From NCBI GenBank assembly GCA_017464475.1, contig JAFTZQ010000003.1, positions 122,037 to 186,036 on the forward strand: a DNA stretch of 64,000 bases, read 5' to 3'. The notes under the pieces were generated by a model. It made no database searches. It was not told where the DNA came from and saw only the letters and a list, made by a program, of their open reading frames with translations. Shown piece after piece: positions 1 to 64,000 of this stretch. The stretch is from Paludibacteraceae bacterium. GTDB lineage: Bacteria; Bacteroidota; Bacteroidia; Bacteroidales; Paludibacteraceae. The stretch's first letter is position 1; each line of letters starts with the position of its first letter. A program made the position numbers and the translations under genes.

Positions 1-1236
1 GAACTGCAGGAACTTATAGAAATCTTTCGGTTGTTTGTCGCGTTTGTGCAGGAACTCCGCATACGGCTCCAGCCACGAATCGTTCTTTTGGATAAACGCC
101 TTGTATGCCTCGCTACTGAAAAGCGCGTCTTTGTCCTGTTTGTATAACGCCTTGAAGAACACCATCTTAGCGTCATAAACAGCCTGATAATCCGCAAAAC
201 TCTTCGCGTTGAACTCCGCCTTCTGCGCCTCGTATTTCTTCTTTTGCGCCGGCGTCAGGCGACCCATTTTCTCGATATTGATATAGATCGGATGAAGTGC
301 AAACACCGAAACGGCATTGTACGGATAGCTGTCTAAGTTATTGTGTCTCAATGTCGTATCGTTAATCGGCAGCGTCTGGATCATCTGCTGACCCGTAGCC
401 GCAGCCCAGTCCGCCATCTTCTTCAGATCTTGGAACTCACCGATTCCGAAACCTTCTTCCGTCCGCAGCGAGAACACGGGAACGGCGACTCCGGCGCCTT
501 TCCAGCGAGGTTGCGTCCGACGGAATCCGCGGTCGTTCTGATAAATAACCTGACCTTTCTCAATTCCCCAGATCTGACGGTTCTCACCCCATTCGGTATC
601 AACCACAGCGCCGGTCTTGAGGTCATAAACGACGTATTTGTATTCCACTATATCCTGACCTTTCACCTCGATGTCCGCTTTCCAGATCGGGAACTCCGCA
701 TCGCTCATCACCAGCTTGTTATCCGGATTCCATTCGCCCAACTCGGCGCAGTTTCCGATGATTGCCACGCCTTGCGTCGGCAGGATCTGCGGCAGGTCGA
801 TCGAGAAACGGATATTACCCTTCGGTGCTTTCACTTTCGCCGGTTTGTGGCGGGCAAAAAGCGATTTCAGGAATACCGTCGTATAGAAACTGTCCTCATA
901 CGTACTTGCCTGCCATGCGTCCCGCACTACGATCTGACGGCAAGTTTCGGCTTTCTTGCCTCCCTCTCTTGAGGAGAGGGCCGGGGTGAGGTTTAAATGT
1001 CTCGGCTCTCCTGCCTCATAGATAAATCCGCCGTCTTGCAGACGGATCGCATACTTATATTGAATGCTGCCGGCGAAATCGCTCACAGGCGCATTGACCT
1101 GCCAGAAATCCGTTCCCTGGCAGTTCAGCACAAGCGGCTCTTTCTCCGTCCAACCCAAAATCGACTCTTGCGTCTCTATCACGCATAGACTCTGGCCATA
1201 CTCGGCACGATAGTGAATTTGAAAATTGATGTTCAT
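1..1236 (-). CDS. malQ: 4-alpha-glucanotransferase (amylomaltase, DPE2-like), partial
   Basis: The reading frame is open from an ATG at 1236 to the window edge, so only the N-terminal ~412 residues are present. The translation begins MNINFQIHYRAEYGQSL and has two beta-rich modules (about residues 1-130 and 150-260) that look like tandem CBM20 starch-binding domains; the second contains GNCAELGEWNPDNK, typical of CBM20. The GH77 domain then starts around GVAVPVFSLRTEEGFGIGEF and continues with LPINDTTLRHNNLDSYPYNA. Family knowledge: Bacteroidota MalQ of this type is cytoplasmic and transfers glucan segments between maltodextrins during starch or glycogen use. A palindromic repeat (961-993) is read in frame as NLTPALSSREGG between the two CBM20-like modules, where a linker tolerates it. 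The catalytic part lies outside the window. Confidence 0.9.
   Translation of the reverse strand, partial: MNINFQIHYRAEYGQSLCVIETQESILGWTEKEPLVLNCQGTDFWQVNAPVSDFAGSIQYKYAIRLQDGGFIYEAGEPRHLNLTPALSSREGGKKAETCRQIVVRDAWQASTYEDSFYTTVFLKSLFARHKPAKVKAPKGNIRFSIDLPQILPTQGVAIIGNCAELGEWNPDNKLVMSDAEFPIWKADIEVKGQDIVEYKYVVYDLKTGAVVDTEWGENRQIWGIEKGQVIYQNDRGFRRTQPRWKGAGVAVPVFSLRTEEGFGIGEFQDLKKMADWAAATGQQMIQTLPINDTTLRHNNLDSYPYNAVSVFALHPIYINIEKMGRLTPAQKKKYEAQKAEFNAKSFADYQAVYDAKMVFFKALYKQDKDALFSSEAYKAFIQKNDSWLEPYAEFLHKRDKQPKDFYKFLQF
961..993. repeat. GC-rich palindromic element, copy 1 (in frame in malQ)
   Basis: The + strand reads TCCCTCTCTTGAGGAGAGGG followed by a G-rich arm ending in GAGGTTT. Related copies lie at 1968-2001 and 63964-63995, all in the same + orientation and all inside coding sequence. 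Here the minus-strand gene translates it as TPALSSREGG. Confidence 0.75.
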
Positions 1237-1287
1237 GATATTATTGATTATTGTTTTACATTTTTACCTCTCATTTTCGTTCCATGA

Positions 1288-1331
1288 GTGGGTGATTAGT
1301 GGGTGATTAGTGGGTGATTAGTGGGTTGTTA
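1288..1331. repeat. 11-base tandem repeat, four units
   Basis: Three exact copies of GTGGGTGATTA and one variant (GTGGGTTGTTA) lie between malQ and the neighbouring membrane protein gene. The 11-base period recurs with unrelated sequences at 32364-32418, 46731-46774 and, degenerately, near 13426-13461. Confidence 0.85.
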
Positions 1332-1421
1332 GTATGACAACAACGGCACGACGGTACGACAACAACTGCCTAATACCCGAATTCCGCCACAAAGATACTA
1401 CTTTTTTGTCAACTGTGCAAA

Positions 1422-2324
1422 TTATTTTGCGTTTTTCTTCAAAAACACCCATACCGCACACGGCAACAACGTATTTATGATCCAAAGCAGAACGCCTGCC
1501 ATGGCGGCATTCATCGTTCCGAACACCAGGATCGCCCATGCCCCGCGCACACCTATTTCCACGATCGGCACATTCGGCGTCACCGTCACCAAAAGATAAT
1601 ACACGAATAATAAACTGAAGGCTGACGGCTGAAGGCTGACGGCTCCCAACGCCCATAGCACCAGCGCCAACTGCACGCACCAGCACACCAACCGCACAAA
1701 ACTCTGCGCGATACTCTTGACCACCAGCGCACCATTCACCTCGGCGTATTTCTTCAGCGCCTTAGGAGCCAGCGCAAAAGCAATCATCAGCACAAGTATC
1801 ACCATCACTAACGCATACAGATAACTGTCGCCCAACTGCGCCATAATAGCCGGACTGAAAGCCAACGCCGTCACGCCTGCCAGCAAAATCGCAGCCGTCA
1901 TCGTCGCACTCCCGACCGCACCCATTGCCAGCACCTTGGACCAAAGAGCTTTGTCTATCATATTTGCTCCCTCCCTTGAGGGGAGGGTTGGGGAGGGGTT
2001 TGTCATCAACACCCCTCGTGCCGGGTATTCACCCAGCCGCCAGGGAGTGATCAGTCCCGCCAACTTGGAGTAATACACCTGCCTGTGCGCATCGCGCCAA
2101 CTCATAGGGACGAGAGTGCGCCACCTCCAGGCTTCCAGCGCCATGTTAAGCGGCATGAGAGTCACGCACAAAGCAATCGCCGTCCATTGCTGCCAACCCA
2201 TTCCGCGCAGCGTCTCGCCCAGCGCAGCATAGTCGTCATACGTGGCGATCTTATACACTAGAAACACGCATGCCGCAAAAGCAACCGACCATTCGATAAT
2301 ATGATAAAGTGTCTTCCGATCCAT
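1422..2324 (-). CDS. Multi-pass membrane protein of the lysylphosphatidylglycerol-synthase-like (UPF0104) type
   Basis: The start MDRKTLYHIIEWS at 2324 is chosen because a TAATTTTG -7 box lies only eight bases upstream, so the longer frame to 2363 would begin upstream of transcription. The protein (about 300 aa) has roughly eight hydrophobic segments. The stretch EAWRWRTLVP-(x)-YYSKLAGLITPWRLGEYPARG resembles the conserved part of the LPG-synthase transmembrane/UPF0104 family; that assignment is inference. Two repeats are read in frame: the GC-rich palindromic element (as NPSPTLPSREGA, about residues 108-119) and a 7-base tandem repeat (as GAVSLQPSAFSLL), the latter inside or next to a membrane segment. 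No substrate can be given. Confidence 0.75.
   Translation of the reverse strand: MDRKTLYHIIEWSVAFAACVFLVYKIATYDDYAALGETLRGMGWQQWTAIALCVTLMPLNMALEAWRWRTLVPMSWRDAHRQVYYSKLAGLITPWRLGEYPARGVLMTNPSPTLPSREGANMIDKALWSKVLAMGAVGSATMTAAILLAGVTALAFSPAIMAQLGDSYLYALVMVILVLMIAFALAPKALKKYAEVNGALVVKSIAQSFVRLVCWCVQLALVLWALGAVSLQPSAFSLLFVYYLLVTVTPNVPIVEIGVRGAWAILVFGTMNAAMAGVLLWIINTLLPCAVWVFLKKNAK
1617..1646. repeat. 7-base tandem repeat inside a membrane protein gene
   Basis: Degenerate units of GCTGACG/GCTGAAG are translated in frame in the minus-strand gene. Same class of heptamer repeat as at 58191-58220 and 63411-63480. Confidence 0.6.
1968..2001. repeat. GC-rich palindromic element, copy 2 (in frame)
   Basis: CTCCCTCCCTTGAGGGGAGG is followed by a second G-rich arm ending in GGGGTTT. 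The membrane protein gene reads it in frame on the minus strand, adding about 12 residues. Confidence 0.75.
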
Positions 2325-2331
2325 ATCCGGC

Positions 2332-2380
2332 ACAAAATTACTACTTTTTTTGCATATATGCAAGATTTTTACTAATTTTG
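2332..2380. promoter_or_regulatory. Symmetric divergent promoter sharing one palindrome
   Basis: A perfect 14-base palindrome, TTGCATATATGCAA (2350-2363), sits midway between two TAATTTTG -7 boxes: 2332-2339 read on the minus strand and 2373-2380 read on the plus strand. Each -7 box lies 20 bases from a TTG at its side of the palindrome, the normal Bacteroidota spacing, so one palindrome can supply both -33 elements. Both start codons (2324 and 2385) lie within eight bases of the -7 box, which predicts leaderless or nearly leaderless mRNAs. Confidence 0.8.
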
Positions 2381-2384
2381 CACC

Positions 2385-4091
2385 GTGAAAAGTTACTTTC
2401 TGTTCATAGTGTGTATGTTCCTCGTGCTACCGGTTAGTGCGCAGGACTCTTCCTCCATCCACCTTTCAACTTTCACCTTTCAACTTTCAACTTTTAACTT
2501 TGACGCCATCATCTTGGACATCTACAATGCCGCAACGGAGATCGGCGAAGTAGACTACGAGCAACTGCAAACCGACCTTTACGCCCTGCACGACGCGCCG
2601 ATTAACCTCAACAACACCTCCGACGAAGAACTGCAGCAACTCTATTTCCTTTCCCCGCAACAGATTGACGACATCCTCGCGTACGCGGACAGACATCCGT
2701 TTGAGTCCCTGTATGAACTGCGCATGATCGCTTCGCTGGCGGATTATGAGATTCGCGATCTGCTGCCCTTCGTACGCATAGGCACGCGCCCGCACGAACA
2801 AAATATATACGCGCGCGAAGTATTCGCCTATGCCAACCACGAATTCATCACGCGTATCGACGCGCGCAATACAGAGTCCTTCAGCGGCTCGGACCCGATG
2901 TTCATACAAGCGCGCTATCGGTTTGATTATCAACGAAGAGTCACCTTTGGAGCACAGCTCCGCAGACCCGCAGGAGGCGGCGCACAAGAACTGCAATATG
3001 GAGCTTATATCCAGCTCCGAGACATAGCCCCGCATCTGCACACGGTCGTGGGTGGCAATTTTCAGGCTTCTTTCGGACAAGGATTAGTGCTGGCGCCGGT
3101 CTTCCATACCGGCAAGTCCATGTATGTTCAATCTGTCGGTCAGACACGCGAAGGATTGCGCTATTATAGTTCCGCAGACGGCGAAGGACTGCACGGCGCA
3201 GGAGCCACGCTCCGATGGGAGTGGAACAAGAAAACGCGCCTCGACGCCAGTGTCCTATATTCCATGCGGCGCGCAAACGACAGCACGTGGCACCACCTCG
3301 TCGGAGCGAACCTCACCTTGCGCCATAACCGCCTCCAACTCCAACTGACCGCCATCGAAAACATCTGGACGGACAGCATTCGTCCCTATAGAGACGCAGC
3401 ATACAACCAACACTATTTCCGCGGCAGAAACCAAGCCGTCATCGGTGCCTCCGCCCGTTACAACCACGGCTGGTTCGATGCCTTCGCCGAATTCGCCACT
3501 GCTCAAAACTATCAACTGTCAACTCTCAACTTTCAACTTTCAACTCCCCATTGGGGCTTCGCCGTTCTGGCAGGCTCCCGTTTCTACCCCACTTCCGGCG
3601 TCTCGCTCGTAGCCCTCTACCGCTACTATTCGCCGTGGTTTGATAACTCCCTGGGCTACGCTTTCTCGGAGACCTCACGCATAGGGGACGAAAATGGTGG
3701 ATATTTCGGTTTTGACATCACCCGCTGGCGCAACTGGCGGCTCCTCGGCTACGGCGATGTGTTCTATTTCAGCGGACCCAAATACGGTCTCCCGCAAAGC
3801 CCAACCATCGGCTACGATGCCATGGCGGAAGCCTCGTATATCCGCCAAAATTGGCGGATCGGTCTCCGCCTTCGTGCCCGCAAGAAAGGCGAATCAACTT
3901 ACTCCGCTCGGGCGCAGTTCGACTGGTCGCAAGGCGGCTGGAGTCTGCGAACCACAGCCGATGCCAATCTTCAAATTTTCCAATCTTCAAATCCTCAAAT
4001 CCAGGGCGGTGCTCCAACGCCCCCCCTACGGGCTCAGCCTTGCGCAAGACATAGCGTACGATTTCTCTCAACTCTCAACCTTAAACACTAA
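2385..4091 (+). CDS. Helix-hairpin-helix domain / outer-membrane barrel-like protein, frameshifted near the 3' end
   Basis: The frame starts at a GTG just after a -7 box and encodes a signal peptide (MKSYFLFIVCMFLVLPVSAQ). Residues about 40-130 contain ComEA-like helix-hairpin-helix repeats (INLNNTSDEELQQLYFLSPQ and FESLYELRMIASLADYE). The rest is rich in alternating aromatic strands (for example YRFDYQRRVTFGAQL), as in outer-membrane beta-barrels. Bacteroidota carry such HhH-barrel proteins of about 650-750 aa; their function is not established. After residue ~545 the frame becomes low complexity (GGAPTPPLRAQPC) and stops, while the expected barrel C-terminus continues in the +1 frame to 4371. 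Deleting one base from the C7 run at 4020-4026 would restore a ~661-aa protein. Heptamer repeats at 2462-2500, 3508-3550 and 3967-4003 are read in frame. Confidence 0.75.
   Translation: MKSYFLFIVCMFLVLPVSAQDSSSIHLSTFTFQLSTFNFDAIILDIYNAATEIGEVDYEQLQTDLYALHDAPINLNNTSDEELQQLYFLSPQQIDDILAYADRHPFESLYELRMIASLADYEIRDLLPFVRIGTRPHEQNIYAREVFAYANHEFITRIDARNTESFSGSDPMFIQARYRFDYQRRVTFGAQLRRPAGGGAQELQYGAYIQLRDIAPHLHTVVGGNFQASFGQGLVLAPVFHTGKSMYVQSVGQTREGLRYYSSADGEGLHGAGATLRWEWNKKTRLDASVLYSMRRANDSTWHHLVGANLTLRHNRLQLQLTAIENIWTDSIRPYRDAAYNQHYFRGRNQAVIGASARYNHGWFDAFAEFATAQNYQLSTLNFQLSTPHWGFAVLAGSRFYPTSGVSLVALYRYYSPWFDNSLGYAFSETSRIGDENGGYFGFDITRWRNWRLLGYGDVFYFSGPKYGLPQSPTIGYDAMAEASYIRQNWRIGLRLRARKKGESTYSARAQFDWSQGGWSLRTTADANLQIFQSSNPQIQGGAPTPPLRAQPCARHSVRFLSTLNLKH
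2462..2500. repeat. 7-base CAACTTT-type tandem repeat in coding sequence
   Basis: Imperfect repeats of CAACTTT follow the signal peptide of the HhH-barrel gene and are translated as a Ser/Thr/Phe-rich stretch (HLSTFTFQLSTFNF). A similar block is at 3508-3550 (QLSTLNFQLSTP). Confidence 0.7.
4020..4026 (+). other. Homopolymer C7 at the site of a frameshift
   Basis: Seven consecutive C lie exactly where the HhH-barrel frame is lost. With six C the codons run ...ACG-CCC-CCC-TAC-GGG and continue into YGLSLAQDIAYDF and the rest of the barrel. It may be a slippage-prone switch or a sequencing error. Confidence 0.6.
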
Positions 4092-4371
4092 ACTACCCTT
4101 ATCCTTGCGGTTCCGCCTGCAAGGCTTCGATGCCCGCGAATGGGCGAATAGAATCTACCTCTACGAACACGATGTGCTCTATGCTTTCTCGATCCCTGCC
4201 GTCTATGGCTTGGGCGGCAGAGCATATATCTGTCTCCGCTGGCAGATCATTCCGCAACTCGCGCTCTATTTCCGCGTCTCGGAAACCGTCTATGCCCGCA
4301 AATGGGCTACTTTGCATGACCGCTCCATAACCCGCACGGACCTCCACCTCCTCCTCCGCGCTAAATTATAA
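4027..4371 (+). pseudogene. C-terminal continuation of the HhH-barrel gene in the +1 frame
   Basis: This frame reads YGLSLAQDIAYDF, then LPLSLRFRLQGFDAREW and IIPQLALYFRVSET, and ends LHLLLRAKL. The alternating strand pattern and terminal basic/aromatic residues fit the end of an outer-membrane barrel and match the style of the upstream frame. It has no start codon or promoter of its own, so it is the displaced 3' end of the preceding gene rather than a separate gene. Confidence 0.7.
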
Positions 4372-4374
4372 ATA

Positions 4375-4758
4375 TTATTTGGACATTGCGCTCTTGCGCT
4401 TGCGCGCGGCACGCAATATAAGGTATGCCGCAGCGAGCAGCATGAGCGGCAATACCGCATCGCCGAGAGGATTCTCATTCGGTCCGGGAGGATTAACAGG
4501 TGGGGTGTCCTCATCGTCTCCATCTGCTGCTTTTCTTGCATGACGGGGACCACTCATACTTGCAGGGGAATAGCTTCCGGGAGTACTACCTGTTACTACA
4601 GCTCCGCTGGATGCTGCAGAGGGCAGGTTGGAACCCGAACCAACCATTGCGGAAGTGGAATGCATGGTCGCTTCCGGCAGCCGAGCGAGCATCTGAGCAC
4701 TTACGCTCAGAACGCTCAGCATTGCAACCACAATCAATAAATATCTCAATGCTTTCAT
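4375..4758 (-). CDS. Small exported protein with C-terminal hydrophobic anchor (operon L)
   Basis: A 127-aa protein with a signal peptide starting MKALRYLLIVVAML and cleaved near SVSAQ. A low-complexity Ser/Gly/Pro and Asp/Glu-rich middle follows, then NPLGDAVLPLMLLAAAYLIL and the basic tail RAARKRKSAMSK. It is a clear paralogue of the 129-aa gene at 46083: the signal peptides are almost identical and the tails share GDA, a hydrophobic run and RKRKSAMSK. In both places it is the last gene of an adhesin operon, 50 bases or fewer after a giant secreted protein. The short motif + hydrophobic span + basic tail has the tripartite form of a C-terminal sorting or membrane-retention signal; which enzyme would handle it is unknown. 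I do not recognise a named family. Confidence 0.75.
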   Translation of the reverse strand: MKALRYLLIVVAMLSVLSVSAQMLARLPEATMHSTSAMVGSGSNLPSAASSGAVVTGSTPGSYSPASMSGPRHARKAADGDDEDTPPVNPPGPNENPLGDAVLPLMLLAAAYLILRAARKRKSAMSK

Positions 4759-4766
4759 AATCTCAA

Positions 4767-4801
4767 ATAATTTTCAATTTTCAATTCTCAATTTTCAATT
4801 T
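4767..4801. repeat. 7-base AATTTTC tandem repeat
   Basis: Five imperfect copies of AATTTTC fill the short gap between the 1757-aa gene and the 127-aa gene. The equivalent gap of the second operon (46037-46075) holds a different heptamer (AATTTGT/AATTGGT). Confidence 0.75.
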
Positions 4802-4808
4802 GAAATCA

Positions 4809-7800
4809 TTATTTATTGATTTCACGTACTTTCTTTCCCGTAGCATCATAGATCACTCCGTTTCGCATGATGTACATCTTGTCTCGATAGAGGAACTTGA
4901 TTGGTTTTTCACCTTCCTTCTGTGTTCTATCAATGCCGGTGCCCGGGCTATCCGGATCATCCGGATTAGGTGTCTTAAGTTTGATAGAAACAGTGAATCG
5001 TGTGTTGTTGGTTTCTGCCTGATTCACATGGAAGATATATGATTCTTCTACCAAGTTAGTTGTTATCTCCGGATTTACTTCATGGTCTGTTACAAAGAGT
5101 GCATCTACATCTGTCGAGGGATAAGTCTCTGTCAAACTGAGAGCATAATCCCCGGCAGCAGGAACTTGATATCCAATTGCCATATCACCCTCTGCAATCT
5201 CAGGACTGATTGCAATCCAACTCAGGTTACCATGGCTATGAACGCCATAGATATTGAAATTCGATGTATTCGGAGTCTTCGGATAGTCAGCATTTTTCTC
5301 ATATTCAGCCGTCTTACCTTCTTTAATCCAGAAGTTCACTTCATCACTATGACTTTCATCGCTCATAACTATACCGGTCTCTACATCTACCTCAGTAGCC
5401 GCGTACAATGCCGGAAGCAGTGATGCACGATGCTCGTACTGGAATGTAACGGCTGTTGCCTCTCCGTCTATTTGCACGAAGAATGTATGACCTGTATTGA
5501 GGTCGCCGGCTCCCGCCGCTACAGAGATGGTCTTTGCTGCATAGTTATAGAAATTATGATCCGGGATTGTAAGGTAGCGAACACTTGTTTCGTCATTCCA
5601 TTTCCATCTTCCGGTCCAGTTATCATTAGCATCCAATACCTCTACCAATTTTCCTGCATGTATGCCGGTGTTGTTCATGTCTGTCAAGTTGGCCATGTAT
5701 GGGTTACCGATGAGGTTCCATCCCTGGTCGTTATCTTGACCGCTATTTCCACCCACACTGCTATATGATCCTAATCCGTCAACTACTTTATTGCTGTTCT
5801 CTGCGGTCTTTGCATCAGTAGCTGTAATAGGCATCGTGATACGTTGAATACCCCAAGCCTGACGCTGCTTGTCGCCTCCGATAGTTATTTTCTTTGGTGC
5901 ACCCCAGTAGATATATCCATGACCTGCTGTAGCTACAGTAGCACTTTCGGTTTCGATATCTATCCAAGCGTCATAATTGCCCGTAGCACGAATTTCTCCC
6001 GCGTAGCGCTTGATAACCCAGCTACCGGTGTTCTCCTCATTTACATTATCGCCGTAGTATTCATGCGGATAATGGATGCTGCTAAGCGTACCGTCGAAGG
6101 GAAGAACTAAATGATACCAGTGGTCGTAATCGGTGATGTATTCATAATGAATATTCTCTTCTGCGCTTGATAATGTACCTATCAGACTTACTTGCGGGTA
6201 TTCGTAGGCGTATGCAGCACTTCCGCCACTACCATTGGTGGAGACTCCACCGGCACGCAGGATAATATTATTCACACCAAGGCTTGTGCCGTCAGGAATA
6301 CTTAGTTTGCCGCCGCCATAAACATATACATTATAGTAGTCATAGTTTGTCGCTGAAGCCGTTAGTTTACCGCCATTGCAAATCACCACATCTTGATCGG
6401 CGTGACCTTCTGCGGCATTAGCGTTACCGGTTATGATAATCGGTATTTCTACTATTTTTCGGGTACTACCATCGCCAAATGAGATCTCTAAAGAAGCACC
6501 GTCATTGGCTGTCAAAGCTTCATTGGTAGATAACTCATATATACCATGCGTCAGCTTTCGGCTTGCTAACGCCTGTGAACTGCTTGGATCATTATTACCC
6601 ACCTTCGTGGTAGCCGTTGTCTCTGAACCGGTGTACATGACTACTATACTATTCGCTTTCCATTCTACTACTTGCATCGGTGCTTCTTCATAGAATGTTG
6701 CCGGCAATAATCGGAACTCCGTTATTACTTGACTACTATATGTATACATACCAAACTTATCATGTGTGGTATAGTATTTTAGTTGAGCGCTACGTCCATT
6801 ATTGGTAAGGGTGTAATTTTTCTTATCGGTTGTGGATAATAACCACTCAAAATATGCAGCATCAGCAGAGCCTCCGCTATATGTACTCGCATTAACGCCT
6901 AACGAAATATTCGTACCAGAAGAAGCAGCCTTCAAAACTTTAGAACCGCTACCTGCCAAATAAGCATAATCGCCATATACTTTGTGACGATCGTTAACGC
7001 CTGAACTCGTGTACACATTATATAAATTATAACGTGCCGATGTCGGTGCAAGCGTCGCTTCTGTCGGATCTTCGTCATAATCTACGGTAATCGGTAAACC
7101 GTCTTGAGCGCCTGCACTCATGGCGGAAGGTAATGCCAACCATTCCCCATCTACTTTTGCGGCAATCACGAATCCCTGACCGCTTCCGGTACCATTATCC
7201 GGCAGACAACGGGCATTGACCAAATCGCTCACCACGACGTCTGTACCGCTACAACTAACCGTAATAGCCGGTGCCGCCCAACTCTCATCAACATAACTGC
7301 TTGGCGCATAGGCTACTACTATCGTCTCGTCCAGCGCGTAAGAGGAGCAAGTCAAATTAGAATTTGTAATCTTTGTTCCGTCGGTTTTATAAAATTCCAA
7401 ATCTGTTCCGCTTATGGTTACTACTGCCGCTGGCGTGGCAGCACCGGTTACAGTCAGATGTAATGTTCTAACTGCTTTTATAGTCTGTCCGCTCACAGAG
7501 GTAACCAATATAGGACTAACCACACCATCCGTTGGTTCTAAACTTATTACCGGACACCAAGCTTTTATGTTTCCTTCCGGATAAACAATAGCGCTGACTG
7601 TCACATTATGGTTTGGCATCGCGAAACTATTACTGCTCACCGCCACTTTGTTACTGCTATTGCCTGTCTCATACACATCCCATCCTGCCCAATAATATCC
7701 GCTTTCCAAGTCGCTGTTCGCTATAGTAATAGTGGTGTTGTACGCTACCGTATTATGTGAACCTTCCGCTATAGTGCTTCCTCCGGACGGAGTAGCTGTT

Positions 7801-10082
7801 ATTGTTACATAGTCTGTGCTGCTAACGGTTAAATCCGGAGTATTCGTTGTATAGCTGGCGACCAAAGTCACATTGTCGTCTATATTCCATTCATGTGCAC
7901 TACTACCATCGGCATTGTAATATTTCGTTTCTTCGTAGAAATATCCGGCAAAGGTATATCCGGTAGGAGCAGTCGGCATGGTAGCAGACGGCATGCCCTC
8001 GCCAAAGGTGACGGTTACCGATCCCGCTCCGTCGCTGCCACCGTTCTGATTGAGCGTAATGGTGTATTCTTTTGCTTCCCATTGCGCATACAGAGTAGTA
8101 GCGCCTGCATGAATCCATTGACCGCTTGAGTTGATGTAGCCGGATACATCCGTGCTATAACTGACTAATGTCCCGTCGGCGTTAAGCACCTTGTGTCCTC
8201 CGCTCGTCGCATCCCAATAACCGGTACAGGTATAACCGGTTTTAGTTACTCTGCTAAAGTTGGTTGTTCCCGCTTTATGATATATCACATCTGCAGAGCC
8301 GTTTGCAGAACCGGTATTTTTATCCAACCTCACCGTTTGTGACCATTTGGCATAGATCGTGGACGGGTCCACATCTACATCCCATACATGCGCGCTTGCG
8401 GGCGTCGCATTATAATATTGTGTGCCGGAACCGCCTTGTGAGGCATAATAACCACCGAAACTATAACCACTGAAAGTAGGAGCCACACCTGCAGATGGCA
8501 TTGCGGCATTATAGGTTGCGGTGACGCTTGTAGAACCGCCGGAACCGCCGTCTTTATCCAGATTAACGGTATATTCCTTTGCTACCCATTTGGCATAAAG
8601 CGTTATATCCGATGTAATCGAGAAGGTTCCCGTTCCTGCCGTATAGTTGGTTCCCGTTCCGTTCGCTAAGGTATTCCATCCGCTGAAAGTATAACCCGTC
8701 TTGGCAAGGCTTCCTGTATTGCCTTTTACGGTTACTGTTTGTCCTGAGGTATAAATGGTATTATCTGTTGGTACACTTCCACTTGTAGCGGTGTTCGGAT
8801 GGTATGTCACCTGATATCCGCACATCGGCAATGAACTTTGGAATTTACTATCTGGTGCAGCGAGAGCAGAAGTGTAGCGGCGGATATATATATTATCTTG
8901 GGTACCATTTTTGCTATCTGCACCTCTCCAACCAGAACCATCTGTCCACCTTAAATAATAAGTATTCTGCCCTTTGTTCTTAAGGTAAAAGCCATTATCT
9001 GATGCTTCTGGAACAGTCCATTTGGCATAATCAGTTGTGGCGTTGTCTAATAGTACACCGGCAGCTGTAGAACCATTGCTATTAGCTAATCCTAAATATT
9101 TTCCATTAGCTAAGTTGCGGAATGTATATACTCCGGATGACGGTGAAGCAACTTCCCATACGATACAAGCATTGGCAGTCTCAATCCCATCGGATTTATT
9201 GATCGTTGGTTTATTATCCCCATTTCCAACTTCGCTAATGTATGTCGTGTAAATCGTATTAGAGATAGCAGACTTAGTCTGGTTAACTTCTGTCATAATA
9301 ATATAACCAGATGTAGGCATAGCACTCGTGCTTCTACCGCTTGAAACAAGACTGAAGGTGGTTGTAGAAGCGAGACTTGTTCCCGGTTTTATGTACACAG
9401 CATATAATGTCCTGTCTGCATCCGGATAATAAGTATCTCCAGGTTCTCCTACTATACTGGCACTACTTGAATTCGCAGCAACGGACAAAGTTGACCAACC
9501 ACATGGTATCCATCCGGCGTCTTCTGCATCATCGCAGACAGCAGGTATAGTAGGTAGAGTAATAGAGGAGTTGGTGATCGGAGAAGGAATACTACCAAAA
9601 CCGACAGAAAAACTAACTGTATAAGAAGGGCGGCTTCCTGCTGCTACTATCGCAGAGACAGGGATTTCTTCCGTTACATTAGGATTAGCAAAAGAGATAT
9701 AAAGGACGTCATTGTATGAGTCGGCAGTATTAACATTAAAATATGTGGATACCTTAATTGTATATTCCCCAGCGGAAGTCCCTACATACCTATTATTTGT
9801 CCCATCAGAGATGTAGTAGTCAGAGCCGCTTCCCAAATATGCATAAACAGCCCCAGGATAGCCGGCTTTGATAACTATCTTAATGCTTACTTCTTCTTCA
9901 ATAGCATCCTCACCGACAAAATCTGCAGTATAAAAAGTGCCATAATTTATAGCATCTATACTAACACTATATTGGGTTTTGTCAATTGCTGCTCCCCACG
10001 CATTTACACTCATCCCAAGCAGTAGCACTGTGCATATAGCTTTTGTATATCGTTTCATATTTGCTAAGATATTCGTTTTCAT
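4809..10082 (-). CDS. Giant secreted InlB/Flg_new-repeat protein with sorting-like C-terminal tail (operon L)
   Basis: A 1757-aa protein. Signal peptide: MKRYTKAICTVLLLGMSVNA followed by WGA; either M1 or M9 could be the start. Residues about 420-750 hold tandem Listeria-Bacteroides (Flg_new/InlB B) repeats of the form 'GYTFSGWNTLANGTGTNY...ITLYAKW'. The C-terminal half (about 830-1757) is homologous to that of the 1919-aa protein at 40278, with shared features such as DQGWNLIGNPY and a YTLTNNG-type segment. The end, FLYRDKMYIMRNGVIYDATG followed by KKVREINK, resembles the Bacteroidales T9SS-type tail (YxxxGxxV). Family knowledge: such repeats are common in surface adhesins. It is third in the minus-strand operon, after the 496- and 630-aa genes. 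Confidence 0.8.
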   Translation of the reverse strand: MKTNILANMKRYTKAICTVLLLGMSVNAWGAAIDKTQYSVSIDAINYGTFYTADFVGEDAIEEEVSIKIVIKAGYPGAVYAYLGSGSDYYISDGTNNRYVGTSAGEYTIKVSTYFNVNTADSYNDVLYISFANPNVTEEIPVSAIVAAGSRPSYTVSFSVGFGSIPSPITNSSITLPTIPAVCDDAEDAGWIPCGWSTLSVAANSSSASIVGEPGDTYYPDADRTLYAVYIKPGTSLASTTTFSLVSSGRSTSAMPTSGYIIMTEVNQTKSAISNTIYTTYISEVGNGDNKPTINKSDGIETANACIVWEVASPSSGVYTFRNLANGKYLGLANSNGSTAAGVLLDNATTDYAKWTVPEASDNGFYLKNKGQNTYYLRWTDGSGWRGADSKNGTQDNIYIRRYTSALAAPDSKFQSSLPMCGYQVTYHPNTATSGSVPTDNTIYTSGQTVTVKGNTGSLAKTGYTFSGWNTLANGTGTNYTAGTGTFSITSDITLYAKWVAKEYTVNLDKDGGSGGSTSVTATYNAAMPSAGVAPTFSGYSFGGYYASQGGSGTQYYNATPASAHVWDVDVDPSTIYAKWSQTVRLDKNTGSANGSADVIYHKAGTTNFSRVTKTGYTCTGYWDATSGGHKVLNADGTLVSYSTDVSGYINSSGQWIHAGATTLYAQWEAKEYTITLNQNGGSDGAGSVTVTFGEGMPSATMPTAPTGYTFAGYFYEETKYYNADGSSAHEWNIDDNVTLVASYTTNTPDLTVSSTDYVTITATPSGGSTIAEGSHNTVAYNTTITIANSDLESGYYWAGWDVYETGNSSNKVAVSSNSFAMPNHNVTVSAIVYPEGNIKAWCPVISLEPTDGVVSPILVTSVSGQTIKAVRTLHLTVTGAATPAAVVTISGTDLEFYKTDGTKITNSNLTCSSYALDETIVVAYAPSSYVDESWAAPAITVSCSGTDVVVSDLVNARCLPDNGTGSGQGFVIAAKVDGEWLALPSAMSAGAQDGLPITVDYDEDPTEATLAPTSARYNLYNVYTSSGVNDRHKVYGDYAYLAGSGSKVLKAASSGTNISLGVNASTYSGGSADAAYFEWLLSTTDKKNYTLTNNGRSAQLKYYTTHDKFGMYTYSSQVITEFRLLPATFYEEAPMQVVEWKANSIVVMYTGSETTATTKVGNNDPSSSQALASRKLTHGIYELSTNEALTANDGASLEISFGDGSTRKIVEIPIIITGNANAAEGHADQDVVICNGGKLTASATNYDYYNVYVYGGGKLSIPDGTSLGVNNIILRAGGVSTNGSGGSAAYAYEYPQVSLIGTLSSAEENIHYEYITDYDHWYHLVLPFDGTLSSIHYPHEYYGDNVNEENTGSWVIKRYAGEIRATGNYDAWIDIETESATVATAGHGYIYWGAPKKITIGGDKQRQAWGIQRITMPITATDAKTAENSNKVVDGLGSYSSVGGNSGQDNDQGWNLIGNPYMANLTDMNNTGIHAGKLVEVLDANDNWTGRWKWNDETSVRYLTIPDHNFYNYAAKTISVAAGAGDLNTGHTFFVQIDGEATAVTFQYEHRASLLPALYAATEVDVETGIVMSDESHSDEVNFWIKEGKTAEYEKNADYPKTPNTSNFNIYGVHSHGNLSWIAISPEIAEGDMAIGYQVPAAGDYALSLTETYPSTDVDALFVTDHEVNPEITTNLVEESYIFHVNQAETNNTRFTVSIKLKTPNPDDPDSPGTGIDRTQKEGEKPIKFLYRDKMYIMRNGVIYDATGKKVREINK

Positions 10083-10085
10083 AAT

Positions 10086-10122
10086 TTCAAATATTCATTA
10101 TTCATTGTTCATTATTCATTAT
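10086..10122. repeat. 7-base TTCATTA tandem repeat between two adhesin genes
   Basis: Four or five imperfect TTCATTA/TTCATTG units occupy most of the gap between the 630-aa and 1757-aa genes. The gap holds no other recognisable signal. Confidence 0.7.
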
Positions 10123-10140
10123 GTTCTCTCGAACATCTTA

Positions 10141-12033
10141 TCATTCTTCCGCCCATACGGCATAATAGATTGTTCCATCATTAGCAGCAGTAGCACTACT
10201 TCCTCCTTTTATGATGGTATAACCACTCAGCAACTGCCCTTGAGCACCTACCTTTGAGGAAACCACCCATCCGATGAATTTTGCATGACCGGTGACGCAA
10301 CTGTTGCTTCCCGTTCCATCGTCGCTCAGATCCGGAACCGTATATCCTGCTCCCTCGCGCACATAACAATTATAACCGGTTGTCGGCTCTGTATGTTCGC
10401 CGTCCCAGTTACCGTGCATCCTGTCTATGAAGTAATTCTTCTTGGTTACCCATGTAGCAGTTATCGTTACATTTTCTGCCGGCATTGCAAACTTCCCTTC
10501 CTCTACCGCCACGCTGGGTGAATAACTCCATCCGTTGAAACTCCAACCGCCTTTTGTGAAGCTATTCTCCAGTACCGTTACCTCATCTCCTGCTTCATAA
10601 GGACTATTGGCATCCGTCATTGTGCCCGAACCACCGTCTCCTTTATTATAAGTAACGGTATAGACATTATTGGTCGTGGTGGTCTGCTCTCCTGTCTCTT
10701 CTGCGCCGCAATAGTAATCTCCGCTCCAGCTCTTCACGCGCACGTTCCATGTATAACTGGTATTGGGTGTAAGAGATGTCTTCTCTACCGGCGAAGTCAC
10801 CGTCTCCCAATCGCCGCCATTCCACTGCATCTCGTATGCCGTCGCATTGCCGTTACCACTTGTTACTGCCGCCCAACTCAATGTAATAGTATATGCAGTC
10901 TTCGTTGCCGTCACATCCGGTGCCGCAATCTTCTTTTCGCAGCACCTCGTCCGATAATTCGTCAAACCGTGTTCTGTCCATTTGGCATAGAGTGTTGCAG
11001 TAGCAGCGTCTTTATTCCAGGTGGCAGCACTTGTTCCGTCTGCATTGTAGTATTTGTTTCCTGTGCCGCCTTCGCCGTCATAATAACCGTCGAAGTCATA
11101 ATGCTCACGCGTAGGCGTTGCAATAGGTGTCGGCATTGCCTGACCGTAAGTGGCTGTCACTTCACTTGTCTGTCCGCCAGTTCCGCTGTTTTGGTTGAAA
11201 GAAACTGTTGTGGTATTAGCCGAACAGGAGACATTGATTGTAGAAGCTCCTGTGGTATTACTTCCGTATGTAACAGTCCATGTAGTTCCGCTTCCTGTTA
11301 TCGTAGGAGCCGCACTAGCGCCCGATTCTGTAACAACAGGCGTGCCGTAACCCATATCCGGTGTAACCGTTACCGTCGTAGCAACACCACTACAAGAAGC
11401 TTGTGCCCCGCTTTTACTCAATGTAAATGTACAATTACTTTCCGTCCCTTTGCTGATTGTTACAGATTTGTCACAAGTAGAAGAATATGTTACGGTAATT
11501 GAAGAAATAGTTACTGTAGTTTTCCCTGTGGCCTGATTTTGAATACTATAAGAGGTTGCCGATAATGGACTAATCGTAACCTTTTTGCTATTGCCTCCAG
11601 AAAATACATTTTGATATGATCCATTATCAATTTTACCTTGTGCTGACGTACGTCCGTCATTAAATGTAACAGTTATTGCTGTAATTTGGTAACCACTAGC
11701 CGCTGTAAAAGTCACCGAACATCCATTCCACGGCGACGCACTCTGACGATATAATCGTAACAAATTATTTAAAACTGCAACAGGGTTAGTTCCGCTATTC
11801 TGAGCATATGACATGGTAATTTGTCCTTTCGTAGTGTTTGACAATCCATCACTACTGAAATCCCATTCTGCTGTATCTCCCCATACCTGCAAACTACCTA
11901 TTAGCAGGAAGAGTGCTACCAATCCTAGACTTTGCAACTTTCTCATTGCGCATAACAAGCTGAAAGAAAGAGAGTTACGAACATTTTTCTGTATATTGAA
12001 ATTTGCCTTCATAATCGTTTCAATTTTAATCAT
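10141..12033 (-). CDS. Secreted fibronectin-III / Flg_new-repeat protein (operon L)
   Basis: A 630-aa exported protein. The signal peptide follows MRKLQSLGLVALFLLIGSLQ and ends VWGD; the start could be M1, M8 or the M before RKLQ. A beta-rich N-terminal module with HmuY/DUF-like 'VTISSITVTYSSTCDK' is followed by a Flg_new repeat (YDFDGYYDGEGGTGNKYYNA), the cysteine linker LTNYRTRCCEKK, an FN3 domain (about residues 370-460; ITLSWAAVTSGNGNATAYEM, then TPNTSYTWNVRVKS) and a second Flg_new repeat. It ends at YYAVWAEE with no sorting tail, unlike the next gene. The YRT-C-C linker recurs in the 2552-aa paralogue. Confidence 0.75.
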   Translation of the reverse strand: MIKIETIMKANFNIQKNVRNSLSFSLLCAMRKLQSLGLVALFLLIGSLQVWGDTAEWDFSSDGLSNTTKGQITMSYAQNSGTNPVAVLNNLLRLYRQSASPWNGCSVTFTAASGYQITAITVTFNDGRTSAQGKIDNGSYQNVFSGGNSKKVTISPLSATSYSIQNQATGKTTVTISSITVTYSSTCDKSVTISKGTESNCTFTLSKSGAQASCSGVATTVTVTPDMGYGTPVVTESGASAAPTITGSGTTWTVTYGSNTTGASTINVSCSANTTTVSFNQNSGTGGQTSEVTATYGQAMPTPIATPTREHYDFDGYYDGEGGTGNKYYNADGTSAATWNKDAATATLYAKWTEHGLTNYRTRCCEKKIAAPDVTATKTAYTITLSWAAVTSGNGNATAYEMQWNGGDWETVTSPVEKTSLTPNTSYTWNVRVKSWSGDYYCGAEETGEQTTTTNNVYTVTYNKGDGGSGTMTDANSPYEAGDEVTVLENSFTKGGWSFNGWSYSPSVAVEEGKFAMPAENVTITATWVTKKNYFIDRMHGNWDGEHTEPTTGYNCYVREGAGYTVPDLSDDGTGSNSCVTGHAKFIGWVVSSKVGAQGQLLSGYTIIKGGSSATAANDGTIYYAVWAEE

Positions 12034-12055
12034 TAAACATCCTTTCTCTCATTCT

Positions 12056-13546
12056 TTAATCATCATAATCCGCAAACACGGCATAGAAAGTTTGTGCGCC
12101 GGTAGCTGTCGGAGCGGAACCGGCTACAGTAAACAACGGCGATGTGCCATGTACATATTCCTCATCGGTTGTCCAACCTACGAACTTATCCCCGCAATAA
12201 TCTCCCGGATCAGGAGCCGTTGGTAATGTAGAAACTCGACTTCCATGATCTACACTCGTCGATCCACCTTCTGAATAGGTGGTGTTATTCACCATCCATG
12301 TCACAGTATATGAATTTACTGTCCAAACGGGGTAGAAAGTCTGTGCAGCCTCTGTAGAATAACTGCCGCTAAGGTTGTTCGTCTTACTTCCTCCGTCCGT
12401 TTTTGTCCAACCCGTTTGCGTATAACCCGTAGTGGTAAAGACCACTCCCGGCAGAGTTAAGCTCGTGCCGCAAGTCTTGGCGTCATTGGCATGCGACCCA
12501 CTGATAGCATTTCCACCTGTATGAGTAGTACTGCCTGCATTGTACTGGACGGTATAAGTCGTTTTGGTGTCCAGTGATGCGGCAAAAGTGGATGTCTCGG
12601 TTGCGTTTTGCGCAAATTGATATACAAAACTATATGTTCCATCCCCATTGTCCGTCGGTCCTTCCACATACGATGCACTTGTTCCCGTAACAGATAAACG
12701 TGTGCTTGATGGTACAGAATAACAACTTGACGGAGTAATTGTCACAGTCACTTGCCTATCAGAGGCTGTACTGCTGCATGTTGCCACGCTTGCCGAACTG
12801 AATGTCATTGCCGATACATTCGTCTTTGTCCCCTCCGCCGGCGTTACAGCATTGGCGCAAGCAGGAGCAGTGCTATAAGTTACCGTTATCTCACGAATAG
12901 AAAATGCACATGCGTCAGGGGAAATACTTATAGTAAGCGTTCCTTCATTTCCTTCATTTGTGTCGATGGTTTTCTGACAATCAGAACTGTTCTGCCAAGT
13001 GGAAGAGTATGCAACTTTGAAAGATGCGGTTCCTATAGTAACCGCACTTACACCGCTACCTTGTGTAACTGTGACAGGAACTGTCTTATTGCTATTATTT
13101 GTACAAGCAACAATATATACCGACTTAACCTTGTAGTCGGCGAAATAATTGGTAGAAAGTGTAATATTAGAATAGTAATGACTAACTTCTGAACCGAATT
13201 TCATACAACTCACTCTATTGTCATTACCTGCTGTGGTAGTAGGTGAGCCTGCTCCTGTTGTCCGCGATATTGACCAAGTTGCGCTATTGACAGTAAATTG
13301 ATTATCAGTTATTGTAGGTAAAGACGTAAAGGTATGTGTCCAAGAAGGATCCGCTCCCCACGCATTTCCCACTCCGATGGTTAGAAACAAAACCATTGCC
13401 GCATAGCGGAGCTGTCGGAGGAAACGAAGAGACGAGTAAGAGACAAGCAAGAGGCAACTCGTACTCATTGACCCTTTTTGCTCCATGCTACTCTGTGAGT
13501 TCCCCTTCGAACTCCACAGAAAACTAAATAAGTTAAAGTTAGTCAT
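12056..13546 (-). CDS. Secreted repeat protein, first gene of operon L
   Basis: A 496-aa protein starting MTNFNLFSFLWSS, with an unusually long N-region before the signal peptide core LRYAAMVLFLTIGVGNAWGA. The segment coding SCLLLVSYSSLRFLRQ is a degenerate 11-base repeat, here in frame. Residues about 60-200 form a beta-rich module; about 210-330 a module (SSASVATC, TDNGDGTYSFVYQFAQN) that is clearly shared with the 579-aa protein at 30679; the end carries Flg_new repeats (TGYTQTGWTK, TFYAVFADYDD). It has no sorting tail. The 5' end and leader are duplicated at ~32480. Probably a surface protein expressed with the two downstream genes. Confidence 0.75.
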   Translation of the reverse strand: MTNFNLFSFLWSSKGNSQSSMEQKGSMSTSCLLLVSYSSLRFLRQLRYAAMVLFLTIGVGNAWGADPSWTHTFTSLPTITDNQFTVNSATWSISRTTGAGSPTTTAGNDNRVSCMKFGSEVSHYYSNITLSTNYFADYKVKSVYIVACTNNSNKTVPVTVTQGSGVSAVTIGTASFKVAYSSTWQNSSDCQKTIDTNEGNEGTLTISISPDACAFSIREITVTYSTAPACANAVTPAEGTKTNVSAMTFSSASVATCSSTASDRQVTVTITPSSCYSVPSSTRLSVTGTSASYVEGPTDNGDGTYSFVYQFAQNATETSTFAASLDTKTTYTVQYNAGSTTHTGGNAISGSHANDAKTCGTSLTLPGVVFTTTGYTQTGWTKTDGGSKTNNLSGSYSTEAAQTFYPVWTVNSYTVTWMVNNTTYSEGGSTSVDHGSRVSTLPTAPDPGDYCGDKFVGWTTDEEYVHGTSPLFTVAGSAPTATGAQTFYAVFADYDD

Positions 13547-13585
13547 AATGTATTTTGCTTTTGTTATTTTCTACATCATTATTCT

Positions 13586-13654
13586 ATAGTGCGTCGCACT
13601 TACCCCTTCTACTTGGGGACTCAATACGCACGCGAGTGTTCCTTGACATGTTGA
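13586..13654. repeat. 69-base hairpin-rich repeat, left copy
   Basis: Starts ATAGTGCGTCGCAC (GTGCG-T-CGCAC hairpin), runs through CCCCTTCTACTTGGGG and ends TTCCTTGACATGTTGA. The copy at 28659-28727 appears to differ at one base. Both copies are direct and each precedes a toxin-antitoxin-type gene cluster at one side of the island. Confidence 0.85.
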
Positions 13655-13668
13655 CATATTGGATCATA

Positions 13669-13712
13669 AAAACAACGGTAACCCGTTTGTTTGGATTACC
13701 GTTTTGGTTTAT
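13669..13712. terminator. Bidirectional terminator between adhesin operon L and the PIN module
   Basis: AACGGTAA and TTACCGTT form a stem around an 18-base loop, with T-rich tails on both strands. It is close downstream of the minus-strand PIN toxin gene. The stem matches the island terminators at 15582, 23411 and 30241. Confidence 0.65.
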
Positions 13713-13772
13713 TGTGAAAATCTTCGTTACGAAATTGTTGTATTAGATGAACAATCCCGAAATAGCGCAAAT

Positions 13773-14192
13773 CTATGCTAAGGATTGTAATTCTTGAAGA
13801 AAATCATTAATCCCGATTACATTGACAGATGGGAAATCAATTGTTTTGAGAACGTCAAAATGATGATCTTCAGAAACAATGTATTTGGCGTTGGCTTTAA
13901 TCGCACAATCAACGAACTTGTTGTCGTCTGGATCGGCTTCTATCAAGCCAAAACGGAAATACACTTTTATATGTTTGGTATTTGTGCGGTTTAGAATAGC
14001 CCGAATGATATTTTGCGCCACCTCGGGAGACCCCGTACGAAGAGCAATAATTTCCTCATACTCGTTTAAGATTTCATCGGTGAAACACAGGCAATACTTG
14101 TTTCTCATAAACCCTTCCCAAATAGGAAAGTATATGCTGTCCCGTTTGATGGAAGGAATAAGGCAGTTGGTATCTAATACAATGTTCTCCAT
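13773..14192 (-). CDS. PIN-domain toxin
   Basis: A 139-aa protein beginning MENIVLDTNCLIPSIKR; the early DTN is the first PIN acidic residue. FTDEILNEYEEI supplies the middle acidic cluster and ADPDDNKFVDCAI followed by YIVSEDHHF is the classic C-terminal PIN pattern (DxxD...SxD). This matches the 'PIN-family putative toxin component' (TIGR00305-like): single-strand RNases usually held inactive by an antitoxin encoded just upstream. Here that partner ends 7 bases before the start at 14192. The family assignment is strong; the RNA target is not known. Confidence 0.88.
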   Translation of the reverse strand: MENIVLDTNCLIPSIKRDSIYFPIWEGFMRNKYCLCFTDEILNEYEEIIALRTGSPEVAQNIIRAILNRTNTKHIKVYFRFGLIEADPDDNKFVDCAIKANAKYIVSEDHHFDVLKTIDFPSVNVIGINDFLQELQSLA

Positions 14193-14199
14193 TGATTCA

Positions 14200-14412
14200 T
14201 CAATAAGCAGTTCTAAAATGTTCTGTGGACCAAGACTGAATCATAGGAGTAGACAACGTGCCTTCTTGACAAAGCCGATCCATTTCATCCAACGCTTTAT
14301 TGGAGAAATATTCTGCGATCAGATTGCGAATATCGCATAACTCTTGGTCGCTGTGTACGTTTGCGATACTATCCAAAATCTGCATTTGGTAAGGTGTAAA
14401 AACTCGTTCCAT
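14200..14412 (-). CDS. Antitoxin of the PIN module
   Basis: A 70-aa mostly helical protein (MERVFTPYQMQILDSIANVH, ending STEHFRTAY) directly upstream of the PIN toxin on the same strand. Length, charge and gene order fit an antitoxin. The N-terminal half ('Q.L.DI.NLI.EYF...ALDEM..L') would be the dimer or DNA-binding part; I do not recognise a named antitoxin family. Confidence 0.75.
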   Translation of the reverse strand: MERVFTPYQMQILDSIANVHSDQELCDIRNLIAEYFSNKALDEMDRLCQEGTLSTPMIQSWSTEHFRTAY

Positions 14413-14861
14413 AATAAATCCCTTTCAATTTTGCTCGCAAAATTACTGCTTTTATTTGGAATGTGCAAATTTTTAAGCGAAATTTCAGTCCATATAAGTA
14501 ATTTTAAGCTTAAAACTTACTTTTGCAGAAGTAATTAAGGTAATCCAATATGTCAATACGTCAAAGATCGTTGCTCCGTTTACCGGAGCGCCGGTAAAGC
14601 CGGACTTAATTTACAATCACAGGGTAACCCAATACCCGATGACTATATGAAAATGTAAATAAATAACTAACAACTTCAGATTCTCAAAAGTAGTTACAAC
14701 CGCTGGTGCAGCTGGCTCAACAAAAACGCTCATTTAATTGAACCACAGATAAATGCTTATTTGAAAATTTCAAGTATTCCTGAAAAAGTCAAATAACACA
14801 CAAAAACATTTCGTTTTCGGTTCTATAAAACAACAGAACGAACTTTGAAATGATGTAATAT
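14413..14861. other. Intergenic stretch with a two-hairpin repeat
   Basis: No gene is supported. It holds the promoter side of the PIN module, a 60-base repeat at 14553-14612 (see separate entry), and about 249 bases (14613-14861) of AT-rich sequence that are absent from the matching place on the right (29213/29214). Confidence 0.6.
14553..14612. repeat. 60-base two-hairpin repeat, left copy
   Basis: Contains the stems GCTCCG-TTTAC-CGGAGC and CCGG-TAAAG-CCGG and ends CGGACTTAATTT. The right copy is 29154-29213, with few differences. Both are direct and both stand between a TA cluster and the micro-ORF repeat. Confidence 0.8.
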
Positions 14862-15040
14862 GCGAAATTATTCGTATCTTTGCAAAAAACGGAGATGGGA
14901 TTTTGTATAGTGTACTTTGCAAATCGAAGGAATCTTCAAAAAAATATACTACGCTCTTGCACAATTCAAAAAAAAGTTGTATCTTTGCTCCACTTTTAGA
15001 AATAACAAAAGTACCAACGGTTAAGACACTACTTTTGCGC

Positions 15041-15124
15041 ATGACTAAAGCAACTGCATATCACCCTTCTATCTTCGGCATGGCCACTTCCGGCAATGTG
15101 TATGGGGACGAATGCGCCATATAG
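15041..15124 (+). CDS. 27-aa micro-ORF of the cassette repeat, copy A
   Basis: Encodes MTKATAYHPSIFGMATSGNV followed by YGDECAI, between a promoter (TATCTTTG about 60 bases upstream) and a hairpin terminator. The same reading frame, length and stop exist in copies B and C with a few changes (T/I, A/V, H/Q). It might be a real peptide or part of a structured RNA: TATGG and CCATA near its end can pair. No homologue is known to me. Confidence 0.45.
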   Translation: MTKATAYHPSIFGMATSGNVYGDECAI

Positions 15125-15125
15125 A

Positions 15126-15163
15126 GACAAAACCCGATCATCAGGTTTTGCCTCTTTTCTTTT
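15126..15163 (+). terminator. Terminator after micro-ORF, copy A
   Basis: Stem CAAAACC/GGTTTTG around a nine-base loop, followed by CCTCTTTTCTTTT. Identical stem in copies B (22741-22778) and C (29480-29517). Confidence 0.7.
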
Positions 15164-15318
15164 GTCCGCCACCGATTAGTACACTATTGATCTTTGACAT
15201 AGTGGAATTACCGAAAAAAGCAGAAAAACAGACGTTTTTTGCCCAAATGCTTGCATATTCCTGGAAAAAGTCGTACCTTTGCACCCGCAAAGGTTAAAGC
15301 AACAAATATTTGAGAGAT

Positions 15319-15471
15319 ATGTTAACGACACCTGTTAGAGAAAGCGGCAGTCAGCCAATGATTAGCGGCAATGGAAACGAAGTGTACTACACTCATGAGG
15401 AGTTCATGGATGAGTTGGCTAAGCAACTTGGTCAAGTTTATGGTTTGAATGATATAAGGGAGGCACGCTAA
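15319..15471 (+). CDS. Antitoxin, copy A (toxin partner deleted)
   Basis: A 50-aa protein, MLTTPVRESGSQPMISGNGN to YGLNDIREAR, differing from copy B (22934) by one visible residue (YYTHEEF versus YYTREEF). The middle, EEFMDELAKQLGQVYGLNDI, resembles the toxin-binding end of the 79-aa antitoxin at 29664 (VYKHLGSLYGLNDIREAK), so both belong to one RelB/ParD-like group with different N-termini. The promoter TACCTTTG lies at about 15275-15282. The frame is intact although the toxin is broken, which would leave an immunity-only locus. Confidence 0.7.
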   Translation: MLTTPVRESGSQPMISGNGNEVYYTHEEFMDELAKQLGQVYGLNDIREAR

Positions 15472-15555
15472 TGCGTTACACCATCCGATTCTTCTGTTGA
15501 AGGAGAAATTGTATATATCCATCGTATTATGCCCCAAAGCATGATTATTCTGTAA
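15471..15555 (+). pseudogene. RelE/ParE-type toxin remnant, copy A
   Basis: Starts exactly like the intact toxin at 23086 (MRYTIRF) but 221 bases are missing; the deletion joins two ATTC tetranucleotides and shifts the frame, giving a stop after nine codons. The last part of the gene, encoding the HRIMPQSMII end, remains out of frame up to 15555. The short direct repeat at the junction suggests slippage or microhomology-mediated deletion. Confidence 0.88.
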
Positions 15556-15581
15556 GTAATCACAACCTTATTATAAATTAC

Positions 15582-15621
15582 AAACGGTAATTCCATTATC
15601 AAACGGAGTTACCGTTTTTTG
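15582..15621. terminator. Terminator after TA copy A
   Basis: AAACGGTAA ... TTACCGTTTTTT stem with a T-tail. Near-identical copies follow the TA pairs at 23411-23452 and 30241-30281. Confidence 0.8.
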
Positions 15622-15693
15622 TGCGTATACACCATTCACGCGCGAAAAGAAAAGAAGATACTACTAATAACTACAAACATAAAAAAACAAAAA

Positions 15694-15723
15694 TAGTTGT
15701 GCCCGACACGGATGAAGGGGAAA
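15694..15723. repeat. 30-base intergenic element, copy 1
   Basis: TAGTTGTGCCCGACACGGAT followed by GAAGGGGAAA. Other copies: 16286-16315, 23524-23550, 25067-25096 and 25990-26019. Two copies (25067, 25990) end within ten bases of a start codon, so they form the mRNA leader of those genes. Confidence 0.8.
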
Positions 15724-16450
15724 AGAGTGAATGAGGGAATGAACGAGGGAGTGATGGTAAACAAAAACAAATAAAACACTGCGATGCTAAAATTATAATG
15801 TAATCAAAAAACGAAAACAAAAATGCGGAATCATCAGTTACTCATCGTAACTAAATGAAATCGCTCATCAGTTCACTTGTAAGCAAGTTTCCAGACGACT
15901 GCTAACCGATTCATTTTTCAGTACCAATAAATTGCCACTGATAGATTCCTTACAAAAAAATCGCTTCGCTTTCAAAAAAAATAAGAAAAATAGCATCGCC
16001 GCCATAAACCGAAAAAAACAATTGATCTACTTACAGAGAGAAAGTGAAAATAAACAGTGAGCAAGGAGAGAGGGCGAGAAAAACAGAGATTGTGTCTTTT
16101 TTTGAGAGAGATTTTTGGTAAAAAAGACACAAGGTACATAAAAAAAGACACAAGCTAGATGTGAGGGTTGTTCCCTTTGGAAGCAAAAAAGTAACAAGTC
16201 CAAAAGGGAAAGAGACCCTACAGTGACGTGCGTAATGCGAATGAGAATGGATGCTAAATGAATAAAAAAAACAAACAACAAATAATAGTTGTGCCCGACA
16301 GGGATGAAGGGGAAAGAAGATATAGTACTATCGTTCGGTACTTAAAAAGGGAACGAAAAGATCTTTGACATAGTGAAACAAAAGAAATAGAGACACACTA
16401 ATGCGCATCTCTATAGAAGAATGATGCAAAGCATGAGGTCGTATTCCGTG

Positions 16451-17644
16451 CTATACTTTTAGCATCCAATCTAGAACGTATGTTTGATGAATGCCGTCAT
16501 GATCAACGTCCGGTTGGTTGTCAAGCGTTAACAAGTATTTCGGATAATGATCTTTGATTGCTCGTAAGGAAGACAACTCTCGCTCTAATGTATCCGGTTC
16601 GATGACACTTTCTGCAACTTGATAGTATTCGACAGAACCATTACGTTGTGCGACAAAGTCCACCTCGGCGCCGTTTACGTATCCTACAAATACTTGGTAT
16701 CCACGACGACGCAACTCAAGGTAAACGACATTTTCCAAGACTCGGCCTCTATCTGCTATACGTCTTCCCAATAGTGTTTGGCGCAGTCCGACATCTGCAA
16801 GGTAATATTTCTGACCTATACGCAGTAATTCATTCCCTTTAACATCAAAGCGTCTAACCGGATAGAACAGAAAAGCATCACAGATATATTGCAAATACGT
16901 GTCGATGGTATGTGAATTGGTTTTCATACCTGCAGAAGTGAGGGTGTCCGCAATACGTTTGCTGCTATTCAGATTGCCGATGTTGTCAGCTAAGAAACGA
17001 GCAAGACGTATAAGCGTATTGATGTTATCAATCTTATTATGCATCACCACATCGCGCATGACAATAGTATTGAAGATATCCTGCAAATAAACTTGCAGTT
17101 GGAACGAGTCCGATATCTGCAGCGCGTATGGAAAAGACGATGTATCAGTATAACGTTTGAACACATCTAACGAATAGCCCTTGTTGACAGATGTAAATTC
17201 CGAGAAAGAGAGCGGGAAGATATGAATGGTGATATAGCGTCCTGATAACAAAGTGGCTAATTCACCGGAAAGCATGTGAGAATTACTTCCGGTGATGTAA
17301 ATATCCACATTGGGTTGCAGATATATACTATTTACAACGCGTTCAAAGCCATCAACGAGCTGCACCTCATCCAAGAAGATGTAATTTTGCTTATTCGCAC
17401 AGAGGTGTTCTTTGATGTAGGCATATAAAGATTTGGCATCAAGCAGATAATCATTATCCATTTCTTCGAATCGGATACTTATAATTTGCTCTTTGGATAT
17501 GCCGGAAGCAAGCAACTCTTTTTGGAATTGCATCAGGAGTGTACTTTTTCCGGAACGGCGAATGCCGGTAATCACTTTGATGATTTGCTTATCCTTCCAA
17601 CTCGCGAGTTGTTGCAGATAACTTTCACGTCTGATTTCGTTCAT
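16451..17644 (-). CDS. AAA-type ATPase with DUF4143 domain
   Basis: A 397-aa protein; the start MNEIRRESYLQQL at 17644 is preferred because a TATCTTTG -7 box lies at 17672-17679 on the minus strand. Walker A is GIRRSGKST (about residue 27), Walker B is YIFLDEVQ, and the arginine-finger region ends with ITGSNSHML. The C-terminal DUF4143 domain carries VDFVAQRNGSVEYYQVAE, a PD-(D/E)XK-like fold pattern. Bacteroidota genomes carry many such genes; they are thought to be mobile or stress-related ATPases but no biochemical role is established. It lies alone within the island, facing away from its neighbours. Confidence 0.88.
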   Translation of the reverse strand: MNEIRRESYLQQLASWKDKQIIKVITGIRRSGKSTLLMQFQKELLASGISKEQIISIRFEEMDNDYLLDAKSLYAYIKEHLCANKQNYIFLDEVQLVDGFERVVNSIYLQPNVDIYITGSNSHMLSGELATLLSGRYITIHIFPLSFSEFTSVNKGYSLDVFKRYTDTSSFPYALQISDSFQLQVYLQDIFNTIVMRDVVMHNKIDNINTLIRLARFLADNIGNLNSSKRIADTLTSAGMKTNSHTIDTYLQYICDAFLFYPVRRFDVKGNELLRIGQKYYLADVGLRQTLLGRRIADRGRVLENVVYLELRRRGYQVFVGYVNGAEVDFVAQRNGSVEYYQVAESVIEPDTLERELSSLRAIKDHYPKYLLTLDNQPDVDHDGIHQTYVLDWMLKV

Positions 17645-17995
17645 ATGGTTATGTGATTTTAAAATCGGCGGCAAAGATACAAAATTATTTTGAATTAATG
17701 AAATATATTTCAAACTTTTTGTAAAAAATATGATTTTTTGAAGCATATTTCAAAGTTTTACACCAAATCGGACGCATAAATCAATTGTTTCACTATGTTT
17801 TTTGAAAGCATAAAACTGCAAGAGAAAAGGACTAAGTAAAATAGTCAAACAAATATAAAGAAAAGTGCGCACGGACTAAGAGTGCAAAAAGAATATGGCA
17901 AAATTATATATTATAGGAAATGGCTTTAACAAGGCTTATAGGAGGTGGGCGTAATAAAAACAATTTGAATATAAAATCTAACAATAAACAACAAT
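17645..17995. other. AT-rich intergenic region with an AbiH remnant
   Basis: Apart from the ATPase promoter and the short AbiH-like remnant at 17895-17954 nothing is recognised. The segment marks a sharp change to AT-rich sequence that continues to about 22.3 kb. Confidence 0.6.
17895..17954 (+). pseudogene. N-terminal remnant of an AbiH-type gene
   Basis: A short frame reads MAKLYIIGNGFNKAYRRWA before a stop. The first eleven residues match the nucleotide-binding start of AbiH proteins and of the intact AbiH at 20480 (KLYIIGNGFDLAH). The rest of the gene is absent; the 791-aa gene starts 42 bases later. This suggests that an older AbiH was replaced at the same position. Confidence 0.65.
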
Positions 17996-20371
17996 ATGTT
18001 AATTTGTATATTTTGCGACATATTAGATTATATTTTGGGACACATGAATGGTGTCGTCAATAGTATGATAGATTTTTTGAGACCATTCTTTATTTCAGTC
18101 TTTGCTTTTACTATTCCATTCTTATATAATGCAAGACTGAATCTTGACAAGAGGTATAAAACTTCACTTGTTTCCAAAAAATTTGCGGAAACAAGAGGAT
18201 ACCACTTTTTCTGGATAATGAATATTATTGCGTTCAGCATATGCCTTTCATATGTTCTATTCAAAGATCAAATTAGACTTGCTCCGAGTCTTTATTTTGC
18301 ATGCGCAGATTTGCTGGCAATATTTTTCATTCTCTATCTCATTTCAATAGCGTTATTATACAGCGAAATTGTCAAATTAGGGGAGTTTACTCACACCACT
18401 GAATTGATTAAGAAAGAGATAAAAGATAGCACCCCGTTAGATACGTACAAAAAAGCATACAATAAAGTTACGAAAATATCACAATGGCTCACACATGCAC
18501 ACAATAGTTCTGCTAATGTTATAAAGAAATTTCTTCACTGGACAAAACGAACCTCTATTAGAATAATGGCTTTTGTTCGGGTTATAAATGGAAGGTTTAT
18601 ATACAAGATTTCCATATTTAGAAATAATAAGATTGAATCAGTTTTAAATAAAATTGACAAAGAAAACAAAAGAAATTATGAGTATATTCTTAAAATATGG
18701 GAATATGCTATCAAAAATCAAGACAATGTTGTTTTCAACCAAGCAAGAGAAGCCGCGCAGAAAATAGTTCAATATTATCAATATCTGCAAAATAGTAAAG
18801 ACGAGGTTGTATATCCTCAATGGTTTTATGATAACATTAATACATTAATTAAAGATACATTTGTCAATAACTCCACGATTGGTTTTGATACTCAGTTGTA
18901 TAATGTCCTTCGCTTGTATCTCGAAGATGATTACCACACTCATCTGAGTTTTAGGACTCTCAACGAGGTGGATAAATGTATGGATTTGGCGATTAAGTAT
19001 CAGCGTTTAGAATTCATAAAATGTTTCTTACTGCTGGCTGAAATTTATTATTTAGATCCCATACAACGAGACGAAGTTGCTAATTGGAACAAACGCGGGC
19101 AAGATAAATTTATTCCATTTGCGGATAATCCCGCCTTTGTTTGGGCGCTATTTGTTTACGTATTACGTGCTAAAGTATTTGCTGCTCATTTATATCAACC
19201 ATTATTAGAGACAGAAGATTTTGTTGGTGTTAGAAGAACTCCAAATTCTAAGCATCTATATCGAATGGCTATTGATGAGATACTTCAAATGTATATTATG
19301 GCTAATTCCGCATGTACGGGTTATTCCTTCGTTTTCGCAAACATCTATCCATACATATTCTGGGACAACAAAACATTTATTAAGCAGCTGAATGATTATA
19401 CCGCATTCCTTATCTTAAAGAATGGAAAGGAAATAAATATAGATAGCATACGGCAAACTGTAAGTGCGGTTCCCAATGAACTATTACCAAGATATTTCTC
19501 TCAATTAAAACAAATAATTGTAGAGTTTAAGAGGGATTATAAACTAATGGCAATGTTTAGATTAGATATGTCATTTGATGAAAATATCCTTGACGAGATA
19601 CACGATGCTTTCAAACAAAATAAAGCAGAAGAACTAAAGAAGATGCCAATCAGCCAAGCCAAAGAAAATCTATTTATTGAAATTAGCAGAGACTGTTTAA
19701 ACACCTTCTTATCAGAACTCAATGATTTATTTGATACAGAATTAGGATCTATAGATGATAAGAATAAAATTGAATTAGAGGCATTAAAGATAGATAGTAT
19801 CGATAAACGCGCGTTCATAGAGCAAGCAGATTTGGATGCTCAGAGTGTCCTATATGCACCCGCTAACTACTTTGCAAGGTACGTTAAAGAAAGAATATTC
19901 AAGACATTGCATTCCTACATAAAAGATGCTCAGCGAATAACTATTGACGAAATGAGCGAGATGGAAGAGGCTATCAAACAGCATGTAGGATATAATGCAA
20001 AAGATTATATTTTTATCGATTTCTCTTTGCCCTATTTCATACCTGAAGACAACAAGTTACTTCAAATATCAAATAGAACATATTCCTATGATGGCATTAA
20101 GTTTATAAAAGAGGAATCGTGGATATTAGACGACTTGAGCAGAAGCTTATTGATAATAAAAAAGCAAGACATTTTATCTCTTGTAAGCAAGAATGATGTT
20201 CAAGAGAAATACATCGGGGATGGTTTGTTGAATACATATTATAAAATTGAGCCAGACAATAATACTGTAGGGCAAGAACCAAGTGTAACGGTTACTATTG
20301 GTTCGAGCAAAGATGTATATTACTCTAAAGATATAGAAGTTTATCAAATAAAAGTTAACCAGAAATGGTGA
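17996..20371 (+). CDS. Unknown 791-aa membrane protein upstream of abiH
   Basis: The start could be M1 (17996) or the MNGVVNSM methionine at 18044. Three hydrophobic spans lie in the first ~130 residues (FFISVFAFTIPFLY, FFWIMNIIAFSICLSYVL, ADLLAIFFILYLISIALLY), followed by a ~650-residue, probably cytoplasmic, helix-rich and charged region without recognised motifs. Base composition is strongly AT-rich, unlike the flanking adhesin genes, which suggests horizontal gain. It runs in the same direction as AbiH 108 bases downstream. The layout (membrane anchor plus large cytoplasmic part beside an abortive-infection gene) suggests a phage-defence role, but I cannot name a family. Confidence 0.6.
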   Translation: MLICIFCDILDYILGHMNGVVNSMIDFLRPFFISVFAFTIPFLYNARLNLDKRYKTSLVSKKFAETRGYHFFWIMNIIAFSICLSYVLFKDQIRLAPSLYFACADLLAIFFILYLISIALLYSEIVKLGEFTHTTELIKKEIKDSTPLDTYKKAYNKVTKISQWLTHAHNSSANVIKKFLHWTKRTSIRIMAFVRVINGRFIYKISIFRNNKIESVLNKIDKENKRNYEYILKIWEYAIKNQDNVVFNQAREAAQKIVQYYQYLQNSKDEVVYPQWFYDNINTLIKDTFVNNSTIGFDTQLYNVLRLYLEDDYHTHLSFRTLNEVDKCMDLAIKYQRLEFIKCFLLLAEIYYLDPIQRDEVANWNKRGQDKFIPFADNPAFVWALFVYVLRAKVFAAHLYQPLLETEDFVGVRRTPNSKHLYRMAIDEILQMYIMANSACTGYSFVFANIYPYIFWDNKTFIKQLNDYTAFLILKNGKEINIDSIRQTVSAVPNELLPRYFSQLKQIIVEFKRDYKLMAMFRLDMSFDENILDEIHDAFKQNKAEELKKMPISQAKENLFIEISRDCLNTFLSELNDLFDTELGSIDDKNKIELEALKIDSIDKRAFIEQADLDAQSVLYAPANYFARYVKERIFKTLHSYIKDAQRITIDEMSEMEEAIKQHVGYNAKDYIFIDFSLPYFIPEDNKLLQISNRTYSYDGIKFIKEESWILDDLSRSLLIIKKQDILSLVSKNDVQEKYIGDGLLNTYYKIEPDNNTVGQEPSVTVTIGSSKDVYYSKDIEVYQIKVNQKW

Positions 20372-20479
20372 TAAATTATAGAATCCTTACTCAGAACATT
20401 AAAAACGGATAGAGTTTATGTCCCACTCTTGTGCGTGCGAGAGGAAAAAAAGAGTTAATAACATAAAAAAACAAACAAG

Positions 20480-21454
20480 ATGAAAACTAAGAAGTTGTAC
20501 ATTATCGGTAATGGTTTTGATTTGGCGCATAAACTACCGACAAGTTATGAAGATTTTTATGAATGGCTCAATGGGACGAGTTATGTGCAAGAAAATCCAA
20601 CAAATGACGACCATTTCTTGGCTGCAATGATTGATATTTTTAAATTCTCTGAGATAAATGGTAAGTCTATTAAGTTATGGAGTGATTTTGAAAACGCATT
20701 AGGTCATTTAGACATAGAGAGTTTTATTCATTATGTAGCTAACGAATATACCGATGAAGAAAATGTTGCTGAACTTGGGCTGCTCTCGGAGCAAGTATAT
20801 GCATATTTAAATTACATATCTAAACCTGATGCTTTAGATCGTATTCAAGAGCGCTTTGCAGCTTGGGTAAGAGATTTACCCCAATACGAAGATAATTATC
20901 CAATATACAATATAGATAAAGATGGACTTTTCTTGACGTTTAACTACACAGACACATTAGAGAAAGTGTATAGGATTAATCCAAATAATGTATTACACAT
21001 CCATGGTCAGGCGTCCGATCCGAATGCGAATATTGTAGTAGGACACAGAACCAAATATAATACAGGTAAATATGCTAAGACTGAAGAAAAACTATTTGGA
21101 ATAGATGCTGATATTTTCCCTTTAGTAGTAAATGCGATGAATGGATTAAGGAAGCCCATAGAAGAAATTATTGCAGACAATCACCAGTGGTTTGATAATC
21201 TTGTTAAACAAAATGTTACTGAAATCTATCTTTATGGCTTGTCCCTAGGAGAGATTGATGACAATTACTTCATGGAAATACATAGATTGTTGCCGAATAT
21301 TCGGTGGAATTTTGCAGTCTATGCCCCTGGTGAGCGTACGCAGAAATCTAATGTGGGTAAAATTAATGATTTCATCAAAAGAATAGGGATTGGTAAAGAA
21401 AAATGTTTTGCATTTAATCAAGATCCCCTATTCAATGAGGAAATTGAATTGTAA
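20480..21454 (+). CDS. AbiH-family abortive infection protein
   Basis: A 324-aa protein beginning MKTKKLYIIGNGFDLAHKLP, the diagnostic Rossmann-like start of AbiH (IGNGFDLAH). Later hallmarks are FLTFNYTDTLEKVY, VLHIHGQASD, VVGHRTKY and IYLYGLSLGEIDDNYF. AbiH proteins give bacteria resistance to some phages; the mechanism is not settled and the fold is related to Sir2-type NAD-binding proteins. Length fits the family. AT-rich; an AbiH stub lies 2.5 kb upstream. Confidence 0.9.
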   Translation: MKTKKLYIIGNGFDLAHKLPTSYEDFYEWLNGTSYVQENPTNDDHFLAAMIDIFKFSEINGKSIKLWSDFENALGHLDIESFIHYVANEYTDEENVAELGLLSEQVYAYLNYISKPDALDRIQERFAAWVRDLPQYEDNYPIYNIDKDGLFLTFNYTDTLEKVYRINPNNVLHIHGQASDPNANIVVGHRTKYNTGKYAKTEEKLFGIDADIFPLVVNAMNGLRKPIEEIIADNHQWFDNLVKQNVTEIYLYGLSLGEIDDNYFMEIHRLLPNIRWNFAVYAPGERTQKSNVGKINDFIKRIGIGKEKCFAFNQDPLFNEEIEL

Positions 21455-21577
21455 TGCGTGCAGCTACTAATTTATGCGTACGCGGATGCGTGCGAATAAG
21501 TAAGGAGTATTGGAACAATAATCGTTCCGAAGAATTGAGGATAAGAATATAATATAAATATACAAAATCAAAGCATC

Positions 21578-22144
21578 ATGAAAGAGCATTTTGAACGATA
21601 TGGAATATACTATCTGATCGGAGTGATGTTTGTGATCGGGATAGTTGTGTTAGTGGCGGTATATATACCAACCGTAGGCACAAAGATCTCTGATGACAAT
21701 GCCGATTGGGGGAACTTTGGCGCGTTCTTTTGGGGATTAGGGACAATGGTTTTTACGCTGTTAAATACCATCGTCTTTTACGCAATCTATCAGAGGCTGT
21801 ATAGAAAACAATTTTTTGATACCTACCGAGCTGCATTAGAAGGATTGATGCATAGTTGTAAGGATCCAAAAGCCGCCCGTATCGACATTGTGAATATGGC
21901 CGGTGTATTAGGCGGAATGAGTAATGTGTCTGCTTTTGATAAAAATGTTAGAGAAGGGATAAAACATTTAATAAACGAATGCCTCAGCTATTTAAATGCC
22001 CCATCAAATGATGATTTATCTGCATTATTAGGCAAATTAACAGCGTTTCAAATATGCTTGATTACAAATGTTTACTACGGAGATTTTGCTCCAGATGCCA
22101 GTCAGAGCAATGATACAAAAAATGATAACACAACGCAACAATAG
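21578..22144 (+). CDS. Two-TM membrane protein, possible phage abortive infection protein
   Basis: A 188-aa protein with two membrane segments (YYLIGVMFVIGIVVLVAVYI and FFWGLGTMVFTLLNTIVFYA) followed by a basic loop (YQRLYRKQFFDTYRAALEGL). The arrangement 'NFGAFFWG...TM...QR.....F...' resembles membrane proteins annotated as putative phage abortive infection (putAbiC-like). This is a weak, pattern-based likeness. It is the third + strand gene after the 791-aa and AbiH genes. Confidence 0.55.
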   Translation: MKEHFERYGIYYLIGVMFVIGIVVLVAVYIPTVGTKISDDNADWGNFGAFFWGLGTMVFTLLNTIVFYAIYQRLYRKQFFDTYRAALEGLMHSCKDPKAARIDIVNMAGVLGGMSNVSAFDKNVREGIKHLINECLSYLNAPSNDDLSALLGKLTAFQICLITNVYYGDFAPDASQSNDTKNDNTTQQ

Positions 22145-22207
22145 ATAAACTCAATATCTATACGCGTACATGCGAAATAAATAAGAAAATACCAAATACA
22201 ATAAAAT

Positions 22208-22262
22208 ATAGTGTCATCAATCAGCACTCAAAAAACGATTGAAAGTGATCTAAAGACATAAA
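22208..22262. repeat. Intergenic cassette-border repeat, copy 1 (partial)
   Basis: ATAGTGTCATCAATCAGCAC followed by TCAAAAAACGATTGAA. CAATC and GATTG can pair. Better copies are at 27867-27930 and 30444-30510. Confidence 0.7.
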
Positions 22263-22299
22263 ATTGCGGAAAAAGCAGTACCTTTGCAGCAAAAAAGCT

Positions 22300-22506
22300 A
22301 TGAGGTACGGTTATATTCGCGTGAGCAGCGACAAACAGACAGTAGAGAACCAACGAAGCCTACATCCGCAGGGCGATACAGGAAGGCATGTCTCTGCACT
22401 AGTTCTCTCTCCGCCTGCGCTGCAGCCGCAACACGTTGAGAAGGTATATCCGGACCTACATCACCCCTGCCCTGCCTGCACTCAATCGAACATGAATACG
22501 TGCTGA
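22300..22506 (+). pseudogene. Serine recombinase/resolvase remnant
   Basis: After a strong promoter (TACCTTTG about 15 bases upstream) the frame reads MRYGYIRVSSDKQTVENQR, the exact start of a serine recombinase including the catalytic serine region (YxRVSS). The homology stops after about 19 residues; the rest is out-of-family sequence. In another frame SRNTLRRYIRTY resembles the helix-turn-helix at the end of such enzymes, so the middle has been deleted. It is a relic of the machinery of a mobile element. Confidence 0.75.
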
Positions 22507-22571
22507 ATTGGTGAATTTGTATAGTAAATATGACAAATCTAAAAAATCTTCTAAAAAAATATACTACGCTC

Positions 22572-22602
22572 TTGCACAATTCAAAAAAATGTTGTATCTT
22601 TG
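22572..22602 (+). promoter_or_regulatory. Promoter of the micro-ORF, copy B
   Basis: TTGC at 22572 and TATCTTTG at 22595-22602 with about 19 bases between. Equivalent boxes occur in copies A and C. Confidence 0.65.
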
Positions 22603-22655
22603 CACCACTTTTAGAAATAACAAAAGTACCAACGGTTAAGACACTACTTTTGCGC

Positions 22656-22739
22656 ATGACTAAAGCAACTGCATATCACCCTTCTACCTTCGGCATGGCC
22701 ACTTCCGGCAATGCGTATGGGGACGAGTGCGCCATATAG
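22656..22739 (+). CDS. 27-aa micro-ORF of the cassette repeat, copy B
   Basis: Encodes MTKATAYHPSTFGMATSGNA followed by YGDECAI. See copy A (15041) for context. Start and stop, promoter and terminator are conserved in all three copies. Confidence 0.45.
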   Translation: MTKATAYHPSTFGMATSGNAYGDECAI

Positions 22740-22740
22740 A

Positions 22741-22778
22741 GACAAAACCCGACTTTCAGGTTTTGCCTCTTTTCTTTT
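22741..22778 (+). terminator. Terminator after micro-ORF, copy B
   Basis: CAAAACC/GGTTTTG stem followed by a T-rich tail, as in copies A and C. Confidence 0.7.
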
Positions 22779-22933
22779 GTCCGCCACCGATTAGTACACT
22801 ATTGATCTTTGACATAGTGGAATTACCGAAAAAAGCAGAAAAACAGACGTTTTTTGCCCAAATGCTTGCATATTCCGGGAAAAAGTCGTACCTTTGCACT
22901 CGCAAAGGTTAAAGCAACAAATATTTGAGAGAT

Positions 22934-23086
22934 ATGTTAACGACACCTGTTAGAGAAAGCGGCAGTCAGCCAATGATTAGCGGCAATGGAAACGAAGTGT
23001 ACTACACTCGTGAGGAGTTCATGGATGAGTTGGCTAAGCAACTTGGTCAAGTTTATGGTTTGAATGATATAAGGGAGGCACGCTAA
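22934..23086 (+). CDS. Antitoxin, copy B
   Basis: A 50-aa protein (MLTTPVRESGSQPMISGNGN ... YGLNDIREAR). Its stop overlaps the toxin start by one base (TAATG), typical of translational coupling in TA operons. Promoter TACCTTTG lies about 50 bases upstream. The short C-terminal segment after YYTREEF is probably the toxin-binding part. Confidence 0.75.
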   Translation: MLTTPVRESGSQPMISGNGNEVYYTREEFMDELAKQLGQVYGLNDIREAR

Positions 23087-23388
23087 TGCGTTACACCATC
23101 CGATTCAAATCAAAAGCCTATTCTGATATAACTCAATTGAAGGAGTTCATTCATAAGAGATGTAAAGCTCCTCTAACGGCTCGTAAACAATTCGAGATGT
23201 TGGAAAAGCACTTAGATTGGATAGAGCAATATGCAGAGCTTCCGGGTGTGGACGTTGAGTTGTCCATCAAATATGGTCAGTTGATGCGTAATGTAACTTT
23301 TGGCAAGAAAATGGCTATCCTTTATTCTGTTGAAGGAGAAATTGTATATATCCATCGTATTATGCCCCAAAGCATGATTATTTTGTAA
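23086..23388 (+). CDS. RelE/ParE-superfamily toxin
   Basis: A 100-aa basic protein, MRYTIRFKSKAYSDITQLKE ... VYIHRIMPQSMIIL. The pattern 'F...A..DI..L..FI', a central 'YG.L.R' segment and a terminal 'AILYSVEGEIVYIHRI' strand are typical of the RelE/ParE fold. Members either cut ribosome-bound mRNA or poison gyrase; the sequence does not decide which. It is coupled to the antitoxin just upstream and followed by a strong terminator. Confidence 0.85.
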   Translation: MRYTIRFKSKAYSDITQLKEFIHKRCKAPLTARKQFEMLEKHLDWIEQYAELPGVDVELSIKYGQLMRNVTFGKKMAILYSVEGEIVYIHRIMPQSMIIL

Positions 23389-23410
23389 AGTAATCACTAT
23401 ATTATAATTA

Positions 23411-23452
23411 TAAAAACGGTAATTCCATTATCAAACGGAGTTGCCGTTTTTT
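23411..23452. terminator. Terminator after TA copy B
   Basis: AAAAACGGTAA ... TTGCCGTTTTTT stem-loop with T-tail; one stem base differs from copy A. Confidence 0.8.
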
Positions 23453-23832
23453 GTGCGTATACACCATTCACGCGCGAAATAAGAAAGATACTACTAATAA
23501 CTACGAACATAAAAAAACAAAAATAGTTGTGCCCGAGGGGGATGAGGGGATGAAAACGATGAGCGATTAACGAGTGAACGAATGAACGGGTGAATGATGG
23601 ACGAGTGGGGGGAAAAGAAGATATAGTACTATCGTTCGGTACTTTAAAAAGGAACGAAAAGATCTTTGACATAGTGATTCCATAAGGAATAATCGAAAAG
23701 TGCGATTTTATTGTATTTTCTTTTGGGGAAACGTCTTATTTTATTAAAAAACGATTATTTTTCCAAAGAAAGTCTTGCATATGTCAGAAATTTTTAGTAA
23801 CTTTGCAGTGTTTTTAAAACGACTGCAATATT
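23453..23832. other. Intergenic stretch between TA copy B and the DUF1016 gene
   Basis: Holds the 30-base element (23524-23550), a degenerate 8-base tandem repeat (AACGAGTG/AACGAATG/AACGGGTG, about 23566-23612), a shared block ending GATCTTTGACATAGTG (about 23617-23676, also at 16315-16377) and the DUF1016 promoter. Confidence 0.6.
23798..23805 (+). promoter_or_regulatory. Promoter -7 box of the DUF1016 gene
   Basis: TAACTTTG, with CTTGCATATGTC as the -33 region about 20 bases upstream; the ATG is 28 bases downstream. Confidence 0.7.
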
Positions 23833-24912
23833 ATGAAAAATGAGCCATCGCAAAAGGTAACAGAATTGCCGGAGAGTCAGCAGCTCTATACGGATGTGTG
23901 TCATATCATAGATGAAACGCGCACCCGTGTAGCGGTGTATGTGAACGCTGAAGTCTGTCACACCAACTGGCTGATTGGTAAGCGCATAAAAGAGGATGTG
24001 CTTTACAATAAGCGTGCTGAATATGGCAAGCAAGTTGTCAAAGAATTGTCCCAACGTTTGAGCGAAAGATACGGCAAGGGTTGGAGTGAAAAGACTTTGA
24101 GACATTGTCTCCGCGCCGCAGAGACTTTTTCTGAATCCGACATTGTCTCCGCAGTGCAGAGACAATTCAGCTGGACGCACTTAAAATCCATAATGTACAT
24201 CCCCGATGAACTTGCACGTAAGTTCTATATGCAGATGTGTTGTTATGAGCATTGGGACACGCGTACGCTTGATAAGAAGATAGAGTCGCAGCTCTATGAA
24301 CGTACGGCTCTCAGCCGTCGTCCGGAAGAAGTGATTCGCCAGACATTAGGCGAGACGGAAGAGAAACAAATGCTTGTGCCGGATTTGGTGTTCCGTAGTA
24401 GTTACTTTTTGGATGCCTTGGGGCTCCCGGATAGTTTCTCGGAAAAGGATCTGGAGAGTGCAATTATTGCTCAGATGCAAGAGTTTCTCAATGAGATGGG
24501 TACCGACTTTGCTTTCCTTGCGCGCCAAAAACGTATTACGATAGATGCTACTGACTATTACATCGACTTGTTGTTCTATCATCGAGGTTTGCGCAGATTA
24601 GTGGCTATAGACTTGAAGTTGGGTAAGTTCAAGCCGGAACACGAAGGACAAATGCGGTTATATTTGCGCTATCTCAATCAAAACGAACGGCGCGAAGGCG
24701 AGGAGTCTCCGATAGGTCTGATTCTATGCTCAGAGGGTAATACGGAGCATATTGAGTATTTAATGCTTGATGAAGACAGTCCGATTAAGGTGGCACAGTA
24801 TTACACACAGTTACCGGATAGGAAAGTTCTGGCAGAGAAACTTCAACGCGCCATAGCTATCGCGCGGGAACATTACACCGAGCAACATCTGCAAGACAAA
24901 GAGACAGAATAG
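23833..24912 (+). CDS. DUF1016 / YhcG-type PD-(D/E)XK nuclease-fold protein
   Basis: A 359-aa protein. The N-terminal DUF1016 domain contains VYVNAEVCHTNWLIGKRIKE, YGKQVVKELSQRLSERYGKG and WSEKTLRHCLRAAETF; the C-terminal half has the nuclease pattern DYYIDLLFYHRGLRRLVAID followed by LKLGKF (D...D-x-K). This is the same architecture as E. coli YhcG (PDDEXK nuclease domain-containing protein), found next to defence and restriction genes. It has its own promoter and is followed by a terminator at 24936-24972, so it is a stand-alone cassette. Confidence 0.9.
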   Translation: MKNEPSQKVTELPESQQLYTDVCHIIDETRTRVAVYVNAEVCHTNWLIGKRIKEDVLYNKRAEYGKQVVKELSQRLSERYGKGWSEKTLRHCLRAAETFSESDIVSAVQRQFSWTHLKSIMYIPDELARKFYMQMCCYEHWDTRTLDKKIESQLYERTALSRRPEEVIRQTLGETEEKQMLVPDLVFRSSYFLDALGLPDSFSEKDLESAIIAQMQEFLNEMGTDFAFLARQKRITIDATDYYIDLLFYHRGLRRLVAIDLKLGKFKPEHEGQMRLYLRYLNQNERREGEESPIGLILCSEGNTEHIEYLMLDEDSPIKVAQYYTQLPDRKVLAEKLQRAIAIAREHYTEQHLQDKETE

Positions 24913-24935
24913 AACCTCTCCATAACACCGTTTGA

Positions 24936-24972
24936 AAGCGATTATTCCGAAAGCGAATAGTCGCTTTTTTAT
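24936..24972 (+). terminator. Terminator of the DUF1016 gene
   Basis: AGCGATTATTC ... GAATAGTCGCT stem (one G-U pair) followed by TTTTTT. Confidence 0.85.
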
Positions 24973-25066
24973 TTATGGATTCATGATGTCAAAAAAGGAA
25001 CAAGGTGTCACCGACCGAAGAGCGGGAGATGACCGGCACAAGACCGAGAAACAAAATAAACAATAA

Positions 25067-25096
25067 TAGTTGTGCCCGACACGGATGAGGGTGAAA
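25067..25096. repeat. 30-base intergenic element, copy 4
   Basis: TAGTTGTGCCCGACACGGAT followed by GAGGGTGAAA; ends eight bases before the RhuM-PLD start codon. Confidence 0.8.
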
Positions 25097-25104
25097 GATA
25101 GAAG

Positions 25105-25974
25105 ATGGCAGAAGAGATGCAAACATATGGTCAAACAAACGAATCTGTAGTTATATACCAAAGCGCGGATAACGCGGTTCGGTTGGATGTGCAACTCGCC
25201 GAAGAAACGGTTTGGTTGAGCCAAAAGCAGATGGCACAATTGTTCGACACTACTCCACAGAACATCACTCTGCATATAGGTAATGTTTATAAAGAGCAGG
25301 AACTAACTCAATCAGCAACATGTAAGGATTTCTTACAAGTTCAAATCGAGGGAGGAAAAGAGAAACGTCGTTTAACCAAGTTCTATAACTTGGATGTGAT
25401 TATCTCTGTAGGTTACCGAGTAAAGAGTAAAAGGGGTACCCAATTCCGCCAATGGGCGACTAAGGTGCTTAATCAGTATATACGTCAGGGCTATGCGGTA
25501 AGCAATCGATTCGAGAAATTGGAGCAGAGGATGACAAACGTTGAGAATCAAATCGAATCTTTTGTGCATGCTGCACTTCCTCCCAAAGAGGGAATCTTTG
25601 CGGACGGACAAATATATGATGCGTATGAGTTTATTGAGCGTTTGATTAAGTCTGCAAAGAAAACGATAGTACTGATAGACAATTACGTAGATGAGTCGGT
25701 ATTGACAATGCTGAGCGGAAAAAACAAAGGAGTACAAGTGGATATTTATACCAAAGAGTTGTCGAATGCGTTGTTACTGGCACAAGACAAGTTTAACAGC
25801 CAATACGGAAACTTATCTCTCCATCAAACGAACCGCGTGCATGATCGGTTTATGATTATTGACAACCAAACGATTTATCTCATCGGAGCATCATTAAAAG
25901 ATGCGGGCAAACGGCTCTTTGCCTTCACCAAGATGAGCGCCACGCATATTGAGGAACTAAAGAAACTATTGTAA
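25105..25974 (+). CDS. RhuM-family protein fused to a PLD-like domain
   Basis: A 289-aa protein. The N-terminal part has the RhuM signature (VWLSQKQMAQLFDTTPQNIT, HIGNVYKEQEL, KFYNLDVIISVGYRVKSKRG, FRQWATKVLNQYIRQGY). From about residue 175 a second domain reads FIERLIKSAKKTIVLIDNYV and VHDRFMIIDNQTIYLIGASL, a single phospholipase-D-like half with HxRx4D in place of the usual HxKx4D. Family knowledge: RhuM proteins are common on islands and were first noted in Salmonella; function is unclear. The leader is a copy of the 30-base island element. Confidence 0.85.
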   Translation: MAEEMQTYGQTNESVVIYQSADNAVRLDVQLAEETVWLSQKQMAQLFDTTPQNITLHIGNVYKEQELTQSATCKDFLQVQIEGGKEKRRLTKFYNLDVIISVGYRVKSKRGTQFRQWATKVLNQYIRQGYAVSNRFEKLEQRMTNVENQIESFVHAALPPKEGIFADGQIYDAYEFIERLIKSAKKTIVLIDNYVDESVLTMLSGKNKGVQVDIYTKELSNALLLAQDKFNSQYGNLSLHQTNRVHDRFMIIDNQTIYLIGASLKDAGKRLFAFTKMSATHIEELKKLL

Positions 25975-25989
25975 AAACTAATATCAAAA

Positions 25990-26019
25990 AAGTTGTGCCC
26001 GACACGGTAAAAGGGGAAA
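25990..26019. repeat. 30-base intergenic element, copy 5
   Basis: A variant with GACACGGTAAAAGGGG; ends seven bases before the start of the small membrane protein gene. Confidence 0.75.
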
Positions 26020-26025
26020 TTGAGT

Positions 26026-26442
26026 ATGGCAAACGAGAATAAGTTAAAACATCTTGAATTTATTCAGGCAGTGATAGCCCGGATGAATGAAAACTCATGC
26101 CACATCAAGACATGGTGTGTCACTATTTTAGCGGCATTAGGTGCCATGTATAATTTGAAACCCAGTATTTTTATTATTGTTATGGCATGTGCTATTGTTG
26201 TGATATTTTGGTCTTTAGATGCGTATTATCTCTGTCTGGAACGTAAATTTAAAAGGATGTATCATGATGTTGCCACGAAGAAAGAAAGTGAAATTAATTT
26301 CTCAATGAGAGAATGGCATTATCAATCCTCCTATTGGCAAGCAGTATTCAGTAAGGCGGCGCGAAGATTTTATCTCTCATTGCTCATTTTGTTAATTCTG
26401 ACAGGTGCATGTATATTATTATATCCGTATTTCGCTAAATAA
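26026..26442 (+). CDS. Small membrane protein paired with an MBL-fold hydrolase
   Basis: A 138-aa protein starting MANENKLKHLEFIQAVIARM. It has two close hydrophobic spans (VTILAALGAMYN and IFIIVMACAIVVIFWSLDAY), a cytoplasmic stretch with LERKFKRMYHDV, and a third near the C-terminus (LSLLILLILTGACILLYPYF). I have the impression of a widespread family of unknown function with the pattern 'LEFIQ.VI.RM..NS..IK.W.V'. The MBL gene follows 67 bases downstream on the same strand without a visible terminator between them, so the two may form a pair. Confidence 0.7.
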   Translation: MANENKLKHLEFIQAVIARMNENSCHIKTWCVTILAALGAMYNLKPSIFIIVMACAIVVIFWSLDAYYLCLERKFKRMYHDVATKKESEINFSMREWHYQSSYWQAVFSKAARRFYLSLLILLILTGACILLYPYFAK

Positions 26443-26509
26443 GTAAAAAAATACACAACAAATAATTGAATTGCGCGTTGGAACCATCTATACTTAGAAA
26501 CACAAACAT

Positions 26510-27772
26510 ATGACAAACATTAGATTAGATAGAACATTTTGGCCTGTGGGGCATGGGGCATTCTATACAGAACGCTTCTTTAACCATGAGAATGGTACTA
26601 TTTTTACGGCCGTCTATGATTGCGGTGGAAGAGGAAATTGGCGAAAAGGCAATCATACTTCAAAAAGTTCGCCTTTTATGGAAAATATGGTTAGGGATTA
26701 CTTCTTCGAAACTTTCCAAGGGAAATCGCCGGTGATAAATGTGCTTTTTATATCACACCTACACAGAGATCACATAAATGGTATTCCAAGTTTACTACCA
26801 TATACTCAGCGAATTGTTCTACCTCAATTGGAAGAGGAATCATACCTTGAATCTTTTATATATAATGCTATCACGAGCGATACAAATGCTTTAGATGTAA
26901 ATAGTGATATACAATCGCTGATTATCAATTTGGCAAGAGGGGAGAACCGTGCAGGTGAGGCGTTGATAACTCGTGTTCGTCCGAGTCAAGGAGAAGGAAG
27001 AAACCAAGAACATAATGAACAAAACGATTTTAATGGCTTAGGAGACCATATAAATAGTGGCACCCCTATCTTTGTTCCAACTTTTAATACCGCGGGCATT
27101 CCCTTCTGGATTTATATACCTGTGAATTTGCCGATAGAAATGAAAAAAGAAGAGACATTGTTGGATGTACTCTGTGATAAGTTGGCTACGAATCTCAAAG
27201 GAGAAAAAGGGGTTAATTGGGGAGCATTACAAGAAGCACTAAGACATGCGGACATCAAAGAGATTAAGAAGGTTTATGAGACATATTTTGATATCAAGGA
27301 TGACAACCATAATTTTTATTCTATGCCTGTCTTTTCTGGTCCAATTGCCGGACAACCATATCATTGGTATTTGAATGACTTTGATTTCTTTGATGAAGAG
27401 ATTCTTCCTTATCATTGGCAGCGGGGAATCTTTCATCACCATCGTCCGTTGGAAAGAAAATTATTGTCATGCTTGTATATGGGAGACTTTGAGGCATCAG
27501 AAGAAGACAATCTTTACAAGTTAGAAAAGGAATTAGACAAATACTATTATCGTGTAGGTTTACAACAGGTGCCTCACCATTACTCAAGCAACAATCATGA
27601 CATTTATTTGTATGAAGACCGCATATTGGCATTTGGTAATGTGGACGACCATAAAGATGTGAGTTTCCGTCATTCTGTTTACAGAGAAATATACCGCACA
27701 ACATACTTTCCCCCTCTCGCAATAACCGAAAAGGATTCTCCTGTAAAAATAATATATGAGTTGTTTTTGTAG
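26510..27772 (+). CDS. ComEC-like metallo-beta-lactamase-fold hydrolase
   Basis: A 420-aa soluble protein. The metal motif FISHLHRDHINGIPSL is at about residues 80-95 (HxHxDH), a GD motif (CLYMGDFEASEED) at about 323, and VPHHYSSNNH at about 352, the ComEC-type PHHxS signature. The spacing is typical of stand-alone ComEC-like MBL proteins, here with a ~150-residue insertion that has no recognised domain. Substrate unknown; members act on nucleic acids or nucleotides. It pairs with the membrane protein just upstream. Confidence 0.85.
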   Translation: MTNIRLDRTFWPVGHGAFYTERFFNHENGTIFTAVYDCGGRGNWRKGNHTSKSSPFMENMVRDYFFETFQGKSPVINVLFISHLHRDHINGIPSLLPYTQRIVLPQLEEESYLESFIYNAITSDTNALDVNSDIQSLIINLARGENRAGEALITRVRPSQGEGRNQEHNEQNDFNGLGDHINSGTPIFVPTFNTAGIPFWIYIPVNLPIEMKKEETLLDVLCDKLATNLKGEKGVNWGALQEALRHADIKEIKKVYETYFDIKDDNHNFYSMPVFSGPIAGQPYHWYLNDFDFFDEEILPYHWQRGIFHHHRPLERKLLSCLYMGDFEASEEDNLYKLEKELDKYYYRVGLQQVPHHYSSNNHDIYLYEDRILAFGNVDDHKDVSFRHSVYREIYRTTYFPPLAITEKDSPVKIIYELFL

Positions 27773-27866
27773 TATTCTATTGAAGAAATGTGCGCATATC
27801 ATTAATAAGGAGATTGGGAACAATAATCGTTTAAACATAGCGAAATAAGAATAAATATATAATACT

Positions 27867-27930
27867 ATAGTGCCACAATCAGCACTCAAAAACGATTGAA
27901 TTGATCCTTGAAATGATGTAAATAAATAAC
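27867..27930. repeat. Intergenic cassette-border repeat, copy 2
   Basis: ATAGTGCCACAATCAGCACT, then a CAATC/GATTG hairpin, then TTGATCCTTGAAATGATGTA and AATAAATAAC. It lies just before the promoter of the YoeB-type module. Copy 3 (30444-30510) is almost identical. Confidence 0.85.
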
Positions 27931-27964
27931 AAATAGGCAAAAGTAAAAGTTTTTTGCGTTTTTC

Positions 27965-27996
27965 CTTGCGTATGTCAGAAAAAAGCAGTACCTTTG
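27965..27996 (+). promoter_or_regulatory. Promoter of the YoeB-type module
   Basis: CTTGCGTATGTC as -33 region and TACCTTTG at 27989-27996, 38 bases before the antitoxin start. Confidence 0.75.
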
Positions 27997-28033
27997 CAAC
28001 CGCAAAGGTTTAACGATATAATTTATAACAGAT

Positions 28034-28273
28034 ATGGCAACACTAACATTACAAGTTCCCAATGCGCAAGTTGGTTGGTTAGAGCAAATGGCACGCTCAA
28101 TGGGTTGGGTGTTCCATAAAGAGGAGACATCCGAAGTAGAGCAGGATGGTGCAAACGTCATCACTCCGGCTATGCGCCGCTCCATCAACAAAGCCCGTAA
28201 AGAATCCCGGTTTGGAGAAACCGTAATATGCCGAAACAAAACCGAGATGCAACAATTCTTCGATAGTTTGTGA
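28034..28273 (+). CDS. Antitoxin of the YoeB-type module
   Basis: A 79-aa protein (MATLTLQVPNAQVGWLEQMA, ending EMQQFFDSL). The N-terminus 'P.A.V..…AR.MGW' is shared with the orphan antitoxin at 28820 (MEDVIIRMPSADVAMIMQFA, RRMGW). The C-terminal half, MRRSINKARKESRFGETVIC, probably contacts the toxin. Its stop overlaps the toxin start by one base. Confidence 0.8.
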   Translation: MATLTLQVPNAQVGWLEQMARSMGWVFHKEETSEVEQDGANVITPAMRRSINKARKESRFGETVICRNKTEMQQFFDSL

Positions 28274-28545
28274 TGTACACCATTGAGTATTCAAAAGCAG
28301 CGAAGAGAACTCTGAAGAAATGGAAGAAGTCCAATCCTCAGTTGTTCCTGAAAGCGACGAAGATATTGTTTGATATCATGGAGCATCCTCGCACCGGTTT
28401 GGGACACCCTGAACCGCTGGTTGGAGGAAAGGAAATTACCTATTCTCGTCACATAACGGCTCACGACAGAATCATCTATGACATATACGAGGAAACTATT
28501 TCCGTACTTGTCATTCAAGTCGAAGAGCATTACAACGATAAATAA
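28273..28545 (+). CDS. Txe/YoeB-family toxin (RelE superfamily)
   Basis: A 90-aa protein from the ATG at 28273 (a GTG one codon earlier is possible). The pattern YTIEYSKAAKRTLKKWKKSN, then MEHPRTGLGHPEPLVGG, then YSRHITAHDRIIYDIYEE and EEHYNDK closely follows YoeB (GxGxPExL, R-HR-Y, SxHY-like end). YoeB-type toxins cleave mRNA at the ribosome. It is followed by a strong terminator. Confidence 0.9.
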   Translation: MYTIEYSKAAKRTLKKWKKSNPQLFLKATKILFDIMEHPRTGLGHPEPLVGGKEITYSRHITAHDRIIYDIYEETISVLVIQVEEHYNDK

Positions 28546-28568
28546 CTGACTATTTTTTTCTTTTGCCG

Positions 28569-28600
28569 GACATGAGAATAATCTCATGTCTTGCTTTTTT
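28569..28600 (+). terminator. Terminator of the YoeB-type module
   Basis: Perfect nine-base stem GACATGAGA/TCTCATGTC with a four-base loop, then TTGCTTTTTT. Confidence 0.9.
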
Positions 28601-28658
28601 ATTTATGTCATTTTAACCTCTTGCTATAGGTCATTGAGTTGACTTATAGCCACACAAA

Positions 28659-28727
28659 ATAGCGCGTCGCACTTACCCCTTCTACTTGGGGACTCAATAC
28701 GCACGCGAGTGTTCCTTGACATGTTGA
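28659..28727. repeat. 69-base hairpin-rich repeat, right copy
   Basis: ATAGCGCGTCGCAC through TTCCTTGACATGTTGA; appears to match the left copy (13586-13654) except for one base, direct orientation. Confidence 0.85.
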
Positions 28728-28785
28728 AAAAGACTGAATGTAGCATTTTTTGCTGAATTTGCTTGCGTATGTCAAAAAAAAGCTG

Positions 28786-28793
28786 TAATTTTG
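28786..28793 (+). promoter_or_regulatory. Promoter -7 box of the orphan antitoxin
   Basis: TAATTTTG with GCTTGCGTATGTC upstream as -33 region; 27 bases before the ATG. Confidence 0.7.
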
Positions 28794-28819
28794 CCAGCAA
28801 AATTGAAAATAACTCAATT

Positions 28820-29032
28820 ATGGAAGATGTTATTATTAGAATGCCTAGTGCAGATGTAGCAATGATCATGCAGTTTGCACGTCGAATGGGATGGACTATC
28901 GAGAATCTGCCTAATCCTTATACTTGGGATGAGGTTCGCACTCGCTTGTCTGTTGCACAAACTCAATTTGCCAATGGGCAATACAAATCCCACGAAGAAG
29001 TGATGCAGCCCCGCAAAAGAGAAACATTATGA
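28820..29032 (+). CDS. Orphan antitoxin-like protein
   Basis: A 70-aa protein, MEDVIIRMPSADVAMIMQFA ... PRKRETL, related in its first 25 residues to the YoeB-module antitoxin 0.8 kb upstream but with another C-terminus (WDEVRTRLSVAQTQFANGQY). The start at 28820 is set by the -7 box at 28786. No toxin frame follows: the sequence after the stop is non-coding. Either the toxin was lost or the protein acts as a regulator or anti-addiction partner. Confidence 0.65.
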   Translation: MEDVIIRMPSADVAMIMQFARRMGWTIENLPNPYTWDEVRTRLSVAQTQFANGQYKSHEEVMQPRKRETL

Positions 29033-29393
29033 GAGCTTGTTCCTGATACGCTCAGCGCACGCTTTGAGAAATAACCACTCTTCTTAAGCATAATTCCATA
29101 GCTTTTCAGTCAGACACCGCATTTGCTGTGTCTGATTTGTTTTTCAGTCTTATTCAATACGTCAAAGATCGTTGCTCCGTTTATCGGAGCGCCCGGAAAG
29201 CCGGACTTAATTTGCGAAATTATTTGTATCTTTGCAAAAAACGGAGATGGGATTTTGTATAGTGTACTTTGCAAATCGAAGAAATCTTCAAAAAAATATT
29301 CTATACATTTGCATAATCCAAAAAAATGTTGTATCTTTGCACCACTTATTAGAAATAACAAAAGTACCAACGGTTAAGACACTACTTTTGCGC
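29033..29393. other. Intergenic stretch between orphan antitoxin and micro-ORF C
   Basis: Holds AGACACCGCATTTGCTGTGT near 29113, which forms a hairpin (AGACAC.GC/GC.GTGTCT) and may terminate the orphan antitoxin; then the two-hairpin repeat (29154-29213) and the first part of cassette copy C. Confidence 0.6.
29154..29213. repeat. 60-base two-hairpin repeat, right copy
   Basis: GCTCCG-TTTAT-CGGAGC stem and ending CGGACTTAATTT; directly joined to cassette copy C, while the left copy is separated from copy A by 249 bases. Confidence 0.8.
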
Positions 29394-29477
29394 ATGACTA
29401 AAGCAACTGCATATCAACCCTCTACCTTCGGCATGGCCACTTCCGGCAATGCGTATGGGGACGAATGCGCCATATAG
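29394..29477 (+). CDS. 27-aa micro-ORF of the cassette repeat, copy C
   Basis: Encodes MTKATAYQPSTFGMATSGNA followed by YGDECAI. See copy A (15041) for discussion. Confidence 0.45.
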   Translation: MTKATAYQPSTFGMATSGNAYGDECAI

Positions 29478-29479
29478 AG

Positions 29480-29517
29480 ACAAAACCCGACTTTTAGGTT
29501 TTGCCTCTTTTCTTTTG
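29480..29517 (+). terminator. Terminator after micro-ORF, copy C
   Basis: CAAAACC/GGTTTTG stem with CCTCTTTTCTTTT tail. Confidence 0.7.
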
Positions 29518-29663
29518 TCCGCCACCGATTAGTACACTATTGATCTTTGACATAGTGGAATTACCGAAAAAAGCAGAAAAACAGACGTTTTTTGCCCAAA
29601 TGCTTGCATATCTCAGAAAAAAGTCGTACCTTTGCACCCGCAAAGGTTAAAGCAACAAAAGTT

Positions 29664-29903
29664 ATGGTACAGACACAACCGACATTTCAGAGTGTATTGA
29701 ATATGGTATATATGCTGCCGTATGACGAGCAGAAACAATTGTTGGCTAAGGTTTCTTATAACTTGGCTCTCAATAATCCGGAGCCGTTAATCGATTCCGA
29801 TTGGAGGAGCAAACCGACATATTCTGTTGATGAAGTTTTTGATAAGGTGTATAAACATCTTGGTAGTTTGTATGGTTTGAATGATATTCGGGAGGCTAAA
29901 TGA
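29664..29903 (+). CDS. Antitoxin of the ParE/RelE-type module C
   Basis: A 79-aa protein from the ATG at 29664 (MVQTQPTFQSVLNMVYMLPY); the longer frame would start upstream of the TACCTTTG promoter at about 29627. The last 20 residues, DKVYKHLGSLYGLNDIREAK, match the ends of the 50-aa antitoxins of copies A and B, so the toxin-binding tail is shared while the N-terminus (Phd/RelB-like helices, LPYDEQKQLLAKVSYNL) differs. Overlaps the toxin start (ATGA). Confidence 0.8.
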   Translation: MVQTQPTFQSVLNMVYMLPYDEQKQLLAKVSYNLALNNPEPLIDSDWRSKPTYSVDEVFDKVYKHLGSLYGLNDIREAK

Positions 29904-30205
29904 TGACTCAGCGAGATGTCAAAATTACAGAAGCAGCCCTTTCTGATTTGTTTGAGTTAGATTATACAATTAGACGAGAATATCAGGCGCCATTAACAGC
30001 CGAGAGATATATTACAGGTCTCAAAGAGCAAATAAAGGAATTGTCTCAAGTCGCCGATTTGAGGATTGTGCAGGAAAAACTCTCTAAAGAATATGGGAAG
30101 GAAATCAGACGAGAGAATTACAAAGAGATGGCGATACTTTATTCAATAGAAGACGACGAAAAGGTGTATGTACATCGTATCATTTCTCAAAAGTTGGTGA
30201 GATAA
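29900..30205 (+). CDS. RelE/ParE-superfamily toxin, module C
   Basis: A 101-aa protein (start at 29900 or 29903), TQRDVKITEAALSDLFELDY ... DEKVYVHRIISQKLVR. The C-terminal KEMAILYSIEDDEKVYVHRI matches the strand pattern of the copy B toxin, but the proteins differ elsewhere. RelE/ParE fold; exact activity cannot be told from sequence. Confidence 0.85.
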   Translation: MMTQRDVKITEAALSDLFELDYTIRREYQAPLTAERYITGLKEQIKELSQVADLRIVQEKLSKEYGKEIRRENYKEMAILYSIEDDEKVYVHRIISQKLVR

Positions 30206-30240
30206 ATCACGCCCAATAACACAGCGCATAGGCGCAAGAT

Positions 30241-30281
30241 AAAAACGGTAATTCCATTATCAAACGGAGTTACCGTTTTTT
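30241..30281. terminator. Terminator after TA module C
   Basis: AAAAACGGTAA ... TTACCGTTTTTT stem-loop, same as copies A and B although the TA genes differ. Confidence 0.8.
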
Positions 30282-30443
30282 GTGTATAGGTTACCCATCC
30301 ACCGACCGATGAGCGGCAGACGAGCGGGAAATATACTATTTAGAACAGGACCATCACGGGATCATGTTCCGAGAAGAACGCAACGACAGTACAATCAGAA
30401 CAGTCACAATGCTACAGTCCGCACGAACTTACCGTGCCAAAAT

Positions 30444-30510
30444 ATAGTGCCGCAATCAGCACTCAAAAACGATTGAATTGATCCTTGAAATGATGTAAAT
30501 AAATAACAAA
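30444..30510. repeat. Intergenic cassette-border repeat, copy 3
   Basis: ATAGTGCCGCAATCAGCACT through ATGATGTAAATAAATAAC; nearly identical to 27867-27930. It lies at the right edge of the island. Confidence 0.85.
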
Positions 30511-30678
30511 AATGAAGGTTTTGAGCGATTTTGGGAAAAATGGGGTTCTTTAAAATCGCTGGATATATACGTAGTATATATACTGCGAAAGAGGACACGA
30601 CGAAAATAGCACATTTTAAGCACCTTCTTCACACCCGCCTCAAGCAAGTCCCCACAAGGGCTCAGCCAATTCCAAAGG

Positions 30679-32418
30679 CTATGTCCAATAAAACGAGCCA
30701 TTAATTTGACCAAGCGGAGTGCAGCAATTCGGATCAGAGCAATAATAAGTGGTAGAGGTCGTTCTTTTGAAGAAATAAACTTCACATCCACTATTCATTG
30801 TCGAAGATGTTGCCCAGTTCGTTCCGGACCAAGTCAGAACACGGTCATATGTGGTAGAGCCGTTATGACGCTTGATAATGAAACTATTAGATGAACTTCC
30901 TGAAGATATATTTATATCCCCATTTGTACGTTCGGTTGTTACGTTTATGGCTGAAGAATTAAGGTGCAAGTAATTAGAACTATTTTGCAATGACACACCA
31001 TAAGAATCTCCACTTACCAGTTTGAATTTTCCATTTGCAACAGGAGTAGCAACTCCCGCAGCGACTGTTAAATCTCCATTGTCCGCACCAGAATTCTTCA
31101 TGTATTTATATGCAGAACCTGTATAGTAAGCAACAATAATTGAGTCACCAACGGCAGGTGCAGATGAAGAAAGAACCCATGAAGCACTACCTCCGCCGCC
31201 TTTGGTCTTACTGTAAACTGCATATAGGGTTTGACCATTGGAAGCGGGAACAAATTTACTGTCTGCCGCATAAACGGTGACACTTGTGGTATTTGAGTCA
31301 TTAACAGCGGCAGTTGCCCAACCAGCAAAAGTAGTCCAACCTTTGCAGACACCACTTGCAGTAACGTTTGGTAAAGTTACTCCCGAGCCATCGCACGTCT
31401 CTGTTAATGAAGAAGTTCCACAAGAACCGGGACCTGCATTAAAGTTCACGGTTTTACCCGCTGCTTTGGCAGTACACGTTACGCCGAATGTGCCTGCACC
31501 GTTATCGTTTTGTGCAAACTGATAGACGTAACTATAAGTGCCATCACCATTATCCGTCGGACCACTCTGTTTGGAAACAGAAACTGTTCCGCTGGATTTG
31601 GTCCAAGATAGATTTGTCGGAGCATCATAGCAAGCAGCTGGAGTAATTGTCACCGTAACACGTCTGTCGCTTGCAGTTGCGCTACATGTTGCCACACTTG
31701 CACTACTGATTGTGTTGACAGTGCCATTCGTTGCCGTACCCTTGGAAAGAGCGACAGCATTGGAGCAGCCTGCAGTTGCACCCTCTATAAATTGTAAATC
31801 AGTATTGTTTAGACGATACCAATTGGCAGAATAAAAGACAATCGCATAATACGTTCCCGAAGTCTTTTTATCAAACTCAAAAGTTAAACCACTTGTTGTC
31901 ATTGTTGCTCCTTGAGCTGCCAATCCGGATCCTGTTTTAAGTGTTATCTGAGTATAGGCTGTGGAAAGTGAAGTTGACGACACAACATATACAGCTGGAG
32001 ATCCTTTTAAGTCACTACATGATATTGTGATTTTTCCCACATTAGCCATAGTAGACTGAGGAATAATAGCACAATATCCTTGTGTAGTGGTGGCAATGGA
32101 GGCATTTACTGCTTTACCTGCATTTAAATCTGTGCTATTCGTAATTTTGAGGTTCCCATAATTATCGCTCTTGTTTGTTCCAATGTATGAGGTTTGTCCC
32201 CACGACACATTCCAAGTAATGCCATCACATGTCGGCGTGTAACGCGCGTAAGTATTTGCCGTAGATACATTGCAATTAAATTCTTTAATCACATCACCTT
32301 CCGCTCCCCACACATTTCCCACTCCGATGGTGAGCAACAAGACCATTGCCGTGTAACGGAGTTGTAAGAGGCAAGTAAGAGGCGAGTAAGAGGCGAGTAA
32401 GAGGCTAGTAAGAGGCAA
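30679..32418 (-). CDS. Truncated adhesin paralogue with out-of-frame 5' repeat
   Basis: A 579-aa frame from a TTG at 32418, which falls inside an 11-base tandem repeat. It encodes most of a signal peptide (LQLRYTAMVLLLTIGVGNVW) and the same 'SSASVATC...TDNGDGTYSYVYQFAQN' module as the 496-aa protein. The paralogue's start MTNFN exists at 32480 but is out of frame; removing one 11-base unit would join it. The gene also ends early: CCTPLGQINGS followed by FYWT and a stop, whereas the same CCTPLGQINGS in the 2552-aa protein continues into an FN3-like domain. It therefore looks like a 5' gene fragment, perhaps switched off. Confidence 0.65.
   Translation of the reverse strand: MPLTSLLLASYSPLTCLLQLRYTAMVLLLTIGVGNVWGAEGDVIKEFNCNVSTANTYARYTPTCDGITWNVSWGQTSYIGTNKSDNYGNLKITNSTDLNAGKAVNASIATTTQGYCAIIPQSTMANVGKITISCSDLKGSPAVYVVSSTSLSTAYTQITLKTGSGLAAQGATMTTSGLTFEFDKKTSGTYYAIVFYSANWYRLNNTDLQFIEGATAGCSNAVALSKGTATNGTVNTISSASVATCSATASDRRVTVTITPAACYDAPTNLSWTKSSGTVSVSKQSGPTDNGDGTYSYVYQFAQNDNGAGTFGVTCTAKAAGKTVNFNAGPGSCGTSSLTETCDGSGVTLPNVTASGVCKGWTTFAGWATAAVNDSNTTSVTVYAADSKFVPASNGQTLYAVYSKTKGGGGSASWVLSSSAPAVGDSIIVAYYTGSAYKYMKNSGADNGDLTVAAGVATPVANGKFKLVSGDSYGVSLQNSSNYLHLNSSAINVTTERTNGDINISSGSSSNSFIIKRHNGSTTYDRVLTWSGTNWATSSTMNSGCEVYFFKRTTSTTYYCSDPNCCTPLGQINGSFYWT
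32364..32418. repeat. 11-base tandem repeat controlling a reading frame
   Basis: Five units of GTAAGAGGCNA (32364-32374, -385, -396, -407, -418), varying only at the tenth base. The unit is not a multiple of three, so each gain or loss shifts the frame of the minus-strand adhesin gene. Confidence 0.9.
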
Positions 32419-32558
32419 TACCTACTTAAATGGCTCTCGCCCCGCTTCGGATTACAAAATAAAAAGTTAAAGTTTGTCATAATGTATTTTGCTTTTGTTA
32501 TTTTCTACATCATAAAAGATCATATTATATAAAATCAGTAAATAAATAACTAAACTAT

Positions 32559-35500
32559 ATGAACAGTTTACGCTTTCAAACCAAAACTCGATGGCTGGTA
32601 ACCGTCATTCTACTATTCGCCCTAAGCATCGGTAACGCATGGGGAGCGGACACCTCTGAAACATCCACTTTCACGAACAAGGATCTTTCTGTCGGGACTG
32701 GTGAGCCAGCATGGACAGGGACGACGGCAGATGAACTTGAAAGCAGTGGCAACGCTCGTGGTTTGCGATATTCTGCCACCAATGGGATAACCAGAACTTT
32801 CACTAGTACAGCGTTTAGAGGTAAAACAATTAAATCTGTTTCTGTAGTTGTCTCAAGAAATAAAAACTATGCGATTACGTTATCAGTAAAAGTTAATGGC
32901 GCCTCGGGAACAACATTAGGATCTGGTGATAGTGGATCTGCAAATGCTAACAATACCACACTTACTACCTCAAATAGTACAGGTGTTTCATGTAATGCTA
33001 CCACAGGCGATATTCAAATTACATTGAGTACTAATGGACCTTCTAGCAGTGCGGGCTCAATGTATGTAAAATCTATATCAGTTACTTATGCTGATGTCGC
33101 GCCAGCATACACCATTACTGCACAATCAAATAACAACTCATACGGAACGGTAAGTTTGACAGGAACAACCATTACAGCCACTCCGGCGGCAGGTTACCGC
33201 GTGATGGCGGGTACTGGTGGTTATACTGTTACTGTTGGAACGGCTACAGTTACCAATAATGGCGACAACACCTTTACAGTTACACCTTCATCTAATTGTA
33301 CAGTTCGTATTAACTTTGAATCCAAAGGATGTACGGAACATTATGGAACAAATGTTATAAGCGGTTCATCAGCAGATGATGACTATGGTCCTGTTTGTGC
33401 ATATAACAACTATAGTACTCGTCAAATACTTTACACAAGAACTGATTTGGGATTGGCGGCAGGCAAGAAAGGAACTATCAAATCCATATATTTTGAATAT
33501 GCCGGTGCGGCGGCAATGGCTGCACGAACCATAAAAATATACATGGCGAATACGGCTCTTACTGCTTTGTCCACAAGTGCATTTGTCCCTTATTCTTCCT
33601 TTAGTGAAGTGTATTCCGGGACATTCAGTTGCGCAAGTGCAGGGTGGTATGAGATAACTCTTGACACTCCTTTCGATTATAACGGATTTGGCAACCTGGT
33701 TGTGCTTATAGATGATAATACCGATTCATGGGAATCTTCAAAAAATTTCAAATACCATACAGCCAATACGACAACCGGAGCACAAATTTACTACAATAAC
33801 GATGGTTCCAATGAAAATCCAGCTACTACGGATTGGTCAACTTATACTGCCACCAATAATCGTCCGAATACCAAATTCTGTATTCAGGAAGCGGATATGG
33901 CGCCCGCTACGGTTACCCTCATGGATAACGGAGCAACGATAACAGAAGTTTCGGCAGGCGCAGGAGTTACTCTTCCTTCTCGTGCAGGATGTGCGGGATA
34001 TACTTTTGCAGGATGGACAAAGACTTGGGTAGCTCCACAATCATCGTGGACGACTACTGCGCCGACTATCATTCCGGCAGGCAGTTATACACCATCAGCA
34101 GACGAAAATCTCTATCCGGTTTATACAAAGACAGAAGGCGGAGATGTTGGTTTTGCTCGATATTCTCAAATTTCTCTTGGGGGAAGTATTACGTCAGGCA
34201 AATATCTTATCTCCACAGGAACATATACGATGTCCGGAAGTGGAAATTCAGGCACCTCTTTCAGTCCGGGAACAACAGAAAAAACAAATTATGAATATAC
34301 TGTCACAGTCTCGGGAGACTATTTTACTATTAAAGGTCCTGATGATAACTATGTTGGTGGCGCTAATAGTACATCATTAACATTTAGTAGTTCTATAAGC
34401 GATGACACATACAGATGGAAATATGTATCGACCGGCATTCAGAATAAAACAAATAACACACGTCACATAAAGGCGTTTAATACAACTGACTTCCGTCATT
34501 ACGCTTCTAGCAATGGTACGCTTACTTATTTATATAAAAGGATAGAAGAGAGTAGCTCTACCACCTCTTACATTTCCGTGCCTAATTGCTGCACTCCGCT
34601 TGGTCAAATAAATGGCTCGGTTTCTTGGAGCAATGGACAGGCGACGGTAAGTTGGGACAAGTTGAGTGGTGTGCGAGCATCAACACCTTATGCGGTGTCT
34701 GTTTCGCCAAGTGCAGGAGTAACGGTAAATTCGATTGACTTAACCGGAGCAAAAGCGACTTGTTCGGTAACAGGTTTGACAGCAGGAACAGCATATACCT
34801 TTACTATCAATGCTTACGGAGATGCTTCTCACTGCGACAAGAATCAAGCAATACCAAGTACTGCTCCGCAGATAACGGTTAAAAGTGCTCCGGTTGCATT
34901 AACCGGATCGGATTATGCTGAAGGCGTATTAGGTGGTGGTACGGTAAAGACTTTTACTGTCAGCGGCGTTGGTTTGACGGACGCTTTGACATTTACTGCG
35001 CCGACCAATTTCCAAGTCAGCACAGATAATGGTTCTACATGGAGCACAAGCGGAGGTTCGAAGACTCTTGCGGCAAGCGGAACATTAGCAGAGACCACTA
35101 TCAAAGCACGCCTTGTTGAGGGATTGTCAGTTGGTACCTACGGAGGAGCAACCACATATATTACTATTAGCGGCGGCGGTGCGGCAGCTGTTAACTCTTC
35201 TGTCTCTATCACCGGTACAGTTAGTTCGGCATGTTCAGTACCGACAATTGGAAATCCGACATTGACGAGTATCACGGGTACTACAATAACGGTTAGTTGT
35301 CCGACCATCAGCGGAGGCACAAACTGCGATGTAGATGAATACGGCTTCATATGGAAAGCCGGCAGTGCTCCGACGATGGCTTCATACGATGGTAAGAAAA
35401 AGACAGGTGAGAATAATCAATCTACCGCATATAACGATGGATTGAGTATTGATGTTGCTAATAACACAGGAACTACTTATTATATCAAAGCTTATGCGCA

Positions 35501-38500
35501 TAATAGCGCGGGTAATAACGTCAGTTCAACCGCATTGCAGGTAACGCCGCGGAGTGTTGCGTTTAACATGAATGGTCACGGAAGCCAAGTGGCAACACAG
35601 TATGTAAACAACGGAAGTAAGGCTTCTGAGCCATCAGCGCCATCCGCTTCTTATTATACATTTAACGGATGGAAACTGAGCGGCTCTGCATATAATTTCT
35701 CAACAGCTACAGTAACGAGCGACATTACACTTGATGCAGACTGGTCGGTGATTCCTGTTACGGCATTGACGCTGAATTATAGCACACTGAAGAGATATGT
35801 GGGAGAGAGCGATGTGACGCTGAGTGTGTCAAGCGTAACACCCAATACGGCTAATCCTGCGGTTACTTGGACATCGAGTGATGCGACTGTCGCCAGTGTA
35901 GATGGCGGTGTTGTTTCGTTCCTCAAAGCCGGAACAGCAACTATTACAGCCACCTCAACGATTTCCGGCGGTGTAACCGCGACTTGCTCTGTTGAGGTTC
36001 GTTCGATAAGCAGTCCTACGATGCAAGATGAGACAGGAGCTGCTATTTCAACAGGCGTCAACAAACCATCTGTCACTTGGACATTGGGTACGCGCACGTT
36101 AACCGCTAACGAGGAAACGTCTAACTACAAGTTTAAACGTTGGGTTGTGACGAATGCTACTCCTGCCAGCACAACTAATCTGAGCACAACGTTGGGCGAC
36201 CCGACGGGTAATGTGACGGTTGTGGCAGAGTTCTACAAGCCGAGAACGGTAACTAAAGGTACCGGCACAGGAACGGGTACGTTTACTATCTCTGCGAGTG
36301 AGGTTAAGTATAATAGCTCCGTGACGGTGACTTGTGCTCCGGATGCTTCACATAAAAATCCATGGACGATTACTATTACTCCGGCGGATGGTGCTACTGT
36401 GGCATCAAGCACTGGTTCTTCAGGAAGTATTACCGTGAGCAATATTACGAAGAATATTACAATTGATTTGGAATATACAGATAAAGGCTGTACAGATCAC
36501 GGAGCTTCTAGTATAACAACTGGTACGGACCATAACAACTATCAAGCTCCTATTAACAACAACTGGAAATACGGCGTGCGTCAGATTCTATACACGAAAG
36601 AGGATTTAAGTTTAACCACTGGCAAAAAAGGAACCATCAAATCAATCTCCTTCAAATATAATTATAGTTCAGCAATGACGAAGAAAGATAATGTAAAGAT
36701 TTATATGGCAAATACGACATTATCTTCATTATCTAACACTGCCGGTAATTATGTCCCATTCTCTGAGTTCACAGAAGTGTATTCTGGTTCATTGAACTGC
36801 TCGACTGGTTGGAATGAGTTCATCTTAACTACGCCATTTGTTTACTACAGCAACAAGAATCTTGTCGTATTGATAGATGATAATTCAGGTGATTACGATG
36901 GCAGTTCTTATGATTTCTATGTTCACTCAGCAAGTGGGAAACAACTATATAATACTAATGATGGTAGTCATCTTGATCCTGCTTCGGCTGCGACATGGAC
37001 GGGTGGTACGGCTGCTGATTATCGTCCGCATACAGATTTCTGCCTTCAGGAAGGTGATATGTCCCAATACACAGTGACTTGGCATGTGGGTGAGAGTACG
37101 AGTACGACAAGCAATGTGTATGAGGGAACTACCTTCTCTTCGCTGTCTGGTTCGCAGCCGGCTCACGCAGATAATGCACTTGCAGCTTGTGGCTCGACGA
37201 AGTTTATCGGATGGGTAAAAGCTGCAGGAGCATATACGGACGATGGTAAAACAGCTACTTGGTATGATACGCATAAATATTCACCTTCAGACCAAATAAA
37301 CGACGATGTAGATATCTATGCAATGTATGCGGAAGGGGATGTGACGGATAATGTCTACGCCATGCATAATGGTACAAGTCTAAATTCCAATTGGGAAGCT
37401 AATACTCGCGGACAAAAAGCGACGAAATTAACAGCCAACACGTGGCAAATGTATGGCTATTCTAATGTAAGCAATCCAGATGGCACTTTAACAACAACAG
37501 GAACCTATACAAATATCAGCAGCATAGTTGTAGAAGCTGCAACTGGAGATAACACAACTACTCTAAAATTATACTATAGTGCCGATAAGAGCAGTTGGAC
37601 GGAAGCAAGTTCATATAGTATATCAAAGAATAAAGACTCATTTAGCGATTATGAATTAGATGTCTCTGATGTACCAAGTACAGCCGTATATATAAGACTT
37701 GATAATGGCACAAGTTCTTTGTATGTCAAGACAGTTACTATTTCTACAGGACTGTACTCCAACTATCGCACGGGATGTACGGTAAGTTGCGGGGCACCGG
37801 TATTGAGTTCAGTGACCGGTATATCGGCTAATGGTGCGACTATCGGTTGGACGGATGATGGCAAGGCGGGAACGCTGGATCATTACGAGTATGCTGTTTG
37901 GGTGGACGGCGAAGACGAACCGACAAGCGGTTTTGTGAATAATGGTACTACCAAGAACAAAGCACTGACCGGTTTGCTTTCCAATACGGACTACAACTAC
38001 AAAGTACGCCGCGTATGTACGGGCGATGATAACAGCCGCTGGTCATCAGGTTCCTTCACCACCGGAAATGTATCGCTGACCTTCAGCGTGCCTACGGGCG
38101 CGAGTGCAGTAGCCGGTCAGAACTCTAATGTAGCATTGCCTACAGCAGAGGTTCCGACGGACTGCGGCGACTGCTGGGCATTTGCGGGCTGGACGACTGC
38201 GGAATATGCAGAGAGCAGTTCTGCTCCTGCTAAATTGTTTGCCGCAGGCGACATAGTACACCTTGCTTCGGCAGATGGTAGTACTATGTATGCGGTATAT
38301 AAGAAAGATTTGTTTGAGTTAGTTGAAGCAACAACCGGATTAGTAAATAACAATTACTACGTTTTGACTACAACTGATAGTGGAAAGGAGTATGCCATGT
38401 CCAATGTTCTTTCTACAACCTACGCAACGTCCGTAGAAGTAACAGATAAAGCAATAGAAAGAGGCAGTGTTTATTATATCGCTAACCCGTCCGAAGATCT

Positions 38501-40217
38501 GATATGGAAATTCACCGGTAGTGCTTCCAGCGGAAGATTATACAACGAGATGGCGGCTAAATACTTAGACTTATCCGGCGATGCGATATTAAAAGATGCC
38601 ACTACGGATAATCTGGTATTTACATTACCTGATCCAGAAAACGATTCTTCATTTGATATTGCATCTGAATCAGAAACATCCAATTATCTGTATATATTTT
38701 CCTCTTATTCCTCTCATCATTGGGGTATCGACGGATCTCATTCTATCGGTACTGATGTCAGTGCATATATGTACCAGCGCATAGAGTGTACTTATGCGAC
38801 TTCACCCAATTGTCCGAAATATACGGTGACATGGGATATTAACAATGGTGCGACAACGAGTACAACAGACGTAACCAAGTGCGAAGGCTATTTATCAGCA
38901 TTACCAAGCGCACCGGCAGACAACACCTTATCCGGTTGCCAGACGAACGGTAAGTTCATGGGATGGAGTGCAAGCAAAGTAATGCCGGCGCAAGATATAG
39001 CCCCTGCCGACATATTCAGCGAAGTAGAGGATGCTCCGGAGATAACGGAGAATGTCACTTTCTATGCCGTCTTTGCCAACGGCGTAGCCGGAGCCGAAAC
39101 ACCTGTAAACACGACCTATACATTCAATAGCAAATCATGGGGCGACGCAACAAACAGTTGGAGTTCTGACGATGCTGGTGATGGTCTGACTGACGGAAGA
39201 GGTATACAAATTGCTTCGGATGGCGCATTTAGCGGTGCTGCTAATGGTTCTGCAGCAGCAACAACTAAGAACAATTATACCAGTGTCACGAAAGTCATTG
39301 TCACCTATTCAACAAACAAGAGTGCGGGAGCAGGAACTATTGCCATTAAGGTTAATAATGTTGCTTACACAGGAAACGCGAGTGTTACCTCTACAGGAGG
39401 CACAAGCGACAGAACCATTGAATATACTCCTACAACAGCACAAACGGGTAAAGTGAATATATCTGTAAGTTGTACGACTAATAGTATCTTTATCAAGTCT
39501 GTACAAATCTATTACACCGGTGCAGGAACCGTTTATGAGCAATATCGCACGGCATGCTGCAATGACCCGGGATTCTCATTTACGGACGAGAACGATGCTC
39601 CTGTGACGGAATATGTGATTGTACGTGAGGATCTGGCGAGCGCAAGCGATGCCGTAGAGATTGATTGCAACTATACGAGTAGCAACTCTACGGGTGCTAT
39701 AACCTGGTATTCTACCCGCCGCGCGGCTAAGACATTCCCAAGTACCGGTGCATATACATGGACAACACCGACCGCGCAACCGACCAATTTAAATATCGAC
39801 TTGGCAAACAAGAAGATTGCAGCGAAAGAGACCGGCGTTTGGACCATTATCATCAGTCAGGCAGACGGCGGTACGACCTACTGCCCTGTGGATGCGGTGG
39901 TAACCGTCCGCGTGAAGACCGTAGATAAGTTCGTAGATGCAGTGAACGGCAACTTCGGAGGCGATGCGCAACGGCGCGAAGATACGGGCGAGGGTATCAC
40001 GCTGCCGACAGAAGCAGAGTTCAGTATTGATGATGGATGTAGCACCGAGCGCCGTTTGCTCGGATGGGTGAAAGAGAGCGACCTGAGCGGCTACACATCC
40101 GGATATATAGACAGCTGGAAGACGGACGACCCTGCTACCAACAAAGTGATCGCTCCGGGCACCAAAGTGCAAGCAACAGGAATCACATGGTACGCCGTAT
40201 GGGGTACTGAGAAATAG
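32559..40217 (+). CDS. Giant secreted multidomain adhesin-like protein, first gene of operon R
   Basis: A 2552-aa protein. Signal peptide MNSLRFQTKTRWLVTVILLF ... ends SIGNAWGAD. Two copies of a ~195-aa domain lie at about residues 255-447 and 1308-1502 (KKGTIKSI, IKIYMANT or VKIYMANT, NLVVLIDDN), probably jelly-roll modules. Between are CCTPLGQINGSVSWSNGQ with FN3-like repeats (~675-1000), a Flg_new repeat (YYTFNGWKLSGS, ~1025) and a BIG2 domain (~1065-1148). FN3 follows at ~1743-1835 and cysteine linkers YRTGC and YRTACC recur. It ends WYAVWGTEK without a sorting tail. Likely a surface or released adhesin; partner of the 1919-aa protein 60 bases downstream. Confidence 0.8.
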   Translation: MNSLRFQTKTRWLVTVILLFALSIGNAWGADTSETSTFTNKDLSVGTGEPAWTGTTADELESSGNARGLRYSATNGITRTFTSTAFRGKTIKSVSVVVSRNKNYAITLSVKVNGASGTTLGSGDSGSANANNTTLTTSNSTGVSCNATTGDIQITLSTNGPSSSAGSMYVKSISVTYADVAPAYTITAQSNNNSYGTVSLTGTTITATPAAGYRVMAGTGGYTVTVGTATVTNNGDNTFTVTPSSNCTVRINFESKGCTEHYGTNVISGSSADDDYGPVCAYNNYSTRQILYTRTDLGLAAGKKGTIKSIYFEYAGAAAMAARTIKIYMANTALTALSTSAFVPYSSFSEVYSGTFSCASAGWYEITLDTPFDYNGFGNLVVLIDDNTDSWESSKNFKYHTANTTTGAQIYYNNDGSNENPATTDWSTYTATNNRPNTKFCIQEADMAPATVTLMDNGATITEVSAGAGVTLPSRAGCAGYTFAGWTKTWVAPQSSWTTTAPTIIPAGSYTPSADENLYPVYTKTEGGDVGFARYSQISLGGSITSGKYLISTGTYTMSGSGNSGTSFSPGTTEKTNYEYTVTVSGDYFTIKGPDDNYVGGANSTSLTFSSSISDDTYRWKYVSTGIQNKTNNTRHIKAFNTTDFRHYASSNGTLTYLYKRIEESSSTTSYISVPNCCTPLGQINGSVSWSNGQATVSWDKLSGVRASTPYAVSVSPSAGVTVNSIDLTGAKATCSVTGLTAGTAYTFTINAYGDASHCDKNQAIPSTAPQITVKSAPVALTGSDYAEGVLGGGTVKTFTVSGVGLTDALTFTAPTNFQVSTDNGSTWSTSGGSKTLAASGTLAETTIKARLVEGLSVGTYGGATTYITISGGGAAAVNSSVSITGTVSSACSVPTIGNPTLTSITGTTITVSCPTISGGTNCDVDEYGFIWKAGSAPTMASYDGKKKTGENNQSTAYNDGLSIDVANNTGTTYYIKAYAHNSAGNNVSSTALQVTPRSVAFNMNGHGSQVATQYVNNGSKASEPSAPSASYYTFNGWKLSGSAYNFSTATVTSDITLDADWSVIPVTALTLNYSTLKRYVGESDVTLSVSSVTPNTANPAVTWTSSDATVASVDGGVVSFLKAGTATITATSTISGGVTATCSVEVRSISSPTMQDETGAAISTGVNKPSVTWTLGTRTLTANEETSNYKFKRWVVTNATPASTTNLSTTLGDPTGNVTVVAEFYKPRTVTKGTGTGTGTFTISASEVKYNSSVTVTCAPDASHKNPWTITITPADGATVASSTGSSGSITVSNITKNITIDLEYTDKGCTDHGASSITTGTDHNNYQAPINNNWKYGVRQILYTKEDLSLTTGKKGTIKSISFKYNYSSAMTKKDNVKIYMANTTLSSLSNTAGNYVPFSEFTEVYSGSLNCSTGWNEFILTTPFVYYSNKNLVVLIDDNSGDYDGSSYDFYVHSASGKQLYNTNDGSHLDPASAATWTGGTAADYRPHTDFCLQEGDMSQYTVTWHVGESTSTTSNVYEGTTFSSLSGSQPAHADNALAACGSTKFIGWVKAAGAYTDDGKTATWYDTHKYSPSDQINDDVDIYAMYAEGDVTDNVYAMHNGTSLNSNWEANTRGQKATKLTANTWQMYGYSNVSNPDGTLTTTGTYTNISSIVVEAATGDNTTTLKLYYSADKSSWTEASSYSISKNKDSFSDYELDVSDVPSTAVYIRLDNGTSSLYVKTVTISTGLYSNYRTGCTVSCGAPVLSSVTGISANGATIGWTDDGKAGTLDHYEYAVWVDGEDEPTSGFVNNGTTKNKALTGLLSNTDYNYKVRRVCTGDDNSRWSSGSFTTGNVSLTFSVPTGASAVAGQNSNVALPTAEVPTDCGDCWAFAGWTTAEYAESSSAPAKLFAAGDIVHLASADGSTMYAVYKKDLFELVEATTGLVNNNYYVLTTTDSGKEYAMSNVLSTTYATSVEVTDKAIERGSVYYIANPSEDLIWKFTGSASSGRLYNEMAAKYLDLSGDAILKDATTDNLVFTLPDPENDSSFDIASESETSNYLYIFSSYSSHHWGIDGSHSIGTDVSAYMYQRIECTYATSPNCPKYTVTWDINNGATTSTTDVTKCEGYLSALPSAPADNTLSGCQTNGKFMGWSASKVMPAQDIAPADIFSEVEDAPEITENVTFYAVFANGVAGAETPVNTTYTFNSKSWGDATNSWSSDDAGDGLTDGRGIQIASDGAFSGAANGSAAATTKNNYTSVTKVIVTYSTNKSAGAGTIAIKVNNVAYTGNASVTSTGGTSDRTIEYTPTTAQTGKVNISVSCTTNSIFIKSVQIYYTGAGTVYEQYRTACCNDPGFSFTDENDAPVTEYVIVREDLASASDAVEIDCNYTSSNSTGAITWYSTRRAAKTFPSTGAYTWTTPTAQPTNLNIDLANKKIAAKETGVWTIIISQADGGTTYCPVDAVVTVRVKTVDKFVDAVNGNFGGDAQRREDTGEGITLPTEAEFSIDDGCSTERRLLGWVKESDLSGYTSGYIDSWKTDDPATNKVIAPGTKVQATGITWYAVWGTEK

Positions 40218-40277
40218 TGCGCAAGCGCAATTTTATAATTGATAATTTAGGATTGCAAAATTAGAAAACTAACGATT

Positions 40278-43200
40278 ATGAAAAACTTAGTTAATTCGAT
40301 TATGAAACAGTATATCAAATATCTTTGCGCAGTACTATTAACAATAGGGACGAGCGCGCACGCGTGGGGAAGCAGCGTTACTTTTACGGCAGGAACAAAC
40401 ACGGGCTCTACGTCTGTTACCGTTTCTCCGATCACCATGTCAGTCACAGGCAGCACCCCCGGTGACTTGTCTGGCAATCCGTACAAAGTATATTCCAGCA
40501 AAACCCTAACATTCAGCATTCCTGCTGCTTCAGGAAACATCACAAAGATTGTGATTACTTGCACCGGTACCAATAATAATGACTATGGTCCCAAGAAGTT
40601 ATCCGGATCGGGCTATACAGGAAGTACAAGTTACACCGGAACATGGACGGGAAGTGCAACAAGTGTCAGCCTTTCTGCCAGTGCTCAAGTAAAGTTCACA
40701 AGAGTAGAGATTACTTATGTGGGTAACACATGTAAATATATGTATTACGACGGTAGCACATATAAAGTATGGAAAGAACTCCCGATAAATCAAGTAGTTC
40801 CTGAACCTCCAGCCATCTCCGGTTATATAAGTGCCGTGGTAGGAGACGGCAGAGGTGGTCCGGCTTGGTGTACAAAACCGGTACCAAGTTCTCCTTGTAT
40901 GAGCTACATTAACAATAGTTCGGGAGAGTACAAAGGCTGCTGGCGATTTGTTGATAACAGAGGTGGAGCAGATCCTGATGACGACAACTATCCAAGTGGA
41001 GTAGATGTTCTATATCCTGTATATCAAGATGAAGATACATATTGCTATGCTACAGGTGTTCGCTATGTAGAGTGCGAGTCTCCATTCGGCACCCTTTCTG
41101 CGGCTGGCGGAACGACCGTCACATGGAGCGGCAGTAATATCTCCAAAACTATCAGCCTAACCGGCCAGAAAGGAAGCGGAGCCGTCACATGGAGTACCGA
41201 TGCGGCATCTTCTGTTGCTACCATCAATAGCAGCGGTGTATTGACCATCAAAGGAACCGGCGGCTATGCTTCTACAGTGATTCGGGTGACATGTCACATA
41301 GCAGAGTACGGCGACTATTGCGCAGAAAGCAAATATATTGACATCACCGTCAATGCACAAACTTATACTGTAACCTACCACCTGACCGGCGTTACCAAAA
41401 CAAGCGGCCCCACTACGGTGAATTGCAATCAATATGATTTAGAGGTGTATTTCAGTGTCAACGACGGTTATACTAGTGACGGTATCGAAGGACGTGTATG
41501 TTTTGACAATGGCGGAGAATGGTGCTATAGCACCAATGATGATACCAACATCGAATTCGGCACAAGCACAAGGCTAGACTATGTAAATGACGGCAACTTT
41601 GATAGAAATATTGATGTCTATATTACCGCCCAAGAGGATGAGTGTACCGATCCATGGATGGGTTTCGCAGACGGTAGCAACCGCGTGGTAAGTTATGGCG
41701 ATGCCGGATGGACAGATGTCGCTTCCGTAAAGGTTACAGAAGGAGGAGCATCTACCACTCAAGACATCACTTATACTTCGACCAGCTCGGCGGTCAGCGT
41801 TAGTTCGGAAGGTGTAGTAACCATCAATGGCATCGGCACGGCTACAATCAGTGCTACAGCAGCCGCCAAGACAGTAGGCGACGTAAAATACTGCGAGAAG
41901 ACCGTATCCTATACCGTGACGGTAAATTGCGTTGCTCCAACAGTAGTTGCCGGAGCTATGGCTATTACCAGCATAACCCCCACATCAGCTACATTCAGCG
42001 GAGGACAAATAACAAGTTATGGAGGTTCATCTTCTACCGTCTACTACGGATACGTATATAGCACAAGTACTAATCCTACATACGGGAGCGCGACAAGTGC
42101 TACTAATGCTAACTGGTACAACAAAGCCTTGAATAAAGATTTCGGTAATGTCTATCCTTCCGGATTAGCTCCAGGAACCACCTATTATGTCCGTGCCTAC
42201 GCTCACAACGATTGCGGCACCGGCTATTCGCCCCAGATGAGTTTTACCACTCCCAACCGATATTTCATTACATACGATAATAATGGCGGTACGGGTTCTA
42301 TCTCCGACCAAGAGAAAGTGGAGAATGAAGACGAGGTATTGGCAAACGGAAGTGCTTTCAGTAAAGATGGTTTTAACTTACAGAAATGGAATACGGCAGA
42401 TGACGGCAACGGAACCGATTATGCTTTAGGAGCCACATATACAGCAAATGCCAATTTGGATCTGTTTGCTATCTGGACTCCAAAGACCTACACCATCACG
42501 CTGAATAACGAGAGTGCCACCAATGCCGGAACGGCGAGCGTGACGGTGACGTATGATGCTAACACCAATCTGACGAGCGCTATCACCAAACCGGAGAAGA
42601 CCGGTTATGAGTTCGGCGGTTATTATACCGCGCGAAACGGCGGTGGCACACAGCTCATCGGCACGGACGGCAACTGGATTGCCGAGGCAGGCGGAGATGC
42701 AACTTATATGGACGACAGCAAGAACTGGAAATACCCGGATGATTTGAATATCTACGCTAAATGGACAGCTATCGAGATTGAGTTGGAGTTGTCCGCAAAC
42801 GGCGGAGAGAGCGACGGCTCGGCTACGGTTATATATGATGCTACCGGACTGAAAGCCGGTTCGCTGACACATGCCGAATACGAAGGGCACACGCTGGTAG
42901 GTTATTATAATGATGACAACCATACCCTGAAAGTGCTCAGCAGCGACGGTTCGTTTGCCACTTCGTCTGTCAGCGGTTATATCACCGATGGCAAATGGAG
43001 CTGCACCACCACGCCCACTACGCTCTACGCATGGTGGGCAACGGAAGTGCGTACTGTGACATTCGATTTGCAAGGCAAAGGCGATAATTTCGTTCGCGAA
43101 GTGGAATATAACACCAAGGTAAGCCAACCCGCCGATCCGACACATATTGATTATAACTTCGTCAAATGGGTAACGGAACCCGATGGAGATACCGAGTTTG

Positions 43201-46037
43201 ATTTCAATACCAATATTACTGCAAACACCACCGTCTATGCAAAATGGACGGACAAGGAGTACGAGAACTTGATCTTCTCTTGCGTAGATATAGATTTGGA
43301 TACCGAAGATAGTGAAGCGGCTCTTGTAACCAGTCGCAACGGCATCAATATCATGGCGACGAAGAAACTGAAAGTGAATGTATCCGGCGCTATCACCGGG
43401 CACAAGATCGCTATAACAGGCAGCGACCTGAAGTTCTACAAGAATGATGGTACACGATTCGTGGAGTTGACAGGTGCTAATGCTTTAACAGCTCCTGCTA
43501 TTGATGAGGAGGTGTATGTTTCCTACAATCCTTCCGGCACAGGCGACGGATCGATTGCAGCCGCAACGATCAGTGTATCTTGCGACGGGTTTGAGGAGAG
43601 TTTCAACGACAGATTGAAAGTACGCAACCTGCCGGATGCAGTAGCTATCGTATCCAGAGTAGGCAATACATGGAAGGCTCTACCCGCCAATATAGGCAGC
43701 GAGAGTACTCCTGCACCGATTATGGTAACCACTGCCACGGAAGGCGGTATCCTGAAAGCATACGGTCCTTCTACCGTAAGTTACAAACTGATGCCGGTTC
43801 TGACCGTCAACAGCAATAATGACCGTTGGGGAACAGCGACCCCTGCTGCTCCTGCCCAGTTATACGCAGACCGCTTGCGTTTTGCCGGTAACAGCAACTA
43901 CGGATTATGGGCAAACAACACGCTCGGCAACAACGGTATCCGTAACTTTGCTGCGATTTCCGCTATTAACAGCCCGCTTACCAATGATGTTGCATACGAG
44001 TGGAAGGTTACAACAACCGAGAGCAACGGACAGTTCATTTATACGCTGAAGAGTGATCAGCCTAAGAACACTAACAACTTGCGCTTATGGGGCAGCAAAT
44101 GGGGTACCTACGGCGATAGTTACGGTCAAGCAGAAGTGTATATCCTGCCGCTTGTAGAAACCACTCCGGCAGATATTACAGTCATGGAATGGGGCACCAA
44201 TGAATTGGCAGTCAAGTATGCTAATGCTGCTAACGTAGCTTCCGGTACATTCAAAGCTAAGATTGGTGACGGAGAGCAGAGTGCCGTAACTTGCACCTCT
44301 CTTGGCGGAGATATTTACAGACTGACAGGCGTGGGCAATCTGCAAGCCTATCCGGCCAAGACGCTGGAACTGACCATGACAGAAAGCAGTACGGCAAAAC
44401 AAGCTATCTTTGCTATTCCGTTGATTGTAACAGATGCTAAGACCGAGGCGGAGATTAGCGGACTCGTTGGAGCCAATCTAACAGAAGGTCGCGCTATCGC
44501 CAAGGGAATTGATGTAATAGTTCGCGCAGGCGGTACATTAACGACCGGAACAGCAGAAGGCAAGTTCGCGGATCTATATATATACCCGGGCGGCAAAGTG
44601 GACATTAGCAGAAATATCGGCGTCAGCAATATCTACCTCCGCGGCGGTTTTAGTTGGTTAGAGACTACTAAAGACTACCGTGTACCGCAGATGAAAGTAA
44701 GCGACGATGTAACGATCAGCGGAGTTCAGGCTAAAGGTAATGGCATCTACTATGACCTGCATCTGGATAAACGCCGGTATTACATGATGGCAGTACCGAA
44801 AGAGGTTTTGCTGGAGAGCCTGTTGGACGAAGAAGGCGGAGATGATTTCACCATTTGGCTCAAAGAATACGACGGCGAGCAACGCACATTAACTCCCAAA
44901 GGCAAGGGATGGGTTAATATAAAGACTGATGCTCTGTTGCGCGGCGTAGGTTACGAGATGGCCATCAAACCTCGCGTAACCGGTCGTACAATCGGTGTAC
45001 TCCGTATGCCGCTGATGAAAGAAACCGCATGGAGCAACGAAGGCGAATGTACACCGACCGTGACCGCATGGGGAGTTAACAAAGCCGGAGTGACCGACAA
45101 CAACAAGGGCTGGAACTTTATCGGAAACCCATTCTTCACCGCGTTCCAAAATACAGATGCAGACGGCAAGTTCGGCACCAATATGGAAATCCGTAACCTT
45201 GTCAAACACAACGATGCAAACGGAAACTGGACAGGAACATACGATTGGACAACCGGCGATGATGTTAAGTACATCACCATTCCGCAAAAGATGTATGACG
45301 ACTACACCGATGTTCGCTCCAAGAATTATGAGATAGACGCCTTCTATCCGTTCTTCATCCAAGCGAAATCAAGCGGCGTGCTGACATTCACAAACGGCAA
45401 TACCGTCCTGAAAGCATCCATGCCTGCATACCTCCGGAATAACACAAAAGAACGCGAGATAGATATTGACTTCTACCTGACGGAGAACAACGGTAATAGC
45501 GATTTTGCAGGTCTGACAGTAGGCAACCAATATTCTCCCGAGTTTGACATGGAAGACAAAGAGAAGACGATTGTGAATACCAACTATCTGAAGCTCTACA
45601 CAATGGTAGGCGAATATCGCACAGCGTTCAACTCTCTTTCCGAAGCCGCAGCTGCATTGCCGATTCCGGTTGGTTACATTGCTCCTGACGCAGGAACATA
45701 CGTCATCTCGCTGGACAATGGCACATATCCGGATATTGAGCATATATGGCTGACAGATTACGAGAATAGCAGTAGTGTTGATTTGCTTGAAGAGAATTAC
45801 GAATTCCAAACAGCTCAAGGACAATTTGATTCCCGAATGGTTCTCAATATCATTCTGAAGGCAGAATCGGAAGAGATTGTAACCGGTAATGGTGTTATTG
45901 AGACAGATAAAGAAGCACCGCTTAAATTTATCTATAACAACCATATCTACATCATGCGGAATGGGATAATCTATGACATCACTGGTAAAAAAATAAGGGA
46001 GATCATCGTGCCTTACGGCAAAGAAATCAATCAATGA
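40278..46037 (+). CDS. Giant secreted InlB/Ig-like repeat protein with sorting-like tail (operon R)
   Basis: A 1919-aa protein; start M1 or the MKQYIKYLCAVLLTIG methionine (40302), with signal end SAHAWGS. BIG2-like segments lie at about residues 280-355 and 480-555, an FN3-like segment at ~560-655, and Flg_new repeats at ~660-990 (YEFGGYYTARNGGGTQL, LNIYAKWTA). The C-terminal half is homologous to the 1757-aa protein of operon L (KGWNFIGNPFFTAF against QGWNLIGNPYMANL). The end FIYNNHIYIMRNGIIYDITG followed by KKIREI is the same tail type, plus an extra VPYGKEINQ. Second gene of operon R, followed by the 129-aa protein. Confidence 0.8.
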   Translation: MKNLVNSIMKQYIKYLCAVLLTIGTSAHAWGSSVTFTAGTNTGSTSVTVSPITMSVTGSTPGDLSGNPYKVYSSKTLTFSIPAASGNITKIVITCTGTNNNDYGPKKLSGSGYTGSTSYTGTWTGSATSVSLSASAQVKFTRVEITYVGNTCKYMYYDGSTYKVWKELPINQVVPEPPAISGYISAVVGDGRGGPAWCTKPVPSSPCMSYINNSSGEYKGCWRFVDNRGGADPDDDNYPSGVDVLYPVYQDEDTYCYATGVRYVECESPFGTLSAAGGTTVTWSGSNISKTISLTGQKGSGAVTWSTDAASSVATINSSGVLTIKGTGGYASTVIRVTCHIAEYGDYCAESKYIDITVNAQTYTVTYHLTGVTKTSGPTTVNCNQYDLEVYFSVNDGYTSDGIEGRVCFDNGGEWCYSTNDDTNIEFGTSTRLDYVNDGNFDRNIDVYITAQEDECTDPWMGFADGSNRVVSYGDAGWTDVASVKVTEGGASTTQDITYTSTSSAVSVSSEGVVTINGIGTATISATAAAKTVGDVKYCEKTVSYTVTVNCVAPTVVAGAMAITSITPTSATFSGGQITSYGGSSSTVYYGYVYSTSTNPTYGSATSATNANWYNKALNKDFGNVYPSGLAPGTTYYVRAYAHNDCGTGYSPQMSFTTPNRYFITYDNNGGTGSISDQEKVENEDEVLANGSAFSKDGFNLQKWNTADDGNGTDYALGATYTANANLDLFAIWTPKTYTITLNNESATNAGTASVTVTYDANTNLTSAITKPEKTGYEFGGYYTARNGGGTQLIGTDGNWIAEAGGDATYMDDSKNWKYPDDLNIYAKWTAIEIELELSANGGESDGSATVIYDATGLKAGSLTHAEYEGHTLVGYYNDDNHTLKVLSSDGSFATSSVSGYITDGKWSCTTTPTTLYAWWATEVRTVTFDLQGKGDNFVREVEYNTKVSQPADPTHIDYNFVKWVTEPDGDTEFDFNTNITANTTVYAKWTDKEYENLIFSCVDIDLDTEDSEAALVTSRNGINIMATKKLKVNVSGAITGHKIAITGSDLKFYKNDGTRFVELTGANALTAPAIDEEVYVSYNPSGTGDGSIAAATISVSCDGFEESFNDRLKVRNLPDAVAIVSRVGNTWKALPANIGSESTPAPIMVTTATEGGILKAYGPSTVSYKLMPVLTVNSNNDRWGTATPAAPAQLYADRLRFAGNSNYGLWANNTLGNNGIRNFAAISAINSPLTNDVAYEWKVTTTESNGQFIYTLKSDQPKNTNNLRLWGSKWGTYGDSYGQAEVYILPLVETTPADITVMEWGTNELAVKYANAANVASGTFKAKIGDGEQSAVTCTSLGGDIYRLTGVGNLQAYPAKTLELTMTESSTAKQAIFAIPLIVTDAKTEAEISGLVGANLTEGRAIAKGIDVIVRAGGTLTTGTAEGKFADLYIYPGGKVDISRNIGVSNIYLRGGFSWLETTKDYRVPQMKVSDDVTISGVQAKGNGIYYDLHLDKRRYYMMAVPKEVLLESLLDEEGGDDFTIWLKEYDGEQRTLTPKGKGWVNIKTDALLRGVGYEMAIKPRVTGRTIGVLRMPLMKETAWSNEGECTPTVTAWGVNKAGVTDNNKGWNFIGNPFFTAFQNTDADGKFGTNMEIRNLVKHNDANGNWTGTYDWTTGDDVKYITIPQKMYDDYTDVRSKNYEIDAFYPFFIQAKSSGVLTFTNGNTVLKASMPAYLRNNTKEREIDIDFYLTENNGNSDFAGLTVGNQYSPEFDMEDKEKTIVNTNYLKLYTMVGEYRTAFNSLSEAAAALPIPVGYIAPDAGTYVISLDNGTYPDIEHIWLTDYENSSSVDLLEENYEFQTAQGQFDSRMVLNIILKAESEEIVTGNGVIETDKEAPLKFIYNNHIYIMRNGIIYDITGKKIREIIVPYGKEINQ

Positions 46038-46082
46038 TTTCGATTTGTAATTGGTAATTTGTAATTTGAAAAATAAGAGATT

Positions 46083-46472
46083 ATGAAAGCATTGAGATAT
46101 TTATTGATTGTGGTAGCAATGTTGAGCGTCCTGAGCGTAAGTGCTCAGGTACGCACTCAGGATTGGGGCAAACTTCCTCAAATCCAGATGCATTCTACTT
46201 CCGTGATGGTTGGTTCGGGTTCTACCCTGCCCTCCGCAGCCGCTAATGGAGCAGTCATAACAGGAAATGTGCCGGGTTCTTATTCTCCCGCCTATGCGCC
46301 ATCCGGTCCGAGAAGGGGGAATGTAAACCCAGAAGGTGGACCGGATGAAGGTGATAACAGTGAGCCGTACGAAGACCCCATCGGCGATGCGGCGTTGCCG
46401 CTGGCGCTGATGGCGTGCGCGTACCATATATTGCGCGTCACGCGCAAGCGCAAGAGCGCAATGTCCAAATAG
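46083..46472 (+). CDS. Small exported protein with C-terminal hydrophobic anchor (operon R)
   Basis: A 129-aa paralogue of the protein at 4375-4758. Signal peptide MKALRYLLIVVAML..., mature start QVRTQDWGKLPQIQMHSTSV, a Gly/Pro/acidic middle, then PIGDAALPLALMACAYHILR and TRKRKSAMSK. Its position after the tail-bearing giant protein is the same as in operon L. Conservation is strongest in the signal peptide, 'MHSTS.MVGSGS.LPSA' and the C-terminal anchor. Confidence 0.75.
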   Translation: MKALRYLLIVVAMLSVLSVSAQVRTQDWGKLPQIQMHSTSVMVGSGSTLPSAAANGAVITGNVPGSYSPAYAPSGPRRGNVNPEGGPDEGDNSEPYEDPIGDAALPLALMACAYHILRVTRKRKSAMSK

Positions 46473-46927
46473 TATTTGGACGCAATGGACGAAGCCCAGC
46501 GGATGGAGTATGGGGTGCGGTGTACAGCGTATGGTGTATAGCATGAGAACGGGGCACGGAAGTGCCCTGTTTTTATGTAATCATGCAAACATAATCTATT
46601 TTTAGCAGCAAAAATTTGCATATTCGGATAAATTGTAGTAATTTTGCAGCATGAATGGCACACAATAACAGATGGGCAGAGATGATTTGAAGCCGATGTG
46701 AGGCTATTGTGGGGGTATTGTCGTCCTAAGGTGGTCGCGTGTTGGTCGGGAGATGGTCCCGTGATGGTCGCGTCGGCAACCCGACGGAAGGAGGATAAAA
46801 GGAGGACGAAAGATAGAAAAATTTGCATATATCAAAAAAAAGCAGTACCTTTGCAGCGAATTTGTAATATATCATAAAATATATTAAAAATAAAAGAATA
46901 TTATATTTAAATTAATATTGCGGAATA
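46473..46927. other. Intergenic region with an 11-base repeat and the hip promoter
   Basis: After the operon terminator there is an imperfect 11-base tandem repeat (46731-46774: GTGGTCGCGTG, TTGGTCGGGAG, ATGGTCCCGTG, ATGGTCGCGTC), then the promoter TTTGCATATATC (46822) - TACCTTTG (46846-46853) for hipBA. No further gene is seen. Confidence 0.7.
46551..46574 (+). terminator. Terminator of adhesin operon R
   Basis: GGGCAC-GGAA-GTGCCC stem-loop followed by TGTTTTT. Confidence 0.85.
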
Positions 46928-47248
46928 ATGAGCAAGACTACCTTATCCACACAACTACCGCGCAAAGCAGCTCAAAATCTCAAGATAGCCGGAGAGCAGA
47001 TTCGTTTGGCACGCCTGCGCCGCGACTTATCCATCTCTCAGATTGCAGAACGGGCGGCATGCAGCACTCTGACCGTAATGCGTATAGAACGAGGCATCTC
47101 TACCGTAGCCATCGGGGCTTATATACGGGTATTGTTCGCCTTGGGATTAGACGACAGTATCACTGCTTTAGCCAAAGAAGACGAGGTAGGACGCACATTG
47201 CAAGATTTAGATTTAAAACACCGCCAGCGAGCCAGCAGACACATATAA
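46928..47248 (+). CDS. HipB-like XRE-family antitoxin/repressor
   Basis: A 106-aa protein with a helix-turn-helix at about residues 24-75 (GEQIRLARLRRDLSISQIAE, RAACSTLTVMRIERGISTVA). Order, size and overlap (TAATG) with the HipA-like gene identify it as the antitoxin that represses the operon and holds the kinase inactive. Promoter 70-80 bases upstream. Confidence 0.85.
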   Translation: MSKTTLSTQLPRKAAQNLKIAGEQIRLARLRRDLSISQIAERAACSTLTVMRIERGISTVAIGAYIRVLFALGLDDSITALAKEDEVGRTLQDLDLKHRQRASRHI

Positions 47249-48501
47249 TGCAAGAAATACAAATCGACAGTGCTATCTCTTGGATTCCGCAAAACGAACC
47301 TATCGGGACCTTAAATTACGAGCAAATACGCGGGAATATATCCTACAGATGGATATACGCTTTGCCATGGCTTCAAGCCCATAGGGATATCCGTTTAGGC
47401 GCAGATATATTAAATGTACAGGGGTATCAATACCACTCTAATACTATCTTCTCTTTTCTCCAAGATGCCATGCCCGACAGATGGGGCAGAAGGCTGATAG
47501 ACAAACGCGAACGGTTACTCGCCAGGCAAGAAGGACGCGCAGTCCGCACATTGCTAGATATTGACTATTTATGCCAGTTAGACGACAAAACGCGAATGGG
47601 TGCGCTACGGCTTCGCACGGGACAGAACTATATAGGTCAATATGAAGAAATGCCTGTTCCGCCTTTAGCCAAGCTAAATGAGTTTACCCAAATGGCACAA
47701 GCCTACGAACAACAAGAAACTAACGGCGGAAACATACGGGAGGAATGGATATATAACCTCTATCGCCAAGGTTCTTCATTAGGCGGAGCAAGACCCAAAG
47801 CCAACGTACGCGACACCGACGGCACACTATTGATAGCCAAAATTCCGTCCATACATGACGATTATGATGTAGCGTTATGGGAGCATTTTGCGCTCAAGTT
47901 AGCCCAACGAGCCGGCATAGAAGTAGCGCAAACAAGACTGCTTCAGTTACCCGGTCAAAGATACCACACTCTCTTATCCCGCCGATTCGACCGGAATGGA
48001 GAAGAACGTATTCACTTCGCCTCTGCAATGACTTTAACAGGATTGCAGGACGGCGCCGACGCTGGCAGCGGAAACGGCTATCTTGATATAGCAGATGCTA
48101 TCATTGGAGATAATGGTTTTGCCGATATACATGCAACTTTATGCCAATTATACCGCCGGATAGCCTACTCCATCATGATTGGCAATCATGACGACCATTT
48201 CCGCAACCACGGATTTTTGCTTTCCCCAAAAGGATGGATATGGTCTCCTGCATACGATATAAATCCATCTGACTATAGAGAACAGAGTTTGCTTGTCTCT
48301 CCGAACAGTAACGAATCATCAATAGGTGAGTTACGCGGAGCAGCCAAATATTATCAACTAACGGCAACAGAGGCGGATTGTATCATTGCAGAAGTCAGTT
48401 CCGCGGTACGGCAATGGAAAAAAATAGCGGCACAATGCGGTATATCTGCAGCAGAGCAGCAACGATTCGCCCATCGCATAGAACAAACAAACAACATTTA
48501 A
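47248..48501 (+). CDS. HipA-like serine/threonine kinase toxin
   Basis: A 417-aa protein from the ATG at 47248 (the longer frame overlaps hipB). N-terminal subdomain: SFLQDAMPDRWGRRLIDKRE. The kinase core has GSSLGGARPKANV (HipA P-loop-like motif), LLSRRFDRNGEERIHFASAM, IGNHDDHFRNHGFLLSPKGW (catalytic HDDHxxN) and AYDINPS (DFG equivalent). HipA kinases phosphorylate glutamyl-tRNA synthetase or related targets; which one here is unknown. The length is slightly under E. coli HipA (440). Confidence 0.88.
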   Translation: MQEIQIDSAISWIPQNEPIGTLNYEQIRGNISYRWIYALPWLQAHRDIRLGADILNVQGYQYHSNTIFSFLQDAMPDRWGRRLIDKRERLLARQEGRAVRTLLDIDYLCQLDDKTRMGALRLRTGQNYIGQYEEMPVPPLAKLNEFTQMAQAYEQQETNGGNIREEWIYNLYRQGSSLGGARPKANVRDTDGTLLIAKIPSIHDDYDVALWEHFALKLAQRAGIEVAQTRLLQLPGQRYHTLLSRRFDRNGEERIHFASAMTLTGLQDGADAGSGNGYLDIADAIIGDNGFADIHATLCQLYRRIAYSIMIGNHDDHFRNHGFLLSPKGWIWSPAYDINPSDYREQSLLVSPNSNESSIGELRGAAKYYQLTATEADCIIAEVSSAVRQWKKIAAQCGISAAEQQRFAHRIEQTNNI

Positions 48502-48518
48502 CTCATAAATAACAAATC

Positions 48519-51104
48519 ATGAAGAAATTTTTCTTATTTCTGGCAGCATGCGCAATGAGTATCGCGACGTATGCCACAGTGAGTATCACTATCAATCCGA
48601 ACCATGTGGATTTCGGCGAAGTGAGTATCAAAGGACAAAGCAGCGTAGAGGGTTCCGTCCCGTTTGACGTGACCTATTCCGGTCTGCAGCAGTACTGCGG
48701 AATCGTTTTCGAGGACGTAGAGAGCGAAATGCCTGCAGACGGTGCTGCCTTCTGGATCGAGGGCACTAACACGGAGGGCTGGATCTATGGCGGCGACCAA
48801 TACAATCCTGCCGAGGGTCAGGGTCTGACACTGCATTACTTGGCAGACAAAGCCGGCACCTACACCGGTAAGATCCGTTTCTATAGTTATGAAGACGAGA
48901 ATTGGGAGATTGAGAGCACAAGCGTGTATATGACGATGAGTCTGACCGTAACAGACGAAGCCATTGTAGAGACCACCACCCCTTACGTACGCGTGAACTC
49001 CTTGAGCGAACTGGCAGAAGGTGATGTTGTTGTTTTCGTGAACGAAGGAGCAGGAGCCGTATGCGGTGCCATCAACGGGACTTACCTCAACGCTATCACA
49101 GAGGATGTAGATATCAATACCACCAAGCATGAGGCGATTATTCCTGAAGCAGCCCAGACATTCACGATGGCAAAGAACGGTTCGTATTGGCAATTCAATG
49201 CCGGTTCGTATCTTTTAGGCGGCAGCAGCACTTCTCTTACCTCCGGAACAGGGACAACCGATTGGACTATTTCGATCGCTTCCAGCGAAGCCACCATTGC
49301 TCCCAAAGAGTCATCTGCTACCATCCAATACAATAGTAACGCTCCGCGATTCAAACTTTACACCAGTGCGCAGACTCCGATAGCGCTATACAAGAAATCC
49401 GGCGAGGCTTCGGCGGTAGAGACCAGTCTCGAAGTAGAAGCCATCAACTTCGGCGAAGTAGAGATGGGCGAGACCGCAGAAGTGACGGTCAACTACACCG
49501 CCACCCACATGGAGAGCGAGATCCTCTGGGACATCACCGGAACAGACGCTGCGCTCTTCAGCGTAGAGGCTGAGGGCGACAACGAAGCCGGCACATTGAC
49601 CATCCAATACAAAGGCGGCGCAACCCAAAGCAGCGTGGACGCCAAGGTATATGCCCTGTTCACCAATGCCAGTCTGGACGATGCGGAGGCTTCGTTCGAC
49701 ATCGCCATCAGTCTGGTGCCGACGACCGTTAAGTTAACGAACATTGCATTCATAGACGCTCCGACAACCATTGACCAAGGTCAGTCGATTGACATGAGCC
49801 AATACGTTGTTCTGACGCCGGATGACGCAGCCGACAAATCGCTGAACTGGACGACCGATCATGATTATCAGGGAGTTGTGGATGCCAACGGCGTGCTGAC
49901 AGCCAAGCATGTAGGCGGTACGGTCACCGTGACCGCAACATCGGTTCGCGTACCGAGCGTGAGCGCCAGCCATACGCTGACGATCACCGTACCGACGATC
50001 ACCGATTTCACCCTTTCGGAGACAGAGACCACAATGAACATCGGCGGCACGAAGACCCTGAGCATCACTGCTTTTGTGCCGGAATATGCGATGGCTTCGG
50101 CTTCCTTCCAGTCCTCCGACACCGAGGTTGCGATGGTGAACAAGAACGGCGTGATCACCGCCAAGGCTATCGGCGATGCCGTTATTACCGCCACCATCGG
50201 CGAGGTAGAAAAGAGCTGCACAGTACATGTAGTCGCCGTGACCGTCAACAGCATCTCCTTCTCCAATGCGGAAGCGAACCTGACGCTCGGTTCGTCGCTG
50301 CAACTGGCTCCGACCGTGGATCCGGCAGAAGCCGCTACGCAATACACGATCAGCTATGAATCGGACAACGAGGCAGTAGCAACCGTTGACGCAGCGGGCA
50401 AGGTAACCTCCGTAGCGATCGGCGACGCGGTTATCACCGCCACCATCGACAACCAAAGCGCACAGATCACCATCCATGTGGTAGCCGCCGCTACGTTCGC
50501 CAAAGTGACCGATCCGTCCGTTCTGGCAGCCAAAGATACCATCATTTTAGCAACAATCTACAATGAAAACGGTATCATAGCCGGACCGCGCGGTACGGAC
50601 AACGCCGGCAAGAAGAAACTGAGCGTTCTGACCGAAGATGTGACTGTGACCGAGACAGAGGCATACGCAGATGAGGCATGCCGGTTCGTATTAGGCACCG
50701 AGAACGGTCAAAATGGCTACACGCTGACCATCGTTGGCGGCAAGATGATTGCAGTAACCAGCAGCGGCAACGATATTGTAGATGCCAACACGCAAAACTG
50801 CAAGTTCTGGGAGTTTGTGGCAGACGGCGGGAACGGTTATTTCGTCCGCAATCTGGGCAACACCAATGCAATGTTCAAATACCACGCCGGCAATGCGGCT
50901 ATCAAGCCCTATAAGGCTGCTACCACAGGTGCCGTATATGTATATGCATACTACCGCAAATACGTAGAGCCGTCTCCGGCTACCGGCATGAGTCAAGTAC
51001 CAAGTGACCAAGTACCAAGTACCAAGGTGCTGCGGAACGGACAAGTGCTGATCATCCGCAACGGCGAAACATACACAATAACGGGAATGAAAGTGCAACA
51101 ATAA
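48519..51104 (+). CDS. Secreted Ig-like (BIG2) repeat protein with sorting-like tail
   Basis: An 861-aa protein. Signal peptide MKKFFLFLAACAMSIATYA, then a DUF1573-like 'NPNHVDFGEVSIKGQ' beta module; the pattern recurs at about residue 308 (INFGEVEMGETAEVTVNY). BIG2 domains lie at about 405-490, 495-570 and 575-655 (VATVDAAGKVTSVAIGDAVI). The C-terminal module (~660-800) resembles a segment of the giant proteins. The tail KVLRNGQVLIIRNGETYTIT followed by GMKVQQ is a T9SS-like end, and a 7-base repeat (50990-51027) codes the MSQVPSDQVPSTK linker in front of it. It follows hipA by 17 bases. Confidence 0.8.
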   Translation: MKKFFLFLAACAMSIATYATVSITINPNHVDFGEVSIKGQSSVEGSVPFDVTYSGLQQYCGIVFEDVESEMPADGAAFWIEGTNTEGWIYGGDQYNPAEGQGLTLHYLADKAGTYTGKIRFYSYEDENWEIESTSVYMTMSLTVTDEAIVETTTPYVRVNSLSELAEGDVVVFVNEGAGAVCGAINGTYLNAITEDVDINTTKHEAIIPEAAQTFTMAKNGSYWQFNAGSYLLGGSSTSLTSGTGTTDWTISIASSEATIAPKESSATIQYNSNAPRFKLYTSAQTPIALYKKSGEASAVETSLEVEAINFGEVEMGETAEVTVNYTATHMESEILWDITGTDAALFSVEAEGDNEAGTLTIQYKGGATQSSVDAKVYALFTNASLDDAEASFDIAISLVPTTVKLTNIAFIDAPTTIDQGQSIDMSQYVVLTPDDAADKSLNWTTDHDYQGVVDANGVLTAKHVGGTVTVTATSVRVPSVSASHTLTITVPTITDFTLSETETTMNIGGTKTLSITAFVPEYAMASASFQSSDTEVAMVNKNGVITAKAIGDAVITATIGEVEKSCTVHVVAVTVNSISFSNAEANLTLGSSLQLAPTVDPAEAATQYTISYESDNEAVATVDAAGKVTSVAIGDAVITATIDNQSAQITIHVVAAATFAKVTDPSVLAAKDTIILATIYNENGIIAGPRGTDNAGKKKLSVLTEDVTVTETEAYADEACRFVLGTENGQNGYTLTIVGGKMIAVTSSGNDIVDANTQNCKFWEFVADGGNGYFVRNLGNTNAMFKYHAGNAAIKPYKAATTGAVYVYAYYRKYVEPSPATGMSQVPSDQVPSTKVLRNGQVLIIRNGETYTITGMKVQQ
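50990..51027. repeat. 7-base AAGTACC tandem repeat in coding sequence
   Basis: Imperfect AAGTACC/AAGTGACC units are translated as SQVPSDQVPSTK just before the C-terminal tail of the 861-aa protein. Confidence 0.75.
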
Positions 51105-51130
51105 CGCAATTTCTCCGCAAAAAACAAAAA

Positions 51131-51175
51131 AATCTCACATATATTTGCGTATGTGGGATTTTTTTTGTACCTTTG
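51131..51175 (+). promoter_or_regulatory. Overlapping terminator and pnp promoter
   Basis: AATCTCACATA (51131) pairs with TATGTGGGATT (51150-51160) and is followed by a T-run, terminating the 861-aa gene. The loop and second arm carry TTTGCG (51144) as the -33 box of a promoter whose TACCTTTG lies at 51168-51175, 20 bases on. Terminator and promoter therefore share bases. Confidence 0.75.
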
Positions 51176-51237
51176 CACGATTTTTTGAGTATCAAGAAAT
51201 TATATATCAATAATTTGGTCGCAAACGGCGACCGCAA

Positions 51238-53511
51238 ATGACGAAAAAACAGATGAATATTGTAACAAAAGAGATTGCTCTCCCTGACGGACGAGTAATC
51301 AAACTGGAGACAGGCAAGCTGGCAAAACAAGCTGACGGCGCTGTGATGGCAACCCTCGGCAACACGATGATTCTCGCCACCGTCTGCTCCGCCAAAGATG
51401 CTGTACCGGGCACGGATTTCATGCCGCTGACAGTAGAGTACAAAGAGAAATTTGCGTCCGCGGGACGTTTCCCCGGAGGCTTTACCCGCCGCGAAGGCAA
51501 AGCATCGGACTACGAGATTCTGATTGCACGACTGATTGACCGTGCGCTCCGTCCGCTTTTCCCCTCCAACTATCACGCAGAGACGTTCGTTAACGTAACG
51601 ATGTATTCGGCAGACGGGATCGACATGCCGGAGAGCATTGCCGGTCTGGCAGCAGGTGCTGCGCTGGCTTGTTCGGACATTCCTTTCGAGGGTCCGGTGA
51701 GCGAAGTACGTGTAGCGCGTGTGGACGGTAAGATGGTGATCAACCCGACCTTCGAGCAATGCGAGCACGCAGACCTCGAGCTCATGGTAGCCGCTACGTA
51801 CGACAACATCATGATGGTTGAGGGCGAGATGAAAGAGGTGCCGGAGAGCGTGATGCTGGAGGCTATCAAGGCTGCGCACGAAGCGATCAAACCGCAGTGC
51901 CTCGCTATCAACGAGATGATGAAGGCTTACGGCAAAGAGGTGAAACGCGAGTACTGCCACGAGGTGAACGACGAAGAGCTGAAGCAGGCTGTACACGACT
52001 ACAGCTACGCTCGTGCTTACGCACAGGCTACTGCTGCCGACACCGACAAGCACCACCGCGAGGAGATGTTCAGCCAGATCCGCGAAGATTTCAAGACCGA
52101 GAAAGCCGAATACATGGCAGCCCGCGCAGAGGCTCTGGGTGTCGATATCGACGAGATCGCTGCGCTGGTAGATCGCTATTATCACGATGTAGAGAAAGAG
52201 GCTATGCGTCGCGCCGTGCTGGATGAAGGCAAGCGTCTGGACGGCCGTAAGACGACTGAGATCCGCCCGATCTGGTGCGAAGTAGGTCCGCTGCCGGGTC
52301 CTCACGGAAGCAGTATCTTCACCCGCGGTGAGACCCAGTCGCTGAGTACCGTTACCCTGGGTACCAGCCGCGACGAGAAGATCGTAGATGAGGCTTTGAT
52401 CCAAGGCACCGACAAATTCCTGCTGCACTATAACTTCCCGCCGTTCTCGACGGGTGAGGCAAAGGCACAGCGCGGTGTGGGCCGTCGCGAGATCGGTCAC
52501 GGAAACCTCGCATGCCGTGCGCTGAAGAACATGATTCCGGAAGACTTCCCTTATACCGTACGCGTAGTAAGCGATATTCTGGAGAGCAACGGTTCCAGCT
52601 CCATGGCTACCGTATGCGCAGGTACACTCGCACTGATGGATGCCGGCGTACCGATGAAGAAACCGGTGAGCGGTATCGCAATGGGTCTGATCTCGGAGAA
52701 CCAAGGTAAGAACTACGCCATCCTGAGCGATATTCTCGGCGACGAGGATCACCTCGGCGACATGGACTTCAAGACCACGGGTACTGTGGACGGTCTGACC
52801 GCATGCCAGATGGATATCAAGGTGGATGGGCTTTCCTATGAAATATTAGAGAACGCGCTCGCACAGGCGCACGAGGCGCGCATGTATATATTAGGAAAGA
52901 TTCTGGAGTGCATGCCGGCACCGCGTGCAGACCTGAAGCCGCACGCTCCGCGTATCACTTCGTTCTATATCCCGAAAGATATGATCGGTGCTGTGATAGG
53001 CCCGGGCGGTAAGATTATCCAAGGTATCCAGGCTGAGACCGGTGCTGTGATCTCGATCGACGAAGACGAGAAGGGCGGCAAAGTTGAAGTAGCTTCCAAC
53101 AACGGCGAACAGATGGCAGCCGCTATCGCTAAGATCAAAGCGATCGTTGCCCTGCCGGAGGTTGGCGAAGTGTACGACGCTGTTGTCAAATCGCTGATGC
53201 CGTACGGTTGCTTCGTAGAGTTCATGCCGGGCAAGGAAGGTCTGCTGCATATCAGCGAGATCGACTGGAAGCGCTATGAGACGATGGAAGAGACCGGAAT
53301 CAAAGAAGGCGATCATATCCGCATCAAACTGCTGGAGATCGATCCGAAGACCGGTAAGTTCCGTCTGAGCGCCCGTGCGCTGAAAGAGAAACCGGAAGGT
53401 TATCAGGAGCCGGAGCGTCCTGCCCGCGCACCGCGTGGCGACCGCGACGGCGCACGTCTGGACAGAGGTCCCCGTCCTGAGCGGAGAGGACCGCGTCCCG
53501 AGAAACGATAA
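51238..53511 (+). CDS. pnp: Polyribonucleotide nucleotidyltransferase (PNPase)
   Basis: A 757-aa protein. The first RNase-PH domain contains [20 protein letters not shown] and RALRPLFP; the second contains [20 protein letters not shown] and the catalytic region around [21 protein letters not shown] domain ([20 protein letters not shown], ~555-615) and S1 domain ([20 protein letters not shown], ~620-690) follow, then an Arg/Gly/Pro tail. PNPase phosphorolyses RNA 3' to 5' in the cytoplasm. M1 or M6 (MNIVTKEI) could be the start. Single gene with its own promoter and terminator. Confidence 0.97.
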
Positions 53512-53557
53512 GACTAGTCAAACTAGATAAACTAGTTAAACTAGTTAAACTAGAAAA
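53511..53557. repeat. 9-base AAACTAGTT tandem repeat
   Basis: About four units of AAACTAGTT/AAACTAGAT follow the pnp stop codon. A related block lies at 62237-62275 before rpsF. Confidence 0.8.
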
Positions 53558-53558
53558 A

Positions 53559-53592
53559 AATAACGCCTTTTTGCGAAAGGGCGTTATTTTTA
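53559..53592. terminator. Terminator between pnp and tamB
   Basis: AATAACGCCTTT-TTGCG-AAAGGGCGTTATT with T-tails on both sides; it can serve both converging genes. Confidence 0.85.
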
Positions 53593-53606
53593 TGTATGGA
53601 CGAGGT

Positions 53607-56600
53607 TTAGAAATCGATCTTCCAGACCAGTCCGACGCCTTGGATGGTCGAGGCCTGGCGGAGCGAATATTTATCGACGGTATGGGTGTAACCTTTGAGC
53701 CGCAACTGACCGTCTTCCGTCAGAAGCACCTCCACATCCAGATCACCGAAGAACGGCTGGTTCGAGATATCATTATACCGATAGCCCACATTACCGTTTA
53801 TCACCAGCCTATCCACCGGCTGCAGTTGGAACTGCGCCTCATATTCCTGGCTAGCCGAAGCGCCTTCGCCATCCGTACGAATCGCCACTCCGAGGGTGAG
53901 CATGTTGGTCAGTTTGGAGAGCCATGCGTTGATCTGACCCGTGACCGTAGAAGAGAGCAGCGAATAGGTGGAGTTCAGCGTCGTCGCGTACTGGGTATTC
54001 ATATAATCCGGCGTGAAGAACCGCCCGAAGACCAGAAGGTAAATCACCTGCCTCATCAACATCTCGTCGGTATTGATGATCTGGCGCACTTGCTGCTGGA
54101 TCGCCTGGTCCGAAAGCGGGAACTCCAAGGAGAACGAGAGAATCGGGTTATTCAGCGGTCCCGTCATGTGCAGACAGGTCAGCACCGGTATATTCGACCG
54201 CGAGGTAGCTAACTGGGAGGCATCGTCGCCAAAAAGATCCCGCAGGTTCGCGGTAACTCGGTATTTCGCCGTCACGTCCAGTTGCGGGTTCGAGGGATTA
54301 CCGGAGAAAATAAGTTTAGACCCTTCGCCCACCGTAAACTCCTTACGGATCACATTGCCGACGGTATAAGAGAGCGTGCCCTGCTCCAGATCGTACGTTC
54401 CGAAGAGAGACACATCGCCGGAGTTGGTGTCATAAGACAGCTGCAGCGCACCCGTTCCCCGCGCCTGGATCATATCGCCGTTCCGTTCGCCCAAGACGAG
54501 TTGGAACAAAAGCAACGGGTTGAGATCCAGATTGAGTTTCACCAGACACCGCTCCGGTCGCGCCGTCTCGATCGTATGGTGGATCGTGTCTTCCGGCGCT
54601 ATCTTAATCGTATCACCCGCCGACAGGAAATGAACGAACGAGGACTCATACGCCGAGGAAGCATTATCCAGCGAGAGGCGGAAATGGCTGTTCTTCGAAG
54701 TCCGCGCATCTGCCGCCACCACGATATTCGACTCATGCCCGGTGACATCCACATGTCCGGTAGCATAGACTTTACCGCGGAGCATCTCTCCTGGTTCGTC
54801 CGAATCGAAGACCAGTGCATCCGTGCAATCGACATGCAGCGCCAGCACAAAATCATGGAACTGGTCATGGTGCACCGCACCGTTAACCCGCACCGGATGC
54901 CCCTCCGCATCCGTCAGGTGTACATCGGGGAAGATGATCGCCGTCGTATCCATCAGGATCGAATCGGAAGCGATCGTGTATCGTGCGCCGGTCCACGGGA
55001 GTGTCAGATGGGCGTCATGCGCCTGCTCCTGGATCAAGACATAGACCATTTCTTTCTTGCCTCCCACTACCACATGGCCGGAACCGCGGCCGTCCAGATC
55101 ACGCAGGACGGTAGAAGTCCAATGGTTAATAAAATCCAGGGGAACCGAGTCGGTCGTCATATCCAGATTCCACACTCCCGAACCGTCAAAGAGCGCCTTG
55201 CCGTCCAGTGCCACGTAGCGGTCTGAAGGCAGGTGAGGCTTATAGACATCGGCATGGAAAGCCAGCGAATCGGTGATATGCAGATCCACCTCTGCGGGAC
55301 CGAAAATACAATTATTAAGCCCCATATCGTCGATATGTATCTGCGTGTTTATCTGCGGTCGGCGGAAGAGCGAGGTGATGTCTGCGCTGCCGGTAAGCAA
55401 GCCGTTGAACATGATCGTTTTTTGCGGCAGGATAAACGGCACCACATAGGACGCGTCAATCTTCTGCAGATCAACAGAGAGTGTGTCGGACGCTCTGCGC
55501 GATCCTACACCGTGCGCATAGAGGTGCTGACCGGCGCCCTCGAAGAGGAAATGATCGATGGCGAGCGTCGTATCCGCCGCACAATACGTCAGCCTACTCT
55601 CGCCCAGCGTATAGATCGAATCGCGGAGCATGACCGTACCGGGCAGACAGAAGAGGTCTATCAGCGGAGCTTTCTTATACCGGTCGAAACGGGTCAGGAA
55701 ATGCAGGTCTCCGCCATAAGCCCCCGCCCGCTGCTCAGCCAGCATCGCCTGCTGTTTCTCGCGGATCGTCTGGGGTTCATCGGTCTCCTCCGGGCGGGTG
55801 ATAGACGAAGAGAAAGCGATATGGGTCATGAGGGTGTCGCGGAAAGCCTGAAAAGCCAATGCCGTATGCATACTGTCCGCCTCCGCCGATATATCCAGAG
55901 CCAGTTGGTCACCCGGTGTATTCATCGCCACGGATATATTCCGAATGGCATGTCCGCCCGCTTCCACGCTCGGCGCATCGAACGATAAAGAGAAAGGCGA
56001 GTGGTTCATATCCCGCGGCGAGAGATCCGCTTCCGCGCGAAGAGAAGGATTGTCGGAAAGCGTGAACGGCGCATTAAACAGATGCTGCACATGGCTCAGC
56101 TCCGACCCGTCCGCACGCAGGCGGAAAGAGACAGGCTGCCATTTCCGGTTCGGCGCATCCACCGCAGCAGGCAAATAATGATTCGCCATAGCCGTGAAAG
56201 CCGGCACTATGTCCGCATAGCGGAAGACGCCGTCCAACTGGACATTCAGATAATCGGAGCGAAGAGTGATCGCCTTGCTGTTCGTTGCGTCAGCAGAGAC
56301 AAGGAGCGTCATCTGCTTCATCAGCGCCGAGTCGCGCTGGGTAGCCAGGAAAAGCGAATCCAGCACCATGTAACCGGACACTTCGTCCACACGCTTGCCG
56401 TTCATATCCACCGCCAGCGCGAAAGAGGTGCGCAACGGGTTCTCCGCCGAGAGAGGCGACGTGTCGAAATGGCGGCAACGGAGATTGAAATTCACCTCCG
56501 GATCACGCTCGCGCAAGTTGACCACGCCGTCAAACGCCATATTCAGATGCGGGTCGTCGATTGCGAACTTACCTTGGTACCGCCTCGGCTGCAACGTGCC

Positions 56601-57995
56601 GTCGATACGCAGATCCGCATAGGTGTAGTTATTATACGTAACCTCCCGCGCATGAGCCTTCACCTCGCCGGAGAACGCCCCTTTGTCTATCTGTCCTTTG
56701 GAGGACATATCCAGCGTCACTTTCGCCAGTTTGGGCACATTCAGCATCTTACCCAGCCGGAAATTCCGTCCCACCACGCGTGCGTCATACTCCATGTGTT
56801 CGAAAAGCGAATCGGAGCGGAACGTGCCATCCGTAGAAATGGCTCCGAGGGCTGTACGGAAAGCGCCGTGGAGGGTCAGATCATGTAATTGACCCTGTGC
56901 CAGACCGCGGTAGTGGATGTCACCCAGACGATGAACCTCTTGCGGCAGACGGACGGGGCGTCCGTATAACTGCGAGAGGAAATCTTGGAGCTGGGCGGCA
57001 TTGGTATGCACATCCGTCAGGTTCGCCCGCAAGAAGGGGTTTGTCAAATCCGGTAGTCCCGTAACAGAAATATCGCCCTCTATTATCTTTTTTCCGTTAT
57101 AGCGAACCGCCATGTCTCCGAAAGCCAGCGAATCCACCGATCCGCTCACCGTTCCGGCAAGGCTAATCGGGCGCTGGAGCGTCTTCACCGCAGGGACGAA
57201 CAACGCGATGTCTGACGGCACCAACTGCGCATCGATGTGGAAGGGGGCAGAGAGCTTCGCCTCCTTCGGCGACAAGCGCAGCGCTATTTCGCTGATATCC
57301 AGTTTCGACTGGGGCAGACGCGCCGACACCATCGGCACATTCAGCATACTGTCCGTGAGAATCACATGCGCATCCAGATCCTCCACCACCAAAGGCGACC
57401 GACGGTCGGATTTCTTATTGACCACAGCGGCGAGTTCCGTTATTTCCGCATCCAGCATCTGAGCCGAGAAACGATGCAGGTCCATATCCGCATGGGAGAT
57501 CAGCGCCTCATAGTCCTCATACCGCAGACGGATATTGTCCAACTGCACGTCCTTGACGGCGATCAAGCTGTTGAAGGGGCTTTTCTCCTGCTGTTCTTCG
57601 GAAGCGAAAGCATCAACGAGGAACTGGTAATTCCACGTGCTGTCCGGCAGGCGGTGTACATCCGCCACGACGTCCTTCAGCCGCACATGCGAGAAGCGAA
57701 TCTCCCCATGCCGTAGCGCGAGAGGCGAGAACTGGGCGAAGGCTTCACCTACAAAAGCCAGCGTGTCTCCCTGCTGATCCTCCAGATAAATATCGCGGAT
57801 CGTCAACCGCGCCGGAAAGCGATACTCCACTCCACCCACTTGTGCGTTCGTGCCCAGCGCGCGCGACAGCTCCGCCGTAGCCAGCTGAACGGCAGCCGTC
57901 TCCACTCTGTCGCTCGACAAAGCAGCGAGAAACATGCCGCTGACCAACAGCACCGCGACAATCATCACACCCAATATGTACAACACGCGCTTCAT
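53607..57995 (-). CDS. tamB: TamB-like translocation/assembly module protein
   Basis: A ~1462-aa protein. The start MKRVLYILGVMIVAVLLVSG at 57995 is chosen because the promoter (-7 CAAAGGTA, 58015-58022 read on the minus strand; -33 at 58043) excludes the longer frame. One N-terminal membrane anchor is followed by a long region of beta-helical repeats (for example SGSVDSLAFGDMAVRYNGKK), then the C-terminal DUF490/TamB domain (GTGALQLSYDTNSGDVSLFG, FSLEFPLSDQAIQQQVRQII). TamB-like proteins bridge the periplasm and carry phospholipids or help outer-membrane assembly. It has no tamA beside it, which is common in Bacteroidota. Confidence 0.9.
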   Translation of the reverse strand: MKRVLYILGVMIVAVLLVSGMFLAALSSDRVETAAVQLATAELSRALGTNAQVGGVEYRFPARLTIRDIYLEDQQGDTLAFVGEAFAQFSPLALRHGEIRFSHVRLKDVVADVHRLPDSTWNYQFLVDAFASEEQQEKSPFNSLIAVKDVQLDNIRLRYEDYEALISHADMDLHRFSAQMLDAEITELAAVVNKKSDRRSPLVVEDLDAHVILTDSMLNVPMVSARLPQSKLDISEIALRLSPKEAKLSAPFHIDAQLVPSDIALFVPAVKTLQRPISLAGTVSGSVDSLAFGDMAVRYNGKKIIEGDISVTGLPDLTNPFLRANLTDVHTNAAQLQDFLSQLYGRPVRLPQEVHRLGDIHYRGLAQGQLHDLTLHGAFRTALGAISTDGTFRSDSLFEHMEYDARVVGRNFRLGKMLNVPKLAKVTLDMSSKGQIDKGAFSGEVKAHAREVTYNNYTYADLRIDGTLQPRRYQGKFAIDDPHLNMAFDGVVNLRERDPEVNFNLRCRHFDTSPLSAENPLRTSFALAVDMNGKRVDEVSGYMVLDSLFLATQRDSALMKQMTLLVSADATNSKAITLRSDYLNVQLDGVFRYADIVPAFTAMANHYLPAAVDAPNRKWQPVSFRLRADGSELSHVQHLFNAPFTLSDNPSLRAEADLSPRDMNHSPFSLSFDAPSVEAGGHAIRNISVAMNTPGDQLALDISAEADSMHTALAFQAFRDTLMTHIAFSSSITRPEETDEPQTIREKQQAMLAEQRAGAYGGDLHFLTRFDRYKKAPLIDLFCLPGTVMLRDSIYTLGESRLTYCAADTTLAIDHFLFEGAGQHLYAHGVGSRRASDTLSVDLQKIDASYVVPFILPQKTIMFNGLLTGSADITSLFRRPQINTQIHIDDMGLNNCIFGPAEVDLHITDSLAFHADVYKPHLPSDRYVALDGKALFDGSGVWNLDMTTDSVPLDFINHWTSTVLRDLDGRGSGHVVVGGKKEMVYVLIQEQAHDAHLTLPWTGARYTIASDSILMDTTAIIFPDVHLTDAEGHPVRVNGAVHHDQFHDFVLALHVDCTDALVFDSDEPGEMLRGKVYATGHVDVTGHESNIVVAADARTSKNSHFRLSLDNASSAYESSFVHFLSAGDTIKIAPEDTIHHTIETARPERCLVKLNLDLNPLLLFQLVLGERNGDMIQARGTGALQLSYDTNSGDVSLFGTYDLEQGTLSYTVGNVIRKEFTVGEGSKLIFSGNPSNPQLDVTAKYRVTANLRDLFGDDASQLATSRSNIPVLTCLHMTGPLNNPILSFSLEFPLSDQAIQQQVRQIINTDEMLMRQVIYLLVFGRFFTPDYMNTQYATTLNSTYSLLSSTVTGQINAWLSKLTNMLTLGVAIRTDGEGASASQEYEAQFQLQPVDRLVINGNVGYRYNDISNQPFFGDLDVEVLLTEDGQLRLKGYTHTVDKYSLRQASTIQGVGLVWKIDF

Positions 57996-58014
57996 CACAT
58001 GTACATTTAGCATG

Positions 58015-58046
58015 CAAAGGTACGAAAAATATTTCGTACAGACAAA
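58015..58046 (-). promoter_or_regulatory. tamB promoter
   Basis: Minus strand: TTTG (58046-58043), 20 bases, TACCTTTG (58022-58015); start codon 20 bases downstream. Confidence 0.8.
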
Positions 58047-58082
58047 TAAATCATTCTTTTTTGCATTTTTTTGCACAAAAAT

Positions 58083-58113
58083 TTTGCCATTTCGAAAAAA
58101 AGCAGTACCTTTG
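58083..58113 (+). promoter_or_regulatory. rplS promoter and long leader
   Basis: TTTG at 58083-58086 and TACCTTTG at 58106-58113. The mRNA leader is about 145 bases, long for this genome; it includes a degenerate heptamer repeat (58191-58220, GCTGAAA-like). Confidence 0.75.
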
Positions 58114-58265
58114 CACGCTTTTTCCGTCGGAAGTGACTTGCTACGATGTCGAAAGAGCACATATCGTGCCTCTGGCGATTGCATTAGGCTGAAAGCTCAG
58201 AGCTGAATGCCGAATAGTAGTATATGCCCGATGTGTAATGTTGGAATCCATAAAAAAGAAACGAA

Positions 58266-58619
58266 ATGGATTTGATTAAAGTAGCTGAGCAAGCATTTGC
58301 CGGCGAGAAAAAAGAATTCCCTGCATTCAAGGCAGGAGACCAGGTAACAGTTGGTTACCGTATCAAAGAGGGTAACAAAGAGCGTGTTCAGGAGTTCCGC
58401 GGTGATGTCATCTGCATCCACGGTAGCGGCGACAAGAAACGCTTCACGGTTCGCAAAATGAGCGGAAACGTCGGTGTTGAGCGTATCTTCCCGATGGACA
58501 GCCCCTTCATTGAGAGCATCACGGTGAACAAGTACGGTAAAGTACGTCGTGCTAAACTGTATTACCTCCGCGAGCGTACGGGTAAAAAAGCCCGCATCCA
58601 AGAGCGTAGGGTTAAGTAA
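58266..58619 (+). CDS. rplS: 50S ribosomal protein L19
   Basis: A 117-aa protein (MDLIKVAEQAFAGEKKEFPA, PFIESITVNKYGKVRRAKLY, YLRERTGKKARIQERRVK) with all L19 hallmarks. Sits at the interface of the large and small subunits. Single gene here, separated from trmD as often in Bacteroidota. Confidence 0.97.
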   Translation: MDLIKVAEQAFAGEKKEFPAFKAGDQVTVGYRIKEGNKERVQEFRGDVICIHGSGDKKRFTVRKMSGNVGVERIFPMDSPFIESITVNKYGKVRRAKLYYLRERTGKKARIQERRVK

Positions 58620-58644
58620 TGCTAAACGCAATGACCAAATGGTA

Positions 58645-58673
58645 AATGAAAACGTCCTTCGGGGCGTTTTTTT
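58645..58673 (+). terminator. rplS terminator
   Basis: AAAACGTCC-TTCG-GGGGCGTTTTTTT: stable UUCG-type loop with T-run. Confidence 0.85.
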
Positions 58674-58684
58674 GTTGAAAAAAA

Positions 58685-58716
58685 TTTGCATTTATCAAAA
58701 AAAAGCAGTACCTTTG
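58685..58716 (+). promoter_or_regulatory. Promoter of the ATPase gene
   Basis: TTTG (58685-58688), 20 bases, TACCTTTG (58709-58716). Confidence 0.8.
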
Positions 58717-58773
58717 CAGCGGATTTAAAAAGTAATGGCCATTTCGGAAATGCAGATTACAAATTTATAGGAT

Positions 58774-60090
58774 ATGCAATTCTTTGACAGAACACGGGAA
58801 ACGGAATCCCTGCAACAGATTCAAAATCAGTCGTTGCAACATGCGCAGTTCACGGTGCTGACCGGTAGAAGACGTATCGGAAAAACGTCGCTTGTTTTTC
58901 ATGCTTACAAGGAACAACCGTTCCTCTATTTCTTCGTAAGCAAAAAAGCAGAAAGCGAGTTGTGTGAGGGATTCCAGAAAGAGATGGAGACCAAACTTGG
59001 CATGCCGATGTTAGGGCGGGTGATCCGTTTTGCGGATATATTCGAATATACTATGCAGTTAGCCAAGCAACGCCCGATAACCCTCTTCATCGATGAGTTT
59101 CAGGAGTTCTTGAAAATCAATCCGTCGGTGTATAGCGACATGCAGCGGATTTGGGACATCAATAAGAATGAGGCACATATCAACCTCATCGTCGGCGGTT
59201 CGGTACAATCAATGATTCATAAAATTTTTGAAGACAAGAAAGAGCCCCTCTATAACCGACAGACGGCGATGATGAAACTGAACCGATTTACGCCTTCTGT
59301 GCTCAAAGAGATTCTCTATACCTTCAACGCGAAGCATACCGCGGACGATCTGTTGGCTCTATATAGTTTTACCGGAGGAGTTGCCAAATATGTGGAACTC
59401 CTGATGGAGAAAGGAGCAACTACACGACAGAAGATGATAGAAACCATCATTCAACCGGACTCGATATTCCTCTCGGAAGGTAAAAACCTGCTCATCGAAG
59501 AGTTCGGTAAGGATTACGGGATTTATTTCTCCATTCTTTCGGCTATCGCTACCGGACATAGCCAGCGAAGCCAAATAGAAGATTTGGTCAACCGGGAGAT
59601 AGGCGGTTATCTCAGCATGTTGGAGGACACGTATGGTATTATCCGGAAACACAAACCGATGTTCTCCCAGACAAACAGCAATGTGCGGTACCGGCTTGAT
59701 GATAACTTCCTTAGTTTCTGGTTCCGCTTCATCTTCAAGTACAATTATATGCTGGAGATTGATGCCTTTGATGCCCTGCGGGAAATTGTGGAGCGCGATT
59801 ACGAAACCTTCTCGGGCAAGATGCTGGAACGCTATTTCAAAGACAAATTAATCGAGGAAAAACAATACACGCAGATAGATAACTGGTGGAGCCGGAACGG
59901 AGAAGATGAGATTGACCTGATAGCAATAAATGAGTTGACAAAGAAAGCCGTTTTCTATGAAATCAAACGCAACGAAAAAGAATTGGACTTGCCTCTGTTG
60001 GAACAGCGTACGAATACATTCCTTGTCGCCACACGGGAACTCAAGAAATATGCTATCTCTTCTGTGGGGCTATCTCTAAAAGATATGTGA
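58774..60090 (+). CDS. ATPase with DUF234-like C-terminal nuclease-fold domain
   Basis: A 438-aa protein. Walker A TGRRRIGKTSL (about residue 30), Walker B ITLFIDEFQEF (~107), sensor VGGSVQSM, and the ATPase_2 'LYSFTGGVAKYVELLMEKG' winged-helix region. The C-terminus holds FLSFWFRFIFKYNYMLEI and the PD-(D/E)XK pattern EIDLIAINELTKKAVFYEIK. This is the archaeal-type ATPase_2/DUF234 family, abundant in Bacteroidota, of unknown role. Related in plan but not closely to the DUF4143 ATPase at 16451. Confidence 0.88.
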   Translation: MQFFDRTRETESLQQIQNQSLQHAQFTVLTGRRRIGKTSLVFHAYKEQPFLYFFVSKKAESELCEGFQKEMETKLGMPMLGRVIRFADIFEYTMQLAKQRPITLFIDEFQEFLKINPSVYSDMQRIWDINKNEAHINLIVGGSVQSMIHKIFEDKKEPLYNRQTAMMKLNRFTPSVLKEILYTFNAKHTADDLLALYSFTGGVAKYVELLMEKGATTRQKMIETIIQPDSIFLSEGKNLLIEEFGKDYGIYFSILSAIATGHSQRSQIEDLVNREIGGYLSMLEDTYGIIRKHKPMFSQTNSNVRYRLDDNFLSFWFRFIFKYNYMLEIDAFDALREIVERDYETFSGKMLERYFKDKLIEEKQYTQIDNWWSRNGEDEIDLIAINELTKKAVFYEIKRNEKELDLPLLEQRTNTFLVATRELKKYAISSVGLSLKDM

Positions 60091-60124
60091 TTATCAAATT
60101 AGTAGTATTATAACATGATTTAAT

Positions 60125-62143
60125 ATGTTTCAATTAGAATCTCCATATAAACCAACCGGAGACCAGCCGCAGGCGATAGAGTCGTTGGTGGCGGGTCTGA
60201 ATGCCGGTGCGCCTGCGCAGGTTTTGCTGGGCGTCACAGGTAGCGGAAAGACCTTCACGATCGCGAATGTGATCAAAGAGGTCAACCGCCCCACCCTCAT
60301 CATGAGCCACAACAAGACCCTCGCGGCACAGCTGTATTCCGAGATGAAGGCGTTCTTCCCGCACAACGCGGTGGAGTATTTCGTCTCGTATTACGACTAC
60401 TACCAGCCGGAAGCCTATATCCCCTCTACCGACACTTATATTGACAAGGATCTGAGCATCAACGAAGAGATCGATCGTCTCCGGCTTTCCGCCGTGGCAG
60501 CCTTGCTGAGCGGACGCAAGGATGTGATCATCGTCTCCTCTGTCTCGTGTATCTACGGTCTCGGCAGTCCGCAGGATTTCACCGCCAATGTAGTGGAACT
60601 GCAGCGCGGCGAGAAGATGCAGATGGACGACCTGCTCAAACAGCTCGTGGGCGCGCAATACGTGCGTAATGATATAGAACTGGCGCGCGGGCGCTTCCGC
60701 GTGAAAGGCGACACGATTGACATCGCGCTGGCGTATGCCGACTACATCGTCCGCATCGAGTTCTTCGGCAACGAGATAGATGCCATCCTCACGATTGATC
60801 CGATCAGCGGGCAAGTGATCGAGGAGTTTGAGCACTACAACCTCTCACCCGCAACAATCTTCCTCACTTCCGCCGAACGGATTGCCGCTGCCAAAGAGCA
60901 GATCAAAGCCGATCTTGCGAAACAGATTCAGTATTTTACGGACCTGGGCGAAGAGCTCTATGCCAACCGTCTGGAGGAGCGCGTCAAATACGACTTGGAG
61001 ATGTTGGACGAGTTGGGTTATTGCTCCGGCGTGGAAAACTACAGCCGTTATTTCGACGGACGCGAAGAAGGTACGCCGCCTTACTGCCTGCTGGATTATT
61101 TCCCGGACGACATGCTGCTGGTGATCGACGAGAGCCACGTCACCGTGCCGCAGATACGCGGTATGTACGGCGGCGACAAAGCGCGCAAGGAGAACTTGGT
61201 CAACTACGGTTTCCGGCTTCCTGCCGCACGCGACAACCGACCGCTGAAGTTCGACGAGTTCGAAGCCAAGACCGGTCAGACCATCTATGTCTCCGCCACG
61301 CCGGACGAGTACGAGTTAAACCGCTCGGAGGGTATTGTGATCGACCAGCTGATCCGACCTACAGGGCTTTTAGACCCGGAGATCGAAGTGCGACCGACGG
61401 AGAACCAAGTGGACGACCTGATGGACGAGATCAGGACACGCATCCATCGCAACGAACGAGTGCTCGTGACCACCCTGACCAAACGGATGGCGGAGGAACT
61501 GGACGAGTACCTGCGGCGATACGGCATCAAGTCCGCCTATATCCATTCGGACATAGACACGATCGAGCGAGTCAAGATCATGGAGGACCTGCGGCGAGGC
61601 GAATACGATGTGCTGGTGGGCGTCAACCTGCTGCGCGAAGGACTCGATCTGCCGGAAGTGTCGTTGGTAGCCATCCTCGATGCCGACAAGACAGGTTTCC
61701 TGCGCGACCAGCGATCCCTGACACAGACGGTCGGACGTGCCGCGCGGCATGTGAACGGCAAAGCGATCCTCTACGGCGACAAGATCACACCGGCGATGCA
61801 AGCCACTATCAACGAGACCAACCGCCGCCGCACGATCCAGATGCGCTACAACGCCGAGCATGGGATCACCCCGACGGCAATCAAGAAAGAGATCAACACC
61901 TCTGCCCTTGCCTCGCTCTACAAAGATCCGGAGGCGGAGAAACAGCGCGTAGAAACAGCCATCCGCGAGAGCTGGAAAACAGCGGACTGGCAACACATGG
62001 ACGCCAAAGCGCTGGAGAAAGCGATCGACAACAAACGCAAGCAGATGCTCGCTGCAGCCAAAGCAACCGACTTCGACATGGCTGCCCGTTTGCGGGACGA
62101 AATGCTGGAGATGCAGAACCGTTTACAGGCAATGCAAGGCTAA
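60125..62143 (+). CDS. uvrB: UvrABC excinuclease subunit B
   Basis: A 672-aa protein, the usual length. Walker A GVTGSGKTFT (~residue 38), damage-wedging beta-hairpin region YYDYYQPEAYIPSTDTYIDK, helicase motifs VIDESHVTVPQIRGMYGGD, SATPDEYE, VLVGVNLLREGLDLPEVSLV and QTVGRAARHVNGKAILYGD, and a C-terminal UVR motif (ALEKAIDNKRKQMLAAAKAT). UvrB verifies DNA lesions after loading by UvrA and recruits UvrC in nucleotide excision repair. Single gene 34 bases after the ATPase. Confidence 0.98.
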   Translation: MFQLESPYKPTGDQPQAIESLVAGLNAGAPAQVLLGVTGSGKTFTIANVIKEVNRPTLIMSHNKTLAAQLYSEMKAFFPHNAVEYFVSYYDYYQPEAYIPSTDTYIDKDLSINEEIDRLRLSAVAALLSGRKDVIIVSSVSCIYGLGSPQDFTANVVELQRGEKMQMDDLLKQLVGAQYVRNDIELARGRFRVKGDTIDIALAYADYIVRIEFFGNEIDAILTIDPISGQVIEEFEHYNLSPATIFLTSAERIAAAKEQIKADLAKQIQYFTDLGEELYANRLEERVKYDLEMLDELGYCSGVENYSRYFDGREEGTPPYCLLDYFPDDMLLVIDESHVTVPQIRGMYGGDKARKENLVNYGFRLPAARDNRPLKFDEFEAKTGQTIYVSATPDEYELNRSEGIVIDQLIRPTGLLDPEIEVRPTENQVDDLMDEIRTRIHRNERVLVTTLTKRMAEELDEYLRRYGIKSAYIHSDIDTIERVKIMEDLRRGEYDVLVGVNLLREGLDLPEVSLVAILDADKTGFLRDQRSLTQTVGRAARHVNGKAILYGDKITPAMQATINETNRRRTIQMRYNAEHGITPTAIKKEINTSALASLYKDPEAEKQRVETAIRESWKTADWQHMDAKALEKAIDNKRKQMLAAAKATDFDMAARLRDEMLEMQNRLQAMQG

Positions 62144-62177
62144 AAAACATCTTTTTCAGCATTTTTTCGCCAAAATA

Positions 62178-62209
62178 TTTGGTCATTTCGGAAATTTGTT
62201 GTAACTTTG
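62178..62209 (+). promoter_or_regulatory. Promoter of the rpsF-rpsR-rplI operon
   Basis: TTTG (62178-62181), 20 bases, TAACTTTG (62202-62209); the leader of about 100 bases holds a 9-base AACTAGTT-type repeat (62237-62275). Confidence 0.8.
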
Positions 62210-62309
62210 CACGCTTTTTCGACTGAAAAAGAAATACCTAGATAAACTAGTTCGACTAGTTAAACTAGAATAACTATTATTAACAAATTAAATTTAACAA
62301 TTTACTACA

Positions 62310-62651
62310 ATGGTAAATCATTATGAAGCAGCCTTCGTGTTAACTCCCGTTTTGTCTGAGCCGCAGACAAAGGAGGCTGTAGAAAAATTCGAGAATCTTC
62401 TCACCCAGAATGGCGGTACCATCCTGAATCGTGAGGAGTGGGGTCTGCGTCAACTCGCATATCCTATCCAAGGTAAAAGTTCGGGCTTCTATTTCATCCT
62501 TCAGTTTGATGCAGAACCCGCTGTAATCGCTACCCTCGAGACCGAGTTCCGTCGTGACGAGCGTGTAATCCGCTTCCTGACAACGCGTCTTGACAAGTAC
62601 GCATTTGAGTACGCTGAGAAGCGTCGTAACAATTCTAAAAAGGAGGCTTAA
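62310..62651 (+). CDS. rpsF: 30S ribosomal protein S6
   Basis: A 113-aa protein ([60 protein letters not shown]) with the S6 fold pattern. First gene of the S6-S18-L9 operon; two bases before rpsR. Binds 16S rRNA as a partner of S18. Confidence 0.97.
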
Positions 62652-62653
62652 TC

Positions 62654-62920
62654 ATGGCACAGAATGACGAAATTCGCTATCTGACTCCGCAAGGTACGGA
62701 CCAGAAGAAGAAAAAGTACTGCCGCTTCAAAAAATCCGGCATCAAGTACATCGATTACAAAGATCCTGAGTTCCTCAAGAAGTTCCTCAACGAGCAAGGC
62801 AAAATCCTGCCCCGCCGTATCACCGGTACTTCGCTCAAGTATCAGCGCAAAGTGGCACAAGCCGTTAAGAAAGCACGCCACTTGGCTCTGCTGCCTTACG
62901 TAACCGACATGATGAAATAA
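62654..62920 (+). CDS. rpsR: 30S ribosomal protein S18
   Basis: An 88-aa protein with [40 protein letters not shown] and [13 protein letters not shown], diagnostic of S18. A single cysteine (YCRFKKSG) remains. Partner of S6 in the 30S platform; short leader between the two genes. Confidence 0.97.
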
Positions 62921-62951
62921 TTGTTAAACCGATTAACTGAAAGGAAAGAAA

Positions 62952-63395
62952 ATGGAAGTAATTCTGATTCAAGACCTGGCTAATCTGGGTTTCAAGAACG
63001 ACATCGTTAAAGTACGTGACGGCTACGGACGTAACTATCTCCTGCCGCAGAAGATTGCTATCATCGCCAATGACGCTAACCGCAAACAGTTGGCTGAGAC
63101 CCTGAAACAACAGGCGCACAAAGCTGCTAAACTGCTGGCTGACGCACAGGCACTGGAGGCTAAACTCGCTGAGACGGTTATCGAACTCAAGGCTAAAGCT
63201 AACGAGGACGGAAAGATCTTCGGTACGGTTACCACCCAAAACATCTCTGACGCGCTCGCTGCACAGGGCATCACTATCGACAAGAAAGTGATCACCATCG
63301 CTGAGCCGATCAAACAACTGGGTGAGCACACCGCACAGGCTCGTCTCCATCGTGAGGTAAAAGCAGAAATCAAGCTAAACGTAGTAGCTGAGTAA
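62952..63395 (+). CDS. rplI: 50S ribosomal protein L9
   Basis: A 147-aa protein: MEVILIQDLANLGFKNDIVK, VRDGYGRNYLLPQKIAIIAN, a connecting helix and C-terminal domain LHREVKAEIKLNVVAE. Binds 23S rRNA near L1. Last gene of the operon. Confidence 0.97.
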   Translation: MEVILIQDLANLGFKNDIVKVRDGYGRNYLLPQKIAIIANDANRKQLAETLKQQAHKAAKLLADAQALEAKLAETVIELKAKANEDGKIFGTVTTQNISDALAAQGITIDKKVITIAEPIKQLGEHTAQARLHREVKAEIKLNVVAE

Positions 63396-63410
63396 ACTAG
63401 AGTATTAATT

Positions 63411-63480
63411 GGCTATCAGCCATCAGCCGTCAGCCGTCTGAGAAAATCTGAAAGCTGAATGCTGAAAGCTGAAAGCAGAA
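63411..63480. repeat. 7-base tandem repeats (CATCAGC / GCTGAAA)
   Basis: Two adjacent heptamer blocks, CATCAGC/CGTCAGC then GCTGAAA/GCTGAAT, fill the gap between rplI and rpmE. Confidence 0.8.
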
Positions 63481-63494
63481 AATCGTAGATTTTT

Positions 63495-63749
63495 ATGAAA
63501 AAAGGAATTCATCCGGAGAACTACCGCGTAGTAGTTTTCAAAGATATGTCTGACGGTACTCAGTTCTTCAGCCGCTCTACTGCCGCAACGAAGGACACCA
63601 TCGAAATCGACGGCGTTCAGTATCCGCTGATCAAGTTGGAGATCTCGAACACGAGTCACCCGTTCTACACCGGTAAATCGAAACTGGTGGACACCGCCGG
63701 CCGCGTGGACAAATTCTTGTCTCGCTATGGCAATCGCACACGCAAGTAA
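63495..63749 (+). CDS. rpmE: 50S ribosomal protein L31, zinc-free (type B)
   Basis: An 84-aa protein: MKKGIHPENYRVVVFKDMSD, LEISNTSHPFYTGKSKLVDT, AGRVDKFLSRYG. It lacks the CxxC pairs of zinc-type L31 and has the longer type B form usual in Bacteroidota (rpmE2/ykgM-like). Confidence 0.95.
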   Translation: MKKGIHPENYRVVVFKDMSDGTQFFSRSTAATKDTIEIDGVQYPLIKLEISNTSHPFYTGKSKLVDTAGRVDKFLSRYGNRTRK

Positions 63750-63761
63750 TGCGAGAGTTTT

Positions 63762-63800
63762 CAAGGGGCGGACATCGGTCTGCCCCTTGTTGTTTTATTT
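63762..63800 (+). terminator. rpmE terminator
   Basis: AAGGGGC-GGACATCGGTCT-GCCCCTT stem followed by GTTGTTTTATTTTTT. Confidence 0.85.
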
Positions 63801-63861
63801 TTTAGAATATCTCGATATTTCGACATCTCGCATATCGATATATCGATAACACGAAACAGCT

Positions 63862-64000
63862 ATGCAAAACACATCTCTTTGGCGCGCACTCGGCCGCAAC
63901 ACCCTCATCTCTATCATCATCTTCGGAGCATTATTAGGACTTCTATGGCTCGTTGAGACCTATCTCCTCCCTTGTGGGGAGGCCGGGAGGGGTTTACTCC
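63862..64000 (+). CDS. Membrane protein, N-terminal fragment (cut by window end)
   Basis: Starts MQNTSLWRALGRNTLISIII, with one hydrophobic span (IIFGALLGLLWLVETYL), then the GC-rich palindromic element read in frame (LPCGEAGRGLL). The rest is outside the window and the product cannot be named. Upstream 63803-63845 has repeated ATATCTCGATAT/TATCGATAT palindromic words. Confidence 0.6.
   Translation, partial: MQNTSLWRALGRNTLISIIIFGALLGLLWLVETYLLPCGEAGRGLL
63964..63995. repeat. GC-rich palindromic element, copy 3 (in frame)
   Basis: CTCCTCCCTTGTGGGGAGGC followed by a second G-rich arm ending in GGGGTTT, early in a membrane protein gene, about 27 codons after its start. Confidence 0.75.

What the first reader, a model, noticed from the sequence alone, without database searches (positions are those of the whole stretch)
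13586..30510. Modular toxin-antitoxin / defence island built from repeated cassettes
Five repeat families recur in a fixed order around the TA and defence genes: a 69-base hairpin repeat (13586, 28659), a 60-base two-hairpin repeat (14553, 29154), the micro-ORF cassette (14862, 22515, 29214), the AACGGTAA terminator (15582, 23411, 30241) and the cassette-border repeat (22208, 27867, 30444). On the left the frame encloses PIN and RelE-type modules, on the right an orphan antitoxin and another RelE-type module, with yet another copy in the middle. The repeats are thus a scaffold into which different TA or defence genes are exchanged, resembling a cassette array but without an integron integrase in view. 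This may be an undescribed gene-shuffling system.
Basis: partly seen in the sequence, partly recalled or inferred. Interest (0 to 1): 0.8.

Follow-up and report, generated by a model that had tools for sequence, protein, structure and literature searches.

The report
Integron-like cassette array with pseudoknot borders
A gut-bacterial island of toxin-antitoxin and anti-virus genes appears to be built from swappable cassettes whose borders share a folded pseudoknot and a short fixed sequence, looking like an independent counterpart of the integron.

Summary
The repeats are real at the stated coordinates. Several of the "families" are one kind of object: a junction made of a hairpin, a tail complementary to its loop (H-type pseudoknot) and a 16-nt box, consensus GATCTTTGACATATTG. 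In 61 genomes of the same Paludibacteraceae genus, a model of hairpin plus box lists 95 sites in 30 genomes. The pseudoknot, not used in the model, holds in 32 of 45 hairpin-bearing sites outside the training set; swapped tails give 10.2. Neighbouring sites are mostly on one strand, about 1 kb apart, around TA, DUF1016, AAA_14, Bro-N, PIN and recombinase genes. Ends of similarity between genomes coincide with the box: 25 of 123 within 25 nt, 2.4 expected; 11 of 66 independent clusters, 1.7 expected. No integron integrase passes the cut-off (0 of 61) and attC core motifs are absent. A small serine recombinase clade often has a site at its stop codon; its sister clade has inverted repeats in that position and a restriction-modification gene. 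The window keeps a broken copy. Exchange at the box is well supported; the enzyme is inferred.

The parts
13586..13654 (+). junction repeat (69 nt): hairpins followed by box variant TTCCTTGACATGTTGA; not scored by model R1
   Evidence: D11, 99% identical to 28659-28727; identity ends at the box edge
13773..14192 (-). PIN_3 toxin gene
   Evidence: E 9.7e-15
14200..14412 (-). small ORF upstream of PIN, putative antitoxin (no family above cut-off)
14553..14612 (-). inverted junction: box on the minus strand (14554-14569) plus hairpins
   Evidence: D15 and I8; (17.7 bits, E 0.4)
14956..15188 (+). head element 1: promoter, conserved 26-nt hairpin 15009-15034, micro-ORF 15041-15124, terminator-like hairpin
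15189..15204 (+). box GATCTTTGACATAGTG, start of ParE cassette 1
15310..15557 (+). ParE-type TA module 1; toxin broken by an internal deletion of about 218 nt
15579..15619 (+). AACGGTAA terminator copy 1
   Evidence: D8
16323..16375 (+). pseudoknot-plus-box junction site, loop TCGTTC pairs tail GAACGA
   Evidence: (63 bits)
16451..17746 (-). AAA_14/DUF4143 ATPase (PADLOC candidate PDC-S01)
17996..20371 (+). 791-aa protein, no family above cut-off
20480..21454 (+). AbiH
   Evidence: E 8.4e-55
21578..22144 (+). 188-aa putative membrane protein, no family above cut-off
22209..22261 (+). junction site (divergent border repeat; loop-tail complement TCAATC/GATTGA)
22262..22449 (+). remnant of the small serine recombinase: promoter and 5' end (94.7% to G022 over 94 nt) and a 3' piece (22413-22449, 81% over 37 nt), middle deleted
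22553..22803 (+). head element 2 (hairpin 22624-22649, micro-ORF 22656-22739)
22804..22819 (+). box, start of ParE cassette 2
22925..23388 (+). ParE-type TA module 2 (toxin 23086-23388)
   Evidence: ParE_toxin E 0.0019, below the curated cut-off
23411..23451 (+). AACGGTAA terminator copy 2
   Evidence: D8
23624..23676 (+). pseudoknot-plus-box junction site
   Evidence: 61 bits
23833..24912 (+). DUF1016/YhcG nuclease (PDC-S02); its cassette is 92% identical in G037 from the box onward, behind a different pseudoknot
25068..25084 (+). AGTTGTGCCCGACACGG element (one of five in the window; others at 15695, 16287, about 23525, 25991)
   Evidence: D4, 22
25105..25974 (+). RhuM/PLD-like protein (PDC-S05)
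26020..26442 (+). PDC-M50A protein
26510..27772 (+). metallo-beta-lactamase-like protein (weak matches only)
27868..27918 (+). junction site (border repeat), loop CAATC pairs tail GATTG
   Evidence: D12, 47, 48
28034..28545 (+). YoeB/Txe-type TA module (toxin 28270-28545)
   Evidence: E 5.9e-12
28659..28727 (+). junction repeat (69 nt), second copy
   Evidence: D11
28820..29032 (+). orphan antitoxin-like gene (no family)
29154..29213 (-). inverted junction, second copy
   Evidence: D15; (17.7 bits, E 0.4)
29291..29541 (+). head element 3 (hairpin 29362-29387, micro-ORF 29394-29477)
29542..29557 (+). box, start of ParE cassette 3
29664..30205 (+). ParE-type TA module 3 (toxin 29900-30205)
   Evidence: E 2.8e-7
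30240..30280 (+). AACGGTAA terminator copy 3
   Evidence: D8
30445..30495 (+). last junction site (border repeat)
   Evidence: D12, 47, 48

Best explanation
The island is an array of gene cassettes that works like an integron but is not one. Each cassette carries one or a few genes (mostly TA, defence or mobile-type genes), often with its own promoter, and typically ends in a hairpin whose loop pairs with the following tail (a pseudoknot). The next cassette starts at the box GA[TA]C[TA]TTGACATATTG. DNA is exchanged at or very near the start of the box, so that the same cassette is found behind different pseudoknots and the same pseudoknot unit before different cassettes (shown by comparison). 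Direct sites would allow excision and insertion of a cassette, inverted sites (14553, 29154) inversion or replacement (inferred). The likely enzyme is the small serine recombinase of the DNA-invertase kind that lies directly before a site in a number of relatives; in this window it survives only as a remnant, so the array would depend on the copy elsewhere in the genome or be at rest (inferred).
For: Pseudoknot: 11 pairs, 91.5% of cells paired, 50 two-sided changes against 14.0 in shuffles (0 of 500 as high), slid controls 33-40% paired (23 rows picked partly for the pseudoknot); independent set 32 of 45 with at least 4 complementary nt against 10.2 mean, max 19 of 1000. Breakpoints: 25 of 123 similarity ends within 25 nt of a junction, null mean 2.4, max 10 of 500; after removing overlaps and clustering related ends, 11 of 66 clusters, null 1.7, max 6 of 500. 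Bro-N cassette starts 2-6 nt from the junction in G022, G026, G041 and G046 behind different upstream sequences; DUF1016 cassette, window against G037; AAA_14/DUF4143 module 95.5% identical in G043 and G046 up to 7 nt from the junction, then different pseudoknots; recombinase-plus-pseudoknot unit followed by three different sequences in G015 and twice in G030. Array form: 34 of 42 neighbouring sites on one strand (p 7e-5), median unit 1.04 kb; G044 C9: recombinase followed by five sites in a row. Enzyme: site or box within 100 nt after the recombinase stop in 8 of the 30 best genus loci, within 350 nt in 10; all 20 recombinases labelled site-adjacent fall on one side of one branch (100/99); in the sister clade an exact inverted repeat of 16 nt or more lies at or just behind the recombinase stop (14 of 51 loci read, 3 with a direct one), its partner inside an Eco57I-type gene in the two loci checked.
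Against: 98 of 123 similarity ends are not within 25 nt of a site; right ends of shared cassettes often lie some 90-150 nt after the gene, not at the next pseudoknot. The DUF1016 example has its BLAST end 35-37 nt from the junction, because the two different hairpins are partly alike. The recombinase also occurs without sites (28 of 45 genomes without strong sites) and sites occur without an adjacent recombinase, as in this window; 20 of the 30 best genus loci have no site within 350 nt. 15 of 75 hairpin-bearing sites lack a 4-nt loop-tail complement, and 21 of the 97 hits (20 mostly bare boxes, 1 repeat of the same place) were not in that test. No circular cassette, no strain comparison and no experiment were available. 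Sites outside the genus are rare (4 of 295 genomes of the order at E<=0.001: the own genome, one more of the genus, two others).
Confidence: 0.6

Rival explanations
1. The pseudoknot-plus-box is an RNA element (for example a 3' end or leader structure) kept by selection on expression, and the cassettes are swapped by ordinary homologous recombination in the short shared border.
For: Pairs with G.T outnumber A.C in the stem (10 against 5 over 97 rows) and in the pseudoknot (8 against 2 over 23 rows), as expected if the strand shown folds (the picking of rows allowed G.T). In one search, 10 of the 20 boxes with a promoter-like sequence behind them have it at 46-48 nt, so the box is tied to expression units.
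Against: The shared stretch at many junctions is little more than the box; flanking pseudoknots differ in sequence, and in the clearest cases ends lie 2-8 nt from the junction, tighter than I would expect of homologous exchange.
Confidence: 0.22
2. Another enzyme, such as a XerC/D-type tyrosine recombinase, acts on the sites and the serine recombinase is only one more cassette.
For: Every genome has tyrosine recombinases that match the integron-integrase model weakly (61 of 61 at E<=0.001, 0 over the cut-off); the recombinase unit is itself present twice in one array of G030. Genome-level co-occurrence of sites and recombinase is weak: 22 of 30 genomes with any site against 21 of 31 without (counted by hand); 15 of 16 against 28 of 45 for strong sites, a threshold set afterwards (p 0.024).
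Against: No tyrosine recombinase among the Pfam families shown for 61 array ORFs (25 of 28 families shown; one 65-aa ORF matched Phage_int_SAM_4 at E 0.0067, below its cut-off); the serine recombinase stop codon lies in the site itself in several loci and its sister clade has inverted repeats in that same position.
Confidence: 0.15
3. The hairpins are dispersed by a Y1 (HUH) transposase as REP/RAYT or IS200/IS605-type repeats, without cassette exchange.
For: Hairpin plus fixed neighbouring sequence recalls REP elements (recalled); Y1 families pass the cut-off in 18 of 61 genomes.
Against: No match in G000, G015, G021, G026, G041, G043 or G046, all with strong sites (the genomes are incomplete); breakpoints delimit gene units, not hairpins.
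Confidence: 0.03
4. An ordinary defence island whose repeats are only relics of duplication.
For: The micro-ORF/ParE/terminator module is plainly duplicated three times.
Against: Covariation among non-identical sites across species and breakpoints between species are not explained by duplication.
Confidence: 0.08

Closest known systems
Integron / CALIN (tyrosine integron integrase, attI, attC)
   Same: Tandem, mostly same-strand cassettes of about 1 kb; variable folded site at the cassette end; junction at a short fixed core; TA cassettes with their own promoters; a head with promoter that often lies next to a core gene (10 of 14 heads read); arrays can lack a nearby enzyme
   Different: No integron integrase over cut-off (0 of 61); no attC core motifs (RYYYAAC 0 of 72, GTTRRRY 1 of 72); pseudoknotted site; a serine recombinase beside the site
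Serine DNA invertases of shufflons and phase-variable restriction-modification genes
   Same: The G032 recombinase is 66-71% identical to family members of other genera, many of which lie before a TaqI_C-type specificity part, 14 of 51 loci with exact inverted repeats; the repeat is at or just behind the recombinase stop
   Different: Here different whole genes are exchanged, sites are mostly direct repeats with variable pseudoknots, and no restriction-modification gene is seen in the island
Bacteroides Mpi-type promoter invertons (recalled)
   Same: Small serine recombinase in Bacteroidales
   Different: Sites of Mpi flank single promoters (recalled); here sites border genes and gene blocks
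REP/RAYT and IS200/IS605 hairpin elements (recalled)
   Same: Dispersed hairpin beside a fixed sequence
   Different: No Y1 transposase match in the own, incomplete genome; sites are cassette borders

Membership tests
Integron | integron integrase (IntI, TIGR02249 over cut-off) | tested here: not met
   0 of 61 genomes over the curated cut-off (all 61 have weaker tyrosine-recombinase matches)
Integron | attC sites with RYYYAAC / GTTRRRY core | tested here: not met
   0 of 72 and 1 of 72 sites; background 2.8% and 3.8%
Integron | tandem cassettes each ending in a folded, sequence-variable site | tested here: met
   several units hold more than one gene and some similarities end before the site
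Integron | site-specific excision and capture of circular cassettes | not testable with these tools
   only comparative breakpoints
Serine DNA-invertase system (shufflon) | small serine recombinase (Resolvase domain, HTH) | tested here: met
   PF00239 E 2.5e-32 in a relative (L047); in the window only a remnant
Serine DNA-invertase system (shufflon) | inverted recombination sites that permute alternative ends of one gene | tested here: not met
   34 of 42 neighbouring sites direct; different genes between sites. In the sister clade inverted repeats are seen
REP/RAYT or IS200/IS605 repeats | Y1 transposase in the genome | tested here: not met
   no match in G000 (71% complete); 18 of 61 genomes over cut-off
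Defence island | cluster of known or candidate defence and TA genes | tested here: met
Rfam RNA families | match to a curated structured RNA | tested here: not met
   0 matches at gathering score in the window

The most novel reading that the evidence does not exclude
A serine-recombinase counterpart of the integron: a recombinase related to invertases of restriction-modification genes was recruited in gut Paludibacteraceae to cut and join pseudoknotted cassette ends, so that TA and anti-phage genes are captured, lost, inverted and passed between species as cassettes.
Probability: 0.45. Interest if true: 0.93.

Novelty: categorically new. Interest (0 to 1): 0.8.

Why it matters
Integrons are the best-known way in which bacteria collect single genes in ordered arrays. 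A second system with a different enzyme class and a pseudoknotted site, rich in toxin-antitoxin and candidate anti-phage genes, would show that gene-cassette capture evolved more than once, would help explain how defence islands of gut Bacteroidales are assembled, and would give a new recombination site whose recognition by fold can be tested directly. Eight text searches of the held open-access library (listings and starts of abstracts seen) showed no description of such a system.

Tried and rejected
Reading the box as an rRNA-type boxA: only 2 of 61 genomes hold part of a 16S gene, and the one 16S leader that could be read (G032, L124) has no such box. Reading the head as the mark of a single integration site: it occurs at several loci. 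Rfam: no match at gathering score. Phage origin: exact 24-nt box sequence and 26-nt hairpin not in viral contigs (0 each; exact matches only). Canonical attC: rejected. Y1 transposase: disfavoured. A link of sites and recombinase at genome level: weak (22 of 30 genomes with any site and 21 of 31 without have a close recombinase, counted by hand; 15 of 16 against 28 of 45 for strong sites).

Rows dropped before counts. A1 rows were picked partly for the pseudoknot, hence the independent set. Searches use 76 of the 97 hits; left out were 20 hits that are mostly bare boxes without hairpin (5 of them in the window) and 1 that repeats a place; 1 of the 76 had no stem. In one search, 27 of 76 were then dropped as present in A1 and exact duplicates merged (45 kept); similarities under 150 nt or 80%, pairs within one genome other than the window with itself, and ends within 30 nt of a locus end were left out; overlaps of L056/L057 and related ends are dealt with; 4 of 110 loci not parsed, identical proteins merged (93 rows), 33 unlabelled rows not counted, the label used simple patterns within 400 nt, and the bootstrap had not settled; 51 of 80 loci had 1.5 kb after the recombinase; random probes gave a mean longest match of 11.4 nt but reached 66 nt in single cases; sites of at least 26 bits plus window junctions added by hand; contig starts only, contig counts rounded, sites of one array not independent. 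One search scored fewer candidates per genome.

Full report
1. What was checked. The repeats exist as described and the box GATCTTTGACATAGTGGA is far beyond chance in the window (6 sites, 0.02 expected). (a) A duplicated module: promoter, 26-nt hairpin, micro-ORF (27 aa), terminator-like hairpin, box, promoter, ParE-type TA and AACGGTAA terminator, three copies, the first with a broken toxin. (b) A junction element, in several sequence variants, at many unit borders of the island. Five are scored clearly by the covariance model (16323, 22209, 23624, 27868, 30445). The 69- and 60-nt repeats (13586, 28659; 14553, 29154, inverted) carry hairpins and box variants but score weakly or not at all. 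The box stands without such a hairpin at 15189, 22804 and 29542.

2. The junction element. Lining up copies from related genomes showed a hairpin (commonly ATAGTGC-loop-GCACT), a tail of about 10-20 nt and the box. The loop is complementary to the tail. On 23 chosen rows all 6 pseudoknot pairs and 4 of 5 stem pairs show two-sided changes; 91.5% of cells pair against 33-40% when slid, and no shuffle of 500 reaches the covariation score. Since these rows were partly picked for the pseudoknot, I built a model with stem and box only (R1) and tested hairpin-bearing sites not in the training set: 32 of 45 have at least 4 nt of loop-tail complement against a mean of 10.2 (max 19 of 1000) when tails are swapped. 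In the full set it is 60 of 75 against 18.3 (max 28 of 500). Twenty further hits are mostly bare boxes and were not in these tests.

3. Distribution. R1 lists 95 sites in 30 of 61 genomes of the genus at E<=0.05, among good-quality genomes in 9 of 26. In 295 genomes spread over the order 4 have a match at E<=0.001: the own genome, one more of the genus and two others. Contigs of the genus that recur are titled Paludibacteraceae or Bacteroidales MAGs, several from goat, sheep, buffalo or cattle gut compartments. The 26-nt hairpin of the micro-ORF head (up to 2 mismatches) occurs in 14 of 61 genus genomes and in 0 of 40 others, mostly once per genome. Of the 14 heads read in relatives, 10 lie beside a core-type gene: a helix-hairpin-helix protein near LytB/IspH in six species, a UDP-GlcNAc epimerase in two, PNPase and uvrB in one each, with different TA, defence-type or giant genes on the other side (families checked on single copies, otherwise named by eye). 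The window's island lies in the same neighbourhood: the helix-hairpin-helix protein at 2385-4091 (weak HHH_3 match), PNPase at 51238-53511 and UvrB at 60125-62143.

4. Arrays. G044 C9 is the clearest: a recombinase, then five sites in a row, with HepT-like, DUF4160/DUF2442, two small ORFs without family, and DUF6169 genes before or between them on the strand of the sites. Over the loci read, 42 units of 0.36-5.8 kb (median 1.04 kb) lie between neighbouring sites, 34 with both sites on the same strand. In 61 ORFs from units outside the window (a mechanical list that includes spurious ORFs) the Pfam families shown (25 of 28) are AAA_14, Resolvase, DUF1016/YhcG, Bro-N, ParE, YafQ, PIN, DUF6169 and the like, each in 1-4 ORFs; no housekeeping family is among those shown. 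PADLOC candidates PDC-S01, S02, S04 and S13 recur (25 of 42 families shown).

5. Exchange at the box. Of 123 ends of similarity between loci of different genomes (or window copies), 25 lie within 25 nt of a junction; sites shifted at random give 2.4 (max 10 of 500); within 60 nt it is 34 against 5.4 (max 17). The ends are not independent: after removing an overlap and clustering ends that share a place, 11 of 66 clusters have an end within 25 nt, null 1.7, max 6 of 500. Examples: the DUF1016 cassette of the window is 92% identical in G037, in the pairwise alignment from the box onward, while the hairpins before it differ (the BLAST end lies 35-37 nt before the junction). The Bro-N cassette begins 2-6 nt from the junction in four species behind different upstream sequences. 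An AAA_14/DUF4143 module of G043 and G046 is 95.5% identical up to 7 nt from the junction and then continues into different pseudoknots. A recombinase-plus-pseudoknot unit is followed by three different sequences in G015 and G030. Within the window, the 69- and 60-nt repeats with inverted boxes frame a PIN module on the minus strand in one copy and an antitoxin-like gene on the plus strand in the other, with identity ending at the box edges. Against this stands that most similarity ends (98 of 123) are elsewhere, and that right ends are often some 90-150 nt behind the gene.

6. The enzyme. In one search no integron integrase passes the cut-off. A small serine recombinase (Resolvase domain and HTH) has a match in 49 of 61 genus genomes (43 with E below 1e-40, my count). 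Among the 30 best genus loci a site or box follows within 100 nt of its stop codon in 8 and within 350 nt in 10; in several the stop codon TAG is part of ATAGTGC. In a tree of 93 sequences the 20 rows labelled site-adjacent stand on one side of one branch with support 100/99, together with 16 unlabelled ones, and those beside TaqI_C-type parts on the other. In that sister group the recombinase is often followed at once by a TaqI_C-type specificity part; in 14 of 51 loci a stretch of 17-63 nt at or just behind its stop codon recurs exactly and inverted, mostly about 1.8 kb away (3 of 51 have a direct repeat of 16 nt or more), inside an Eco57I-type gene in the two loci checked, L230 and L261. 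I read this as a DNA invertase with its site right behind the gene. Contigs of the 80 named loci end within 200 nt on that side in 17 cases and in none on the other, and 9 of 95 genus sites start within 300 nt of a contig start, 1.1 expected; both fit repeated or population-variable junctions but have other possible causes. By position, the pseudoknot site is the likely target in the Paludibacteraceae clade. This step is inference. The window itself has only a remnant of this gene (22262-22449); an intact relative lies in G000 C13 with box-like sequences at about 0.1 and 0.8 kb behind it, which R1 did not report.

7. Naming. It works like an integron (array, folded variable site, fixed core, head often next to a core gene; integron features from passages of PMC8618304), but fails two defining features that were tested, so I do not file it as an integron. 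It is not a shufflon, since whole different genes are exchanged. The function of the micro-ORF head is open; its place suggests a starting site with promoter. Eight literature searches gave no such system (listings and starts of abstracts only; passages of PMC8618304 read).

Noticed in passing
L230 10001-14842, L261, L256 and other loci: Sister clade of the recombinase: likely DNA invertase directly before a TaqI_C-type specificity part, exact inverted repeats of 17-63 nt in 14 of 51 loci (Prevotella, Rikenella, Porphyromonas, Parasutterella and others); contigs often break right there.
   Followed up: partly
window 15009-15034, 22624-22649, 29362-29387; 14 genus genomes: Hairpin AAGTACCAACGGTTAAGACACTACTT before micro-ORFs whose peptides differ between species (by eye); the hairpin DNA is more alike than the peptides. 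Function unknown.
   Followed up: partly
window 4809-13546 and 30679-46037: Giant secreted-type proteins (one checked: List_Bact_rpt and fn3) flank the island here and lie near arrays in relatives.
   Followed up: no
L127, L129 (G000 C1 and C36): Boxes without clear pseudoknot beside ATPase-like ORFs of 390-445 aa (by eye), outside the island.
   Followed up: no
window 15695, 16287, 23525, 25068, 25991; L057:2197: AGTTGTGCCCGACACGG element between genes of the island, by eye also a small pseudoknot (CCC/GGG) but without box; one relative (L131:8297) has it joined to the box.
   Followed up: partly
L099 upstream of the recombinase: A tRNA-like sequence (by eye) directly before the recombinase in G044.
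   Followed up: no
L171:186, L050:7975, L052:4751, L174:7730, L178:8726: These sites are followed by the same sequence (ATTATGAAACACTTAAAC or a near variant), perhaps an array end.
   Followed up: no
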